This document shows positions 1 to 55,563 of a stretch of DNA of 55,563 nucleotides, one piece after another (within the stretch, counting starts at the first letter, position 1; each line of letters begins with the position of its first letter). The stretch lies in contig JAFUYM010000051.1 in NCBI GenBank assembly GCA_017470525.1, positions 1-55,563 on the forward strand, given 5' to 3'. A program made the translations under genes and the position numbers. The notes beneath the pieces were generated by a model. It was given only the letters and a program-made list of their open reading frames with translations, searched no databases and was not told where the DNA came from. This DNA comes from Bacteroidaceae bacterium (lineage in GTDB: Bacteria > Bacteroidota > Bacteroidia > Bacteroidales > Bacteroidaceae).

Positions 1-30
1 TTTCACTTTTCACTTTTCACTTAAAATGCT

Positions 31-38
31 TACCTTTG
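31..38 (+). promoter_or_regulatory. Bacteroidetes -7 promoter element
   Basis: TACCTTTG matches the Bacteroidetes sigma-ABfr -7 consensus TAnnTTTG. It ends 18 nt before the ATG at 57, so it should drive the polyprenyl synthetase gene with a very short leader. Confidence 0.7.
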
Positions 39-56
39 CACCCGAAAATCAAAAAC

Positions 57-1034
57 ATGGACGCATTACAACAAATCAGGAAACCAATTGAAGCGGAGAT
101 GGGCAAATACAAGGAGGTGTTTGATTCCTATCTTGTCAATCCTACACCCACCTTGCGTGAGGTGCTTGCCACCATCGCCCAACGGAGGGGAAAGATGATG
201 CGTCCGATGCTCACCCTCTTGACTGCCAAGTTGGTGGGTGGAGAAGCAAACGACAAATCCATTTACACCGCTGCCACCTTCGAGTTTTTCCACACAGCGA
301 GCCTCGTTCACGACGATGTGGTCGATGAAAGTGAGGAACGCCGTGGGCAGGAATCGGTCAATAGTGCCTATGGCAACCAGATTGCCGTTCTGGTGGGCGA
401 TTTCATCTTGGCAAACGCGTTGCTTTGTGCGGCGAAGACGGGCAGTTCACGACTCATCGAAATCGTCTCAAAGGCAGCGCAGGAATTGGCGTGTGGCGAG
501 TTGTTGCAACTTGATAACATCAAGAATCAGGCGATTGACGAGACGGTTTATTTCGACATCATCAAGAGCAAGACGGCTGCTCTTTTTGCTGCTTGTGCCG
601 AGTCGGGCGTTTTATCGGTTTCATCGGATGAAAACCTTCAGAAGGCTTTGCGGGATTTTGGCGAATACGTCGGCATCTGTTTCCAGATTCGCGATGATAT
701 TTTTGACTATCATCACGACCCATCCATCGGAAAGCCGACGGGCAACGACATGAAGGAGGGTAAACTCACCTTGCCCGTCATCCATGCGGTGCTTGCCGCA
801 GGCAACGAAGAAATGCTTGCCCTTGCCCAGAAGGTGAAGAACCGCGATGTCACCCAGGATGAAATTGACGTTTTGGTCGATTTCACCGTGAAAAATGGTG
901 GCATCGACTATGCGGAGAAGACGATGAACGACTATGCTGAAAAGGCAAAAAGCCTCCTTGCTCCTTTCCCCTCATCGGAAGTGAAGCAAGCCTTATTTGC
1001 CTACGTCGATTACGTCATCGACCGCTCTCTGTAA
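57..1034 (+). CDS. Polyprenyl (all-trans) diphosphate synthase
   Basis: About 325 residues. It shows both aspartate-rich motifs of trans-isoprenyl diphosphate synthases: HDDVVDE near residue 85 (followed by RRG) and IRDDIFDY near residue 220, plus GKxMRP near residue 46. The family condenses isopentenyl diphosphate onto an allylic primer; by length and class this is probably the octaprenyl/quinone-side-chain type rather than a short farnesyl synthase, but product length cannot be read from sequence. The ATG at 57 is chosen because the -7 promoter element lies just upstream; a TTG in the same frame at 36 falls within the promoter. It stands alone on the + strand, convergent with deoC. Confidence 0.9.
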   Translation: MDALQQIRKPIEAEMGKYKEVFDSYLVNPTPTLREVLATIAQRRGKMMRPMLTLLTAKLVGGEANDKSIYTAATFEFFHTASLVHDDVVDESEERRGQESVNSAYGNQIAVLVGDFILANALLCAAKTGSSRLIEIVSKAAQELACGELLQLDNIKNQAIDETVYFDIIKSKTAALFAACAESGVLSVSSDENLQKALRDFGEYVGICFQIRDDIFDYHHDPSIGKPTGNDMKEGKLTLPVIHAVLAAGNEEMLALAQKVKNRDVTQDEIDVLVDFTVKNGGIDYAEKTMNDYAEKAKSLLAPFPSSEVKQALFAYVDYVIDRSL

Positions 1035-1126
1035 TTTCTTCCCCCCTTCAACGTATTCCTCTTCTAACGAAAAAGAAGCAAGTCTTCCGACCTGCTTCTT
1101 CTGCTTCTTGAATGTTTCTTCCACAA

Positions 1127-1207
1127 CCTCTAAAGGGGAGAGAGTCTTACCCTTTAAGGGGTATGACTCTCTCCCTTCCAAGGGTAAGACTCTCTCCCCT
1201 TTAGAGG
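1127..1207. repeat. 28-bp perfect inverted repeat in a convergent gap
   Basis: Arms 1127-1154 and 1180-1207 are perfect reverse complements (CCTCTAAAGGGGAGAGAGTC...). The 25-nt spacer holds a further partial copy of the arm (GACTCTCTCCC), so two alternative foldings are possible. It lies between the ends of the convergent polyprenyl synthetase and deoC genes. A bidirectional terminator or a REP-like element are both possible; there is no clear T tract. Confidence 0.8.
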
Positions 1208-1301
1208 TGCTGAAAGCCCCCACCAGCGGTTGATGGTTTTCCCATCAACACCTCGCTTTTATTCCCTACAGAAATGCTGAAAGCCTCCCCTTTTTGTGCT
1301 A

Positions 1302-2189
1302 TTAAAAGAAACTGATTTCCTTTCCTTCAATCTCGGAGAGTAACTTATTGGCGAGCGAACTGGTTCCGAGGCGTAAATACTGGTTGGTGAGCCATTTCTC
1401 TCCCAGCACTTCCTTCACGATGGTGTAATAGGTGAGAGCATCCTTGACCGTCTTCATGCCGCCAGCAGGTTTGAAGCCCACCTGATTGCCCGTCTTCTCA
1501 TGATATTCCTTGATGGCTTGGCACATCACGAAAGCGGCTTCGGGTGTGGCAGCAGGTTCCAGTTTGCCTGTGGAGGTCTTGATGTAGTCGGCACCAGCAT
1601 ACATGGCAAGGAGGCTCGCCTTCTTGATGTTAGAGGCAGTCTTCAGGCATCCTGTTTCGAGAATGGTCTTCAACTTTTTCTCCCCACACACGGCTTTCAT
1701 TTCCTCGATTTCATCGCACATTCCTTCATAATCGCCAGCCAAGAACTTGCCCACGGGAATCACCATGTCAATCTCTGTGGCACCGTCCTTGATGGCGAGT
1801 GCGGTTTCTGCAATCTTCACTTCGATGAACGATTGTGCCGAAGGGAAGCATCCCGATACACACGCAATCTCCACCTCTTCATTCTCCAATGTGTCGTGGC
1901 AAATCTTGGCGAAATTGGGATATACGCACACCGTAGCCACATGCCCAAATTCGGGGTACACATCGTCAAACTTGTTGACTTTCTCCACAAACTTCAACAC
2001 GCTGTCCTCGCTGTCTGTCGTCTTTAGAGTGGTGAGTTCCACGCTGTTCAGCAGGAACATCTTCACCTCCCTCGTGTCATTCTCTTGCAGGTGCTCCTTC
2101 AACAACAATTCCACCTGCCTTTTCACTTTCTCGTCATCCAGTTCCAAATCATACTGCTTCAGAACCTCAAAATACTTGTTTTCTTCCAT
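1302..2189 (-). CDS. deoC: Deoxyribose-phosphate aldolase
   Basis: 295 residues. The class I aldolase signature YIKTSTGK carries the Schiff-base lysine, and the later GFKPAGG motif holds the second active-site lysine. The family cleaves 2-deoxyribose 5-phosphate to glyceraldehyde 3-phosphate and acetaldehyde, a cytoplasmic step of deoxynucleoside salvage. It is longer than the roughly 250-residue enterobacterial enzyme because of an N-terminal extension of about 35 residues. It is the last gene of the leftward mnmG-apt-uvrC-dtd-deoC cluster and is separated from dtd by a long palindrome (2222-2379), which could uncouple its expression from the upstream genes (inference). Confidence 0.93.
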   Translation of the reverse strand: MEENKYFEVLKQYDLELDDEKVKRQVELLLKEHLQENDTREVKMFLLNSVELTTLKTTDSEDSVLKFVEKVNKFDDVYPEFGHVATVCVYPNFAKICHDTLENEEVEIACVSGCFPSAQSFIEVKIAETALAIKDGATEIDMVIPVGKFLAGDYEGMCDEIEEMKAVCGEKKLKTILETGCLKTASNIKKASLLAMYAGADYIKTSTGKLEPAATPEAAFVMCQAIKEYHEKTGNQVGFKPAGGMKTVKDALTYYTIVKEVLGEKWLTNQYLRLGTSSLANKLLSEIEGKEISFF

Positions 2190-2221
2190 AGTGATATGAT
2201 TATTTATGATTTCCTTATGTC

Positions 2222-2379
2222 TTTATCGCCTTCGGCGGACGAAGAAAAAACAGAAAAAAACAAGTAAAAACAAATAAAAATAGGTTCTTCTTGTTTTTAA
2301 CTGCTTTGACGAAGAAAATATTTTTCTCTATTTTTACTTGTTTTTTTCTGTTTTTTCTTCGTCCGCCGAAGGCGATAAA
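2222..2379. repeat. Long palindromic element, copy A
   Basis: The first and last 49 bp are perfect reverse complements. Each arm starts TTTAT followed by a mini-hairpin with stem CGCC/GGCG (2227-2237 and 2364-2374), then an A-rich run beginning GACGAAGAAAAAACAG. The middle is about 60 bp of AT-rich sequence. It fills the gap between the dtd stop (2382) and the deoC start (2189). Copies B, C and D near 52.6-55.4 kb share the same plan. Confidence 0.85.
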
Positions 2380-2381
2380 TA

Positions 2382-2834
2382 TCACTCTTTGTTTTTTGTA
2401 TCCATGCAAATCGTCACGGGTCCATCGTTCAACAGTTCCACCTTCATCTCTGCCCCAAACTCTCCTGAGGCAACAGGTTTGCCCAGTTGTTCCGATAAAA
2501 CCGCCAAAAACCGCTCATACAGCGGCACCGTCACCTCATGGCTTCCTGCCCTCAGATACGACGGTCGATTACCCTTCTTATAACTTGCCCACAGCGTGAA
2601 CTGGCTCACCACCAGAATCTCCCCACCTACATCCAACACCGACCGATTCATCACCCCATTCTCGTCGTCAAACACTCGCAAGTTACAGATTTTCTTCGCC
2701 AACCACTGTATATCCTCCTCATTGTCAGCATTTTCACATCCTAACAATACCAAATATCCCTGTCCGATGGAGCCTTTCACCTTGCCCTCAATCGTGACCG
2801 AGGCATGTGCCACTCTTTGTATAACTGCTCTCAT
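2382..2834 (-). CDS. dtd: D-aminoacyl-tRNA deacylase
   Basis: 150 residues, the usual length. The start MRAVIQRV, the SQFTLWA motif near residue 78 and NDGPVTI near residue 134 (the Gly-cisPro-type chirality motif region) identify the DTD family, which hydrolyses D-amino acids mischarged on tRNA. The gene follows uvrC by 20 nt in the same direction, so it is probably co-transcribed. The stop lies 3 nt from palindromic element A. Confidence 0.95.
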   Translation of the reverse strand: MRAVIQRVAHASVTIEGKVKGSIGQGYLVLLGCENADNEEDIQWLAKKICNLRVFDDENGVMNRSVLDVGGEILVVSQFTLWASYKKGNRPSYLRAGSHEVTVPLYERFLAVLSEQLGKPVASGEFGAEMKVELLNDGPVTICMDTKNKE

Positions 2835-2854
2835 AATTCTGTCTTCATTATTCT

Positions 2855-4672
2855 TTAGTCCTTAAATGCCTCCTGTATCAACTGAGCCTTCGATGCGCCC
2901 ACCACTTCTGCAAGTGCTTCGTGATCAGCCTCTTTGATGCGTTTTAGGCTCTTAAACTTCTTTAGCAACAGCGTCTTCGTCGCTGTGCCAATCCCTTTGA
3001 TGTGGTCGAGTTCCGACTCCGTCGTGTGTTTCGCCCGCTTCTGTTTGTGGAAAGTAATAGCAAAGCGGTGTACCTCATCCTGAATCTGTGTGAGCAACTT
3101 GAACAGAGGGCTGTCCATCTCGATGCCCACTACTTGAGCAGGGAAGCCAAAGAGGAGTTCGTTCGTGCGGTGATGGCTGTCTTTCGCCAATCCTGCAATG
3201 GGGATGTTGAGGTGCAATTGGTCTTCAATCACCTTTCTGACTACCTCCATTTGTCCCTTGCCGCCATCGGTGATGATGAGGTCGGGTAGGGGAGTCTCCT
3301 CTGCGATAGCACGGCTATATTTTCGGAAAACCACCTCGCTCATCGAAGCATAATCGTCGGGACCAATCACGCTCTTGATATTGTACTTGCGATAATCGTT
3401 TTTCGACTTTCTTCCACCGATGAAAACGACGCATCCTGCCACCGCATCCTGTCCCATGATGTTGGAGTTATCAAAGCATTCAATTCGCATGGGAATCTTC
3501 GGCAGTTTAAGTTTGCGTTGTAGTTCTTTCAGGATGTTCACATTTCGTTGGTCGGGATTGAGCCGCTCTGCTTGTTTCAGCGCATCAATGCGGTATTGTC
3601 GCACGTTTGCCTCCGACAGGAACAGCAGTTTCTTCTTGTCACCTGCTTTTGGCACGATAAATTCGGCATCTTTCAGCGTGAAATCCAACTCAAACGGCAC
3701 CACGATTTCTTTCGATTCGCTGCCATACTGTTCTCGCATGCTGACGATGGCAAGCGAAAGAATTTCTTCAGGTGTTTCGTCCAGCCGTTTTTTATATTCA
3801 TTAGTGAAAACGCGTGTGATACATCCGTTCACCACATGCATATAGTTCACGTATGCCTTGTTTTCATCGTCTTCAATGCTGAATACATCAATGTTCTGAT
3901 TCGTGCTGGTAATGACACGGCTCTTGCTGTCGAAATCTTTTGCAAGAAGGTATTTCTGCTTCACGTTTTCCGCTTCCAGGAACTTCTCCTTCTCTGCCAA
4001 TGACTGCATCTCATCGAGCAATTTCTGACAAAGATTCCGTGTGTTTCCACTCAGAATCTCCTTCACCTCCTCGATTTGCTGCAAGTATTCTTCTCGCGAT
4101 TGAAGCCCGACGCACGGAGCCTTGCATTTGCCAATGTCATAGTAAAGACAACTCCGAATCTTCTTCTGCTCAATCTTTTCTTGTGTGATGCTGGTGTGGC
4201 AAAGGCGCACTTGGTAGATTTTCCCGATGAGTTCCATCATGGCATTCAGTGTGCCCAAATGGCTGAAAGGGCCGAAATATGTCCCGTTCTTTTTGTCGAT
4301 GTTGCGTGTCTTGATGACCCTTGGCAGATACTCATTCGTGATGCAGACGGAAGGGTAGGTCTTGCCATCCTTCAGCAGAATGTTGTAGAAAGGCTGGTGC
4401 TCTTTGATGAGGTTGTTCTCCTGAATCAAGGCATCCTCGTCAGTCGGCACAACGACATATTTGATGTCTTGTATTTTGCTGACGAGGATTTGTGTCTTGC
4501 GATTCTTCGGTGAATTGTTGAAGTAAGAACTGACACGTCTCTTCAGGTTCTTTGCCTTACCCACATAAATCACCTTGCCATCTTTATCTAAGTATTGATA
4601 GCATCCAGGTTCTTCAGTGAGGCTGTTCACAATCACCTTCAGTCGTTGTAGCCTTTCTTCTTCTTTGGTCAT
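2855..4672 (-). CDS. uvrC: UvrABC system protein C
   Basis: 605 residues, the typical UvrC size. Order of domains: GIY-YIG nuclease at the N terminus (GCYQYLDKDGKVIYVGKAKN begins near residue 19) for the 3' incision, a UVR-type helical segment near 205-240, the RNase H-like 5' nuclease half (IECFDNSNIMGQ, VVFIGGRKSK), and a C-terminal helix-hairpin-helix region (IKGIGTATKTLLLKKF). It performs both incisions in nucleotide excision repair after UvrA and UvrB recognise damage. A parS-like palindrome sits 25-40 nt upstream of the start; apt lies further upstream in the same direction. Confidence 0.96.
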   Translation of the reverse strand: MTKEEERLQRLKVIVNSLTEEPGCYQYLDKDGKVIYVGKAKNLKRRVSSYFNNSPKNRKTQILVSKIQDIKYVVVPTDEDALIQENNLIKEHQPFYNILLKDGKTYPSVCITNEYLPRVIKTRNIDKKNGTYFGPFSHLGTLNAMMELIGKIYQVRLCHTSITQEKIEQKKIRSCLYYDIGKCKAPCVGLQSREEYLQQIEEVKEILSGNTRNLCQKLLDEMQSLAEKEKFLEAENVKQKYLLAKDFDSKSRVITSTNQNIDVFSIEDDENKAYVNYMHVVNGCITRVFTNEYKKRLDETPEEILSLAIVSMREQYGSESKEIVVPFELDFTLKDAEFIVPKAGDKKKLLFLSEANVRQYRIDALKQAERLNPDQRNVNILKELQRKLKLPKIPMRIECFDNSNIMGQDAVAGCVVFIGGRKSKNDYRKYNIKSVIGPDDYASMSEVVFRKYSRAIAEETPLPDLIITDGGKGQMEVVRKVIEDQLHLNIPIAGLAKDSHHRTNELLFGFPAQVVGIEMDSPLFKLLTQIQDEVHRFAITFHKQKRAKHTTESELDHIKGIGTATKTLLLKKFKSLKRIKEADHEALAEVVGASKAQLIQEAFKD

Positions 4673-4696
4673 ATATGTTACTTAAAGCGTTGCTTT

Positions 4697-4712
4697 TGTT
4701 CCACGTGGAACA
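4697..4712. other. parS-like ParB binding site 1
   Basis: TGTTCCACGTGGAACA is a perfect 16-bp palindrome. It matches the known parS consensus TGTTTCACGTGAAACA except for one symmetrical base change in each half; variants with this symmetrical change are known in other bacteria. It lies in the uvrC-apt gap, 700 bp from a second identical copy. Confidence 0.75.
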
Positions 4713-4790
4713 ATTCACCGTTAACTATCCCATAATCAGCCTGAAACGGACGGACGTTTGATGTTTAATGCAGGTTTTCTTCCGTCTTCC

Positions 4791-5327
4791 TTAGACGGTA
4801 AGAAGTGTTGTGATTTCAATTCCGTCTCCAATGGCTTCTCTGCCGTGTAGCCCTTCGTCGCGAATCTCCACAAGGAAGTTCATGTAGCACTTTCGTGGAT
4901 GTAGTTTCTGTACGAGTTTCCATGCGGCTTTGATGGTGCCGCCTGTGGCGAGGAGGTCGTCGTGCAGCAGCACCACATCGTTTGAGTCGATGGCATCCAG
5001 ATGAATCTCGATGGCATCGGTTCCATATTCTTTAGTGAAACTTTCTCTGATGGTGGTTGCAGGCAGTTTGCCCGGTTTGCGTGCCATGACGAATCCTGCA
5101 TTGAGACGGCGGGCAAGAATTGCTCCCATGATGTAGCCACGTGTTTCCAATCCTACCACCTTCGTGATGCCCTTGTCCTTGTAGATTTCATACAGTTGCT
5201 CCTCCATCATTTCAAGTGCCTTGGCGTCCTTGAAGAGGGTGGTTACATCGCGGAAGTTAATCCCTTTCTTGGGAAAGTCGGGAATGCTGCGCAAATGTTC
5301 TAATAGGTACTGATTGTTGAGTTCCAT
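4791..5327 (-). CDS. apt: Adenine phosphoribosyltransferase
   Basis: 178 residues, normal for the family. The PRPP-binding loop VVLLHDDLLATGGT is near residue 116, and FPKKGINFRDVTTL near residue 18 is typical of APRT. It makes AMP from adenine and PRPP in purine salvage. It lies between mnmG and uvrC on the same strand and is flanked on both sides by identical parS-like palindromes. No -7 promoter word was found directly upstream, so it is probably read from the mnmG promoter. Confidence 0.96.
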   Translation of the reverse strand: MELNNQYLLEHLRSIPDFPKKGINFRDVTTLFKDAKALEMMEEQLYEIYKDKGITKVVGLETRGYIMGAILARRLNAGFVMARKPGKLPATTIRESFTKEYGTDAIEIHLDAIDSNDVVLLHDDLLATGGTIKAAWKLVQKLHPRKCYMNFLVEIRDEGLHGREAIGDGIEITTLLTV

Positions 5328-5400
5328 TTTTTAGTTCTTTTGTATTGTTAGTTTTATCTCTTTTCGTAATTGTTTGATTTCTTATGTTCTACGCGCAAAT

Positions 5401-5416
5401 TGTTCCACGTGGAACA
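5401..5416. other. parS-like ParB binding site 2
   Basis: A second exact copy of TGTTCCACGTGGAACA, in the mnmG-apt gap. Read on the - strand its flanks (TTAAAGC...CTTTTG before, AATT after) resemble those of site 1 on the + strand, so the two sites and their flanks form an inverted pair around apt. Confidence 0.75.
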
Positions 5417-5427
5417 AAAGTGTTGCT

Positions 5428-7416
5428 TTAACGTCCCATGAGCACCAGCATGATGTTGATGTCGGAGGGCGACACACCTGGAATGCGTGAGGCTTGTGCC
5501 AACGTGACGGGTTGGATGGCTTGCAACTTCTGCCGTGCCTCGATGGAGATTTGGGTCATGTTGGGATAGTCGAACTTGCCCAGAATCTTGATGTTCTCCA
5601 GTCGGAGCATCTTCTCTGCTTGCTGTTGCTCGCGGTAGATGTAGCCCTTGTATTTGATTTGGATTTCTGCTGCTTCGATGATTTCCTCCCTGCGTGGGTC
5701 ATCCTTGAGGATGCGCTCCAGTTCCTTTTGGAGGGGAACGATGTGGGGTGCGATATTGTTGATGTTGATTTGTGGACGACCTAATAGTTCTTCCAATTTG
5801 CAGCCTTGACGGAGTGGGGTGGTGCCCAGTGCTTCGAGGGCAGGATTGATGAGGGAGGGCTTCAGCGAGAAGTTGGAGATGAAGTTGATGATGGCATCCC
5901 GCTTCTCTTTCTTCTCGGTCATCAGGCGGTAGCGTTCCTCGCTTGCCAAACCTAAGCGGTAACTGCGTTCCGTGAGGCGCATATCGGCATCGTCTTGACG
6001 AAGGAGGATGCGGTACTCGGCACGGGAGGTGAACATGCGGTAAGGCTCATCCACACCTTTGGTGACAAGGTCATCGATGAGGACACCGATGTAGGCTTCG
6101 TTTCTGCCTAAAGTGAAAGGCTCGCCACCATTGAGGGGGGTAGCGATGGCATCGCTGCGTAGAGAACCTTGTTGTTGGGGGGGCGTGAGGGGTGTGTTGA
6201 TAGAGGCGTTGGTGGAGGTTTTGGTAGAGGCGTTGATGGCGGCATTGATGCCGGCAATCACGCCTTGTCCTGCTGCTTCCTCATAGCCAGTGGTGCCGTT
6301 CACCTGACCTGCAAAGAAAAGGTTTTTCACCACTTTTGATTCAAGCGAATGGGTCAGTTGGGTGGGGTCGAAGAAGTCATACTCGATGGCATAGCCGGGA
6401 CGGTAAATCTCCAGATTCTTGAAAGCAGGAATTTGATGCAATGCCTTCAACTGGATGTCCAGAGGCAGAGAGGAAGAGAAGCCGTTCAGGTACATCTCAT
6501 TCGTCGTCTCTCCTTCGGGTTCGAGGAACAGCATGTGCTCGTCCTTGTCGGGGAACGTGTGCAGTTTCGTCTCGATGCTGGGACAGTAGCGAGGTCCGAT
6601 ACTTTGGATTTGTCCGTTATAGAGTGGGGAGTCTGCCAACCCCGAACGTAGCACCTCATGCACCGCGGTGTTGGTGTAACAAATCCAGCAAGGGAGGCTG
6701 TTGCGTTCAGATACTGCCGTGCGTTCCGTAGGCAGATACGAGAACTTGTGGAAGTCGTGGTCACCGTCCTGCCTTTCCATCAACGAGAAATCCACACTTC
6801 GTTTGTCAATGCGTACAGGGGTGCCCGTTTTCATTCTGCCAGCACGGATGCCATGTCGGGTGATGGATTCCGTCAGTTCCAAGGCTGCCGCTTCAGCACA
6901 CCGACCTCCAGGAATCTTCACCCTGCCGATGTGCATCAAACCATTCAAGAACGTGCCAGCCGTGATGATGACGCATTGGGCACGAAACTCCGCTCCATAA
7001 TACGTCTTTACTCCTTGAACTTTCTGATTTTCAACAACTAACTCTCTCACTTGGTCTTGCCAAATCTGCAAGTTAGGTGTGTTTTCCAGAATCTCTCGCC
7101 ATGTCCAGATGAACTTGGCGCGGTCGCATTGCGAACGAGGACTCCACACGGCAGGACCCTTCGAGAGGTTTAACATCCTGAACTGCAAACTGCAACGGTC
7201 CGTCACAATTCCCGTGAAACCGCCCAAAGCATCAATCTCTCTCACAATCTGCCCTTTAGCAATACCACCAATGGCAGGATTGCACGACATCTGCGCAATC
7301 TTGTTCATGTCCATCGTGATGAGACATGTCTTGGCACCCAAATTAGCAGCAGCGGCAGCAGCCTCACAGCCAGCGTGACCTGCTCCCACCACCACCACAT
7401 CGTAGTTGAAAATCAT
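5428..7416 (-). CDS. mnmG: tRNA uridine-5-carboxymethylaminomethyl modification enzyme MnmG
   Basis: 662 residues. The N terminus carries the FAD-binding VVVGAGHAGCEAA motif, then MSCNPAIGGIAKG and the long FAD/NADH domain; SRAEYRILLRQDDADMRLTE and the C-terminal PGVSPSDI region are typical. With MnmE it installs the cmnm5 group on U34 of several tRNAs. It is about 35 residues longer than expected, because of an in-frame insertion near residues 393-428, just before GGEPFTLGRNEAYIGVL (see separate entry). It heads the leftward cluster and has its own -7 promoter 24 nt upstream. Confidence 0.95.
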   Translation of the reverse strand: MIFNYDVVVVGAGHAGCEAAAAAANLGAKTCLITMDMNKIAQMSCNPAIGGIAKGQIVREIDALGGFTGIVTDRCSLQFRMLNLSKGPAVWSPRSQCDRAKFIWTWREILENTPNLQIWQDQVRELVVENQKVQGVKTYYGAEFRAQCVIITAGTFLNGLMHIGRVKIPGGRCAEAAALELTESITRHGIRAGRMKTGTPVRIDKRSVDFSLMERQDGDHDFHKFSYLPTERTAVSERNSLPCWICYTNTAVHEVLRSGLADSPLYNGQIQSIGPRYCPSIETKLHTFPDKDEHMLFLEPEGETTNEMYLNGFSSSLPLDIQLKALHQIPAFKNLEIYRPGYAIEYDFFDPTQLTHSLESKVVKNLFFAGQVNGTTGYEEAAGQGVIAGINAAINASTKTSTNASINTPLTPPQQQGSLRSDAIATPLNGGEPFTLGRNEAYIGVLIDDLVTKGVDEPYRMFTSRAEYRILLRQDDADMRLTERSYRLGLASEERYRLMTEKKEKRDAIINFISNFSLKPSLINPALEALGTTPLRQGCKLEELLGRPQININNIAPHIVPLQKELERILKDDPRREEIIEAAEIQIKYKGYIYREQQQAEKMLRLENIKILGKFDYPNMTQISIEARQKLQAIQPVTLAQASRIPGVSPSDINIMLVLMGR
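6129..6237 (-). repeat. In-frame repeat-like insertion inside mnmG
   Basis: The mnmG frame continues through about 36 extra codons rich in Thr, Asn, Gln and Pro (including PLTPPQQQGSL). The DNA contains the palindrome AGCGATGGCATCGCT (6142-6156), G-tracts, and near-tandem copies of GGCGTTG-type sequence. The extent is estimated by comparison with the remembered MnmG consensus, so the borders are approximate. Confidence 0.6.
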
Positions 7417-7502
7417 CTGTATTACATGTAATTGGGTTGCAAAGGTACGAAATAAAGTGAAAAGTGAAAAATGAAAAATGAAAAATTTGCTACCGCAGCA
7501 GT
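7393..7502. repeat. Direct repeat copy 1 (mnmG start and promoter region)
   Basis: From CACCACATCGTAGTTGAAAA (the first codons of mnmG, antisense) through its promoter to TTGCTACCGCAGCAGT, this segment recurs at 10346-10485 in the same orientation with scattered changes and one extra 20-bp palindrome. The two copies flank the 7524-10331 gene. Confidence 0.85.
7440..7447 (-). promoter_or_regulatory. -7 promoter element of mnmG
   Basis: Read on the - strand this is TACCTTTG, matching TAnnTTTG, about 24 nt before the mnmG start. Confidence 0.7.
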
Positions 7503-7523
7503 TAAAAGGAAAAACAAATGTTT

Positions 7524-10331
7524 TTACTTCATTTTATACAACTTATACTGGAAGGTCAGCAGCACATAGTGTGGATTGCCTGAACTGCGGCTCTCGCTTC
7601 GCCCTGTGCCTGTGATGTATGAGTTGAAAGTGCTTCGTTCGCGCAGAATGTCGTTCCATGTGAATTTCAGTAAACCTCTGTAGTCGCGTAGCACTTTATA
7701 TTCAATACCCGTATTCCAAATGAATTCTGTGCGGTTCCCGTCTCTCATCTTACTCCCAGCCTGTCCGGAAATGTTCAGGTCGGTCTTGAGGGTGAGCCTG
7801 TTTCCCAACCAATAGTTCAAGGTGCTGTTGAGGTTATACGTATGACTCTTTTCAATCGAAGTCATATAGTTGCTTTCGCCCCACTGGTAGCGATAGTTTC
7901 CATTTAGCGACAGGTCGAAATGCTTGATGTACAGCATGAATCGAGGCATGATGGAAAAGGACTGAACATCTGAAGAGCCCTTCCCACCCTCAGCGGCTCC
8001 TGACGCTTGCATGTAACTAACCGAATGGCTGTAACTATAGTTGGCATTTACACTGATATTTGCATACTTGAAGTCGGTTCGATAGGCGGCACTACTATTC
8101 AATCTCCAGTTGCCATTGATATTCTCCGATGTGGAGATTGTTCCTCCTGTCTTTGTGTTATAGATGGATCGAGATGAGATATCGTTGCGTGAGAAAGAAT
8201 AGGCGGCATTACACGACCATCCTCCACCCCAATTGGCATTCATGCTAAAGTTATGGGTCTCCGGCCTCTTGAGGTTCGGATTGGCTATACGGATGTAGAG
8301 CGGATTGTCGTTTGTGGTTGGTTGCACCAGGTTCGAGCCTCCAATCAAACGATTGTTATATAGGTATGCCAGGTTCACAGAATGATTCTGTGCGAAATTG
8401 TACGACAGATTGGACATCAGATTCAGCGTAGGTGCCTGCTGGGTGGTGTCAGCCATTACCCCGTCCTTGCGTTCATAGTGGTATGTTTCACGTGAAGGAG
8501 CGACTGCAACGTTTTGACTGAAGCCAAAGTTCTTGAAGTGGGTGCTGTAGTCAATTTCTATTTGGTGGGCATCTGTCTTTGTGCGTTGGTAGGTGCTGAT
8601 GCTATCCAATCGCTGGTGGTTGTTCATCAGGTCGTAAGAGATGCGCTCCGATTCATTATTATCGTGAGTGAATTCATACCTGAAGTCCACATTCTGGCGA
8701 AACGTTTTCGGACCAAAAGAGAAGCCGCCCCTTGCCGAAAAGCCGATACGTTCCGAATGAGTAGGAGAGATGTTTTCTCGCAGATAGCGCCACACACTGT
8801 CGCCATATTGCAGGTAATCCGTCTGTTGCCGTTCTGTCGATGATTGAAATCTGCTGTTCGTGTTCAGATTCATATTGACGTCAATGTGAGCATTCGCCTT
8901 TCTGCCAAAATACTGGTAAAAGTTACTCTGCAAAAAGAGCGACTGCTGATGCGAATGGCTCGAGGACTCACTGCTTCTGCGGTTCAGCGTGATGGCAGCC
9001 AATTGTTCCTCGTCCACCAGTTCGTTGTTTTCGCCCACAAATGGATTGCCGTTATAGGTGGCAGAGTTCGATTGGCTATGCGACTTAGAGTCGCTGTAGT
9101 TATAGCCTCCAGATGCATTCAAGCCGCCGCCTGTTTTTGTCCACTTATTGATGTTGAAGTCGTGGTTCGTGCTGTTGTTGTAGTTTTTCGACTGAGAAGT
9201 CGAAGTCGAATATTGCTCGTATTCTGGCATAATGGTCGAATTGAGGGATTCCCGCTCACTTCGCTGGTCTGTGTAAGAAAACTGGGGGCGATACTGTATC
9301 TGGGTTGTCCCAAACTGTCTTCTATAACTTCCGTTAATCCTGTTGTTGCTGTTTTTCTTCGAACTGGCATTGGGCAAATCGTCCAGTTGAACGTTTGCGT
9401 TCCACTCTCCCTTGTTGCCCTTCTTCCATTGCATGCCTTGCATCTGGAAATGATAGGTGTTTTTGATGTTCGACGTACCTATCTCCGGCTTCGTCATCTC
9501 CACCCTGTTCACTGGCTTCTTCGTAATCATGTCAGCCACCCAGTGCTTCGTGGTGTCCGTACTCAGCGTATCTGCCAGCGTCTTATATACCCGGAACTGC
9601 TTCAAGTCCGCGTTTTCGATGTTATCCAGTGCTAACTCCATATCATGCGCAAAGAACGACTCGCCATTCAGCCTGATTTCATGAATCACACTGTCCCTGT
9701 AGGTAAGTTGTCCGTCTTCATACCGCAATCCGGGCAGACGACGCACCAGGTTGAGCAACACCGTTCCCCGAGGCATCTCAAACGCCCCCACGTTAAACAC
9801 CGTCGTGTCGCCGCTCTCATACATCCGCTGCAACTCTCCGACAATCACCACCTCATCCATACTCATTGGCTTGCTTTTCAGCACGATGCTGTCGAGACTC
9901 AAACTCCATTCTCCCCCATAATTCTTATTGTTTTCGTCATAGTAGCGATATACCATCTTCAGGTCTTGTGTGTATGTTTCATATCCCACAAACGACACCT
10001 TCATCCTCACTCTGGGCACATCGTTCTTCTTCACACGCTTCTTCAGCACATTCATCCCCTGATAAAACCATCCGTTCTTGTCCGTCACCGCCACCGTCCT
10101 CACCGTCGTATCGTTCAGACACACCAACTGGATGTTCGCACTTGGAAGCGGATAAGGCTTGGGGTCCATCTCGTCTGTGCCGAAGATGCGACTAGACACG
10201 GTCAGTCTGATTTGCTCCCCCACCGTTCGACGCCCATTTGCCTGACCCCCAGAAACATACACATTCTGTGCCTGCATCCCAATCGACATGCAGAGCAGCA
10301 AAACAATCCATATAGCCTTATTCTTGTTCAT
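7524..10331 (-). CDS. Outer-membrane TonB-receptor-like beta-barrel protein
   Basis: 935 residues. A signal peptide (MNKNKAIWIVLLLCMSIGMQAQ) is followed by a carboxypeptidase-regulatory-like beta-sandwich domain (about 35-135), a TonB plug-like region containing DEVVIVGE and GESFFAHD (about 150-290), and a long Asn/Ser/Tyr-rich region of alternating beta strands ending FQYKLYKMK, as in Bacteroidetes OMP_b-brl_3 proteins. The family sits in the outer membrane; the ligand is unknown and there is no SusD partner nearby. Its promoter lies in a duplicated copy of the mnmG upstream region, so this gene appears to have been inserted between two direct repeats. Confidence 0.8.
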   Translation of the reverse strand: MNKNKAIWIVLLLCMSIGMQAQNVYVSGGQANGRRTVGEQIRLTVSSRIFGTDEMDPKPYPLPSANIQLVCLNDTTVRTVAVTDKNGWFYQGMNVLKKRVKKNDVPRVRMKVSFVGYETYTQDLKMVYRYYDENNKNYGGEWSLSLDSIVLKSKPMSMDEVVIVGELQRMYESGDTTVFNVGAFEMPRGTVLLNLVRRLPGLRYEDGQLTYRDSVIHEIRLNGESFFAHDMELALDNIENADLKQFRVYKTLADTLSTDTTKHWVADMITKKPVNRVEMTKPEIGTSNIKNTYHFQMQGMQWKKGNKGEWNANVQLDDLPNASSKKNSNNRINGSYRRQFGTTQIQYRPQFSYTDQRSERESLNSTIMPEYEQYSTSTSQSKNYNNSTNHDFNINKWTKTGGGLNASGGYNYSDSKSHSQSNSATYNGNPFVGENNELVDEEQLAAITLNRRSSESSSHSHQQSLFLQSNFYQYFGRKANAHIDVNMNLNTNSRFQSSTERQQTDYLQYGDSVWRYLRENISPTHSERIGFSARGGFSFGPKTFRQNVDFRYEFTHDNNESERISYDLMNNHQRLDSISTYQRTKTDAHQIEIDYSTHFKNFGFSQNVAVAPSRETYHYERKDGVMADTTQQAPTLNLMSNLSYNFAQNHSVNLAYLYNNRLIGGSNLVQPTTNDNPLYIRIANPNLKRPETHNFSMNANWGGGWSCNAAYSFSRNDISSRSIYNTKTGGTISTSENINGNWRLNSSAAYRTDFKYANISVNANYSYSHSVSYMQASGAAEGGKGSSDVQSFSIMPRFMLYIKHFDLSLNGNYRYQWGESNYMTSIEKSHTYNLNSTLNYWLGNRLTLKTDLNISGQAGSKMRDGNRTEFIWNTGIEYKVLRDYRGLLKFTWNDILRERSTFNSYITGTGRSESRSSGNPHYVLLTFQYKLYKMK

Positions 10332-10345
10332 AACTCTCCCGCCTT

Positions 10346-10485
10346 CACCACATCGTAGTTGAAAATCATCTGTATGACATGTAATTGAATTGCAAATTTA
10401 CGCAATAAAGTGAAAAGTGACAAAAGAAAATGGGAAATGTTTTTCAAGCGTGCTTGAAAAGTGAAAAATTTGCTACCGCAGCAGT
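10346..10485. repeat. Direct repeat copy 2 (fossil of the mnmG start)
   Basis: Near-copy of 7393-7502. On the - strand it still encodes MIFNYDVV, the first residues of MnmG, followed by unrelated residues and a stop, so it is a fossil of the mnmG 5' end. Compared with copy 1 it carries an extra perfect palindrome TTTTCAAGCGTGCTTGAAAA (10441-10460). Confidence 0.85.
10393..10400 (-). promoter_or_regulatory. -7 promoter element of the 935-residue receptor
   Basis: Read on the - strand: TAAATTTG, a match to TAnnTTTG, 62 nt before the start at 10331. It corresponds by position to the mnmG promoter in the other repeat copy. Confidence 0.6.
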
Positions 10486-10531
10486 AAACAAACCGTTGAT
10501 GTACACGTGCGGTAGCAAATTTTTCACTTTT
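10457..10531. repeat. 24-bp perfect inverted repeat
   Basis: AAAAGTGAAAAATTTGCTAC (start of the arm at 10457-10480) is mirrored perfectly at 10508-10531, with a 27-nt spacer. The rest of the 10332-10856 gap holds TTTTCAC-type simple repeats and the 5' leader of the next gene; no credible gene is seen in it. Confidence 0.8.
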
Positions 10532-10727
10532 CACTCTTCACTTTTCACTTTATTATGAATCATTAATTAAATTATGGTATGTGCGTTAGGGAGCAGGAGG
10601 CTCTTCGTTATTGTGTCAAAGCATAATGGGGAAGCCTTTTTATTCAATGTTAGTGAAAATGTGGTGAAAACGGGGGATTTCAGGCAACAAAAAGCACAAA
10701 AGTTTGCAAAGAATGTAAAATTATTCA

Positions 10728-10735
10728 TAAATTTG
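10728..10735 (+). promoter_or_regulatory. Promoter of the 1126-residue secreted protein
   Basis: TAAATTTG matches the -7 consensus, and TTTG at 10703-10706 stands 21 bp upstream as a -33 element. The leader to the ATG at 10857 is about 115 nt. Confidence 0.65.
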
Positions 10736-10856
10736 CAAAAGTTGACCTATAAGATAGAGAATGTTGATACGAGGCGTGTTCATCTATTGGGACAGAGTGG
10801 TAGAAAACAGAAAACTAATTCATAAACTGATCTAAAACTAATTAACGTTATTCACT

Positions 10857-13800
10857 ATGAACAGATTTGCTTTATTCGTAGCATCTTTGTTGGTAAGTGC
10901 CGCTTCTTTTGCTCAGTGGACAAAGCCAGCCGCTCCTGCTGTGGCGTCCATGAAAGTGGGTGAGGAGTGTTATCTTTATAACAAAGAGGCTGATGGTTTC
11001 CTCTTGGGAGACAATGACTATGGAACTCGTGCCAGTGTTAGCCCAACACAGGGTCACAAAGTGTACATCGAGAATGGTACGGCAGACGGGTCGTACTACA
11101 TCGCCAACGACGTGCTTCAAGGCTGGATGGCTGGTCAGCGTGGCTACATGTTTGTCAACAATCTGAATGAAATTTGGGTGGACAACACCAAGGATGGCAA
11201 GACCGAGAACCAGTACACTTTTGAGGCACAGGGTGGTGACACATACAAGATTGGTCTCTCTGCTGAGAACAAGGAGTACACACCTGTAGGTTATCCTGAT
11301 GCTTATTTAGGCATTATTCCGTCTAAGGGTGACACTCGCCTTTATTTCTGCGACCCGGAAAACGCGGATGGGTACAAGATGGATGAATGTCAGATTATTT
11401 GGTATTTTGTCACTTCTGCCGACTATGCAACTTACACCACAGCCATGGAACAATATCTTGCTGCCGTGGCATTGGGTGAATCCATCAAAGAGGCAGAAGC
11501 AGTGGCTGGTGTCGATGCAAATGTGCTGAAGAGTGCCAAGGATGCATACGCCAACACTTCCAGCAAGGCAGAAGATTTGAAGGCTCAGAAAGAGGCTTTG
11601 GATGCCGCTGTTTTCCAAGCAAAACTGAAGAACGCTTCCTATGACAATCCAGTGGAAGTGCTTGCACCTCTTGGTATTGCTACAGACTTCAACGACAGCG
11701 ATTTTTCAGGTTGGACTTCCACCACAGGAGCCAGCAACAAGCAGGCTTCTAACGGCAACAATGCCAAGGACTATTCGGTGACAGGCAATCACTACGAGAA
11801 CTGGAGCGGGGGTGCGTTCTCCATCGGCAAGGTTTCTGCCACCGCTACAGGACTACCGGCTGGTTATTATTGTCTCAATGCTTTGGCTTTCGCTAACGTG
11901 ACAGGTGGAACTTACTTGTATGCTGGCGACATTCAGAAGAATATTACTGCCACTCAGATTGACATTGAGCAACCCATGGAAATCTATGCTGTTGTAAACG
12001 ATGGTAAGTTGGAGTTTGGCATTGATGTACAAACCCAAGGTCCCAACTGGATCGGTCTGGATAATGTTTATCTGTATTACTGGGGTTCTTCTGACGGCAT
12101 CTTTAGGCAGGTGGTGGCTAAAATCATTGAGGCTGAGCCCGACTATGAGGCACTGCTGGCTGATGGGGAAGCATATTGCCAAAGTTCTGTTTATAAGACC
12201 TATTTGGCAGCCAGAGGCGTTTTGTTCGAGGAGAATATTGTGAATGTTGATGAAGGGAAGGAAAAAATCACAACATTCAATGCCGCATCCAAAGCGATGG
12301 CTCAAAGTGTGGCAGCCTACAATGTCTTCCTTGCCAAATACAAAGAGGCAGATGCCTGGATGGCTACCACCACCAGCGAGAGCGACGAGGTGGCGCTGCT
12401 TTCCGACTATCTGATGGACGAAACTGCAGCCGAAGGCGAATACAACAAGAATGGCGGTGCGCTCTACATCCTCAGCGAAGGTCTGCTCGACAATGCGCAG
12501 ATTGTTGCCGAGGCTGATTACCTCGACAAAATCCTGAAGGATGCGATGGCAAATGCCATGAGCGATGGTGATGATTGCACAAGCCTGTTGAAGAATCCAA
12601 ACTTTGCCGAGGCAGGCGGTTGGGAAGGTGTGACCAACGCCAACATCACTTGGCCAACAGGCAACACGGAGACTTATCCAGTGATGCAGGCACACAACGT
12701 GGCTTGCAACATCTATCAGGAGTTGACCAATTTGCAGAATGGTCTTTATGAGTTCAACCTCCAGGCAGCCTTCCGTCCAGGCGATACTTACACCGACGAG
12801 TACGAAGCCATCGCCACCGCCTACGCATACATTAATTCATACGAGACCAAAGTCCCATCGGGCAACATCCCAGACGAAGTGACCCTCAACGAGCCGAGTG
12901 AGGCATCCACAGCCTTTGCCGATGTCAGGTTCCCAGTCACGGTTTATGGTCTCGTGACCGACGGCACCATGAAACTGGGTGTGACCAACAAGGTGCGCAC
13001 CATCGAGAACTGCCGCCTCTGGGCAGGCGGGGCAAAACTCATCTTCCGTGGAAAGAACGCAGAAGTGCTGGCTCAGGTGATAGGACAGACCATCCCGAAT
13101 GCCCAGGCACTCCTCGGCAACTATGCAGGTCAGCCCGAACTCAGCACACTCTCCGCAGCCATCAGCGATGCGCAGGGCTCGGATGATGCCTACCATGCAC
13201 TCATCGACCTGAAGAAGGCAATGGAAGATGTGGAAGAAGGCACGACCCTCTACGCCAACTTGGCTGTGGCACTCAAGACCCTCTCCGATGCCATCGAAAC
13301 CAGCACCTCCGCTTCCGCTGCCGACATCAGCAAGGCAAACTCTCTGCTCGCGACCGCACGGGGAGCCTACGATGGCAAGACCTACAGCAATGCCGAAGTG
13401 GAACAAGCCATCTCCGACCTCAATGCAGCCTCCGTAGCCGTGAAGATGGGTGGCGGAACCGCCTCAGAGGAGAATCCAGAGGACTACACCTCCGCGATTG
13501 TCAACAACAACTTCGACCCAGAGCGTGGCGACAAGAACACCTCCACCATCGAGGGATGGACCACCACCACACTCAACGGCTACAAGCAGAACACCGCCTC
13601 CTACAACAAGAACACCTTCGCCTTGAGCCAGAAACTCACAGGACTGCCAGAAGGCACATACAAAGTGACCGTCCACGCCTTCTACCGCGCAGGCAGTTAC
13701 GAGGAAGAGGAAGCCAACATCAACAGCGGCGTTGACACCCACCTCGCCAAGTTCTATGCCAAGACCTCAGTCGACACCTACGAGAAGCCCGTGATGAACC

Positions 13801-14237
13801 TCTCCGAAGGAGGTGTAAGTTCTGCTGACGAAGTGCCAGAAGGAGTCAACACCCGAACCATCAATGGCATCATCGTTCCCGACGGCACCACACCATCCGT
13901 CGCCTTCTACCATGCAGGCCACTACCTCAACGAACTCCCCTTCTACGTAGGCGCTGACGGCATAGCCACCATAGGCATGCACCTCGACAAGACCATCGGC
14001 ACCAACGACTACGTGGTCGTGGGCGAGTGGAAACTCTACTACTACGGTTCAGGCAAGAACGCCGACATCCTCGGCGAAGACATCCCCGATGCCATCCAGC
14101 AGGTAGCCGCCGCCCCACAGGGAGCCACACCGGTAGCCCGCTACACCCTGTCAGGCACCCGCCTCGCCGCCCCGCAAAAAGGCATCAATCTTGTCAAGAT
14201 GAGTGACGGGCACGTGGTGAAAGTGCTGGTGAAGTAA
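10857..14237 (+). CDS. Large secreted multidomain protein with type IX-like C-terminal signal
   Basis: 1126 residues with a signal peptide ending near ASFAQ (residue 19). Two or three blocks of the pattern FSGWT...GLPAGYYCLNALAF / LTGLPEGTYKVTVHAFYRAG look like beta-sandwich, carbohydrate-binding-type domains (about 270-410, 560-700, 890-1070). They are separated by Ala-rich helical segments resembling FIVAR-type repeats (about 190-260, 740-880). The C terminus, with YTLSGTRLAAPQKGINLVK and a final VLVK, resembles Bacteroidetes type A sorting tails. I infer a cell-surface or secreted protein binding polysaccharide or host glycan; no catalytic domain is recognised. It has its own promoter and is convergent with the next gene. 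Confidence 0.75.
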   Translation: MNRFALFVASLLVSAASFAQWTKPAAPAVASMKVGEECYLYNKEADGFLLGDNDYGTRASVSPTQGHKVYIENGTADGSYYIANDVLQGWMAGQRGYMFVNNLNEIWVDNTKDGKTENQYTFEAQGGDTYKIGLSAENKEYTPVGYPDAYLGIIPSKGDTRLYFCDPENADGYKMDECQIIWYFVTSADYATYTTAMEQYLAAVALGESIKEAEAVAGVDANVLKSAKDAYANTSSKAEDLKAQKEALDAAVFQAKLKNASYDNPVEVLAPLGIATDFNDSDFSGWTSTTGASNKQASNGNNAKDYSVTGNHYENWSGGAFSIGKVSATATGLPAGYYCLNALAFANVTGGTYLYAGDIQKNITATQIDIEQPMEIYAVVNDGKLEFGIDVQTQGPNWIGLDNVYLYYWGSSDGIFRQVVAKIIEAEPDYEALLADGEAYCQSSVYKTYLAARGVLFEENIVNVDEGKEKITTFNAASKAMAQSVAAYNVFLAKYKEADAWMATTTSESDEVALLSDYLMDETAAEGEYNKNGGALYILSEGLLDNAQIVAEADYLDKILKDAMANAMSDGDDCTSLLKNPNFAEAGGWEGVTNANITWPTGNTETYPVMQAHNVACNIYQELTNLQNGLYEFNLQAAFRPGDTYTDEYEAIATAYAYINSYETKVPSGNIPDEVTLNEPSEASTAFADVRFPVTVYGLVTDGTMKLGVTNKVRTIENCRLWAGGAKLIFRGKNAEVLAQVIGQTIPNAQALLGNYAGQPELSTLSAAISDAQGSDDAYHALIDLKKAMEDVEEGTTLYANLAVALKTLSDAIETSTSASAADISKANSLLATARGAYDGKTYSNAEVEQAISDLNAASVAVKMGGGTASEENPEDYTSAIVNNNFDPERGDKNTSTIEGWTTTTLNGYKQNTASYNKNTFALSQKLTGLPEGTYKVTVHAFYRAGSYEEEEANINSGVDTHLAKFYAKTSVDTYEKPVMNLSEGGVSSADEVPEGVNTRTINGIIVPDGTTPSVAFYHAGHYLNELPFYVGADGIATIGMHLDKTIGTNDYVVVGEWKLYYYGSGKNADILGEDIPDAIQQVAAAPQGATPVARYTLSGTRLAAPQKGINLVKMSDGHVVKVLVK

Positions 14238-14302
14238 AAAGAGACAATTCATCCATCAACCCATCCAGGGGGGGCAAAACACACATGTTTCTATAGCCTC
14301 TG

Positions 14303-14371
14303 AATCGACGTCGTCGATATCGGCTGACCGACGTCGTCGGCATCGGCAGACCGACCTCGACGACGTCGATT
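14303..14371. repeat. GC-rich CGACGTCG tandem and inverted repeat
   Basis: Two 23-bp tandem units (14307-14329, 14330-14352; four mismatches) built on CGACGTCGTCG are followed by an inverted copy, so that 14303-14316 and 14358-14371 are perfect reverse complements. It stands out in GC content from the surrounding AT-rich intergenic DNA, between two convergent genes. Confidence 0.75.
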
Positions 14372-14481
14372 CCGGGGAATAGAGACCATGTAAATTGACT
14401 TACGTCTTATTCCTCCTTGCAAGACATAGTCCAAAACAAGTTTGGCTCTGCTCCTGCAGCGTTCGTCATTCGGCACCCCCC

Positions 14482-14627
14482 GATTTTAACCCGAATCGGT
14501 CATTAGAACGTTTGACATAAAATTCATGGCTAATTCATGGAAATTCGTGTTTTATTTTAACATAAATTGCCATGAATTAGCCAAAAATTATTCATAAATT
14601 ATTTTTAATGACCATTTTGGGTTTAAC
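14482..14627. repeat. Nested inverted repeats in the convergent gap
   Basis: Outer imperfect arms (14482-14504 with ACCCGAATCGGTCATT; 14607-14627 with AATGACCATTTTGGGTT) enclose a perfect 13-bp inner pair GGCTAATTCATGG / CCATGAATTAGCC (14528-14540, 14570-14582). Together with the GC-rich repeat it fills the 14238-14654 gap; I see no gene there. A bidirectional terminator is possible. Confidence 0.65.
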
Positions 14628-14654
14628 GCCCGATTTGGGAGAATGACCCCCCAA

Positions 14655-16562
14655 TCAGTTATATTTCGTGATGTCCGAACACCTATAGAATCCATAAATC
14701 CTTGCCATGCCACCATATTCAGGGGCATAGATGTAGTGGGTCGTTTCACCATCCTTGACATCCTTCAAATCTGCCGCAAAGTAGTCCATCTCATAGCCGT
14801 CATCCTCGTAGCCAGTCCATCTCACCCATTCGTCATCGCCGTCCTTTCCATCTTCCTTGTAGTACATCTCGTATTTGACATTCTTGAGACGGATTGTGGC
14901 ATAATCCCAGTAATTCTTGCCCGTTGGCGTGTAGCCTTCCACTGGGTAGAACTGATGCTGCAGCGATAGAATATTGCTAAATATAGGCTCTCCGTCATCA
15001 TCTACGCCCTCGTCGTTGAAATTCATCGTCACCGACATGAGCATGTTGTTCTCCACCTTCTCGGCTGTCAAGGTGTATAACTTGCCTTGTTTCGACACAG
15101 TGATTTCATCTTGGGTATAAGTTATCTTGTGTATGTATCGTGCCGATGAACTTCCACCTTCTGGTTTGCAATACATGGAGAAGAAGGCATACAGGTCGGT
15201 GAAGAGCACCTCTTTCTTTATGTGGAACATCTTGTCACTATGCTGGTTGGAATTCCACCAGAGGATGATGAAGTCTGGGGCTCCATTGGCGTTTTCGCCT
15301 GAATAAGGAATGGGGAAGATATCTTTCAGAGTGGCATTCTTGGGTAAAAGGTCGCATCGCTCGTCCAGATAATCTACACGTATTGTGATGTAGTCCTGTT
15401 TCACGGCACATTTCGCCTCCAGCAGCACATTTTCATTCTTGTCGCAATAGACGAATTTGTACCCCTTTCCATCCGTCTCAATCATAAACGACGAGCCATC
15501 ATTTGCCTCGTATGTGATATCGGCAAAGTTCATCTTCCATGGCTCTGGCTGAATGATGTCCTTCACTGCATCCACAAACAAGGCTACATCAGACTTTGAC
15601 AACTCCTGATTTCCTGCACGTTGAATAGCATCTTCAATCTCCTTGTTGAGGGCTTTAATCTGCTCTGTGGTGAGGTCGGACAACACTTCTGCCAAATCTT
15701 GGCTGGTGGGAACAACCTCCTTCAGACCTTTGGTCAGTAACTTGAGATTGTTGTTGCAGGCATCCATAAATGCCTCAGCCGTCAGATTACCCTCTGCAAT
15801 CTGTAGCACCACTGTTCCGTTTGTCTCCACGAAATCGTATGCCAGTTTGCCGTTCTGCACAAGGTCATCGCCAAAGGCAAAGACGATATTGGCACCTGCC
15901 TCAATGAGTTTGGGAGCCACAGCCAATGTCAGGTCAATGTGGCGCAGATTGTTATATGCCATTTCTGCTGCGAGGTCTCCTGTTTTGCTTTTGCTATCAT
16001 TGCTCTTAGCCATCACAGCGTTGTAAACGCCCTTTGCGTAAAGGTCGAGAGAGCCGTTAGAGAACTCCTTCCAGAACTGGTCGCTGGTGTAGGAATTGCA
16101 CGAAGAAGGCAAACATCCAGAATTGCGAATGTCATTCCATATTTCATCACGCGTCGCCTTGTCGGAATAATGCCATTTAGCCATAGCACCAATCAATATA
16201 GAACGATGCAACGCATTGGCATCTTTCAAAACTAAAGCGAAATCTACGGCTGCCTTAGCCTGTCCCCACACGCCTCGTGTTGTCGCTTGATTATATGCCA
16301 GTCCGTTCATGTAATGGTCGATAAGTTCAATGTCGTTATAGTCGGCATTGGGGTCATAGAGCAAAAACAACAGACGTGCCGTCAAATCAGACACGTAGTT
16401 GTCATAGTCGGCTTCTGACAGATTCTCGAAACCGGGTTCTGGGGTCAGGTTCGTCTCTGTTTTTGTTTGTTCGTTGTTCTCATCATCCGAACTACATGCT
16501 GTTAAGCAGAAAGCCATTACGGCTGCCATCAGCATCATAAAATGAACTCTCAATGTTTTCAT
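14655..16562 (-). CDS. Lipoprotein of unknown function
   Basis: 635 residues. The signal peptide ends in the lipobox LTAC with the lipidated cysteine at position 23, followed by SSDDENNEQ, a Bacteroidetes surface-type start. The first half (about 50-330) is mostly helical in composition; the second half (about 340-630) is rich in Tyr, Trp and Asp and looks beta-structured. No family is recognised. It has its own promoter at 16601-16608 and lies just downstream of the kelch-AraC regulator on the same strand, so it may be that regulator's target (inference only). Confidence 0.7.
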   Translation of the reverse strand: MKTLRVHFMMLMAAVMAFCLTACSSDDENNEQTKTETNLTPEPGFENLSEADYDNYVSDLTARLLFLLYDPNADYNDIELIDHYMNGLAYNQATTRGVWGQAKAAVDFALVLKDANALHRSILIGAMAKWHYSDKATRDEIWNDIRNSGCLPSSCNSYTSDQFWKEFSNGSLDLYAKGVYNAVMAKSNDSKSKTGDLAAEMAYNNLRHIDLTLAVAPKLIEAGANIVFAFGDDLVQNGKLAYDFVETNGTVVLQIAEGNLTAEAFMDACNNNLKLLTKGLKEVVPTSQDLAEVLSDLTTEQIKALNKEIEDAIQRAGNQELSKSDVALFVDAVKDIIQPEPWKMNFADITYEANDGSSFMIETDGKGYKFVYCDKNENVLLEAKCAVKQDYITIRVDYLDERCDLLPKNATLKDIFPIPYSGENANGAPDFIILWWNSNQHSDKMFHIKKEVLFTDLYAFFSMYCKPEGGSSSARYIHKITYTQDEITVSKQGKLYTLTAEKVENNMLMSVTMNFNDEGVDDDGEPIFSNILSLQHQFYPVEGYTPTGKNYWDYATIRLKNVKYEMYYKEDGKDGDDEWVRWTGYEDDGYEMDYFAADLKDVKDGETTHYIYAPEYGGMARIYGFYRCSDITKYN

Positions 16563-16600
16563 AATAGTTTTTTTAGGAATTAAACAATTAGAAGATAATG

Positions 16601-16608
16601 CAAATTTA
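16601..16608 (-). promoter_or_regulatory. -7 promoter element of the 635-residue lipoprotein
   Basis: Read on the - strand: TAAATTTG, about 40 nt before the start at 16562. Confidence 0.6.
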
Positions 16609-16701
16609 AGGTAAAAGTAAAAAACAATACTGCCAAATACTGAAAATCGACTGCCAAATAAAATATTGGCAGTCGATTCTATTTATAAATGCGGCACAAG
16701 G

Positions 16702-18435
16702 TTAGTCTGTCTGTAGGCTCATCCACTCACGTGTGGTCATGCCAGTGGTATCTTTGAAAGAGCGGAAGAAGGAGCGTTCGCTGGAAAAACCAGCATCTGA
16801 ATATATTTCCATGATAATCTTGTTTGGATTCAGACGGAGTTGCCGTTTGGCATATTCTATGCGATAGGAATTGACAAACTGCGAAAAGGTCTGGTTGCGG
16901 TCGGCTTTGATGCAGTCGATAACATAGCGTGTATTGGTGTTGAGAGCAGAAGCGACATCTGCAACTTTCAGTTCTGGATTACGGAAGAGTTGCTGCTGTT
17001 CCATCAAGTCGCAGATGCGATGCAGTAAGGCTGTGTCTGATTTGGAAGCAGGGATGCCGTTGGTGGCATTTTTTTCAATCTGTTCACTGGATTTCTCCAT
17101 GTGTCGCAAATGGTTGTAGTATAGAAGAACGGCAAGTGCTGCTATGATGATGAACAAAATGAAAAGAATCCATCGCCAAGAGATTGAGGCGGCGGTTGGC
17201 AAATGGCTGCCATTGCCTAATCGGATAAGGTAGGTTGAGGCGTATGGTGTGTAATTCTCAGAAGTGAATCCCGTATGAAAGTTGCCACCCATGATGACCA
17301 GATTGCCTTCAGCAGTCAGCACGGGCGTGTTGAAGCCGCAGTCGGGTAGGGGATCTGTGTAGTAGAGTGCCAGTGGAGCAGGTGTTTCTGCATAGTCCAC
17401 ATAGAGCAGGTAGAGACGCTTATCTTTATCAATACCAGCCAAGTAGGCACGTTGTATATTTCTGTCTGCAATGACTGGGCTGTACCAATAGATAAGACCG
17501 CCAATGCTGGTTTTTGAAGGGATGGGATATGTGGTGGGCAACAATGAGAAAGTGGTGTCGCGTACCATCAAGATGGTCGTTTGCCCTAAAGAGTGTCCTT
17601 GTTGCTCAGGCATTGTATCGTAAACAATGCTATCTTTGGCTAATAGCAGATAGGCATAGATGTCTTTTGATTCATCCCCGATGAAACCATCATTATTATA
17701 ACGTGCTGGGATAGAGAAGTTGACCGGCTTCCATTGTTTGAGTAGAGGCACGGTGAAAGGTTCGCCCTGCAGACGGTCGATGATGGCTGTGCTGTCACCA
17801 AGCATTTCCCCTCTCACTCCCTCACTGCCCAAGATAATGGCATTGTTGCGGGTTGTACGAAGAATGAAGGGGGAAGTTCTCTTCACGCTTACAGGCTTTA
17901 CAATTGAAAAACTCTTCTTGCCGTCGAACAATTCGATACCGTCTTGGGCGTACCAGTTACCACTGATGATGACACGACCACTGTCTATCTCCGTTCCTGC
18001 GGCCAAACTCCGTTTCATCTCCAGACAACCATAGTTGCCGAAAGTATGGGTGGCGGGGTCGTAAAGTTCTGCCCCAAATGTTTGTCCAATGCCCAAATCG
18101 CGTTCATGCCCTCCTGCCAGCAGCACTTTCCCTGATGCCAATTTCACATACAAACCATTGTCATGTGAATAAGTCATCTGTATGGTGTGCCACTGGTCAT
18201 TGGCAAAGTATTCTGCGGTAGCAGTAGGCACAAAACCTGTCGTATGTCCACCTGCAACAAACAACTCATCTCCAATACAAAACGAAGCATGTCCGGCACG
18301 TGGGGTGTTCAAGTCTGGCAGCCGCTCAGCCTTAATCTTCATCATAGGGAAAGCCATTTCCCCTCTATCTTTCTCCTGCATTGTGGTCTGCATCACCACA
18401 ACAGACATCAGTAAGACAATAATAGATATAACCAT
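16702..18435 (-). CDS. Membrane-bound kelch-propeller / AraC-type transcription regulator
   Basis: 577 residues. An N-terminal hydrophobic anchor or signal (1-16) is followed by about 390 residues with kelch-type repeats (PRAGHASFCIGDELFVAGG, KVLLAGGHERDLG, GRVIISGNWY, NLVIMGGNF), a clear transmembrane segment (WILFILFIIIAALAVLLYY, near 425-445) and a C-terminal AraC helix-turn-helix (about 480-577; VADVASALNTNTRYV, then DAGFSSERSFFRSFKDTTG). Kelch propellers bind ligands; here the propeller should be outside the membrane and the DNA-binding part inside. There is no kinase or receiver domain, so it acts in one step, unlike hybrid two-component sensors. Targets unknown; the neighbouring lipoprotein gene is a candidate. 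Confidence 0.8.
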   Translation of the reverse strand: MVISIIVLLMSVVVMQTTMQEKDRGEMAFPMMKIKAERLPDLNTPRAGHASFCIGDELFVAGGHTTGFVPTATAEYFANDQWHTIQMTYSHDNGLYVKLASGKVLLAGGHERDLGIGQTFGAELYDPATHTFGNYGCLEMKRSLAAGTEIDSGRVIISGNWYAQDGIELFDGKKSFSIVKPVSVKRTSPFILRTTRNNAIILGSEGVRGEMLGDSTAIIDRLQGEPFTVPLLKQWKPVNFSIPARYNNDGFIGDESKDIYAYLLLAKDSIVYDTMPEQQGHSLGQTTILMVRDTTFSLLPTTYPIPSKTSIGGLIYWYSPVIADRNIQRAYLAGIDKDKRLYLLYVDYAETPAPLALYYTDPLPDCGFNTPVLTAEGNLVIMGGNFHTGFTSENYTPYASTYLIRLGNGSHLPTAASISWRWILFILFIIIAALAVLLYYNHLRHMEKSSEQIEKNATNGIPASKSDTALLHRICDLMEQQQLFRNPELKVADVASALNTNTRYVIDCIKADRNQTFSQFVNSYRIEYAKRQLRLNPNKIIMEIYSDAGFSSERSFFRSFKDTTGMTTREWMSLQTD

Positions 18436-18464
18436 AGTTTGCCCTTCATTTTCTCATTTTCATG

Positions 18465-18472
18465 CAAAAATA
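18465..18472 (-). promoter_or_regulatory. -7 promoter element of the kelch-AraC regulator
   Basis: Read on the - strand: TATTTTTG, about 30 nt before the start at 18435. Confidence 0.55.
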
Positions 18473-18586
18473 CCCCTTTTGTTTCAAACTTCCAAATAAT
18501 TGAGGAGGAAACAGGCTGAATGGATAATTATTGATTGTTCATTGAAATTTATGGATGATGAATGACGAATTGTCGATTAAAACGTG

Positions 18587-18594
18587 TATCTTTG
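18587..18594 (+). promoter_or_regulatory. -7 promoter element of the 18613 methyltransferase
   Basis: TATCTTTG, matching TAnnTTTG, 19 nt before the chosen ATG at 18613. It argues against the in-frame ATG at 18562, which lies upstream of the promoter. Confidence 0.65.
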
Positions 18595-18612
18595 CCAGCA
18601 AAATCAGTGAAG

Positions 18613-19863
18613 ATGATGTGGACTCCCCTCATGCGCGACTTCATCCAGCAACATCTGGACGACGATACGGCTGCGCTGCTGATGGCGGCTCGGAAGTATC
18701 CGGGCATTGATGTGCCCTTTGCTGTGGAGCAGATTGAGGCGCGGAGGCGGCTGAAGAACAAGTTGCCCGAATGGTGCGGCAATGCTGAACTCATCATGGG
18801 GGGCAGGGTGCCTGCCGAACAGTGCAGTTCGGAGGTGACGGCGCGGTACAAAAGGAGCATCGTGGGGGGGAGGAGCCTGTGCGACATGACGGGTGGCATG
18901 GGGGTCGATTTCTGGTATATGTGTGAGGGGATGGAACGTGCCATCTATACGGAACGGGACGGGACGCTCCTTGAGGCGGCAAGGCATAACTTCGGGGTGT
19001 TGAGGGACGGGAGGCATCCGGAGGTGGAGGTGAGGCGGGGCGATGGGCAAGTCTTGCCCGTCCCGTCGGTGGATGTGATTTATCTCGACCCTGCAAGGAG
19101 GGCTGGGGACGGGAGCCGTGTGTATGCGATGGAGGACTGCGAGCCGAACATCGTCGGGTGGCAGGAGGAACTGTTGCGACATGCACGGACGGTGCTGGTG
19201 AAACTCTCGCCGATGGTCGATTTGACGGATGTGGTGCGGAAGTTGAGGGGGGTGACGGAGGTGCATGTGGTGGCGGTGAGGAATGAGTGCAAGGAGGTGC
19301 TGGTCAGGATGGAAAGGTCTCAAGCCCCCTCCCGCTCCCCGAAGGGGCAAGCCCACGGGCTTGGCGGCTCTCTTCCTGCGGGGTGTGTGCAGGTGCATGG
19401 TGTGGATTTCCTGGCTTCTTCTGTGCTTCGGTATGCTGCCAAGTTTCCCGATGAAATGGATGTTCTTGTTACGGAGTGTGGGGTGGGGCGTTATCTGTAT
19501 GAGCCTGATGTCACGCTGATGAAGGCACAGGTGTTTGGGAGCCTCTGCCACCGTTTCCCTGTGCGCCAGTTGGATTTCGGCACTCACCTGATGACTTCTG
19601 ATGAACGTGTTCCCGATTTTCCGGGTCGCATCTTTGAGGTGGAGGAGACGATGCCTTTCTCGTCCAAACTGCTCAAACGCCTCGGGCGAGACCTTCCCCG
19701 AGCCAACATCGCCACCCGCAACTTCATCCTCTCTGCCGACGAACTGCGCCGTCGCACTGGTGTCAGAGATGGTGGCGACCTCTATCTCTTCGGTGTGAAA
19801 GTGAAAGATTTTGGAGAACTTCTGCTGAAGTGCAGGAAAATTTCCGTATCTTTGCACCCATGA
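18613..19863 (+). CDS. SAM-dependent methyltransferase of the THUMP-like family
   Basis: About 416 residues. The SAM-binding region shows CDMTGGMGVDF and, about 60 residues on, VIYLDPARR; the last 80 residues have the THUMP-like C-terminal part with FSSKLLKRLGRDLP. Proteins of this kind in Bacteroidetes are annotated as class I methyltransferases; the substrate is not established, tRNA or rRNA being likely. An in-frame insertion of about 22 residues starting SQAPSRSPKGQAHG follows VLVRME (see separate entry). The stop overlaps the next start (ATGA). Base composition is richer in G than the neighbours. Confidence 0.75.
   Translation: MMWTPLMRDFIQQHLDDDTAALLMAARKYPGIDVPFAVEQIEARRRLKNKLPEWCGNAELIMGGRVPAEQCSSEVTARYKRSIVGGRSLCDMTGGMGVDFWYMCEGMERAIYTERDGTLLEAARHNFGVLRDGRHPEVEVRRGDGQVLPVPSVDVIYLDPARRAGDGSRVYAMEDCEPNIVGWQEELLRHARTVLVKLSPMVDLTDVVRKLRGVTEVHVVAVRNECKEVLVRMERSQAPSRSPKGQAHGLGGSLPAGCVQVHGVDFLASSVLRYAAKFPDEMDVLVTECGVGRYLYEPDVTLMKAQVFGSLCHRFPVRQLDFGTHLMTSDERVPDFPGRIFEVEETMPFSSKLLKRLGRDLPRANIATRNFILSADELRRRTGVRDGGDLYLFGVKVKDFGELLLKCRKISVSLHP
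19315..19378 (+). repeat. In-frame palindromic insertion inside the methyltransferase gene
   Basis: About 64 bp containing two adjacent hairpins: CCCCGAAGGGG and CAAGCCCACGGGCTTG. It is translated as a Ser/Pro/Gly-rich loop between VLVRME and VQVHGVDF. Borders are approximate. Confidence 0.6.
19847..19854 (+). promoter_or_regulatory. -7 promoter element of the U32 gene, inside the preceding gene
   Basis: TATCTTTG ends only 5 nt before the ATG at 19860. If used, transcription would start at or within a few nt of the start codon, giving an almost leaderless mRNA. Confidence 0.5.
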
Positions 19864-21116
19864 AGCGTTCTGACTTTGAGATTATGGCGCCTGTGGGCAG
19901 TAGGGAGAGTTTGGCTGCGGCTTTGAGGGCTGGGGCAAACTCGGTGTATTTTGGCATTGGGAAACTGAACATGCGGAGCCACAGTGCCAATGCGTTCACG
20001 ATTGAGGACCTGAGGGAGATTGCGGCGATTTGCCACGAGCATGGGGTGCGGTCGTACCTGACGGTGAACACGATTATCTATGGGGAGGACATCCCGACGA
20101 TGCACGAGATGGTGGATGCGGCGAAGGAGGCGAACATCTCGGCGGTGATTGCGAGCGACGTGGCGGTGATGACGTATTGCCGGCAGGTGGGGCAGGAGGT
20201 GCATCTGAGCACTCAACTGAACATCTCGAACATTGAGGCGCTGAAGTTTTATGCGCAGTTTGCCGATGTGGTGGTGCTGGCGAGGGAACTGAACATGTGG
20301 CAGGTGAGGGACATTTACGGGCAGATTGTGGAGCAGGATGTCCGGGGACCGAGGGGAGAACTGATTCGCATCGAGATGTTTTGCCACGGGGCGTTGTGCA
20401 TGGCGATTAGCGGCAAGTGCTATTTGTCGTTGCAGAATGCGGGCAGGAGTGCGAACCGTGGGGAGTGTGTGCAGATTTGCCGACGTGGCTATGAGGTGAG
20501 GGACTTGGAGACGGGGACGCAGTTGGCGATTGACAATAAGTATATCATGTCGCCTCGCGACTTGAAGACGATTCGGTTTATGGATGTGATGATGAATGCG
20601 GGGGTGAGGGTGTTCAAGATTGAGGGCAGGGCACGTGGACCTGAGTATGTTTATACGGTGGTGAAGGCGTATGATGAGGCGATTCTGTCGGTGCTGGATG
20701 GCACGTTTACCGAGGGGAGGAAGGATGAGTGGGACAAGCAACTTGCGACGGTGTTCAACCGAGGCTTTTGGGATGGATATTATCAGGGGCAGAAGTTGGG
20801 CGAGTGGTGTGAGGTGTATGGCAGCCGGGCGACGGAGAAGAAGGTGTATGTGGGCAAGTGCATGAAGTATTTCTCGAAGATTGGTGTGGCTGAGTTCCTG
20901 ATAGAGAATGAGGACTTGCATGTGGGGGATAAGATGCTGGTGACGGGCACCACGACGGGTGCGCTGATTCAGCCTTGCGACGAAATCCGCTATGAACTGG
21001 AGCCTGTGGAGACCGCCACACGTGGACAGCATATCAGCATCAAGGTGAACGACCGTGTGCGTGTGAACGACAAGTTGTATGTGCTGCAACCAGCCGATAG
21101 GTTGACACAGCAATGA
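19860..21116 (+). CDS. Peptidase U32 family protein
   Basis: About 418 residues. The N terminus EIMAPVGSRESLAAALRAGA and the cysteine-containing signature IEMFCHGALCMAISGKCYLS (near 180) are those of the U32 family, whose other cysteines (ECVQICRR) bind an iron-sulfur cluster in characterised relatives. Known members act in tRNA or rRNA hydroxylation and ubiquinone hydroxylation (TrhP, RlhA, UbiU/V), and some were first described as collagenases; the role here is most likely RNA hydroxylation (inference). The ATG at 19860 overlaps the upstream stop and fits the family N terminus better than the earlier in-frame start. Confidence 0.85.
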   Translation: MKRSDFEIMAPVGSRESLAAALRAGANSVYFGIGKLNMRSHSANAFTIEDLREIAAICHEHGVRSYLTVNTIIYGEDIPTMHEMVDAAKEANISAVIASDVAVMTYCRQVGQEVHLSTQLNISNIEALKFYAQFADVVVLARELNMWQVRDIYGQIVEQDVRGPRGELIRIEMFCHGALCMAISGKCYLSLQNAGRSANRGECVQICRRGYEVRDLETGTQLAIDNKYIMSPRDLKTIRFMDVMMNAGVRVFKIEGRARGPEYVYTVVKAYDEAILSVLDGTFTEGRKDEWDKQLATVFNRGFWDGYYQGQKLGEWCEVYGSRATEKKVYVGKCMKYFSKIGVAEFLIENEDLHVGDKMLVTGTTTGALIQPCDEIRYELEPVETATRGQHISIKVNDRVRVNDKLYVLQPADRLTQQ

Positions 21117-21152
21117 TTATTCATAATTCAAATTCATATTCATCATTGACCA

Positions 21153-22193
21153 TTGACAGAAGATTTTGACATACGAGAGCAGAGGAACACGAAGGACAAG
21201 GACTTTGAGAATGCCTTGAGACCTTTGCGGTTCGACGACTTCAGCGGACAGACGAAGGTGGTGGAAAACCTGAGTGTGTTTGTGGAGGCAGCACGTTTCC
21301 GTGGGGAACCGCTCGACCACACTTTGCTGCATGGTCCTCCAGGACTGGGCAAGACGACACTCAGCAATATCATCGCCAATGAGTTGGGGGTGGGCTTCAA
21401 GGTCACTTCGGGTCCTGTGCTGGACAAACCTGGCGACTTGGCGGGCATCCTCACCTCGCTGGAGGAGAATGACGTGCTTTTCATCGACGAGATTCACCGT
21501 CTTTCGCCTGTGGTGGAGGAGTATCTTTACTCGGCAATGGAGGACTACCGCATCGACATCATGATTGACAAGGGACCTTCGGCACGTTCCATCCAGATAG
21601 ACCTTAGTCCCTTCACCTTGGTGGGTGCCACCACACGCAGCGGATTGCTCACCGCACCGCTCCGTGCCCGTTTTGGCATCAATCTCCACTTGGAATATTA
21701 CGATGCTGACGTGCTCACGAAGATTATTCTCCGTTCGGCACATCTGCTGGGCATTCCCTGTGAGTTTGATGCTGCCAGCGAAATCGCCTCCCGTTCGCGT
21801 GGCACTCCTCGTATAGCCAATGCCCTCTTGCGTCGTGTGCGTGACTTTGCCCAGGTGAAAGGCAATGGCACTATCGACTTGCCCATTGCTCACATGGCGC
21901 TCGAAGCCCTCAACATCGACAAGTTTGGATTGGACGAAATTGACAATAAAATTCTCACCACCATTATTGACAAGTTCAAGGGTGGTCCTGTGGGTCTCGG
22001 CACTATTGCCACAGCCATTGGCGAAGATACGGGCACTGTGGAGGAAGTGTATGAGCCGTTCCTGATTAAGGAGGGCTTCATCAAGCGCACTCCTCGTGGT
22101 CGTGAAGTGACGGAACTGGCATACAGGCACTTGGGACGGAATCCGTGGGTGAACCCCAGCGACAAGACGGGCATGGGGAGTTTGTTTGATTAA
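21153..22193 (+). CDS. ruvB: Holliday junction branch migration helicase RuvB
   Basis: 346 residues. Walker [10 protein letters not shown], Walker B LFIDEIH, sensor region GATTRSGLL and the C-terminal winged helix ([17 protein letters not shown]) are all present. RuvB is the hexameric motor of the RuvABC resolvasome. The start must be TTG at 21153: an in-frame TGA stands two codons upstream, and the first ATG downstream lies deep in the conserved region. The leader contains an ATTCATAATTC-type simple repeat and no clear ribosome-binding site. It lies 36 nt after the U32 gene. Confidence 0.95.
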
Positions 22194-22226
22194 GAAAGAA
22201 TGATTGAAGAAAAAACATAGACAGCA

Positions 22227-23525
22227 ATGAAATTACTTTTGCTTGGTAGCGGCGGCAGAGAGCACGCCTTGGCTTGGAAGATTGCCCAGAGCCAGAAGAT
22301 TGAGAAATTGTTTATTGCGCCTGGCAATGCAGGTACTGCCAATGTGGGCGAGAATGTGCCCCTGAAGGCTGATGACTTCGACGGCATCCGCGACTTCGTG
22401 TTGGCACAGGGCATCGATATGGTGGTGGTGGGCCCTGAAGACCCATTGGTGAAGGGAGTTTATGACTACTTCCAGCAAGACCCGCAGTTGAAAGCCATCC
22501 CTGTGATTGGTCCCAGCAAGGCAGGTGCTGTGCTCGAAGGCAGTAAGGACTTTGCCAAGGGTTTCATGCAGCGTCATGGCATTCCTACAGCGGCTTACCG
22601 CTCCTTCAACGGCACGAACATCGAAGAGGGTATTGCTTTTTTGGAATCGCTTCAGCCTCCCTATGTGTTGAAAGCAGACGGACTTTGTGCTGGCAAGGGG
22701 GTGCTCATCGTGCCTACTCTGGAAGAGGCAAAGAAGGAGTTTCGTGGCATGCTCGATGGTATGTTTGGCGAAGCAAGTGCCACGGTGGTGATAGAGGAAT
22801 TCCTTTCAGGCATCGAGTGCTCTGTCTTTGTGCTGACCGATGGCAAGCACTACAAGATTCTTCCCGAAGCGAAGGACTATAAGCGTATCGGAGAGGGCGA
22901 CACAGGACTGAACACAGGCGGTATGGGCAGTGTTTCGCCTGTTCCGTTTGCTGATAAGGAGTGGATGCAGAAGGTGGAAGACCGCATTGTTCGTCCCACT
23001 ATCGAAGGATTGGCTGCCGAAGGCATCGACTATAAAGGATTCATTTTCCTCGGACTCATCAAGGTGGATCGGGATTATGCCTATGCCAAGGCTGGTGACC
23101 CTGTAGTCATTGAGTACAATGTCCGCATGGGTGACCCCGAGACAGAGACCGTCATGCTCCGCATCAAGAGCGACCTTGTCGATTTGTTCGAAGGAGTGGC
23201 AGCGGGTAACCTCGACACCAAGACCTTGGAGTTTGACCCCCGTGCCGCAGTGTGTGTCATGATGGTCAGCGGTGGCTATCCACAAGCCTATCAGAAAGGT
23301 TTTCCCATCACAGGCATTGACCAAGTGACGGGTTCTGTGGTATTCCATGCTGGCACCGCCGAGAAGGATGGCAACATCGTTACCGCAGGTGGTCGTGTCA
23401 TAGCCGTCAGTTCCTACGGGCAGACCCAAAACGAAGCCCTCGTCAAGTCCTTCACCGAAGCCAGTAAAATCCACTTCGAAGGCAAATACTTCCGTCGCGA
23501 CATTGGACAGGATTTGCTCAAATAG
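22227..23525 (+). CDS. purD: Phosphoribosylamine-glycine ligase
   Basis: 432 residues. The start [17 protein letters not shown], the ATP-grasp region ([41 protein letters not shown]) and the C-terminal domain are complete. It makes glycinamide ribonucleotide, the second step of purine synthesis. It lies 33 nt after ruvB on the same strand and is followed by a strong terminator, so it ends the methyltransferase-U32-ruvB-purD run. Confidence 0.96.
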
Positions 23526-23545
23526 GGCATTAAGATTTAAAAAAG

Positions 23546-23581
23546 AAAAGGCTCAACGGATTTTCTCTGTTGAGCCTTTTT
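23546..23581 (+). terminator. Rho-independent terminator after purD
   Basis: Perfect 8-bp stem GGCTCAAC/GTTGAGCC with an 11-nt loop, followed by TTTTT. The remaining sequence up to 23774 shows nothing convincing. Confidence 0.85.
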
Positions 23582-23774
23582 CGTATCGTAGTACGAAAAT
23601 TAAAAAGAGAAGAGGCTTTGCCTCCATAGGTTGCCTTCCGAATTCTTTCTTCAGGCGGAAAGACATTGGCTTCTCAGCGTTTGTCCTCAATGGTTTTGGT
23701 TTAGTTAAGCATTAATTGTTTATATTACATGTAAAAGCAAAATTTCACTTTGTTTGCGAAGGACGAAGGGAGGG

Positions 23775-24311
23775 TTATTGGATTTCATCCTTCGTGGTGA
23801 TGCTGATGATGGAATCGTTGATTGCTTTCATCTCAGCCTGACTCACGTCCTTCACACGGATGGCTTGTTGTACGTCTCCCGACTTGATGTAAGGGTCAAC
23901 CGCCACCACATTGCTGTTCTCCTCAGCCTCTTGTTCTCCGATGGCATGCTCTGCTGCACGTCCGATGGTGAGTGCCATTGCCACGACTGCTGCTGCCTTG
24001 AAGAAAGGCGCGGAAACTTTGGGGAACGCTCCCAAGAAATTCTTTCCAGCCAGATGGCGGGGACTCATCTTGATGACAGGTGCCTGTGGCTTCTTCTCTT
24101 CTACCAGAGCCAAGATGCGTTGGTCAAAGTCCTCACCCAAGGTTTCCTCTTTTGCTTCGACTTCATATTTGAAGAGGTCAGCATATTGAGCCAGATGACC
24201 AGGCACATCCTCTTGCGAGAAGAACGAACGCAGAATCTGCTCCTCCTGCAGCGTGGTGGTGCAGGCGAAGTAGTTTTCCAACAGTTGTTCTATGTACTTG
24301 TAATCCATCAT
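23775..24311 (-). CDS. Probable membrane anti-sigma-like partner of the ECF sigma factor
   Basis: 178 residues from the ATG at 24311 (MMDYKYIEQLLENYF). The N-terminal 100 residues are acidic and helical, resembling the sigma-binding part of small Bacteroidetes anti-sigma proteins, and a short hydrophobic segment (FFKAAAVVAMALTIG, about 103-117) may span the membrane. The C-terminal part is Glu/Asp-rich. It lies 115 nt downstream of the ECF sigma gene on the same strand. The role is inferred from position and layout; there is no clear zinc-binding motif. Confidence 0.55.
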   Translation of the reverse strand: MMDYKYIEQLLENYFACTTTLQEEQILRSFFSQEDVPGHLAQYADLFKYEVEAKEETLGEDFDQRILALVEEKKPQAPVIKMSPRHLAGKNFLGAFPKVSAPFFKAAAVVAMALTIGRAAEHAIGEQEAEENSNVVAVDPYIKSGDVQQAIRVKDVSQAEMKAINDSIISITTKDEIQ

Positions 24312-24426
24312 TGTGAGCGAGTTCTTTTTATAGATCTGAGAGCGATGGTCTTGTCCCTGAAATGTTCGCCATAAAAGGAACATTTCCACCGCTCTCTATC
24401 TATACGACGGGCGAGACTCGAAAAAG

Positions 24427-24933
24427 TTACAGAAAAAACGATTTTTTTTGCAAAATTTTTTCCTTCACTTCATTTCTTGCCCTGAAAAGTGATACTTTTA
24501 CATCTGATTCTGAAATGCTTAACGTTTCTGCTATCTCTTTATAATTTTTTCCTTCAATATCTCTCAGTTGGAGAATCGTGCGTTGTTTTTCGGGGAGTTC
24601 ATTGATGATGTCAGCGATGAAGCCTCTTGTTTCCTGCCTCATCAACTGGCTTTCAATGCCCCCTCTTCCTTCGTCAGACTGGTCATGCGCTTCTTCGTCG
24701 AAGGAGAGGTTTTGGTTCTCCATCTTCTCCTTGCGGTCGATGGCAAGGTTGCGGGCAGCGGTGAGGGCAAATGCCTCCAGGTTCTTCACCTGTTCCAGTT
24801 CCTCGCGCCGTTCCCACAGGCGGAGCAGGGTGTCCTGCACGATATCCTCCGCCTCCTCCCTGTTCAGGACGATGCGTAACGCGGTTCTGAAGATAATGTT
24901 CTTCAGCGGAAGAATATCGTGCTGGAAATCCAA
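24427..24933 (-). CDS. ECF-type RNA polymerase sigma factor
   Basis: 168 residues. Region 2 is seen in AEDIVQDTLLRLWERREEL and the following FALTAARNLAIDR, region 4 in LPEKQRTILQLRDIEG and YKEIAETLSISESDVKVSLF. It should direct RNA polymerase to a stress-type regulon held in check by a membrane partner, probably the next gene. It starts 3 nt after the argB stop, so it may be transcribed with ridA-argB, an unusual arrangement for a stress sigma factor. Confidence 0.92.
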   Translation of the reverse strand: MDFQHDILPLKNIIFRTALRIVLNREEAEDIVQDTLLRLWERREELEQVKNLEAFALTAARNLAIDRKEKMENQNLSFDEEAHDQSDEGRGGIESQLMRQETRGFIADIINELPEKQRTILQLRDIEGKNYKEIAETLSISESDVKVSLFRARNEVKEKILQKKSFFL

Positions 24934-24936
24934 TGC

Positions 24937-25740
24937 TTAACTGATTTTAGTTCCTTTTGTGCCGTCGATGGCGTCAGCCTTCGTGATAATCACCTGCTTT
25001 ACACCTGCCTTGACGGCTTCGAGGGCATTTTCAATCTTGGGTATCATGCCGCCACTGACGGTGCCATCGGCTTTCAGCCGCTCAAAACTTTCGGTGTTGA
25101 TGTGGGGAATCACCGATGCCTCGTCTTCGGGGTCGGTCAGCACACCTGCATGTTCAAAACTGTACATGAGGGTCACGTCGAAGTAGGGAGCCAAAGCCTT
25201 GGCAGTCTCTCCTGCAATGGTGTCGGCATTGGTGTTGAGCAGGTTGCCTTGTCCGTCGTGGGTCAGTGGTGCCATCACGGGCACAACGCCTTCGCCAATC
25301 AGGGTGGCGAGCATGCGACCGTTGCATGTGTCCACGTCGCCCACAAAGCCGAAATCCACCATCTGCTCCGTGCCGTCGTCCATCTTCACCTTCTTGAGTG
25401 GACGTTTGTGCGAGCGCATCACGTTCATGTCCGCACCCGTCAGCCCCAACGCATTGATGCCGCAAGCTTGCAAGCGCGCCACGATGTTCTTGTTTACCAA
25501 GCCGCCATACACCATCGTGACCACCCGCAGCATTTCTGCATCCGTCACGCGTCTGCCGCCAATCATGGTGCTTTCGATGCCCAACAGTGCAGCCACCTTC
25601 GTAGCCGAACGGCCGCCCCCATGCACCAGCACCTTCTTCCCATCGATGGCGGAAAAGTCTTTCAGCAACTGCTGGAGGCTCTCTTCGTCCTCCACAATCT
25701 TTCCGCCTACCTTTACAACAGTCAGTTTCTCCATTGTCAC
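24937..25740 (-). CDS. argB: Acetylglutamate kinase
   Basis: 267 residues. VKVGGKIVEDEESL at the N terminus, VLVHGGGRSATKVAALLGI (substrate and ATP binding) and GGMIPKIENALEAVKAGV near residue 225 identify the amino-acid kinase ArgB. It phosphorylates N-acetylglutamate in arginine synthesis; in some Bacteroidetes the pathway uses succinylated intermediates, so substrate preference is open. No other arg genes are nearby. Confidence 0.92.
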   Translation of the reverse strand: MTMEKLTVVKVGGKIVEDEESLQQLLKDFSAIDGKKVLVHGGGRSATKVAALLGIESTMIGGRRVTDAEMLRVVTMVYGGLVNKNIVARLQACGINALGLTGADMNVMRSHKRPLKKVKMDDGTEQMVDFGFVGDVDTCNGRMLATLIGEGVVPVMAPLTHDGQGNLLNTNADTIAGETAKALAPYFDVTLMYSFEHAGVLTDPEDEASVIPHINTESFERLKADGTVSGGMIPKIENALEAVKAGVKQVIITKADAIDGTKGTKIS

Positions 25741-25741
25741 T

Positions 25742-26119
25742 TCAATTCTTCACTGCCACCACTTCAATCTCCACCAGTGCATTCTTCGGCAGCGTCTTTA
25801 CTGCCACAGCCGAACGGGCTGGATAAGGTTCTGTGAAAAACTCGGCATACACACTGTTCATCTCAGCGAAGTCGCCCATGTCTGCCATGAACACCGTGGT
25901 CTTTACCACATTTGCCATCGACAGACCTGCCTCTTCCAGAATCGCCTTTACATTCGAGAGCGACTGCCGTGTCTGCTCCTTGATGCCTCCTTCAGGGAAA
26001 GCACCTGTGGCTGGGTCAAGTCCCAATTGTCCCGAAGTGTAAACAAATTCTCCTACCTGAATCGCTTGGCTGTAGGGACCTATCGCCCCAGGAGCCCTCT
26101 TTGTACTGATTGTTTTCAT
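25742..26119 (-). CDS. RidA family enamine/imine deaminase
   Basis: 125 residues, the normal length. GPYSQAIQVGEFVYTSGQLG at the N terminus and RSAVAVKTLPKNALVEIEVV at the C terminus, with the substrate-binding arginine, place it in the RidA (YjgF/YER057c/UK114) family, which removes reactive 2-aminoacrylate. It is one nt upstream of argB and follows its own promoter, so it starts the ridA-argB-sigma unit. Confidence 0.93.
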   Translation of the reverse strand: MKTISTKRAPGAIGPYSQAIQVGEFVYTSGQLGLDPATGAFPEGGIKEQTRQSLSNVKAILEEAGLSMANVVKTTVFMADMGDFAEMNSVYAEFFTEPYPARSAVAVKTLPKNALVEIEVVAVKN

Positions 26120-26143
26120 AAAAAATTTTGTTGATAATGGTAC

Positions 26144-26151
26144 AAAGGTAA
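26144..26151 (-). promoter_or_regulatory. -7 promoter element of ridA-argB
   Basis: Read on the - strand: TACCTTTG, 25 nt before the ridA start. Confidence 0.65.
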
Positions 26152-26224
26152 GAAATAATTAGGAATTAGAAGTTAGGAATGAGGAAATTTTACCACCTGA
26201 GAAACATAACTCCCAATAAATCCG

Positions 26225-26232
26225 TATCTTTG
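26225..26232 (+). promoter_or_regulatory. -7 promoter element of the 26296 esterase-like gene
   Basis: TATCTTTG, about 63 nt before the ATG at 26296. Confidence 0.6.
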
Positions 26233-26295
26233 TAACCCAATTTTCGTTCCTAATGATTCATACTCTTTACACAAAATCCAGAAAAGAAAGACCTT

Positions 26296-27132
26296 ATGAT
26301 ACACAAAACTTGCTCCCTTATCCAGTTTCTGTTCTGTTGCCTGACCTCTTGGGGGCAGCAGACGATTGATTTGCCCACTTCCCAATCCGACACCTATCAC
26401 CCCTCCATTCAGGTATATCTTCCCGCTGCTGACAAAGCCAACGGATGTGCCGTCATCCTTTGCCCAGGCGGAGGCATGAGAGCACTCTCGTGGGGTAGCG
26501 ATGTGGAACAGATGGCAACCTTCCTCAATGAACGGGGCATTGCCGCCATCGGACTGAAATATCATCTCAATACAGGCTCCTTCCCCCAGGGGATGAAGAT
26601 GTCGCCCATGGTTGATGTCACCCATCTCGAACGTTTCCCCCAAGCCGATGCCAATCCCATGCACTATCCCGCAGGAGATTCCATCCTCCAACTTGCGTCC
26701 GATGATGCCAAAGCAGCCGTTCGTCTGGTGCGCCAGCATGCCCAAGCGTGGAATCTCGACCCTCACAAGATTGGCTTTCTTGGCTTCTCCGCAGGAGGTG
26801 GTGTAGCCATTGCTGCCACCATCCAAGCGGCTGATGCGGCTGAGCGTCCTGACTTCCTCTGCACCAACTTCGGTCCTTCCCTCATGCCCGTTCAAGTGCC
26901 CACTCCTGCCCCTCCTCTCCTCATCATGACCCGTGCCGACCACCAGAACGTAGCCGCAGGTCTCGTCAATCTCTTCCTCGAATGGAAGAAAGCCGGAGCC
27001 AATGCCGAACTCCACCTTTATGGCGACGGCACAGGTCCCTACACCCTCATGCCCCAAACAGGACGTACCACCACCGAAGCGTGGAGCCAGCAGTTCCTCC
27101 TGTGGCTGCAAGCCAAAGGATTTGTGAAGTAA
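26296..27132 (+). CDS. Secreted alpha/beta hydrolase (acetyl-xylan-esterase-like), active-site histidine not seen
   Basis: 278 residues with a probable signal peptide (residues 1-21, ending near SWGQ). The oxyanion-hole CPGGG motif and the nucleophile elbow GFSAGGG match the BD-FAE/esterase-lipase group, and TRADHQNV probably holds the acidic residue. Where related enzymes have a GGHGF-type motif with the catalytic histidine, the sequence reads YGDGTGPYTL and no histidine is seen. It may therefore be inactive, or my alignment may be off. It has its own promoter and lies just before the convergent restriction genes. Confidence 0.75.
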   Translation: MIHKTCSLIQFLFCCLTSWGQQTIDLPTSQSDTYHPSIQVYLPAADKANGCAVILCPGGGMRALSWGSDVEQMATFLNERGIAAIGLKYHLNTGSFPQGMKMSPMVDVTHLERFPQADANPMHYPAGDSILQLASDDAKAAVRLVRQHAQAWNLDPHKIGFLGFSAGGGVAIAATIQAADAAERPDFLCTNFGPSLMPVQVPTPAPPLLIMTRADHQNVAAGLVNLFLEWKKAGANAELHLYGDGTGPYTLMPQTGRTTTEAWSQQFLLWLQAKGFVK

Positions 27133-27307
27133 CATGCATTTGACGCATGATGTTTTTCTCTACAATGACTCTCACTTTTCGAATCCCATTGTCTTCTCTA
27201 TGTCTATATTAGAATTACGGCATCATCGCTATTGTAAAAAACTTAGTGATGGTGCCATAGAAAAGATAAAAGCAGAGGCGAAAGAATGGGGATTTTTTAA
27301 GGTGCTA

Positions 27308-28195
27308 CTACATGATTACTCCTTCTTCTCTCATTTTCGCTTCTATGTTAGACCATGGACGTTCAATATGTTGCTTGGTCTCTTTGAAAAACCTTATGAC
27401 CACATCTGGATCTATAGGTGAAAAGTATTCCTTTCTTTTTGTTTTGCGGAGTACATAGATTTGGTCTATACGAGAGTAGATAGGGTCAACCTTCAAATCT
27501 ACATCATAATTCTCTGAAACGACAACAAATCTGGTATATGGATTACCTGATTTCAGTTTTTCTGCTGTTGCGATGACTCCTTCTAGCATGGTTTTATCAA
27601 GATAGGTCTTGTTCTCAACCGCAATTATTGGAACTTTTATCTCTTTAGTCTTCCCATCAATGCTCAGTTCCACTTTTCTGTAGATTGCAAAATCTTGGTC
27701 TTTCACATTTATTTCCACATTAGGTTCTTTAACGAAATTCTCTATACCTGATGCTGTAAAGTACAAATTGGTGTATGCTTTGGCTGCGCCGCCCTGTATA
27801 AGGTTGTTGGCATCTTTATATTTACGTTTCAAATCCGCAACATAGTCTCTGAAAAGAAAAAACATGAATTCTTCCAAAATGGTAGAACGGAATTTCCCTT
27901 GTGAACTAAAAACGTCATCCAATTGTAAGTGGTTATAATCCCGATAATATTCGTTGAGTAATTTTACTCGTTCTTTGATGATAGAATCAGAATAACCTTT
28001 CAGTTTTTTCTGATTTTCCAAATAATCAGCATATATGGGAACAACCTCCTCTAACGCCCTTTTTTCTTTCGCTTTAACCTTTTTGCTGGATTTAGTACAG
28101 ATGTTGGACGCATGGGATAATTGTGTATGAATGCCGCATTCTTCTTGCAAGAAGTTTAAATCTTCCCAACAATCATAATCATAGTTGTATGTCAT
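27308..28195 (-). CDS. Type II restriction endonuclease, PD-(D/E)XK fold, possibly Bpu10I-like
   Basis: 295 residues. The catalytic core appears as an Asp in KDQDFAIYRKVEL (near 165) and IIAVENKTYLDKTMLEG (Glu-x-Lys near 194-196). The ENKTYLDKTMLEG block resembles what I recall of the Bpu10I/DdeI-type family, but this is a low-certainty placement and the recognition site is unknown. Its start overlaps the methyltransferase stop by 17 nt, so the pair is translated together with the methylase first. The DNA is clearly more AT-rich than the neighbours, a sign of horizontal acquisition. Confidence 0.75.
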   Translation of the reverse strand: MTYNYDYDCWEDLNFLQEECGIHTQLSHASNICTKSSKKVKAKEKRALEEVVPIYADYLENQKKLKGYSDSIIKERVKLLNEYYRDYNHLQLDDVFSSQGKFRSTILEEFMFFLFRDYVADLKRKYKDANNLIQGGAAKAYTNLYFTASGIENFVKEPNVEINVKDQDFAIYRKVELSIDGKTKEIKVPIIAVENKTYLDKTMLEGVIATAEKLKSGNPYTRFVVVSENYDVDLKVDPIYSRIDQIYVLRKTKRKEYFSPIDPDVVIRFFKETKQHIERPWSNIEAKMREEGVIM

Positions 28196-29315
28196 GGTCT
28201 TCTGGATTTAGTAGGTGGTGAATGTGTGCTGCGATATGATAGGCAAGTAAGACGGGAACGGCATTCCCTATCTGTTGGTATTGGCTTAATCCTTTTTCCC
28301 AACTCATTTTTGTACGCATCCCCTCAAAAACAAAGTCATCTGGAAATGATTGAAGACGTGCTCCTTCTCTTGCCGTGAAGTTTCTATTTAAATGAGGATG
28401 TATGAAATTGCTTTGAAAGGACGCTGCAATAGTAGGGGCAGGCTTATTACCATATACGCGTTGATTGTTCTGCGAGAATTTTGTTTGTGATTTTTCATTG
28501 GGCGCTCCTCTTTTCACCGCACCGTGAGTATCCCATACATCAAGAAGGTTTTGACCAGGTTGTATGGCTTCAAATCTTTCAATTAAACGGCGTGTATGGC
28601 GCATTGCCACATGGTTATACACCATATGAGAATCTCTTCGCATTAGACGTTGATAGTTATTCTGTGGCTCCATTGTATATTCCTGTACTTCCATCCCCTC
28701 ACTTGAATGGATAATTGGCAAATCGGATATCGCATCATCGACCGTCACTACACCTTCAATAGGTGCAGGAAAAGAAGGCTCTATCCTTAAATCATTGCGG
28801 AGACCTATAATGATAACACGTTCGCGCATCTGAGGAACTCCATAATCCGAAGCACAAAGAATTTGATATCTAACATTATATCCTTCGCCGGCATGAGTGA
28901 ATTCTTCAATAATGGTATTGATAACGGCTCCATTTTTCATTGAAAGCAGTCCTTTTACATTCTCCATCACAAATGCTCTAGGGGAATACCAATCAATGAA
29001 TTTCACAAATTGATAGAACAGTCGATTACGAGGATCATCTTTTATTTTATTTCTACGTTTGTTAGCAAGACTAAAACCTTGACATGGAGGACCGCCAATA
29101 ATCACATCTGGTACAACACCTCCCGTAAATTTATCAACTTCCTTTTTTGTTATTTGGCAAATGTCTTTTACCATGAAAGGGGTTTCAGGAAAGTTGCGTA
29201 CAAATGTTTTTCCTGCATTTTCATCTACATCTGATGCAAAGATGGAATGAAAACCTGCCATTTTGAAACCAAGGCTCATTCCACCACATCCAGAAAACAA
29301 ATCTATTGAAGTCAT
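28179..29315 (-). CDS. DNA (cytosine-5) methyltransferase of the restriction-modification system
   Basis: 378 residues from the ATG at 29315. Motif I SIDLFSGCGGMSLGF (3-17), motif IV GGPPCQGFS with the catalytic Cys78, motif VI MENVKGLL, motif VIII PQMRERVIIIG and motif X QYQQIGNAVP are all present in the usual order. It protects host DNA against the following endonuclease. A start at 29429 would add 38 residues ahead of motif I and run into the terminator of the upstream RNA, so 29315 is preferred. The perfect palindrome at 29326-29344 lies 11 nt upstream and may be an operator. Confidence 0.92.
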   Translation of the reverse strand: MTSIDLFSGCGGMSLGFKMAGFHSIFASDVDENAGKTFVRNFPETPFMVKDICQITKKEVDKFTGGVVPDVIIGGPPCQGFSLANKRRNKIKDDPRNRLFYQFVKFIDWYSPRAFVMENVKGLLSMKNGAVINTIIEEFTHAGEGYNVRYQILCASDYGVPQMRERVIIIGLRNDLRIEPSFPAPIEGVVTVDDAISDLPIIHSSEGMEVQEYTMEPQNNYQRLMRRDSHMVYNHVAMRHTRRLIERFEAIQPGQNLLDVWDTHGAVKRGAPNEKSQTKFSQNNQRVYGNKPAPTIAASFQSNFIHPHLNRNFTAREGARLQSFPDDFVFEGMRTKMSWEKGLSQYQQIGNAVPVLLAYHIAAHIHHLLNPEDHDIQL

Positions 29316-29325
29316 TGGTGTGTTT

Positions 29326-29344
29326 TTGTACAGAATTTGTACAA
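29326..29344. promoter_or_regulatory. Palindromic operator candidate before the methyltransferase
   Basis: TTGTACAGAATTTGTACAA is an inverted repeat with 7-bp arms and a 5-bp spacer, positioned directly before the methyltransferase start. It is typical of a repressor or autoregulation site; no C protein gene is present. Confidence 0.5.
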
Positions 29345-29408
29345 CTTCAATATCCGTAAACACCCTAACGGATACTTCTTGTTTTTTTATTATTTGGAAA
29401 CTACATAC

Positions 29409-29722
29409 AAAAAACGAGGTGCTTGCCATCTGCCTGTTCGTTCTCGAGGTCTAGCACAACCTTTGCAATAACAGGACAGAGTCAAACACCCACGCAAGGA
29501 AGTATATAGAACACCCTAAAGTGTGCGTGAGGGCACAATGACCCTCTGCACACTTGGGATGTGTACATACTACACTCCCGAGGGCATCACCTCTGCGTTG
29601 TTTCCGATTGCAATCTTGAAAGTGCTAGTTTCGAGAACCAAAAACAAAGCGTCAGTAACGCCTTTTAATATGTAGTGCCTCACCCCGTCACATGTCCTGA
29701 AAGAATGTATGTGTAGGTGAAG
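29409..29722 (-). ncRNA. Structured small RNA, candidate 6S-like RNA
   Basis: Read on the - strand, a transcript from the promoter at 29729-29736 to a T-run at 29414-29409. Its 199-nt core (29638 down to 29440) folds as one long interrupted rod by successive perfect pairings: GTTCTCGA/TCGAGAAC type closing stem (29440-29447 with 29631-29638), CTAGCAC/GTGCTAG (29451-29457 with 29622-29628), TTGCAAT/ATTGCAA (29463-29469 with 29607-29613), and an apical hairpin (GTGTGC/GCACAC and GAGGG/CCCTC, 29521-29553). A rod of about 200 nt with internal bubbles is the architecture of 6S RNA. It could instead be another Bacteroidales RNA such as the Bacteroidales-1 motif, or a leader. No plausible protein is encoded here. 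Confidence 0.6.
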
Positions 29723-29728
29723 GCGTTG

Positions 29729-29736
29729 CAAAGGTA
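29729..29736 (-). promoter_or_regulatory. -7 promoter element of the structured RNA
   Basis: Read on the - strand: TACCTTTG, a full match to TAnnTTTG, pointing into the 29722-29409 RNA. About 400 nt separate it from the nearest downstream start codon. Confidence 0.7.
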
Positions 29737-29756
29737 CAAAGTTTTTCTGAAATAAC

Positions 29757-29786
29757 AAAAAAGGCAAGGATTTTTGTGCCCTTGCC
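29757..29786 (-). terminator. Terminator of the phosphoesterase gene
   Basis: Stem CCTTGCC/GGCAAGG with a 10-nt loop, followed on the - strand by TTTTTTG. It separates the phosphoesterase-HxlR unit from the RNA promoter. Confidence 0.75.
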
Positions 29787-29797
29787 TTTCAAAACGT

Positions 29798-30895
29798 CTA
29801 TGGTTCGTTTTTGATAACTGCCACCACATACTCCGACTGGGTGCCGATGCGGAACTTGCCGCCCCAGATGCCGAGACCTGAAGAGACGTAGTACTGGGTG
29901 TTGCCGCGCTGATGGCTGCCCCAGGAGCATTCGTAGATGGCATCGGTCACCCACGAGGCTGGCCATACCTGCCCACGATGCGTGTGGCCGCTCAGTTGGA
30001 AGTCGATGCCAGCCTGTTCCGCCAGTTCGAGGTTGTAGGGTTGATGGTCGAGCAGGAGGATGAACTTGGATTTGTCCACGTTGGCAATCAAATCTTCAAC
30101 GCTCTTGCGCCGCAGGTTGGTGCGGTCGTCACGTCCGATGATGACAAAGGTGCTGTCCACTTCCGTGGCACTATCGCTGAGCAGGTGGATGCCGGCATCC
30201 TTGTAGAACTTCTGTGCATTCGGCTCGCCGCTGTAGTATTCGTGATTGCCCAGACAGGCATAGACGGGAGCGGTGAGGCGACGGAACTCCGCTGCCATGT
30301 CCTCTTCGATGAGGGGACGGACGCTGATGTCGATGATGTCGCCAGCGATGAGGATGAAGTCGGGCTGTTCGGCATTGATCATATCCACCCAACGAGCCAG
30401 TTCCTTGCGTGGGTTGTGGTAGCCTAGGTGGAGGTCGCTCAGCATCACCACTTTGTATGCCTTGGGCAGTGGCTTGGTGGTCTTTACCTCCAAAGGCACT
30501 CGCACCTTGTTTTTATAATGGATGTTGCCACAGAGGAAAATGCCGAAAATCACCACGAAGATGCCCGCAGCCGTGTACCAGTTGTCGTAGAAGATGGAAC
30601 GGGGAATAAGCCGACAGAGTCGTCCCAAGTCGAGCACCAGAAAGAGCAGGACAAGATAGAGCATCACGAAGATGGATGAAGTGCCGATTTCGTAGAGCAC
30701 CTGCGACACCGCCAACGGGAAAGTGTCAAGTTTGCCCTTGAAGTTGAGGAACAGCAGCCCGAAGCATGCCAAACCGAGGAGGATGAGGAGGGTCTTCCAC
30801 ACCCAGTGCAACGGCAGCAACGTCCATACGTGCCAACCGATATAAGCGATGCCAGCCAATGGCAGCAGCATAAAAAGAAAAGCCCACATTTTCAT
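29798..30895 (-). CDS. Membrane-anchored metallophosphoesterase
   Basis: 365 residues. The N-terminal 125 residues contain four hydrophobic segments (about 3-30, 34-52, 68-90, 108-125). The rest is a calcineurin-like phosphoesterase with all metal motifs: LSDLHLGY, AGDIID, GNHEYY and SGHTHRGQ. Such YkuE/YaeI-type proteins hydrolyse phosphodiester or pyrophosphate bonds in lipids or nucleotides; the substrate here is unknown. It overlaps the HxlR regulator upstream by 4 nt, so both form one transcript. Confidence 0.88.
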   Translation of the reverse strand: MKMWAFLFMLLPLAGIAYIGWHVWTLLPLHWVWKTLLILLGLACFGLLFLNFKGKLDTFPLAVSQVLYEIGTSSIFVMLYLVLLFLVLDLGRLCRLIPRSIFYDNWYTAAGIFVVIFGIFLCGNIHYKNKVRVPLEVKTTKPLPKAYKVVMLSDLHLGYHNPRKELARWVDMINAEQPDFILIAGDIIDISVRPLIEEDMAAEFRRLTAPVYACLGNHEYYSGEPNAQKFYKDAGIHLLSDSATEVDSTFVIIGRDDRTNLRRKSVEDLIANVDKSKFILLLDHQPYNLELAEQAGIDFQLSGHTHRGQVWPASWVTDAIYECSWGSHQRGNTQYYVSSGLGIWGGKFRIGTQSEYVVAVIKNEP

Positions 30896-31245
30896 AAGAG
30901 TTGTTTAGTTACTACATCGTCGAAATGCTGGTTGGCCCAGTCGATGAGGGAACTGATGGCGGGCATGAGCGACTTGCCCGTGTCGGTGAGGGAATACTCT
31001 ACCCGTGGGGGAACGACGGGATAGACCTTGCGGCTGACCAGATGGTTCTGTTCGAGATTCTTCAAGGTGGCAGAAAGCATCTTCTGCGAACAATCCGTCA
31101 TGAGGTGACGCAATTCGTTGAACCGCAACACACCCGTCTCGCTCGTGTGGAGCGAATAAAGCACGAGCATTGACCATTTGTCGCCAAAGCGACTGATTAC
31201 CTGTCGGATGGGACATGCCAAATATCCCGCTTGTATATCTGCCAT
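30892..31245 (-). CDS. HxlR family transcriptional regulator
   Basis: 117 residues, a single winged helix-turn-helix domain. The N-terminal CPIRQVISRFGDKWSMLVLY (with the redox-type cysteine at 11) and FNELRHLMTDCSQKMLSATL are characteristic. Many HxlR proteins sense oxidants or aldehydes and control a neighbouring oxidoreductase. Here the divergent neighbour is only a fragment of an NAD(P)-binding protein, and the downstream gene is a phosphoesterase. It has its own promoter 17 nt upstream. Confidence 0.9.
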   Translation of the reverse strand: MADIQAGYLACPIRQVISRFGDKWSMLVLYSLHTSETGVLRFNELRHLMTDCSQKMLSATLKNLEQNHLVSRKVYPVVPPRVEYSLTDTGKSLMPAISSLIDWANQHFDDVVTKQLL

Positions 31246-31261
31246 AATACTGATTTTGGGG

Positions 31262-31269
31262 CAAAGGTA
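31262..31269 (-). promoter_or_regulatory. -7 promoter element of the HxlR gene
   Basis: Read on the - strand: TACCTTTG, 17 nt before the start at 31245. Confidence 0.65.
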
Positions 31270-31318
31270 CGATTAAATGAGAGAAAAACAAAATTTCTTC
31301 ACTCATTTTAAATTTTTC

Positions 31319-31651
31319 AGCGGTGCCGGCACGTTGTTCTGCGCTCCCGGTCTGCGCGTGGTTGACAGTGGTGCCATCCCCGAGGAAATCATGGGCGGCG
31401 TACGTCCGTTAGGCGACTTCTATCTGAACACACTCACGCAGGAGCAGGACATCGACTGGACGTTCTTCTCTCCCGCCGGTGCTTTCGACGAGAAAGGCGA
31501 GCGCACGGGCAAGTTCCGTCTGGGCAAGGACGACCTCATCGTTGACGAGAACGGCCAGAGCCACATCAGCGTTCAAGACTATGCCGTGGCAATGGTCGAT
31601 GAACTGGAGAAGCCCGCACACCACAAGGAACGTTTCACCATTGGATACTAA
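31319..31651 (+). pseudogene. C-terminal half of an NAD(P)H-binding oxidoreductase (truncated)
   Basis: The frame encodes GAGTLFCAPGLRVVDSG, then DWTFFSPAGAFDEKGERTGK and ends HHKERFTIGY, which resembles the C-terminal half of YwnB/NmrA-like NAD(P)-binding proteins of about 210 residues. The N-terminal Rossmann motif (GATGxxG) is missing. An ATG at 31277 keeps the frame open, but the first 14 residues look like accidental translation of the HxlR promoter region. HxlR regulators often sit divergent from such a gene, so this is probably the former target with its 5' half deleted. Confidence 0.7.
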
Positions 31652-31753
31652 GCGACGATGTCATTTTGGCTATTTGCCGTGTTTTTTCCTATACAGAACG
31701 AGTCAGCGGACAGAGAAGAAAAGGCTGGTTGATGGGAATGCCAGAGTCTTGCT

Positions 31754-32404
31754 TTATGAATGAGCAATCTTTTCAGCCATTCGTCTGCCTGCATCGAAGG
31801 CTTTTTGTAGGTCCTGCTCCCAATGAGCATCACGATACTGCCGCTTGGCTTCCTCCGAGAAGCCCGCCAACTCATAGCGGTCGTAGTTCTTCACCTGATA
31901 GGTGTTGTAGGCATTGACATGCTCGGGCTGTCCGAGGGCTCTTGCAATGACACTTTCCATCACGCCCCAGCAATTCGTGTTTTCGTATTGTGCGGGTGTG
32001 GAGTTCATGGCCAACGTCAGCACAACGGGTATACGCTTCGGAGCCGTCACGCTGTAGTCATTATAAGAGAGCCAAGGGAAGGCGAGCCGCTCAAGGAATG
32101 CTCGCATCTGTGCCGTTATCTCGCTGAAATAGTTGGGCGAACCCAGCACCAGACCATCAGCCTCGGCAATTTCCTCCAATACAGGCGTCAGCGCATCCTT
32201 GAACTTGCAGACATTCGATGCCTTGCCCTTGATTTTACAGGCCATACACGACATGCATCCCTTGTAGTCGAGACCATAGAGACGAATGGTCTTTACTTCG
32301 ATCTGGTCACTCACCGAGGCAGCACCTTCAGCAAACTTCTGTAACATCGAGGCCGTGTTGAACGTCTTACGCGGGCCTCCGTCGATAATCATTATTTTCT
32401 TCAT
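31754..32404 (-). CDS. Flavodoxin-fold NAD(P)H-dependent FMN reductase
   Basis: 216 residues from the ATG at 32404 (MKKIMIIDGGPRKTFNTASM, the FMN phosphate loop). GCMSCMACKIKG is the cysteine-rich motif of this group, and VLGSPNYFSEITAQMRAFLERL is the second FMN-binding region. Such proteins reduce FMN, quinones or iron with NAD(P)H. The in-frame ATG at 32434 is less likely. It is transcribed alone from the promoter at 32516-32523. Confidence 0.88.
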   Translation of the reverse strand: MKKIMIIDGGPRKTFNTASMLQKFAEGAASVSDQIEVKTIRLYGLDYKGCMSCMACKIKGKASNVCKFKDALTPVLEEIAEADGLVLGSPNYFSEITAQMRAFLERLAFPWLSYNDYSVTAPKRIPVVLTLAMNSTPAQYENTNCWGVMESVIARALGQPEHVNAYNTYQVKNYDRYELAGFSEEAKRQYRDAHWEQDLQKAFDAGRRMAEKIAHS

Positions 32405-32515
32405 ATCAGTAGTATTATAGTGTAATCTCATCAAAAACCAAAGGCTCCGAAACCTGTATCCAGCAGTATACGTACAAAATCCGACCCAGTGATAAGACTT
32501 TAGTGTTTAGTTCTG

Positions 32516-32523
32516 CAAATATA
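32516..32523 (-). promoter_or_regulatory. -7 promoter element of the flavodoxin gene
   Basis: Read on the - strand: TATATTTG, 112 nt before the start at 32404. Confidence 0.5.
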
Positions 32524-32587
32524 CGAAGAATTGTTCAGAATATGGCACACTATTCCACTTTTTCTATCTTCACGCTATCCAACTTGT

Positions 32588-32893
32588 ATGGTCGAAGCAG
32601 GCTACTCTGTTAACACAGGTGGAACAATCAGTGTAAATTGGACTGAGATTAATACAACGCATGGATATCAAGCTACGCCCAAATTCTTTATTGGCGCAGG
32701 TGTCGGTTTTCACTTCATTCCTGACATGAAAGAGGGCGTTATAGATGGCAAGCCTCATTGGAAGCGAGATAGTTCATTAGTATTCCAAGAATCATACATG
32801 TACAACAAAGGGAAATATGATTATGATTGGAGCTATAAGGATATAGAGGAGTCTCAAAGTGCAGTTTCTCTAAAAGTTGGATTTGAATTTTAA
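32588..32893 (+). pseudogene. C-terminal remnant of an outer-membrane beta-barrel protein
   Basis: The frame reads GYSVNTGGTISVNW and later FFIGAGVGFHFIPD and ends AVSLKVGFEF. The alternating strands and final aromatic residue are typical of the last strands of a small Bacteroidetes porin-like barrel. There is no signal peptide, and about 100 residues is too short for a barrel. It runs directly into a lipoprotein gene 12 nt downstream. I read it as a 5'-truncated gene. Confidence 0.6.
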
Positions 32894-32904
32894 AAGTTAT
32901 AACA

Positions 32905-33318
32905 ATGAAGCAGTATTTTTCTTATTTGGTGGCAGTACTGATGATTGCCTTGGTAAGCGTTAGTTTTATGGCTTGCAGCAGTGACGATGACGACGAATCT
33001 TCTTTGTCGTTCACAAAAGAGATTATTGTCGGAAAGTGGAAGATTACCAACATTGCTGGAAATAATGAGCACAGCAACTGGCTTTCTGTAGGGAGTGAAG
33101 CAGAGTTTAAATCTGATGGAACGTGCGTAGGTTGGTTCTCAATGGAAGATGCTTACAAGATTGAAGGTGGACGCATCAAGACTTATTATGCAAGAACGAG
33201 TGAACCGATGTTTGTTTATACGCTTTTGTCACAAAACGGAACCACGCTTTCGGTTAGGATGGATGGAACTCTGGATGACAACAGCACGTGTACTTTGACT
33301 TTGCAGAAAGTGAACTAA
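32905..33318 (+). CDS. Small lipocalin-like lipoprotein
   Basis: 137 residues. Signal peptide with lipobox FMAC (Cys24) followed by SSDDDDES. The remaining 110 residues (IVGKWKITNIAGN, then FKSDGTCVGWF and a final CTLTLQKV) fit the lipocalin-like fold common in Bacteroidetes lipoproteins, where a KW motif starts the barrel. Function unknown. It lies 12 nt after the truncated outer-membrane gene, so it may once have been its operon partner. Confidence 0.75.
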   Translation: MKQYFSYLVAVLMIALVSVSFMACSSDDDDESSLSFTKEIIVGKWKITNIAGNNEHSNWLSVGSEAEFKSDGTCVGWFSMEDAYKIEGGRIKTYYARTSEPMFVYTLLSQNGTTLSVRMDGTLDDNSTCTLTLQKVN

Positions 33319-33345
33319 ACGAAGATACTCATATTTACAAACGCA

Positions 33346-33395
33346 AGAGCGGGAACCCTTGCCGACATCCTCGGCCTCGGTTCCCGCTCTTTGTT
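33346..33395. terminator. Bidirectional terminator
   Basis: Perfect 12-bp stem AGAGCGGGAACC/GGTTCCCGCTCT with a 21-nt loop between two convergent genes, followed by TTGTTTCT on the + strand. Confidence 0.75.
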
Positions 33396-33410
33396 TCTCA
33401 TGTCTGACTC

Positions 33411-33644
33411 TTACGCAGCCCGCCCTATGTCGTGCAGGAACTCTGGTGCAAGGTCGGCGCCATTGGCCCACTCAATGGTGTAGCCCGTCAGGCCGTACTG
33501 GATGAACTTGTCGCGGTCAAGCAACTCGCCGAACACCTCGCCCGTCAGATAGGGTTTCAGGTCGCAGAGTTTGCGCGTGCCGTCGTTGAAGGTGAGCAGC
33601 AACTCGTAATCCTTCACATAATCAACATCGGTTACTTTTAGCAT
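33411..33644 (-). CDS. DUF2442 domain protein
   Basis: 77 residues. YELLLTFNDGTRKLCDLKPYL followed by YTIEWANGADLAPEFLHD is the DUF2442 pattern. These small proteins are often found next to DUF4160 proteins, as here (15 nt apart), and such pairs have been proposed as toxin-antitoxin-like; biochemical function is unknown to me. It ends near a bidirectional terminator. Confidence 0.85.
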   Translation of the reverse strand: MLKVTDVDYVKDYELLLTFNDGTRKLCDLKPYLTGEVFGELLDRDKFIQYGLTGYTIEWANGADLAPEFLHDIGRAA

Positions 33645-33659
33645 ATCGTTCTCCTTTCT

Positions 33660-33917
33660 TTATTTAAGTGGCTCTATTCGTCCCAACTTCTCGCCCTTCT
33701 GGGCCTTTTCCCAAAGGGTGAGGATTTCAGCCTCGTGCAAGTCCATCCATTCGTTCACCTTGGCAATGACCTTCGACGGGGCTTTGCCGCTCACCACACG
33801 GTCTAGCACACTGATGGTGCACTCATATTCGCCGTAGGTGAAGTGTATGTGCGGCGGATTATGGTCGCGCCAGTAGAGGCTGATGATGATTCCAAAGAAT
33901 TTGCTAATTTCCGGCAT
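33660..33917 (-). CDS. DUF4160 domain protein
   Basis: 85 residues. MPEISKFFGIIISLYWRDHN and then PPHIHFTYGEYE with the conserved His pair, and VNEWMDLHEAEILTLWEKA at the end, match DUF4160. It is the first gene of a two-gene unit with the DUF2442 protein and has its own promoter 30 nt upstream. Likely partner of the second gene; toxin or antitoxin role is not shown by sequence. Confidence 0.88.
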   Translation of the reverse strand: MPEISKFFGIIISLYWRDHNPPHIHFTYGEYECTISVLDRVVSGKAPSKVIAKVNEWMDLHEAEILTLWEKAQKGEKLGRIEPLK

Positions 33918-33946
33918 AATACTTTCGTTATATTGTTCTGTGGTTG

Positions 33947-33954
33947 CAAAGGTA
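33947..33954 (-). promoter_or_regulatory. -7 promoter element of the DUF4160-DUF2442 pair
   Basis: Read on the - strand: TACCTTTG, 30 nt before the start at 33917. Confidence 0.65.
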
Positions 33955-33990
33955 CTAAAAGTTTTTGAATTATAGTACGTTTCAGAGAGA

Positions 33991-34038
33991 AAAATAAAAA
34001 AGCGGGCGAAGATGCATCGTTTTGCTATCTTCGCCCGC
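33991..34038 (-). terminator. Terminator left behind by a lost dehydrogenase gene
   Basis: 12-bp perfect stem GCGGGCGAAGAT/ATCTTCGCCCGC, followed on the - strand by TTTTTTATTTTT. It lies 30 nt after the stop of the dehydrogenase remnant and still matches its direction. Confidence 0.75.
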
Positions 34039-34067
34039 CATAAGTCGCTGCTTCGTGCCGTTATGTT

Positions 34068-34150
34068 TTATCTGCAATTATAACCTCCGTCAACGTTGAG
34101 GATAGTTCCTGTCAGGAACGACGATTTCACCAAACAGGCGCTAAACAAAT
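34068..34150 (-). pseudogene. C-terminal remnant of a short-chain dehydrogenase
   Basis: Translation on the - strand ends SSFLTGTILNVDGGYNCR and a stop (34070-34068). SSFLTGT..VDGGY is the conserved C-terminal signature of FabG-like short-chain dehydrogenases. Only about 20-25 residues remain recognisable, and no upstream part of the gene is present. In the 33918-34269 gap I see only this remnant and the two terminators. Confidence 0.7.
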
Positions 34151-34204
34151 TACTGATGGGGGAAACAGAAACCTTCTTTTGAATCAAAAACAAATTCACT
34201 AAAG

Positions 34205-34243
34205 TCAAAAAAACAGCCAGGCTCGAAGTAGAGTCTGGCTGTT
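34205..34243 (-). terminator. Terminator of the HXXEE gene
   Basis: 9-bp perfect stem AACAGCCAG/CTGGCTGTT with a 14-nt loop and T-runs on both sides; it follows the HXXEE gene by about 27 nt. Confidence 0.75.
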
Positions 34244-34269
34244 TTTGGTGCTATGCAATATTCTATCAG

Positions 34270-34878
34270 TTACTTTTTATTCCATTGCCGCCTAACCATC
34301 TTGGGCATGTCGCTGTAGTTGATGCCAACCATCAGGGTCATCGTTTTCTGAAGCATCCCAAAGCAGAGAATCATGATAAGGGGGCCAAACACATAGTCCT
34401 GCCACTTGCCAAGGTCGTTGCTGACGAGGTGAGCAATCATCAATCCGCTGACCACCAGTTCCAGCCATGCCGTAGCGGCACCTGGGGTGTAGAAGTGCTT
34501 CATGTGGAAAAGGCGAATGCCCATAGTGTGGACGAAACCCTCGATGATGCCGAAAGTGGCTACGACCATCGTTATCATCGGCACATCGTGATAAATGAAC
34601 GGCACAATGCTCAGCAGGAGCAGCAGAATGCCGGCAGGAATGCGGCTGGCACGTTTGATTTCATCACTCGGCTCAATCTGAATCATCCCTGTAATCAGTT
34701 TGAGGAAGCCGCCGGGATAGTAGCCTTCTTCCCACTCGTGCAGGATGAACAGGAAGGCATCAATCACTACCAGTTTCTGAATCACGGACAGTTCGCCCAA
34801 CATGGCGGCGTAAACGATGAATGTCATGGCAAGCACGGTGTAAATTTCCAGTGCATAATGTTTGATGAATTTGGTCAT
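34270..34878 (-). CDS. HXXEE domain membrane protein
   Basis: 202 residues from the ATG at 34878 (MTKFIKHYALEIY). The name-giving motif is LHEWEEGYYPGGF near residue 46, and a second His motif HTMGIRLFHMKHFYTPG lies near residue 115. Five or so hydrophobic segments are visible, so it is an inner-membrane protein. Function is unknown; the conserved His and Glu residues suggest metal binding (inference). Monocistronic, with its own promoter and terminator. Confidence 0.8.
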   Translation of the reverse strand: MTKFIKHYALEIYTVLAMTFIVYAAMLGELSVIQKLVVIDAFLFILHEWEEGYYPGGFLKLITGMIQIEPSDEIKRASRIPAGILLLLLSIVPFIYHDVPMITMVVATFGIIEGFVHTMGIRLFHMKHFYTPGAATAWLELVVSGLMIAHLVSNDLGKWQDYVFGPLIMILCFGMLQKTMTLMVGINYSDMPKMVRRQWNKK

Positions 34879-34906
34879 AATAGTATTTGTTTTAAAGTTC
34901 GCGAGG

Positions 34907-34914
34907 CAAAGATA
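34907..34914 (-). promoter_or_regulatory. -7 promoter element of the HXXEE gene
   Basis: Read on the - strand: TATCTTTG, about 30 nt before the start at 34878. Confidence 0.65.
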
Positions 34915-35113
34915 CTGAAAACTTTCCACATCGCCATGGATACGGCAGAAAAATTTGGAAGAATAGTATCATTTGCAGCCGATGAGGGATTAGCCCGTAT
35001 CCACCTCGGTCTTTCGCCCAATAGTACTTCTGCCTATAGCCACATAGTACTTCTGTTTATAGCCGTGAACGACCAATGAGTTTTACGGGCTGCGACCTTA
35101 GATTCATTGTATG

Positions 35114-35147
35114 GATTGTACAATTCATACAACAGATTGTACAATTC
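35114..35147. promoter_or_regulatory. Paired palindromic sites upstream of the HU-like gene
   Basis: GATTGTACAATTC occurs twice (35114-35126, 35135-35147), 21 bp apart or two helical turns, and each contains the palindrome ATTGTACAAT. They lie about 70-100 bp before the promoter at 35216. The rest of the 34930-35334 gap contains a 20-bp near-tandem repeat (ATAGTACTTCTG..TATAGCC at 35021-35066) and no convincing gene. Confidence 0.4.
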
Positions 35148-35215
35148 TAAGTATGGATTACAAGATTCATAGAATGGTTTGCAGAGAAGAATTTGGTGCT
35201 TTCGGCGGAAAAGAG

Positions 35216-35223
35216 TATCTTTG
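35216..35223 (+). promoter_or_regulatory. -7 promoter element of the HU-like gene
   Basis: TATCTTTG, about 110 nt before the ATG at 35335. Confidence 0.6.
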
Positions 35224-35334
35224 CAGATGGAAAGATAGCGGGAAAGCCAACGGCTTGATGCCTGTCACCATTCTGACTGCAAAGTTACAAAAAATAAAGT
35301 AAAAAGCAACTATTTTTTACACCTTATATATTAT

Positions 35335-35955
35335 ATGGAATACACTTTTCAAGAAATGCCGGATGTACACGGCAATGGCGAGCGAAAGGTCTTTCCGAAG
35401 GCTACGCATTGTTCGCAAATCTCTAACGACTTCTTCGTGGCGGGCTTGTCGCACCGCACGTCGTATGGGAAAGGCACCATCGAAGGGGTGGTGCAGGAAC
35501 TGACTGAGGAACTGGATAGTTATCTGACCCTCGGCCACTCGGTGAAGGTGGACGGGCTGGGCACGTTCAACATCTCCCTGGGCATGAAGGAGGGGCACGA
35601 AACGGAGGAGGTGAAGGAGGGGGATGAACGGTATGACACCTACGGGGTGTATATCAAGACCATCAACTTCATTCCCGACCAGCGGTGGCTCCACCGCCTG
35701 CGTCGCAGCACAGAGTTGCACAAGGTGGGCGAGGTGAAGAAACTCTACCAGCGGGAAACGACGCTGGAGGAACGTCGGCTGTGGGTGCTCAATTATCTGG
35801 AAGAGCATCCCTACATGCGGGTGCGTGATTACATCTACGGCACACAAACTCCCCGCTCCACCGCCCTGCGAGAACTGCACAAGTTCGTGGACGACCCCGA
35901 CAGTGGCATCAAGGTCAGCGGCCGCGGAAGCCATAAGGTATTTGTAAAGGAATAA
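35335..35955 (+). CDS. HU/HIG-type DNA-binding protein with C-terminal extension
   Basis: 206 residues. Residues about 20-120 follow the Bacteroidetes HU-HIG pattern (FFVAGLSHRTSYGKGTIEGV, LGHSVKVDGLGTFNISLG), a relative of histone-like HU in which the helix pair and beta arm are kept. The C-terminal 70 residues (TTLEERRLWVLNYLEEHPYM and RSTALRELHKFVDD) look like a winged-helix domain. It probably binds DNA non-specifically and shapes the nucleoid; a regulatory role is possible. The gene leads a short + strand series with YjbQ. Confidence 0.8.
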   Translation: MEYTFQEMPDVHGNGERKVFPKATHCSQISNDFFVAGLSHRTSYGKGTIEGVVQELTEELDSYLTLGHSVKVDGLGTFNISLGMKEGHETEEVKEGDERYDTYGVYIKTINFIPDQRWLHRLRRSTELHKVGEVKKLYQRETTLEERRLWVLNYLEEHPYMRVRDYIYGTQTPRSTALRELHKFVDDPDSGIKVSGRGSHKVFVKE

Positions 35956-35961
35956 TGAGGA

Positions 35962-36381
35962 ATGTTTATGATAGAACAAGTAGAAATAACCTTAAGACCG
36001 AAGTCTCGCGGCTTTCATCTGGTGACCAGCGAGATTCTGAGTCAGTTGCCCCAATTGCCTAAGACGGGCATCATCAACATCTTCTGCAAACACACGAGTT
36101 GCGGACTAAGCATCAATGAAAATGCAGACCCGGATGTGCGTGTGGATATGGAAACCATCTTCAACCGCCTTGTTCCAGAGAACCGTCCAGAGTACGAGCA
36201 TACGTTGGAAGGGGCTGATGACATGCCTGCTCATGCGAAGTCAACGCTGAGTGGTGTGAGTCTGACCATTCCTATCACCAACGGACACCTGAACATAGGA
36301 ACTTGGCAAGGCATCTACTTCTGCGAATACAGGAATTACGGTGGAGCAAGAAGGCTGGTCGTAACAATTATGGGAGAATAA
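35962..36381 (+). CDS. YjbQ family protein (UPF0047)
   Basis: 139 residues. The family signatures HTSCGLSINENADPDVR (His and Asp) and DDMPAHAKSTL (His) are complete, and GTWQGIYFCEYRN follows. Members are described as having weak thiamine-phosphate synthase activity in vitro; the true role is unclear. It starts 6 nt after the HU-like gene, so the two are co-transcribed. ATG at 35968 is an alternative start. Confidence 0.9.
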   Translation: MFMIEQVEITLRPKSRGFHLVTSEILSQLPQLPKTGIINIFCKHTSCGLSINENADPDVRVDMETIFNRLVPENRPEYEHTLEGADDMPAHAKSTLSGVSLTIPITNGHLNIGTWQGIYFCEYRNYGGARRLVVTIMGE

Positions 36382-36471
36382 GATTCGTTCTTTCCTCAAT
36401 CGCACCGAAGAATATGACAAAGTTGACATTGAGCATTTAACAAGCAAAGACGCAATAGAATTGACAAGCAA

Positions 36472-37686
36472 ATGAGACCACTATCAACAAGAACGGCTGG
36501 CTTTACGGATTCCATTATCCGACGAATGACCCGCATATCAAACAAGTACGGAGCCATCAATCTCTCGCAGGGATTCCCTGACTTCGACCCTCCACGTGAG
36601 ATAACAGACCGTCTGGCAGAGATTGCTCCCAGTGGGCCACATCAGTATGCCATTACTTGGGGAGCACAGAACTTCCGTGAGGCTCTGGCAAAGAAACAGA
36701 GCCGTTTCACGGGACTGCCCATCGACCCTGACAAAAACATCGTCGTGACCTGTGGCTCAACCGAGGCGATGATGGCAGCGATGATGACGGTGGTAAATCC
36801 CGGCGACAAGGTAGCTATCTTCTCGCCGTTCTATGAGAACTATACGGCAGACACCATCCTCTCGGGTGCTGAGCCTGTGTATATCTCGCTTGTTCCTCCG
36901 ACCTTTGGATTCGATGCCAACCTGCTTGAAGATGCTTTTCGCCAAGGTGCGAAGGCACTGGTGCTCTGCAATCCCTCCAACCCTTGCGGCAAGGTCTTCA
37001 CTCGCGAAGAACTTCAGGCGATAGCAGATATAATAATAAGGTATGATGGCTATGTGATAACCGATGAGGTGTATGAGCACATCGTCTATGCCCCTTACAA
37101 GCATGTTTATATCTCGACACTACCAGGCATGTGGGAACGCACGATTTCATGCAGTTCACTCTCCAAGACTTATAGCATCACAGGCTGGCGACTGGGGTAT
37201 GTCGTTGCCCCAGAGTGCATCATCGACCGCGTGAAGAAGGTGCATGACTTCCTGACCGTTGGTGCTGCCGCTCCGCTGATGGAGGCTGCCACCGTAGGAC
37301 TCTGTTTCCCTGACAGATACTACGACGAACTACAAGCACACTATACCCACATGAAGCAATTCTTCTGTGACGGGTTACGCCAATTCGGTCTTGACTTTAC
37401 AGAGCCTCAGGGAGCCTATTACGTGATGCTTGATGTCTCGAAGTATGGTGTGAAGGACGACCTCCACTTCTGCGAATGGCTGGCAGAGCATGTCGGCGTT
37501 GGTGCCGTTCCTGGCAGTTGCTTCTTCCGTGAAAGGCTACGGGTAGGCGAGCACGGCTCGGGAATGGATATGCACCATCTTATCCGTTTTCACTTTGCCA
37601 AGCGTGACGACACTTTGAATGCCGCTCTCGACCGACTTTCTGAACTTGACAGCAAGGCTAAAGGCTACCTTTCCTCCACGTTCTGA
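36472..37686 (+). CDS. PLP-dependent aminotransferase, class I/II (methionine aminotransferase-like)
   Basis: 404 residues. INLSQGFPDFDPPREI at the N terminus, NPSNPCGKVFTREEL, DEVYEH and the PLP lysine in SSLSKTYSITGWRLGYV are typical of fold-type I aminotransferases; SQGFPDFDPP is close to the YbdL methionine or kynurenine aminotransferase group. Substrate is not certain. It starts 90 nt after the YjbQ gene. Confidence 0.88.
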   Translation: MRPLSTRTAGFTDSIIRRMTRISNKYGAINLSQGFPDFDPPREITDRLAEIAPSGPHQYAITWGAQNFREALAKKQSRFTGLPIDPDKNIVVTCGSTEAMMAAMMTVVNPGDKVAIFSPFYENYTADTILSGAEPVYISLVPPTFGFDANLLEDAFRQGAKALVLCNPSNPCGKVFTREELQAIADIIIRYDGYVITDEVYEHIVYAPYKHVYISTLPGMWERTISCSSLSKTYSITGWRLGYVVAPECIIDRVKKVHDFLTVGAAAPLMEAATVGLCFPDRYYDELQAHYTHMKQFFCDGLRQFGLDFTEPQGAYYVMLDVSKYGVKDDLHFCEWLAEHVGVGAVPGSCFFRERLRVGEHGSGMDMHHLIRFHFAKRDDTLNAALDRLSELDSKAKGYLSSTF

Positions 37687-37832
37687 GAACTTTTTGGAAT
37701 CTTTTGAACCCAAACAGATTCGTTAATTTAAGTTAAAGTCCATTTTAGCCATCCCCGATAAACTTGCAATTCCTACTTTTTGGTAACTATGAGACCGTTT
37801 GGTGACTTCTTGTGGGAGTGGAAAAAGTGCCG

Positions 37833-37840
37833 TAACTTTG
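37833..37840 (+). promoter_or_regulatory. -7 promoter element of the cupin-macro-sirtuin operon
   Basis: TAACTTTG, about 53 nt before the cupin start at 37893. Confidence 0.65.
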
Positions 37841-37892
37841 CACCAGAAAACAAGAAAGAACAAGAAGTTTAACAATTAAAAAATGTAAGACA

Positions 37893-38348
37893 ATGAAAGC
37901 AATTGAGACAATCAAGACTGGCAAGAACTTTGCCGCAGTGAACGTAGGTAAGATGAGTGAGATTATCGAGCATGAGTTGCCGATGGGACCCGATGTGGTG
38001 ATTCGTGGTAAAGTGTTTGGTGGAGGGGCAGTTGGTGCCACTGGCAGCGAGTTCAGTTTTCAGACCTTAGTGCCGGGACAGGACAGCGGTTTCCTCCACA
38101 CGCACAAGACCCACGAAGAACTCTACTTCATCCTCAAGGGCGAAGGGCAGTATCAAGTGGATGGCGAGATTTTCCCTGTGAAGGAAGGCAGCATCATCCG
38201 TGTGTCACCAGATGGCAAACGTGCTTTGAAAAACTCGGGCAAGGAGGACTTGACGATGCTTTGCATCCAGTACAAAGCCAATGCCTTCACCGAAGCAGAC
38301 AGTCCGATGACCGATGGCGTGATTCTGCAAGAGCCTCTGAATTGGTAA
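37893..38348 (+). CDS. Cupin domain protein linked to the macrodomain-sirtuin pair
   Basis: 151 residues. HTHKTHEELYFILKGEGQY is the first cupin motif with metal-binding His and Glu; the second motif region is IIRVSPDGKRALKNSG. A single conserved beta-barrel, metal-binding, enzymatic or sugar/amino-acid-binding role unknown. Its stop codon overlaps the macrodomain start by one base (TAATG), so the genes are coupled. It could be the substrate or the small-molecule partner of the ADP-ribosylation system (inference). Confidence 0.85.
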   Translation: MKAIETIKTGKNFAAVNVGKMSEIIEHELPMGPDVVIRGKVFGGGAVGATGSEFSFQTLVPGQDSGFLHTHKTHEELYFILKGEGQYQVDGEIFPVKEGSIIRVSPDGKRALKNSGKEDLTMLCIQYKANAFTEADSPMTDGVILQEPLNW

Positions 38349-39097
38349 TGATGGACAGGCTTGCAAACATAGACAAGGTGGTGGAGCATCTGATGGAGGA
38401 CGAGGGTGTCCGCTATCGGATGCCCACTTCTTTGGCGGAACGGCAGCGGCTGATGCGTGCCTTGATGAATGTGTGGCAACCTCATCCTGTCAGCCAAGAA
38501 CTGTTGGAGGCACAAGACCGAGAGTTGCAGAGGCAGCGTGAGGAGAGAGGCGTGGTGGAGTTTGAGGAGGAAGGGCTGTTCCTTTGGCAAGGTGACATCA
38601 CTCGACTGAAGGTGGATGCGATTGTGAACGCTGCCAACTCGCAGATGTTGGGCTGTTGGGTGCCGCTGCACAACTGCATCGACAACTGCATCCATTCGGC
38701 TGCTGGCATTCAGTTGAGGGCGGAATGTGACCAACTAATGAAGGCACAAGGACACGACGAGCCGACGGGCAAGGCAAAAATCACGAAGGGCTATAACCTG
38801 CCCGCCAAACACGTGATTCACACCGTAGGGCCGATTATCGAAAATGGCATCCCCACGCCCGAACAGGAAGAGCAATTGGCATCGTGCTACCGTTCGTGCC
38901 TCGCCATCGCAGAGGAGCATCACTTGCAGAGCATCGCCTTCTGTTGCATCTCGACGGGGGTGTTTCACTTCCCCAATCAACGGGCGGCGGAGATTGCCGT
39001 GGAAACCGTCAAAAACTTTCCACGCCGTTCGCTCAAAACCATCGTTTTCAATGTGTTTTTAGACAAAGACTATGACATCTATCAAAAACTTCTTTAG
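38348..39097 (+). CDS. Zinc-containing macrodomain ADP-ribosylhydrolase
   Basis: 249 residues. The macrodomain core starts near residue 76 (LFLWQGDITRLKVDAIVNAA, the ADP-ribose loop). The Zn-macro signature follows: NSQMLGCWVPLHNCID with Cys103, His108 and Cys110. The second loop is CCISTGVFHFPNQRAA. Known Zn-macrodomains (as in Staphylococcus and Streptococcus) remove ADP-ribose from proteins modified by class M sirtuins, and the next gene is such a sirtuin. The start at 38348 is chosen for its overlap with the cupin stop and because the N-terminal helical extension of this subfamily begins there. Confidence 0.9.
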   Translation: MMDRLANIDKVVEHLMEDEGVRYRMPTSLAERQRLMRALMNVWQPHPVSQELLEAQDRELQRQREERGVVEFEEEGLFLWQGDITRLKVDAIVNAANSQMLGCWVPLHNCIDNCIHSAAGIQLRAECDQLMKAQGHDEPTGKAKITKGYNLPAKHVIHTVGPIIENGIPTPEQEEQLASCYRSCLAIAEEHHLQSIAFCCISTGVFHFPNQRAAEIAVETVKNFPRRSLKTIVFNVFLDKDYDIYQKLL

Positions 39098-39956
39098 CCG
39101 TCCGCAACCAGCCACATTGCCGTTGGAGGAAAGGCTTGCCAAAGTGCAGCGGTTGTTGCACGAGGCTGACCATGTGCTCATTGGGGCTGGGGCTGGGTTG
39201 TCGGCTGCCGCAGGGTTGGAGTATTCGGGGGAGGATTTTGAGCGGGAGTTCCGTCCGTGGATAGAGAAGTATGGCATCACCGACCTCTATTCCTCCTCGT
39301 TCTATCCCTTCGAGACGGAGGAGGAGCGGTGGGCATATTGGGCAAAGCACATCTGGTTTGCCCGTTACCGTCCTGAGGCGGCGCCACTATATCGGGAGTT
39401 GCTGGAAGTGGTCAAGGGGAAAGACTATTTCGTGGTGACCACCAATGTAGATGGGCAGTTTGAGAAAGCAGGGTTTGACACGGAGCGTCTCTTTGCCGTG
39501 CAGGGTGACTATGCCTATCTGCAACCTCGAAGCGGAGAGCCTAAAGTGCTCTATCACAATCAGGAATGGGTGGAGAAAGCCCTTGCTGCCATTCATGACT
39601 GCCGCATCCCCTCGGAGTTGGTGCCTCGTGTGCCTGAGACAGGCGAACTAATGAGTCCCAACCTCCGTTGCGACGACACTTTTGTGGAGGATGAGCATTG
39701 GAACCTGCAAGCCGACCGCTACCAGCAGTTCATTGACAATGTCCGTGGCGACCGCCTTCTGCTCTTGGAATTCGGCATCGGGTTCAACACCCCCGTCATC
39801 ATCCGTTTCCCTTTCGAACGGATGGCTGCCCAGTATCCTCACACCACCCTTGTCCGCTTCAACCGCGACTATCCGCAGTTGATGACGCCCCATGTGACGA
39901 ATTTCATCGCCTTCACCGAAGACCTTCCTCTGCTGCTTCCGCATCTTTGTAAGTAA
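39072..39956 (+). CDS. Class M sirtuin (SirTM) protein ADP-ribosyltransferase
   Basis: 294 residues. The Sir2 NAD motif is LIGAGAGLSAAAGLEYSG (36-53); TTNVDGQF (123-130) replaces the usual TQNID, and VQGDYAYLQ (143-151) has Gln where deacetylase sirtuins have the catalytic His. That His to Gln change is the hallmark of class M sirtuins, which ADP-ribosylate rather than deacetylate. Its start overlaps the macrodomain gene by 26 nt. In Gram-positive pathogens the operon includes lipoylated GcvH-L and LplA2; neither is present here, so the target is probably different. Confidence 0.88.
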   Translation: MTSIKNFFSRPQPATLPLEERLAKVQRLLHEADHVLIGAGAGLSAAAGLEYSGEDFEREFRPWIEKYGITDLYSSSFYPFETEEERWAYWAKHIWFARYRPEAAPLYRELLEVVKGKDYFVVTTNVDGQFEKAGFDTERLFAVQGDYAYLQPRSGEPKVLYHNQEWVEKALAAIHDCRIPSELVPRVPETGELMSPNLRCDDTFVEDEHWNLQADRYQQFIDNVRGDRLLLLEFGIGFNTPVIIRFPFERMAAQYPHTTLVRFNRDYPQLMTPHVTNFIAFTEDLPLLLPHLCK

Positions 39957-40046
39957 AATAGCGGCAAAATCCCATTTCTTTCAAAAAAAGTATACCGAAA
40001 GGCTAATTATGAACTGTGAATGATGAATTATCAATTAAAAAATCTT

Positions 40047-40054
40047 TATCTTTG
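40047..40054 (+). promoter_or_regulatory. -7 promoter element of the TPR kinase gene
   Basis: TATCTTTG, 30 nt before the ATG at 40084. Confidence 0.65.
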
Positions 40055-40083
40055 CAGCAAATTACCTTTTAATTGATAGTTAT

Positions 40084-41589
40084 ATGAGAAAGAAATTATT
40101 GACTTTGGGAATGAGTCTGCTGTTATGCTGTGTATGGGTCAGTGCACAGAAGGCAGATAAAAATGAATTGCAGCAACGTGCAGAGAGTGAGTACGCGAAA
40201 GGCAATCCGATTGCTGCACGTGCATTGTACATCAAGGCTTTCGAGAGTTACGTGAACAACGGAAATCTGAAACAAGGTGTGGATTGCGGTGTGAAGGCAA
40301 ATAAATTGTATTATGAGAAGGAAAACCTCTACAAGGAGGCTTTTGACTTGTTGCGTCGCATTGACCAGACCATTGAGGCAAAGGGGACGGGAGCGAACAA
40401 GTCCTCTTTGCACTACTGGACCTCGAAGGAGCGTCATCTGATGTATATGAAGATGAGGAAAATGGAGAGCGCCAAGGAGCAGATGGGCAACATGGAGAAT
40501 CACGCCAATGCCTCGGGCGATGAGGCTGTGAAGAACGACTTGCTTTATACCAAGACTATCTATTACTACACCTCTGGGCAGAACGAAAAAGGCAATGCCA
40601 CCTTCAAGGAGATGGCAGACAAACTCACTGCCAGCAAGGACTATGGCAAGATGGAAGATGCCTACCAGACACTCATCGCCAACGGTCGCAGGAGCAACAA
40701 TGCCACCCTGGTGGCACAGAGTTATAAGAGTTATGTGGCATGGAAAGACTCTGCCAATGCCTTGGCGCTGGCTGATACAGTGGGTGTGCTGAAGCAGCAG
40801 ATAGCCGACCACGAAGCCACTATCGAGGAGAAAGACAGTTCGCTCACCGCCCGTCAGGCAGTCATCGTCGGACTCAGCATCCTTGCCGCTATCCTTGCCG
40901 CCGCCTTGGTGCTGGGAGTCATCGTACTGATGCGTTATATTCTCTTAACCCGAAAGCAGAAGAAGACAATCCGACTGTTGAACGAAAGCAATGCTTTGAA
41001 AGCGAAGTTCATCAACAATATTTCCGCCCAAATGGCTCCTACCTTGAAAAAACTTGATGGTCGCACCCTAGAGGTAAAGGCACTGCTGGATTTCTCCGAC
41101 CATATCCAAACCCTTTCGGAACTGGAGAATGCGACGGATGGCTCTATCGAAATGGAGGAAACACAAATGGCTTCGTTCTGTGATGGCATCATGGACTCTA
41201 TCCGTGACAAAGTGAAGAGTGGGGTAGCACTGAAGGTGGAAGCCCCCAAAATGAGCGTCAGAATCAACAAGGAGTATGTTTCGCATATCCTGCAGCATTT
41301 GCTGGGTAATGCTGCTCTTTACACGCCCGAGGGTGGGCATATCACTCTGGAATTTAAGAAACGCGGCGCCCACAAGCATCAGTTCCTTGTGTCCGATACG
41401 GGTTGTGGCATTCCCGAGGAGCAACGTGAAGAAATCTTCAAACCCTTCCGTGAAATTCGCGACCTCACCACGGGTGATGGTCTGGGCTTGCCTATCTGCA
41501 AGCAGATGGCACTTAAGATGGATGGTGACCTCGATATAGACCCTGCCTTTACCAAGGGCACTCGTTTCGTGCTCAATTTGCACGATTGA
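40084..41589 (+). CDS. TPR-containing sensor histidine kinase without phospho-acceptor histidine
   Basis: 501 residues. Signal peptide (1-21), a helical TPR-like sensor region (about 25-250), a transmembrane segment (VIVGLSILAAILAAALVLGV, about 260-285), then a dimerisation helix and an ATPase domain with N box LLGNAALYTPEGG, G1 DTGCGIPEE and G2 GDGLGLPICK. The usual FxNNISHEIRTPL motif reads FINNISAQMAPTL, so the histidine is replaced by Ala315. ATP binding seems intact but autophosphorylation on that site is impossible. It may act as a pseudokinase or partner of another kinase. No response regulator is adjacent. Confidence 0.82.
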   Translation: MRKKLLTLGMSLLLCCVWVSAQKADKNELQQRAESEYAKGNPIAARALYIKAFESYVNNGNLKQGVDCGVKANKLYYEKENLYKEAFDLLRRIDQTIEAKGTGANKSSLHYWTSKERHLMYMKMRKMESAKEQMGNMENHANASGDEAVKNDLLYTKTIYYYTSGQNEKGNATFKEMADKLTASKDYGKMEDAYQTLIANGRRSNNATLVAQSYKSYVAWKDSANALALADTVGVLKQQIADHEATIEEKDSSLTARQAVIVGLSILAAILAAALVLGVIVLMRYILLTRKQKKTIRLLNESNALKAKFINNISAQMAPTLKKLDGRTLEVKALLDFSDHIQTLSELENATDGSIEMEETQMASFCDGIMDSIRDKVKSGVALKVEAPKMSVRINKEYVSHILQHLLGNAALYTPEGGHITLEFKKRGAHKHQFLVSDTGCGIPEEQREEIFKPFREIRDLTTGDGLGLPICKQMALKMDGDLDIDPAFTKGTRFVLNLHD

Positions 41590-41595
41590 CATCGT

Positions 41596-42051
41596 TTATC
41601 GCAGTGCCATGGCTGAATACATGACGGGAACGTAGCGAAGGAACTTGCCGAGGGATGTCCAGAAGATGACGCCCCAGATGTTGGCACGGAGTATGCCGAG
41701 AGATATGGAAATGGCGGTTCCGAAAACGGGAAGGAAGGAGAAGGCGGATATCCATGAACCGCGTTTCTCCACGTAGTCGCGGGTTCGTCGGAGCCGACGT
41801 TCCTTGATGTGCATCCAATGGGAAATGGTTTCGATGTTGGCGATGCGTCCGATGAAGTAGTTGAACAAACTGCCCAACACATTGCCGATGGTGCCACTGA
41901 TGAGGGTAAGGAAAGGGTCCATGCCCGTGGTGGCAATGAGGGTTGCCATGACTGCCTCGGAACTGAAGGGGACGAAGGTGCCAGCGAGGAAGGATGCCAT
42001 CGCCATGCCCAGATAGCCGTATTCTAAGAAGAACTGATTGAGTGAATCCAT
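41596..42051 (-). CDS. YqaA/DedA-like SNARE-associated membrane protein
   Basis: 151 residues from the ATG at 42051 (MDSLNQFFLEYGYLGMAMAS). The glycine/phenylalanine pattern of the first segments (FLAGTFVPFSSEAVMATLIA; SGTIGNVLGSLFNYFIGR) and the later FLPVFGTAISISLG are those of the SNARE-associated Golgi/YqaA group, an inner-membrane family related to DedA flippase-like proteins. Substrate unknown. It is 26 nt after the next upstream gene and 6 nt from the end of the convergent kinase gene. Confidence 0.85.
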   Translation of the reverse strand: MDSLNQFFLEYGYLGMAMASFLAGTFVPFSSEAVMATLIATTGMDPFLTLISGTIGNVLGSLFNYFIGRIANIETISHWMHIKERRLRRTRDYVEKRGSWISAFSFLPVFGTAISISLGILRANIWGVIFWTSLGKFLRYVPVMYSAMALR

Positions 42052-42077
42052 GAGTCGATTGATATTTGGGCAATGGG

Positions 42078-43082
42078 TTAGAAGATGTTGTCTGTCAGGA
42101 AGGAAACTGTGGGTTGCAGGTGGTCGAGGTATTGCAGGACAAGTACCACAATACCGAGCAGGAGCAGGATGAGGCAATAGATGTGGGAGAATTTCGTGTG
42201 GGTGAGGGTGAAGAAATGACCGAATACGATGGCGGTATCAACCATCAGGAGTGCCAGAAGGGTATAGAAGAAGGTGGGTTGGAATCCGATGAAGAGGAGA
42301 AGGCAAATGCCGTGAAGGATGATGGCATTGTAGATGAGTCGTGTGCGAGTCTTGTCTTTGTATTGATGGAGGAAGAAATCGAAAGCACCTGACAGGAAAA
42401 GCAGAATCATATAGGCGAAGATGAGAAGGTCGTTGAGGCTGAGTTGGGTGTAGTCGTACCCATGGAAACTGATGATTGCCGACAGGTGGGAGAGGTAGTC
42501 CCGTGTGTGGTCGGTGAGCAAGGCAATGCCACCGTAGAACCAATAGGGCAACATGATGGCAAGCAGGGAAGCGGCAAAGCATCGCAGGGAGAGGGAACGG
42601 AAGTATTTCTGGATGAGCCAATAGACGGGGATGAGCCAAAGGAGATGGGGGAAGACCAGTGATGCCAGTGAAAGGATGAGGTGGGTGGAGAAGGAGAAGA
42701 TGGGGCTGGGCATCTGGTAGGTGGAGAAGAGGGGAAAGAAAGCGAGTAGGGAGGCGAGCATCACGATGCAGCCAGGCTGAAACTGATGAACAGGTACTGC
42801 CCACGCCAGAAGAAAGGCAAGCATACTGCCCAACATGCGTGAACTGACACGTAACAGATTGTGGGTATTGTTCAGTTCTGCCATGATATAGACGGAAAGG
42901 GTGGCACAGAATGCGCTGAGACAGAGAGACCAAACGCCATCTTGCAGGAAGGTGGGCAGGTGTTGCCATAATCCGTAGTCGATGGTGGAGAAGGTGTCGG
43001 GTGTCTGAACCGCAGGCAGGATGAACCACAGGGCAATGGCAATGGCTCCCACGATGGGGAGGGTGCTTTGGCTGTGAGCCAT
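42078..43082 (-). CDS. Polytopic inner-membrane protein of unknown function
   Basis: 334 residues from the ATG at 43082 (MAHSQSTLPIVGAIAIALWF). Roughly nine hydrophobic helices are visible, with short loops; no conserved motif is recognised. The in-frame ATG at 43151 lies upstream of the promoter and is rejected. It is co-directional with and close to the YqaA gene, so they probably form one unit. Confidence 0.7.
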   Translation of the reverse strand: MAHSQSTLPIVGAIAIALWFILPAVQTPDTFSTIDYGLWQHLPTFLQDGVWSLCLSAFCATLSVYIMAELNNTHNLLRVSSRMLGSMLAFLLAWAVPVHQFQPGCIVMLASLLAFFPLFSTYQMPSPIFSFSTHLILSLASLVFPHLLWLIPVYWLIQKYFRSLSLRCFAASLLAIMLPYWFYGGIALLTDHTRDYLSHLSAIISFHGYDYTQLSLNDLLIFAYMILLFLSGAFDFFLHQYKDKTRTRLIYNAIILHGICLLLFIGFQPTFFYTLLALLMVDTAIVFGHFFTLTHTKFSHIYCLILLLLGIVVLVLQYLDHLQPTVSFLTDNIF

Positions 43083-43138
43083 ACTTTTCTGGAAGTTGAG
43101 TTTCACGTCTGGAGCAGGGTAAAATGTTAAATCGGGCA

Positions 43139-43146
43139 CAAAGGTA
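43139..43146 (-). promoter_or_regulatory. -7 promoter element of the 43082 membrane gene
   Basis: Read on the - strand: TACCTTTG, 57 nt before the start at 43082. Confidence 0.65.
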
Positions 43147-43156
43147 AGCATTTTTT

Positions 43157-43190
43157 AATTCATAATTCATAATTTATAATTCATAATTCA
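43157..43190. repeat. ATTCATAATTCAT-type simple repeat
   Basis: Several near-tandem copies of AATTCAT (with a TTTAT variant) between the divergent promoters of the 43082 gene and miaB; related tracts occur at 21117-21140 and 55321-55334. It is a short interspersed repeat common between genes in this window. Confidence 0.6.
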
Positions 43191-43273
43191 CCATTCGGAG
43201 TGTTTTTTCCGACAAGAAATGCGCTTGATAGCAAATTATGAATTGTGAATGATGAATTATGAATTTATTTTTG

Positions 43274-43281
43274 TACCTTTG
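43274..43281 (+). promoter_or_regulatory. -7 promoter element of miaB
   Basis: TACCTTTG, 28 nt before the ATG at 43309. Confidence 0.7.
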
Positions 43282-43308
43282 CACCTGATTTTGTACAAAA
43301 CATTCTTA

Positions 43309-44619
43309 ATGAAGAAACTTTTTATTGAGACTTATGGCTGCCAAATGAACGTGGCGGACAGTGAAGTCATTGCCTCTGTCATGAAGATGGCGGGATATGA
43401 TACCTGTGAATCGATTGATGAGGCAGATGCTATTTTGCTGAACACTTGTTCCGTGCGTGAAAATGCAGAAAATAAGATATATAACCGACTCGAAACGCTT
43501 TATTCACTGAAGAAGAAACGGCACGGGCTGATTGTAGGCGTGGTGGGATGTATGGCTGAGCGTGTGAAGGAAGACCTTATCGAGCATCATCACGTTGACC
43601 TCGTAGCAGGTCCTGATGCTTACCTGTCATTACCAGAACTGTTTGCTGCTGCCGAGGTGGGCGAAAAAGCCATCAACATAGAGTTGAGTACGACGGAGAC
43701 CTATCGTGACATCATTCCAGAGCGTGTGTGTGGAGGTCATGTGAGCGGTTTCGTGAGCATCATGCGTGGCTGCAACAACTTTTGCCACTACTGCATTGTA
43801 CCTTACACTCGAGGGAGGGAACGGAGCCGCGAGGTGGATAGCATCCTGAACGAGGTGAAAGATCTGAAGAAAAGGGGATTTAAGGAAGTGACGCTGTTGG
43901 GGCAGAATGTGAACAGTTACCAGTGCGGAGAAGTGGGATTCCCCCAATTGCTTGTCATTGTGGCAGAGGCAGTTCCCGATATGCGCATTCGTTTCACTAC
44001 ATCGCATCCCAAGGACATGAGTGATGAAACCTTGGAAGTGATTGCAGCCCATCAGAACATCTGCCGCCACATTCATCTGCCTGTGCAGAGTGGCAGCAAC
44101 CGCATCCTGAAACTGATGAACAGGAAATACACTCGTGAGTGGTATTTAGACCGTGTGGCTGCCATTCGTCGCATCTTGCCCGACTGCGGTCTGACGACCG
44201 ATATTTTTGTGGGCTATCATTCTGAGACGGAGGATGACCACCAGTTGTCGCTGTCGCTGATGCGGGAGTGTGGCTATGATTCCGCTTTCATGTTTAAATA
44301 TTCGGAACGTCCAGGTACATACGCTTCAAAGCATCTGCCTGACGATGTGCCAGAAGAGACGAAGATTCGGCGTCTGAACGAGATGATTGCCTTGCAGAAC
44401 CTGTTGTCGGCAGAGAGTTACAAGAAAGATGTGGGCAAAACATTCGAGATATTGGTGGAGGGAGTGTCGAAGCGTAGCAAGGAGCAGTTGTTTGGTCGTA
44501 CACCACAAAACAAGGTGGTTATCTTCGACCGTGGCAATCATCATATTGGCGACTTCGTGAAGGTGAAAGTGACAGATTCCAGTTCAGCAACCTTAAAAGG
44601 CATTGAAATCCATGAGTAA
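43309..44619 (+). CDS. miaB: tRNA-2-methylthio-N6-dimethylallyladenosine synthase MiaB
   Basis: 436 residues from MKKLFIETYGCQMN. The N-terminal methylthiotransferase domain has its three cluster cysteines (YGCQMN, LLNTCSVREN, VVGCMAER), the radical-SAM motif is RGCNNFCHYCIVPYTRGRE, and a TRAM domain ends the protein. It thiomethylates A37 of tRNAs. It heads the packed operon miaB-ftsX-DUF3098-uppP-truB-queA-folK, overlapping ftsX by 8 nt. The in-frame ATG at 43249 lies upstream of the promoter. Confidence 0.95.
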   Translation: MKKLFIETYGCQMNVADSEVIASVMKMAGYDTCESIDEADAILLNTCSVRENAENKIYNRLETLYSLKKKRHGLIVGVVGCMAERVKEDLIEHHHVDLVAGPDAYLSLPELFAAAEVGEKAINIELSTTETYRDIIPERVCGGHVSGFVSIMRGCNNFCHYCIVPYTRGRERSREVDSILNEVKDLKKRGFKEVTLLGQNVNSYQCGEVGFPQLLVIVAEAVPDMRIRFTTSHPKDMSDETLEVIAAHQNICRHIHLPVQSGSNRILKLMNRKYTREWYLDRVAAIRRILPDCGLTTDIFVGYHSETEDDHQLSLSLMRECGYDSAFMFKYSERPGTYASKHLPDDVPEETKIRRLNEMIALQNLLSAESYKKDVGKTFEILVEGVSKRSKEQLFGRTPQNKVVIFDRGNHHIGDFVKVKVTDSSSATLKGIEIHE

Positions 44620-45481
44620 GAAAAGACATTCATTCCTCAACACGCAATTCATCACGGCGACCATCAGCACTACGTTGGTGCTGGTGTTGCTGGGAGTTAT
44701 CGTGCTTTTTGTCCTGACAGCGCAAAATCTTTCCACCTTTGTGAAAGAGAACATCAATATCAGTGTACTTATCAGTGATGATTTGGATGGCCTGCAAATT
44801 AGGAAGATGGAGACGACCCTTCGGCAGGCTCCTTACACCAAGAGCGTTGAATATATCTCAAAGGAAGAAGCCCTTCGGGAGGAGATTGTGGCACAGGGCA
44901 TCGACCCGGCTGAATTCATCGGCATGAATCCTTACACGGCTTCTTTTGAAATCAAAATCAATGCAGAACATGCCAATCCCGACAGCATCGGAGCAGCAGT
45001 GAAGGAACTGAAAGGTAACAGCAATGTGGTGGATGTCATCTATTCGAAAGACCTCATCAAGTCGGTGAACGACAACATTCGGAAGGTCAGCATCATTCTG
45101 CTCATCATTGCAGCATTGTTCACTTACATTTCCTTTGCTCTCATTAACAATACTGTAAGGCTGACCATCTTCTCCAAACGATTCATCATCAACACCATGA
45201 AGTTGGTGGGGGCCAGTTGGAGTTTCATCCGCCGTCCGTTCCTGACACGGGGATTTGTCTTGGGCATCCTCTCTGCTATCATTGCGGACGCTTTGCTAAT
45301 AGGGGGATTGTACTGGCTGTATAAGTTTGAACCACAAATCAGCACGGTCATCAACTTGCAAGCCATCCTGATAGTGTCGGCAGCGGTCTTCTTCTTCGGC
45401 ATCGTCATCACGTTCCTCTGCACGTTCCTCTCGCTCAATAAGTATCTGAAGATGAGCAGTAACGAACTCTATTATGTTTAG
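44612..45481 (+). CDS. ftsX: Cell division protein FtsX
   Basis: 289 residues. A first membrane helix near residues 15-40, a large extracytoplasmic loop (about 40-165, FVKENINISVLISDDLDG onward) and three C-terminal helices give the FtsX permease layout; QAPYTKSVEYISKEEALREE is characteristic. With FtsE it controls cell-wall hydrolases at the septum; ftsE is not in this window. The ATG at 44612 overlaps the miaB stop, so translation is coupled. Confidence 0.9.
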   Translation: MSKKRHSFLNTQFITATISTTLVLVLLGVIVLFVLTAQNLSTFVKENINISVLISDDLDGLQIRKMETTLRQAPYTKSVEYISKEEALREEIVAQGIDPAEFIGMNPYTASFEIKINAEHANPDSIGAAVKELKGNSNVVDVIYSKDLIKSVNDNIRKVSIILLIIAALFTYISFALINNTVRLTIFSKRFIINTMKLVGASWSFIRRPFLTRGFVLGILSAIIADALLIGGLYWLYKFEPQISTVINLQAILIVSAAVFFFGIVITFLCTFLSLNKYLKMSSNELYYV

Positions 45482-45514
45482 TCAATCGATAATTCATAAA
45501 ATATATTCATTATA

Positions 45515-45745
45515 ATGAAGAACTTTGCATTTACAAAAATCAATTACATCCTGCTGGTGGTAGGATTCTTAATCATTGTTGTGGGATTCATCCTCATGTC
45601 GGGGGATGCCACGACAGAAGAGGCTTTCAATCCAGACATTTTCAGCGATACACGTATCAAAGTGGCACCGATGGTGTGTCTGTTCGGTTTTTTGTTCGAG
45701 ATTGTTGCCATCCTTTGGCCTGCAAAGAAAGAACAGAAGGATTAA
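45515..45745 (+). CDS. DUF3098 family small membrane protein
   Basis: 76 residues with two hydrophobic segments (YILLVVGFLIIVVGFILMSG and VCLFGFLFEIVAILW). In Bacteroidetes this family typically sits between ftsX and uppP, exactly as here (33 nt after ftsX). Function unknown; a role near the division or lipid-carrier machinery is suggested by its constant place. Confidence 0.88.
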   Translation: MKNFAFTKINYILLVVGFLIIVVGFILMSGDATTEEAFNPDIFSDTRIKVAPMVCLFGFLFEIVAILWPAKKEQKD

Positions 45746-45816
45746 ACATTTGAAGTACTAAAATCATCGAGGCGACAGACCTTTGTCTGTTGTCTATTGC
45801 CAATAAAAACAAAACT

Positions 45817-46632
45817 ATGGATTGGATTCAAGCATTGATATTGGGAATTGTGCAGGGGCTTACCGAATACCTCCCTGTCAGCAGTAGCGGACACCTCCAA
45901 ATCGGGCAGCACCTCTTAGGTGTGGAAGAAGCAGGTGGACTCACCTTCGACATCGTTGTGCATGTCGCAACCGTACTCTCCACTCTGGTTGTGCTTCGGA
46001 AAGAAGTGACGTGGATATTCAATGGTCTTTTCAAGTGGGACGGAAAGTTGAATGATGAGCAGAAATATGCGCTTAACATTCTCATTTCGATGATTCCTAT
46101 AGGCATCGTGGGTCTCTTTTTCAAAGACTATGTCGATGCCATCTTCGAAGGCAGCCTCACCATTGTGGGTGTATGCCTCTTGGTGACGGCATTTCTGTTG
46201 GCACTCACCCATTTCTACAAGCCACAGGAAAGAGAAGAAATCTCCCCCCTCCATGCCTTTATCATCGGTGTGGCACAGGCATGTGCCGTGTTGCCAGGAC
46301 TCTCTCGAAGTGGTTCCACTATTGCCACAGGACTCTTGATTGGCAACAGCCGCAAAAGTCTGGCACAGTTCTCATTCTTGATGGTCATTCCCCCCATTCT
46401 GGGTGAGGCGTTGCTTGACTTCAAGCATCTTGTAGCACCCAGTGCCGAATACATCGCCGAGCATGGAGAGGCAGCACAAATCCCCTTCATCGTATTGGCA
46501 GTAGGTTTCGTGGCTGCATTCATCAGCGGCTGCTTCGCATGCAAGTGGATGATTGATTTCGTGAAGAAGTGCAAACTCATCTATTTCGCCATCTACTGCG
46601 CCATCGTCGGCATCCTTGCCATCTGCCTGTAA
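45817..46632 (+). CDS. uppP: Undecaprenyl-diphosphatase
   Basis: 271 residues, the normal BacA length, with about eight membrane helices. [19 protein letters not shown] carries the catalytic Glu and Ser/His motif, and [14 protein letters not shown] the second conserved region. It dephosphorylates undecaprenyl pyrophosphate to recycle the lipid carrier for peptidoglycan and other glycans, and gives bacitracin tolerance when abundant. It follows DUF3098 and precedes truB. Confidence 0.95.
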
Positions 46633-46643
46633 TTCCTCACTCC

Positions 46644-47444
46644 ATGAACCCTCAGGCAGGTGAAATACTTATCTTCAACAAGCCCTATCGCTGGACTTCC
46701 TTCAACGTGGTGGCAAAAGTGCGAGGCGAACTCTCGCATCGGCTGGGCGTGAAGAAACTGAAGGTGGGGCATGCTGGCACACTCGACCCCTTGGCAACGG
46801 GGGTGCTCATCATCTGCACAGGCAAGAAGACTAAACTGATAGATGAACTCCAGGCACATACGAAAGAGTATGTAGCCACCATCAAACTCGGTGCCACCAC
46901 TCCCTCCTTCGATATGGAAACCACTGAAGATGCCACCTTCCCCACCGACCACATCACCCGTGCCTTGGTGGAGGAGAAACTTAAAGCCTTCCAAGGGTGC
47001 ATCGAGCAAATTCCACCCACCTTCTCAGCCGTGAAGGTCGATGGAAAACGCGCTTTCAAGTATGCAAGAAAAGGAGAGAACGTGGACCTGAAACCCAAAA
47101 TACTGGTCATCGACGAACTCGAAATCCTGCACTTTGGTGAGGTGGAGAACACATCCGATGACGAAGAGAAAGACCCACGGGAACGCATTAAGTATCAAAG
47201 TGGAAACTTGAAAGGTACCCACCTCTCCCTCACCATTCGCGTGGTGTGCAGCAAAGGCACCTACATCCGCGCCTTGGCACGAGATATCGGGTTGGCACTC
47301 GGTTCGGGCGGTTACCTCACAGGACTCATCCGCACTCGCATCGGCAAATACACACTCCACGACTGCATGGACATCAACGACTTTCCTGCATGGCTCGACA
47401 GCCAACCGCTCGAAATTTCCAAACCAGAAGAAACTTGTAAATAG
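46644..47444 (+). CDS. truB: tRNA pseudouridine(55) synthase TruB
   Basis: 266 residues from MNPQAGEILIFNKPYRWTSF. The catalytic aspartate lies in HAGTLDPLATGVLIICTG, and VVCSKGTYIRALARDIG is the later conserved motif. It makes pseudouridine 55 in the T loop of tRNA. Between FGEVENTS and the LSLTIRVVCSKG strand there are about 25 extra, highly charged residues compared with the remembered consensus. The gene starts 11 nt after uppP. Confidence 0.94.
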   Translation: MNPQAGEILIFNKPYRWTSFNVVAKVRGELSHRLGVKKLKVGHAGTLDPLATGVLIICTGKKTKLIDELQAHTKEYVATIKLGATTPSFDMETTEDATFPTDHITRALVEEKLKAFQGCIEQIPPTFSAVKVDGKRAFKYARKGENVDLKPKILVIDELEILHFGEVENTSDDEEKDPRERIKYQSGNLKGTHLSLTIRVVCSKGTYIRALARDIGLALGSGGYLTGLIRTRIGKYTLHDCMDINDFPAWLDSQPLEISKPEETCK

Positions 47445-47471
47445 CAAATAGTCAAATAGTAAGATAAAGAT

Positions 47472-48554
47472 ATGAAACTTTCACAATTCAAGTTCAAACT
47501 CCCTGACGAGAAGATAGCACTCTATCCTCGCACTTACAATCCCGAAACGAAGTTCTACAATCGCGACGAAGCCAAACTCATGGTGGTACACAAATCGACA
47601 GGCGAAATAGAACACCGTCTCTTCAAGGAAATCACTGACTACTTTGAAGAGGGCGATGCCTTTGTCTTCAACGATACCAGAGTTTTTCCTGCCCGTCTTT
47701 ACGGCAACAAAGAAAAGACTGGTGCCCGCATTGAGGTGTTCCTGCTTCGCGAACTGAACGAGGAACTGCGCCTGTGGGACGTGCTTGTTGACCCAGCCCG
47801 AAAGATTCGTATTGGCAACAAACTCTACTTCGGACCCGACGAGTCGCTTGTCGCCGAAGTCATCGACAACACCACCTCTCGTGGTCGCACCCTCCGCTTC
47901 CTCTACGACGGTCCTCATGACGTGTTCAAGGAGACCCTCTATTCGTTAGGCGAAGCACCCATCCCCGACGACATTCGTATGCATCGTCCTGCCGAAGAGG
48001 AAGACCACGAGCGTTTTCAGAACATCTTTGCCCGCCATGAAGGAGCAGTCACAGTGCCCACCTCAGGACTTCATTTCTCTCGCGAGTTGATGAAGCGCAT
48101 GGAGATTCAGGGCATCGAACAGGCTTTCATCACCCTCCATGCAGGTTTGGGCAGTTTCCGTAGCATTGACGTGGAAGACCTCACCAAGCACAAGACAGAC
48201 TCCGAACAGATGTTCGTCAACAAAGAAGCCTGCGACATCGTGAACAAAGCCAAGGAGAACGGGCACAAAATCTGTGCCGTAGGCAACACCACCCTCCGTG
48301 CACTCGAAACGGCAGTGGGTCCAGGTGGTTTCATCAAGGAGTTTGAGGGATGGACCAACAAGTTCATCTTCCCTCCCTACGACTTCACCGTAGCCGATGC
48401 CGTTGTCGTCAATTTCCAGCCGCCACTCTCCACCATGCTCATGCTCATCACTGCCTTCGGAGGCTACGATGTTGTGATGAACGCCTACAAGGAGGCACTC
48501 AAGGGCGACTATCTGTTTGGCACCTTCGGTGATGCCATGCTTCTTATTGACTGA
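47472..48554 (+). CDS. queA: S-adenosylmethionine:tRNA ribosyltransferase-isomerase QueA
   Basis: 360 residues. FKFKLPDEKIALYP at the N terminus, FVFNDTRVFPARLYG, RHEGAVTVPTSGLHFS and TLHAGLGSFRSI are the family's conserved blocks. It transfers the ribose of SAM to preQ1 on tRNA, a step of queuosine synthesis. It follows truB by 27 nt, and its stop overlaps the folK start (TGATG). Confidence 0.95.
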   Translation: MKLSQFKFKLPDEKIALYPRTYNPETKFYNRDEAKLMVVHKSTGEIEHRLFKEITDYFEEGDAFVFNDTRVFPARLYGNKEKTGARIEVFLLRELNEELRLWDVLVDPARKIRIGNKLYFGPDESLVAEVIDNTTSRGRTLRFLYDGPHDVFKETLYSLGEAPIPDDIRMHRPAEEEDHERFQNIFARHEGAVTVPTSGLHFSRELMKRMEIQGIEQAFITLHAGLGSFRSIDVEDLTKHKTDSEQMFVNKEACDIVNKAKENGHKICAVGNTTLRALETAVGPGGFIKEFEGWTNKFIFPPYDFTVADAVVVNFQPPLSTMLMLITAFGGYDVVMNAYKEALKGDYLFGTFGDAMLLID

Positions 48555-48979
48555 TGCATACGGTTTATCTCTCACTCGGCACCAACCTTGGCAACAAGGA
48601 GCAGAACCTCCTGACAGCCATCAAGGAAATAGCAAGGCGGATTGGGTCTGTCAAGGCTCAGTCCGCCTTTATTGCTACCGAGCCATGGGGGTTCGACAGT
48701 CCTAACACCTTCCTTAATGCCGCCATCTGTGTCGAGACAGCGCTGTCTCCTATGGCACTGCTCCGCGAGACCCAACAGATTGAGCGCGACATGGGACGTA
48801 CCCAAAAGTCAACGGTCAACTCTCAACGGTCAACTCCCACCTATCACGACCGCATCATCGACATTGACATCCTCCTCTACGACGACCTCCACATCACCAC
48901 CCCCACACTCACCATCCCCCATCCACTTATGTATGAACGTGACTTCGTGCTCATACCATTAAAAGAAATTCTGACATGA
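48554..48979 (+). CDS. folK: 2-amino-4-hydroxy-6-hydroxymethyldihydropteridine pyrophosphokinase
   Basis: 141 residues. YLSLGTNLGNKEQNL at the N terminus, FIATEPWGFDSPNTFLNAA (pterin binding) and RIIDIDILLYDD (metal-binding aspartates) followed by IPHPLMYERDFVLIPL identify HPPK. It transfers pyrophosphate from ATP to the pterin in folate synthesis. A short in-frame tandem duplication (48809-48836, encoding part of KSTVNSQRSTP) lengthens the loop before YHDR. Start and stop overlap the neighbours. Confidence 0.94.
   Translation: MHTVYLSLGTNLGNKEQNLLTAIKEIARRIGSVKAQSAFIATEPWGFDSPNTFLNAAICVETALSPMALLRETQQIERDMGRTQKSTVNSQRSTPTYHDRIIDIDILLYDDLHITTPTLTIPHPLMYERDFVLIPLKEILT
48809..48836 (+). repeat. 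14-bp tandem duplication inside folK
   Basis: TCAACGGTCAACTC is repeated perfectly (48809-48822, 48823-48836). It resembles a family of TCAAC-type intergenic simple repeats I associate with Bacteroidales genomes, here retained in frame within a surface loop. Confidence 0.8.
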
Positions 48980-51153
48980 AAAAAATCATTCTTTTCGTTC
49001 TTTTTGCCTTTCTCACCTTTCCACTTATGGCACAGAAAAAACTCTTTACCCTCGACGACCTCATCCCTGGCGGTTCCACCTACTATGCACACTCTTATCC
49101 CGAAAGCAAGTACCTTACGTGGTGGGGTGACGCTTGCATGGAGTTGGGCATCGAACGTTGCAAGAACATCGACCAGCAGGTGATAAGCGACGCACTCAAC
49201 ACGTTGACCTTGCAAAACATCAACGACATCCTTGCTGCCAACGGCAGGAAGACCATCGACCACTTTTACAACGCCACCTTCCCTTACCCCTACAAGACCT
49301 ACATCCTCATCGACCGTGGCAGAGAGAAGACGCTTCTCGACTGGGTGGAGAAACGAGTCCTATGGAAACTCGACCTTTCCCCCGAAGCCAGCAACACCGA
49401 CTGGAACACCCAATCCCGGTCCGCCGCCTACACCATCAACCATAACCTCTATGTCGCCACAGCCGACGGCACCCTCCACCCTGTCAGCACCGATGGCAGC
49501 CTCGACCTCGTCTATGGCGAGAGCGTCCACCGCGACGAGTTCGGCATCGAGAAAGGCACCTTCTGGAATCCCGACGGCACCCTTCTCGCCTTCTACAAGA
49601 TGGACCAAAGCATGGTGTCCAAATATCCACAGGTGAACATCACCTTCCCCTTTAACACCCCCGACGGTGAGTCCCGATGTGCTCAAACGGCTCCCGACCC
49701 CTATCCCATGGCGGGTGAGACCTCCCACAAAGTCTATGTCGGCATCTTCGACCCACAGACCGACAAGACCATCTACCTGAATACAGGCGACCCTACCGAC
49801 CGCTACTACACCAACATCGCCTGGTCGCCCGACGGCACACGCCTTTACCTCATCGAACTCAACCGCGACCAGAACCACGGTTCCCTCGACGAATACGATG
49901 CCCTCACCGGCGAGAAACTTCGTACCCTTTTCACCGAGGACAACCCCAAGTATTTCGAGCCACGCACCCCCATCCAGTTCCTCCCCTGGAACAAGAACCA
50001 GTTCATCTATCAGACCCGTCGCGACGGCTACAACCACATTTATTTATATAATAAGGACGGCAAGTGCCTCAAGCAACTCACCGCCGGTGCCTTCGAAGTG
50101 ATTGACGTGCTCGGCTTCAACGAGGAGCAGAAAACCATCCTCTACACCTCCAACGAGAAAGACCCGCTCCAGCGGAACGTCTTCAGTGTCAATCTGAAAG
50201 GTAAGCGTACCCTGTTGGGCAACAGCACGGGCTGGCATAATGCCACCCTCTCCGAGTCGGGTCGTTTCTTCATCGACAACTACTCCTCACCCCTCATCGC
50301 CCGCCACATCGACCTCGTCTCCACCGATAAAGGCACAGCCACCAACATCCTTTCCGCCACCGACCCGTGGGCTGCCTACCAAGTGCCTACCATCAAGGTT
50401 GGCACCCTCAAGGCTGCCGACGGCGTGACCGACCTCTACTACCGCCTCATCCTCCCCACCAACTTCGACCCCAATAAACAGTATCCTGCCGTCGTCTATG
50501 TCTATGGCGGTCCTCATGCCCACAACATCGATGCCACCCGCAACTGGGGAGCCCGTGGTTGGGACATCTGGATGGCACAGCAAGGCTATGTCATGTTCTG
50601 CCTCGACAATCGTGGTAGTGAGCATCGCGGACTCGACTTCGAGCAAGCCACCTTCCGTCACCTCGGCGTCGAAGAAATGAAAGACCAACTCCAAGGAGTG
50701 GAATACCTCAAGAGTCTCCCCTACGTTGATGCCAACCGCCTCGGTGTACACGGCTGGAGTTTCGGCGGCTTCATGACCACCAGCCTCATGACCACCTACC
50801 CCGATGTCTTCAAGGTCGGCGTGGCAGGCGGTCCCGTCATCGACTGGCGATTCTACGAGGTCATGTACGGCGAACGCTACATGGACACCCCGCAGTCTAA
50901 CCCTGAAGGTTACGAAGAGAACTCCTTGCTCCGCAAAGCCAAGAACCTCAAAGGTCGTCTCCTCGTCATCTACGGAGGAAACGACCCTGTCTGTGTGCCT
51001 CAGCACACCCTCTCCTTCATGCGCGCCTGCATCGATGCTGGCACCTATCCAGACCTCTTCACCTATCCGGGCGATGGTCACAACATGATGGGTACCGACC
51101 GAGTCCACCTTCACCACACCATCACCCGCTACTTCGAAGACCATCTGAAATAG
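48976..51153 (+). CDS. Prolyl oligopeptidase family S9B (dipeptidyl peptidase IV-like)
   Basis: 725 residues with a signal peptide (1-19, ending MAQ). A beta-propeller N-terminal domain (about 60-480; WSPDGTRLYLIELNRD, GFNEEQKTILYTSNE) is followed by an alpha/beta hydrolase domain with the nucleophile in GWSFGGFM, the acid in GGNDPVC and the histidine in GDGHNMMG. The family releases X-Pro dipeptides, and related enzymes have broader dipeptide specificity. Probably periplasmic. The start overlaps the folK stop by ATGA, so this peptidase is translationally coupled to the housekeeping operon. Confidence 0.92.
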   Translation: MKKIILFVLFAFLTFPLMAQKKLFTLDDLIPGGSTYYAHSYPESKYLTWWGDACMELGIERCKNIDQQVISDALNTLTLQNINDILAANGRKTIDHFYNATFPYPYKTYILIDRGREKTLLDWVEKRVLWKLDLSPEASNTDWNTQSRSAAYTINHNLYVATADGTLHPVSTDGSLDLVYGESVHRDEFGIEKGTFWNPDGTLLAFYKMDQSMVSKYPQVNITFPFNTPDGESRCAQTAPDPYPMAGETSHKVYVGIFDPQTDKTIYLNTGDPTDRYYTNIAWSPDGTRLYLIELNRDQNHGSLDEYDALTGEKLRTLFTEDNPKYFEPRTPIQFLPWNKNQFIYQTRRDGYNHIYLYNKDGKCLKQLTAGAFEVIDVLGFNEEQKTILYTSNEKDPLQRNVFSVNLKGKRTLLGNSTGWHNATLSESGRFFIDNYSSPLIARHIDLVSTDKGTATNILSATDPWAAYQVPTIKVGTLKAADGVTDLYYRLILPTNFDPNKQYPAVVYVYGGPHAHNIDATRNWGARGWDIWMAQQGYVMFCLDNRGSEHRGLDFEQATFRHLGVEEMKDQLQGVEYLKSLPYVDANRLGVHGWSFGGFMTTSLMTTYPDVFKVGVAGGPVIDWRFYEVMYGERYMDTPQSNPEGYEENSLLRKAKNLKGRLLVIYGGNDPVCVPQHTLSFMRACIDAGTYPDLFTYPGDGHNMMGTDRVHLHHTITRYFEDHLK

Positions 51154-51196
51154 TCGACGAAAAGGGTATTAGCATTAAATAAGTTTGTTTTGATTT

Positions 51197-52543
51197 TTAC
51201 TCCCAGTAGAGTTTTTGGCTGTTGATGTCCCACTTGTGGTCTTTGGGGAAATCGTCACCTTCCCATGCTTTCTTGCTGGTCCACTTCTCGGCAGGATCTG
51301 TCCAGAAGGAGTCGGTCTCAGGCAGTCCGAGGGGAAGGAAGGCGAGGCTGGTCATGTAGAGCGAGCCGTTGTTCGTGTACCAGTCTGCCACGTTGGGATG
51401 AGGACCCACGAATCCGATAGTGAGGAAGCCACCTTCGTTGTAGTTCTTACTCAAGGCTTTGGCAGATTGGGCAGGGTTCTCCACCTGTCCGAAGAACATG
51501 CGGTTGGCGACAGCGGTGATGGCGGCGCGAACCTGTCCGTTGTGCAGTTCCTTGGGCAGTTGCTTACGCCAGGCGAGTTGTGCCAGAGGCTGGAGGGTTG
51601 CCATGCGGTAGGGGATGCTGCGTCCCACCACGGGGAAAGTGCCTTCGGGCGAGATGAAGCGTTCGAGGATGACCGACCACTTCTGCATGCGCTTGCGCAC
51701 TTCCTGTAGGCGGTTTTTGGCACCGCGCACCTTGTCGTTGCCAGAGCCGAAGATGAGGTAACTGCCATTAGGGTTGCGGGCGGAAATCATCTCCAGACAT
51801 TCCACATACATGGGCTGGATGACGAAAGAGTTGTAGTAGTCGAAGGCAAACGAGGGACCGTCGCTGTAGATGCCGTCGCCGATGTACCATTCTTCCACCT
51901 TTGCCATTCCCATCTTGATGCGGTAGGGGTCGTAGGGCGCACCGACATACATGAGGAAACTTTCTTCCATTGCCACGAAGAGCAGCCAGTTGGTGTAGGG
52001 CGGGTCGTAACGGCGCAATCCCTGGATTTCCTTGATGTAGAGGTCTTTGGTCTCTTTGGGCAGTGGCACCCAGAGGGAGTCGTAGCCACGGTAGAGTCCT
52101 TCCACCACGTAGGCTCCATCGACGAGGGTCTGACCTCCGTTTTCCCATCCGAGCCGGTCGGGCGATTTGGGGTCAACGGCATTGATGATTGCCTTGCGTG
52201 TCCATTCGCGCAGTTGCTTGCGCTTGGCACTTTCGGGAGTGTCATCGTCGGGCAGGTTGAGCCACGGAGCCAGTCCTGCCAAGAGGCGGCCGAAGGCTTC
52301 CATGTATGCCACTTTCTTGTCGCGGTTGTCCCATGTGGGGGACAATTCGAGGTTTTTGTTGCCGCCAGCGGTGTCCATCACTTGCTGAAGTTTGCCCTCT
52401 GCCATATTCTTCATGACAGGTTCAGCCATCTGATACATGATATCGACCCACACTTCGCGGTCTGTCTTTTGCTTGCCCTTGGGGGCAGCAGCCATGCTTG
52501 CACACACGCATGCAAGCAGCATCGTCAAGGTTAGTTTTCTCAT
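51197..52543 (-). CDS. Secreted DUF2264 domain protein
   Basis: 448 residues with a signal peptide (about 1-19, ending near MAAA). The long helical body has WYIGDGIYSDGPSFAFDYYN and FISPEGTFPVVGRSIPYR, which fit DUF2264, a family with an alpha/alpha-toroid fold found beside polysaccharide utilisation genes. A glycan-degrading role is possible but unproven. No sugar-utilisation genes are adjacent. It is convergent with the S9B peptidase. Confidence 0.85.
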   Translation of the reverse strand: MRKLTLTMLLACVCASMAAAPKGKQKTDREVWVDIMYQMAEPVMKNMAEGKLQQVMDTAGGNKNLELSPTWDNRDKKVAYMEAFGRLLAGLAPWLNLPDDDTPESAKRKQLREWTRKAIINAVDPKSPDRLGWENGGQTLVDGAYVVEGLYRGYDSLWVPLPKETKDLYIKEIQGLRRYDPPYTNWLLFVAMEESFLMYVGAPYDPYRIKMGMAKVEEWYIGDGIYSDGPSFAFDYYNSFVIQPMYVECLEMISARNPNGSYLIFGSGNDKVRGAKNRLQEVRKRMQKWSVILERFISPEGTFPVVGRSIPYRMATLQPLAQLAWRKQLPKELHNGQVRAAITAVANRMFFGQVENPAQSAKALSKNYNEGGFLTIGFVGPHPNVADWYTNNGSLYMTSLAFLPLGLPETDSFWTDPAEKWTSKKAWEGDDFPKDHKWDINSQKLYWE

Positions 52544-52570
52544 TGTTGATTTGTTAATTAGTTACTGAAG

Positions 52571-52768
52571 TTTCGGATGTAATTTTACCGCAAGCGGTCT
52601 TTGAAAAACCATAAAAAACAAGAAAAAACCATAAAAAACAATATGAGGTTTCAAGTTCTTTATGATGAATATGATTGGTTTTTTGAGGTTTTGGCTACGC
52701 CGAGCTAAAGGTTCTTTGGTTTTTTATGGTTTTTCTAAAGACGCGCAGCGTTAAGAAGAACTTCCGAA
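52571..52768. repeat. Long palindromic element, copy C
   Basis: Left side: TTTCGGATGTAATTTT, a mini-hairpin ACCGC-AA-GCGGT (52587-52598) and the run GAAAAACCATAAAAAACA. Right side: the mirrored run, then a mini-hairpin ACGC-GCA-GCGT (52741-52751) and CTTCCGAA. The last 110 bp (52659-52768) recur inverted at 55339-55448 with one mismatch, in a hairpin loop. Confidence 0.85.
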
Positions 52769-52775
52769 CGTTAAA

Positions 52776-53369
52776 TTAGTTATATCTTGCAAATTCTGTG
52801 ACTAAGTCGCCATGCATGAGGACGAGGCTGTCGGTGGTCAACTGCATGATTTCGAAGGAATCGACCAGGGCAGGGGATTCGTCGCCCACTTTCTTGGGAG
52901 AGTGGAGCAGCAGGAGCCCGTCTTTCACTTCCCAGGAGTCGTAGTCGATGGTCATGTTGTAGGTGGTGGCACGACCGCCCGAGTTGAGTTCGAGGCTCTG
53001 TTCCCGTCCGTCGGCACCGCGTTGCGACCAGATGTGTTGCAGGGAGGTGAGGTTCACTGCCACCGAAGCAAAGAGGTCTTCCTTGCTGACGTTGTAGATG
53101 ACTTCCAGTTCGTCGCCCACGGTCACGCCGCCCATGACGGATTGCCCGTTCTTGCTGATGTAGAGTGTGTCGCCATCGTCGTTCACGAACTCGATGACGT
53201 TCATGCTGGTGCCGTCGCCGATGGTGCCGTGTGCCTCGTAGATACCCGGTATTTCGTCGAGTGGTTTCACTTCCACTTTCGGTTTTGGGGCATCTTTCTT
53301 TCCCTTCTCTTCGCAGGAGAAGAGCATCAGTGCCGCCAGTGCCAGCACTGCCATAGAGAGTTTTTTCAT
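52776..53369 (-). CDS. Lipoprotein with lipocalin-like domain
   Basis: 197 residues. Lipobox LFSC with Cys19, then EEKGKKDAPKPK, a charged linker, and about 150 residues of beta-rich sequence (IPGIYEAHGTIGDGTSM, TLYISKNGQSVMGG, TTDSLVLMHGD) resembling lipocalin-like lipoproteins. The function is not known. It has its own promoter at 53398. It sits inside the 2.6-kb segment bracketed by inverted repeats C and D. Confidence 0.75.
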   Translation of the reverse strand: MKKLSMAVLALAALMLFSCEEKGKKDAPKPKVEVKPLDEIPGIYEAHGTIGDGTSMNVIEFVNDDGDTLYISKNGQSVMGGVTVGDELEVIYNVSKEDLFASVAVNLTSLQHIWSQRGADGREQSLELNSGGRATTYNMTIDYDSWEVKDGLLLLHSPKKVGDESPALVDSFEIMQLTTDSLVLMHGDLVTEFARYN

Positions 53370-53397
53370 GTTTTCTTCTCTGGTTTGATTTGTGGGG

Positions 53398-53405
53398 CAA
53401 ATTTA
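53398..53405 (-). promoter_or_regulatory. -7 promoter element of the 53369 lipoprotein gene
   Basis: Read on the - strand: TAAATTTG, 28 nt before the start at 53369. Confidence 0.65.
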
Positions 53406-53449
53406 CATAAAAATTTTGATGTATAAGCCCACCACCATAAAAAATATCA

Positions 53450-53680
53450 ATTATCGGAATAATTTATCGTTAATTTAAGTTTCGGATGTGTTTATTACGC
53501 TTCGCGTGACGAAGAAAAAACAGAGAAAAACAAGTAAAAACAGAGAAAAATATGTTCTTCTCAATACAGAAGACCTATTTTTATTATTTTCATCTATTTT
53601 TCTCTGTTTTTTCTTCGTCACGCGAAGCGTAATAAACACATCCGAAACTTAAATTAACGATAATTTGTTCCGATAATTTT
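53450..53680. repeat. Long palindromic element, copy B
   Basis: Two arms of roughly 80 bp. The inner 67 bp of each (from 53464 and up to 53663) are essentially perfect reverse complements: TTATCGTTAATTTAAGTTTC, then CGGATGTG, the mini-hairpin ACGC-TTC-GCGT (53497-53507; mirrored at 53620-53630) and GACGAAGAAAAAACAGAG. Outside, ATTATCGGAA continues the match imperfectly. It fills most of the 53370-53858 gap between divergent genes. Confidence 0.85.
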
Positions 53681-53810
53681 TTTCATTCTGTGGAGCGTGA
53701 AAAAATTGCTTTTTTCCGCTTTTTGAGGACAAATGGAACCTAAAAGGGGACTTTTTTGTAGTTTTTTTGAGAAAAAGTCCCTGAGAGGGGGAAATCATTC
53801 AAAAAAACTC

Positions 53811-53818
53811 TAACTTTG
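53811..53818 (+). promoter_or_regulatory. -7 promoter element of the OmpA-family gene
   Basis: TAACTTTG, about 41 nt before the ATG at 53859. Confidence 0.65.
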
Positions 53819-53858
53819 CCGCGACAATCAAATATTCATCTCAAAAACTAATACGAAT

Positions 53859-55133
53859 ATGAAAAAAATTTATGTGCTTATGGTGACAGTCTTCCTGATG
53901 GGAGTCTGCGTTCCCGAAGTGAATGCACAGGGCATTCTTGGAAAAATTAAGGATAAGGTGAAGGAAAAGGTTGACCAGAAGATTGACAATGCCATCAATG
54001 GTGCGGTCAATGATGTCGACAAGACCGCCACGGATAAGGTGAAAGGCAAAAAAGGAAAGGCGGACGATGATGGAGGGTATGAGGATGCAGAAGAGGGTGT
54101 GGACAATCCAGATGCGGCGACTTCTTCTGATTTTAAGCGTGGCGAGGTGATTATGTTCCAAGATGATCTGGAAAAAGAACCCGTTGGCGAGTTCCCCTCG
54201 AAGTGGGATTTGATTGATGGTTCAGCCGAGGTTAAGACGCTTGGTGGAAAGAAGGGCATCGAGGTAACCAATAATGGCTACATCACGCCTTTGATAGAGG
54301 AGCAAGGAGCATATCTGCCTGAAGAGTTTACCATCGAATATGATTTTTATTATTGGAATGACAAAGGAAACATAGGCCTAAACGATGTCAAACTAGTGAT
54401 CGCCAATACTAAAAACCGCTCTGAAAGAGCAGATGAACCTGCTCGTGCTGCTTTCATATTACAACATCCTGTTAATGATAATAGAAGTTGTGTTTTCCGT
54501 TATAATAATGGAACGTGGGGAGATTGTAAGGATACAGGATTCGAACATACCTTCAAGCAGGGTTGGCATCATGTGGCTGTTTCGTTCAACAAGCGTGCTT
54601 TGAAGGCGTATATCGACGGAAAGCGCGTTGTGAATCTACCCAGAGTACAGCAAGGTACATGGTTTGGCTTCCAGGTGCCGTTCGACTACCACGACTTGAC
54701 CTTTATCCGCAATGTTGTATTGGCCAAGGGTGCTGTTGCTCTCTATGACCGCGATGCACAGTCGATGACTGCTGTTGAGAAAGCCATTGCCGAGACGGGT
54801 AAATTTGTCACCAACAACATTCTTTTCGAGACAGGCAAGGCAACGTTGAAGCAGGAGTCGATGGCTGAGATTCAGAAGGTGGCTGAGTATATGAAGGCGA
54901 ACCCGACTGCTCGCTTTGAGGTGCAGGGACACACCGACAATCAAGGCTCTGACGCCATCAACGACCCGCTGTCTCAGCAACGTGCCGAAGCCGTGGTGAA
55001 GACACTGGAAGGTATGGGCGTGGACGGTTTCAACCTGAAGGCGGTCGGCAAGGGTTCCCATGTGCCTGTGGCTGACAACAAGACCGAGGCAGGCAGGGCA
55101 CAGAACCGCCGCGTTGAATTCATTAAGAAGTGA
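53859..55133 (+). CDS. OmpA-family protein with a lectin-like middle domain
   Basis: 424 residues. Signal peptide (1-23, ending VNA), then a Lys/Asp-rich helical linker (GKIKDKVKEKVDQKIDNAIN), a beta-sandwich region (about 105-290; FTIEYDFYYWNDKG, HHVAVSFNKRALKAYIDGKR) that looks like a concanavalin/laminin-G-type jelly roll, and a C-terminal OmpA domain (about 315-424; NILFETGKATLK, FEVQGHTDNQG, LSQQRAEAV and AGRAQNRRVEF) that binds peptidoglycan. It probably links the outer membrane to the wall while presenting a binding domain. Confidence 0.88.
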   Translation: MKKIYVLMVTVFLMGVCVPEVNAQGILGKIKDKVKEKVDQKIDNAINGAVNDVDKTATDKVKGKKGKADDDGGYEDAEEGVDNPDAATSSDFKRGEVIMFQDDLEKEPVGEFPSKWDLIDGSAEVKTLGGKKGIEVTNNGYITPLIEEQGAYLPEEFTIEYDFYYWNDKGNIGLNDVKLVIANTKNRSERADEPARAAFILQHPVNDNRSCVFRYNNGTWGDCKDTGFEHTFKQGWHHVAVSFNKRALKAYIDGKRVVNLPRVQQGTWFGFQVPFDYHDLTFIRNVVLAKGAVALYDRDAQSMTAVEKAIAETGKFVTNNILFETGKATLKQESMAEIQKVAEYMKANPTARFEVQGHTDNQGSDAINDPLSQQRAEAVVKTLEGMGVDGFNLKAVGKGSHVPVADNKTEAGRAQNRRVEFIKK

Positions 55134-55243
55134 GAGCAAAGATGAATGCCTGCATTCAGTCTTTGCCGAGCGCCGCAATGAATCGACGAAGTCAATTCAT
55201 CAAGAAATAAGTGGGTTTTATACCCCTTCCACAGCCATGCAAT

Positions 55244-55313
55244 CGGACTGCTCCAGTCCGACGTGCCGCACTGCTCCAGTCCGATGCATCGGACTGGAGC
55301 AGTCCGTTTTTGA
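55244..55313 (+). terminator. Terminator with two competing left arms
   Basis: Right arm TCGGACTGGAGCAGTCCG (55289-55306) followed by TTTTT pairs perfectly with 55244-55261 and, with 15 nt, with the nearer copy at 55270-55284. Each arm is also a small palindrome. It lies about 110 nt after the OmpA-family stop. Confidence 0.75.
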
Positions 55314-55338
55314 CCTTTTTTTAATTCATAATTCAACT

Positions 55339-55448
55339 TTCGGAAGTTCTTCTTAACGCTTCGCGTCTTTAGAAAAACCATAAAAAACCAAAGAACCTTT
55401 AGCTCGGCGTAGCCAAAACCTCAAAAAACCAATCATATTCATCATAAA
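55339..55448. repeat. Long palindromic element, partial inverted copy D
   Basis: Reverse complement of 52659-52768 with a single mismatch, located in the loop of the mini-hairpin ACGC-TTC-GCGT (55356-55366). The match ends abruptly at 55448, where unrelated sequence begins. Confidence 0.9.
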
Positions 55449-55563
55449 CCTTAATTCCGCAACACTATAATTTAACTTTATTTATAAGTTCCTGAGCAAC
55501 AAAAAGTTGCCCAGGATTTTGCCATGTCAGAATTTTCACTTATCTTAGTGTTGCAAAAAGAAA
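55449..55563. other. Possible edge of a mobile element
   Basis: After the break in repeat D the sequence contains GCAACACTA and, 80 nt on, its inverse TAGTGTTGC, and an inner pair GAGCAAC/GTTGCCC around AAAAA. No gene starts before the window ends. It could be the end and leader of an insertion sequence inserted into repeat D; this cannot be decided here. Confidence 0.3.

Follow-up and report, generated by a model that had tools for sequence, protein, structure and literature searches.

Palindromic elements of a Bacteroidaceae genome as probable derivatives of inverted-arm cassettes that encode GxxExxY proteins

The palindromic elements of the window, the whole 55,563-nt stretch analysed here (contig C50 of a 3.24 Mb draft genome in 83 contigs, 83% complete), are probably non-autonomous derivatives of cassettes in which a GxxExxY gene lies between an arm and its inverted copy, with the encoded nuclease as the likely driver of their movement. 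Comparison of sequences shows the cassette as a unit, its recurrence, the dispersal of three of its families in this genome, a fit between arms and protein lineage and joint change of the two arms. The best reading of the cassette is that it is REPIN-like, with a nuclease apparently in place of the transposase.

The window contains three long inverted repeats with mini-hairpins (2222-2379, 52571-52768 and 53450-53680). We distinguish three arm types in the genome, A (GACGAAGAAAAAACAG), B (TCTTTAGAAAAACC) and C (CCTTTAGAAAAACAAG), besides a palindrome family named family 2. The features are as follows; fold z-scores include short flanks, and hairpins were read from the sequence.

2222..2379, unstranded: type A element without a gene; inverted arms of 69 nt, 93% complementary; fold z −18.0
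2227..2237, + strand: left mini-hairpin CGCC-TTC-GGCG
2238..2253, + strand: start of the type A arm, GACGAAGAAAAAACAG, from exact-copy counts in the genome
2364..2374, − strand: right mini-hairpin CGCC-GAA-GGCG
52571..52768, unstranded: type B element without a gene and with unlike hairpins at its ends; inverted arms of 27 nt (85%); fold z −6.0
52587..52598, + strand: left mini-hairpin ACCG-CAAG-CGGT, the commonest B end
52693..52711, − strand: short inserted module GGCTACGCCGAGCTAAAGG, in one arm only, from sequence comparison
52741..52751, − strand: right mini-hairpin ACGC-GCA-GCGT
53450..53680, unstranded: composite of a type A element (about 53480-53651) inside outer family-2 arms (TTATCGGAAYAAWTTATCG); inverted arms of 101 nt (90%); fold z −27.8
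53497..53507, + strand: left mini-hairpin ACGC-TTC-GCGT
53620..53630, − strand: right mini-hairpin ACGC-GAA-GCGT
55329..55448, − strand: truncated type B element with a single arm, an inverted near-copy of 52659-52778 (117/120 identical, 98%)
55356..55366, + strand: mini-hairpin ACGC-TTC-GCGT
55396..55414, + strand: module CCTTTAGCTCGGCGTAGCC, from sequence comparison

The first element occupies most of the gap between two ORFs on the same strand. In the outer part of the composite, query bases 203-231 match family-2 places, and the GGCTACGCCGAGCTAAAGG module is also present elsewhere, within A, B and family-2 arms. A search of 55339-55448 found no inverted arms, and the fold of this region is not above that of shuffles (z −0.44). 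Because it is an inverted near-identical copy of the right half of 52571-52768 (3 mismatches in 120), we regard it as an incomplete element. The first-pass annotation had assigned one shared plan to four elements; this stands for the three long palindromes, which are beyond chance, and fails for the fourth, which is truncated and has no inverted arms. It had also placed the only mismatch between two of the copies in the loop. For the second and fourth elements this is right within the hairpin (TGC versus TTC loop), two more mismatches lie further out, and for the third and fourth elements it is wrong.

The elements do belong to a dispersed family with many further copies in the genome, as had been proposed. 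Searches with the elements returned 85 and 69 match rows; merged, these come to about 58 A, B or C places in the 3.24 Mb draft, a number that excludes the two gene-bearing copies, places with family 2 only and one contig-end piece, and that probably counts one place twice, on two contigs. The last 15 bases of GACGAAGAAAAAACAG have 12 exact copies in the genome, and the reversed-pattern control has none.

The gene-bearing copies have open frames between inverted arms, at C1:19111-19693 (type A) and C42:29425-30060 (type B). The proteins of these genes (C1:19231 and C42:29566) match PF13366 (PDDEXK_3) and TIGR04256 (GxxExxY) only, above the curated HMM cut-offs. PF13366 has seven matches in the genome, five of them distinct, and all five distinct GxxExxY genes are flanked by inverted arms that beat all shuffles. 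Each gene has one arm family: A, B, 2, 4 (AACAACGAATTTGACGAAT-like) or 5 (AATTCATGAATT-like). Genome-wide dispersal was counted for A, B and family 2. The fetched loci also contain family 4-like arms at a distance from the gene, and some flanks show family 5-like words. In C7, C24 and C27 there is a third, nested palindrome that resembles by eye the arms of a GxxExxY cassette of another genome (G022, L185).

For a wider survey of the arrangement, we aligned the 350 nt upstream of each gene to the reverse complement of the 350 nt downstream, with the downstream side shuffled 100 times by dinucleotides as the null and, in the genus, other ORFs of at least 100 residues from the same loci as controls. 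Across 41 genomes of the genus, inverted arms beat all shuffles at 77 of 98 GxxExxY genes (103 matches minus five duplicates or fragments) versus 2 of 86 control ORFs, and they reach an arm score of at least 40 at 60 of the 98 genes versus none of the 86 controls. The non-redundant set gives 48 of 66 genes that beat all shuffles, and at least one armed GxxExxY gene is present in 28 of the 31 genomes with a tested gene. Named genomes, which are mostly Bacteroidota and also include Acidobacteria, Planctomycetota, Nostoc, Methylococcaceae, Desulfobacteraceae and others, gave 60 of 80 genes versus 12 of 275 controls, or 29 of 80 versus 6 of 275 at a score of at least 40. By this alignment test, the gene-between-arms arrangement recurs in several bacterial phyla. 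Prevotella assemblies hold the closest named relatives of the genus proteins, from which the source bacterium, a member of the Bacteroidales, is probably Prevotella-like. One of the controls with inverted repeats, in L285, is a gene that looks S23-like by eye.

The two arms of one cassette also change together, as judged from six orthologous sites. For pairs at 35-80% protein identity, the arms within a cassette are together more alike than arms of different species in 58 of 60; at 80-93% this holds for 17 of 22 (53 of 60 and 5 of 22 under a stricter criterion). The pairs share sites and are not independent. Such likeness speaks for template switching in replication, rather than selection on a recognised structure, as what keeps the arms paired, and the homogenisation of arms by template switching has been described (in the available parts of PMC8604942 and PMC8794818). 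Compensation would then be silent on function. We give this explanation a real chance, though well short of an even one. It is opposed by elements that have unlike hairpins at their two ends, each paired with itself, which the copying of whole arms would erase. Such elements, which the first-pass annotation did not mention, are common (e.g., C48:30603 and C49:34805).

We scored mini-hairpin pairing at 84 type A, B and C ends from loci of this genome; of these ends, about three are matches that lie outside elements. The full set of four base pairs is present at 28 of 31 A ends, at 35 of 40 B ends and, in that register, at none of the 13 C ends, of which nine retain three pairs and three reach four pairs in a register shifted by one base. 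Overall, 63 ends are fully paired, against 19.3 on average and 31 at most when the ends were re-dealt 500 times. The claim that the stems always pair thus describes most A and B ends, and is too strong because the C ends fail in the four-pair register. Only three stems are common (CGCC/GGCG, ACGC/GCGT and ACCG/CGGT), with one rare compensated variant (ATGC/GCAT), and therefore structure is retained while sequence varies through few independent compensation events per genome. Across the genus, the A/B clade has further stem changes (GCGG/CCGC, GCGA/TCGC, CGCACC/GGTGCG and GCCGC/GCGGC); in genus cassettes outside this clade, such mini-hairpins are not general. Selection on structure, which had been read from the compensation, is only one way to retain paired arms, which also change jointly at orthologous sites.

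We also compared the arms of 60 cassettes with scores of at least 40, using pairs of sites that had not been assigned to one orthologous group from their flanks; some orthologous sites may have escaped this grouping. Above a protein identity of 0.65, arms were alike (score at least 40) in 40 of 79 pairs; the figures were 9 of 144 at 0.5-0.65 and 1 of 1469 at 0.5 and below. The arm-protein Mantel statistic was 0.355, and the maximum of 500 permutations of elements was 0.107. On this comparison, arms follow protein lineage across sites.

Gene-less arms are scattered in other genomes as well. The family-2 arm is present in 11 of the 41 genus genomes. All five genomes with the family-2 gene, a same-site cluster, have further arm rows besides the gene flanks (34 in the source genome, and 3, 6, 9 and 2 in the others, a full palindrome counting as two rows), and family-2 arms occur without a detected gene in 6 of the 36 other genomes. 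Genomes that have an A/B-clade gene contain more type A matches (Mann-Whitney p 1e-4). From the arms of named, non-Bacteroidota loci we took the pattern CACGCAAAGRCGCAAAGRCGC and sought it in eight of their genomes, in all of which the reversed-pattern control had 0 matches. The pattern matched 35 times in Nostoc, 45 times in a Planctomycetota genome and 11 times in an Acidobacteria genome, and 33, 43 and 9 of these matches, respectively, lie beyond the gene's own flanks (two each, by position). Two of the four matches in G051 and five of the six in G052 are gene flanks; three of the eight genomes have no match, and two of these three (L268 and L256) have other arms at the gene.

The D...ExK catalytic pattern is found in 95 of the 98 genus proteins (one of the three misses, L200, holds ECK), and D and E-x-K are invariant in alignments of 15 and 40 sequences. 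A confident structure model of the Nostoc GxxExxY protein (pLDDT 94.8) has PD-(D/E)XK proteins among its best structural matches, with moderate Z values for 4ic1 SSO0001 (9.7), a Spirosoma restriction-endonuclease-like protein (8.4) and Hjc (7.1); a Foldseek search with the model gave no match at E 0.001. The model supports a predicted PD-(D/E)XK fold, and not a substrate. In the literature searched, as far as its text was available, no role is given for GxxExxY proteins, and the available portions of papers that name GxxExxY, TIGR04256, PDDEXK_3 or PF13366 describe no inverted repeats around the genes.

We propose that the arm sequence is specific to the GxxExxY lineage, and that the gene-less palindromes scattered over the genome with the same arms are probable derivatives of that lineage's cassettes. 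On single-stranded or supercoiled DNA, the arms would form a hairpin or cruciform, which the single-domain PD-(D/E)XK protein of the same cassette would recognise and cut. Copies would then reach other places, mostly between genes, as the cut product is repaired or replicated, with joining by the host. Gene-less copies would arise by internal deletion and be moved in trans.

By the same flank test, genes for the 23S rRNA IVS protein (S23, PF05635) share the cassette architecture of the GxxExxY genes. In the genus, their flanking inverted arms beat all shuffles at 25 of 30 genes and score at least 40 at 19 of 30; in the source genome, PF05635 has no match at E 1e-5. G003 shows dispersal of one S23 arm pattern (10+14), which is rare in G021 (2+1), has one 3-mismatch match in G000 and has 0 in the control.

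That two different small protein families hold the same position would also fit palindromes that move otherwise, by a Y1 transposase in trans or by host replication and repair, with GxxExxY and S23 as tolerated cargo of the loop. RAYT-like genes with repeated flanking inverted repeats ("TIRtrons") are indeed published (in the accessible sections of PMC3733652), and the draft, at 83% completeness, does contain one Y1_Tnp gene. No inverted repeat in the flanks of this gene exceeds the shuffles, and the gene is separate from the family: within the 14.7 kb around it, family arms are limited to one B copy about 10 kb off and, at about 2 kb, a single B-arm match with two mismatches. Random cargo, moreover, would not yield arms that follow protein lineage across sites. 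We thus consider this explanation unlikely, and prefer movement by the nuclease of the cassette.

A structured RNA is possible as a by-product of the palindromes; it does not explain the gene-bearing copies, and an Rfam scan of the window at the gathering score gave 0 matches.

Movement by a RAYT transposase, as in REPIN systems, was the first-pass reading, and inverted hairpins at both ends and the genomic positions of the copies are in line with it. Mapped relative to genes, 52 of the 58 places lie outside ORFs and 6 within an ORF of at least 80 residues; the neighbours of the 37 places classified for orientation are tandem at 21, convergent at 12 and divergent at 4, and 15 of the 58 have no neighbour in the fetched stretch. 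The search for a RAYT-type TnpA gene that the annotation called for yielded the single Y1_Tnp gene described above, unlinked and with no arms beside it. No GTAG tag was seen by eye beside the hairpins at the element ends inspected, and the gene between the arms is a different one, that of the GxxExxY protein. RAYT-driven movement is therefore highly improbable.

The same bias to tandem and convergent neighbours, together with the strong RNA folds, would suit terminators or mRNA 3′-end hairpins kept by selection for a host function, with an incidental link to GxxExxY. Relatives argue otherwise: at the one site examined (2222-2379), the orthologous spacer is 5-69 nt long in 28 of 29 relatives, which lack the element, and in the exception, G003, it is 119 nt long and holds a different, family 5-like sequence. 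Such empty sites had been suggested as a check. Given the short spacers, this element is an insertion in its own lineage or was lost many times; the spacers are too variable to fix its boundaries or a target-site duplication. A host function would also leave the gene-bearing copies and protein-specific arms unexplained, and we think it very improbable.

Among known systems, TIRtrons, or TIRYTs (a name also used in the available text of PMC6006769), come close. As outlined in parts of Di Nocera et al. (2013; PMC3733652), a short gene lies within long inverted repeats that sometimes form a dispersed family, and a genome of some species has several of these genes. A gene flanked by inverted repeats of a dispersed family is also what we find here; however, the TIRtron gene encodes an HUH tyrosine transposase, whereas the gene here encodes a GxxExxY protein of the predicted PD-(D/E)XK type. 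REPIN/RAYT systems (REPtrons) share with the present family two inverted hairpins (in many A and B elements; imperfect in C), mostly intergenic positions and gene-less copies that outnumber gene-bearing ones. They differ in that here no GTAG tag was seen, there is no link to RAYT, and the arms are long and A/T-rich. The CGTC-tagged REPs, which have no known transposase and have stems of 8-9 bp with loops of 4-5 nt according to the portion of PMC3733652 that treats them, resemble type A in the CGTC beside the stem (by its anchor). Types B and C have no such tag, and the stems here are 4 bp with loops of 3-4 nt (3 nt in type A). A MITE of a classical IS would share its terminal repeats with a transposase gene; in the loci that we read, no transposase was seen between arms. 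The Coxiella IVS is likewise a small ORF within a stem of terminal inverted repeats, but it lies in 23S rRNA and encodes S23 (in the available excerpts of PMC4990558), whereas the window elements lie between protein ORFs and their gene-bearing relatives encode a putative nuclease; yet the S23 genes of the genus have the same kind of arms.

GxxExxY genes are found in many genomes, and short palindromic repeats often have no partner enzyme. A tie between them would give an orphan nuclease a candidate substrate and the repeats a candidate driver, and suggests one common architecture for TIRtrons, S23 cassettes and GxxExxY cassettes. A 125-residue protein and a short oligonucleotide would also allow a direct test of what moves palindromic repeats that have no RAYT. 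More tentatively, at somewhat less than even chances, GxxExxY genes and, in parallel, S23 genes may define widespread hairpin cassettes, selfish elements without a transposase or recombinase in which a structure-specific PD-(D/E)XK nuclease acting alone, or a four-helix bundle that binds nucleic acid, would work on the cruciform formed by the arms of its cassette and seed families of gene-less palindromes. If so, hairpin cassettes would explain much of the so far unexplained intergenic repeat content of bacteria from Prevotella-like lineages to Nostoc and Planctomycetota, and a little-studied nuclease gene with its mirror-image repeats may be a form of mobile DNA that has been overlooked.

The same 19-nt module occurs within arms of type A, of type B and of family 2, a separate palindrome family with arms of its own, and a second module is inserted in type A arms:

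52693-52711 and 55396-55414 (window), also loci L071, L084, L086 and L108: 19-nt module CCTTTAGCTCGGCGTAGCC, with AA on its flanks
L084 (C27:2480-2779), L089 (C37:114395) and L114 (C76:9447-9684): second hairpin module CTTGGGAGCGTTGCCCCAAG, inserted in type A arms

At C27:796 and on contig C33, the 19-nt module is present in each of two arms, and in L084 the second module lies in both arms at mirrored positions. A variant of the former, TTGACTTCGTCGAGC (L084, L090, L108), has its small stem altered on both sides, from GGC/GCC to GAC/GTC. The 19-nt module is similar to very small dispersed repeats.

L084 also holds a third palindrome family (AAACAAATTTGAATAATATGAATAATTTTG), split by a half B element with AATRTGAAT on either side. 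This pair is possibly a 9-bp duplication; it is a single case, made ambiguous by repeats within the host repeat itself. Immediately outside the fourth window element, at about 55240-55306, is a cluster of the short repeat CTGCTCCAGTCCGA in both orientations; similar words adjoin the copy on C65.

Two contig pairs, C45 with C54 of genome G000 and C3:9028 with C56:7504, share one and the same GxxExxY pair or B element, in the same flanks, which is probably assembly redundancy.

S23/23S_rRNA_IVP genes of the genus (L346-L375) are flanked by inverted arms, many of them made of short-period repeats; of 30 genes tested, 25 were above all shuffles.

Family 2 palindromes have a common one-sided tail resembling CAAATTTACATAAAAATCTTGATTTATAAGCCC (L074, L079, L104, L117; window about 53390-53460), the other strand of which includes a sequence like TAnnTTTG, the Bacteroidetes -7 motif. 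The tail possibly represents a promoter, either carried along or adjacent.
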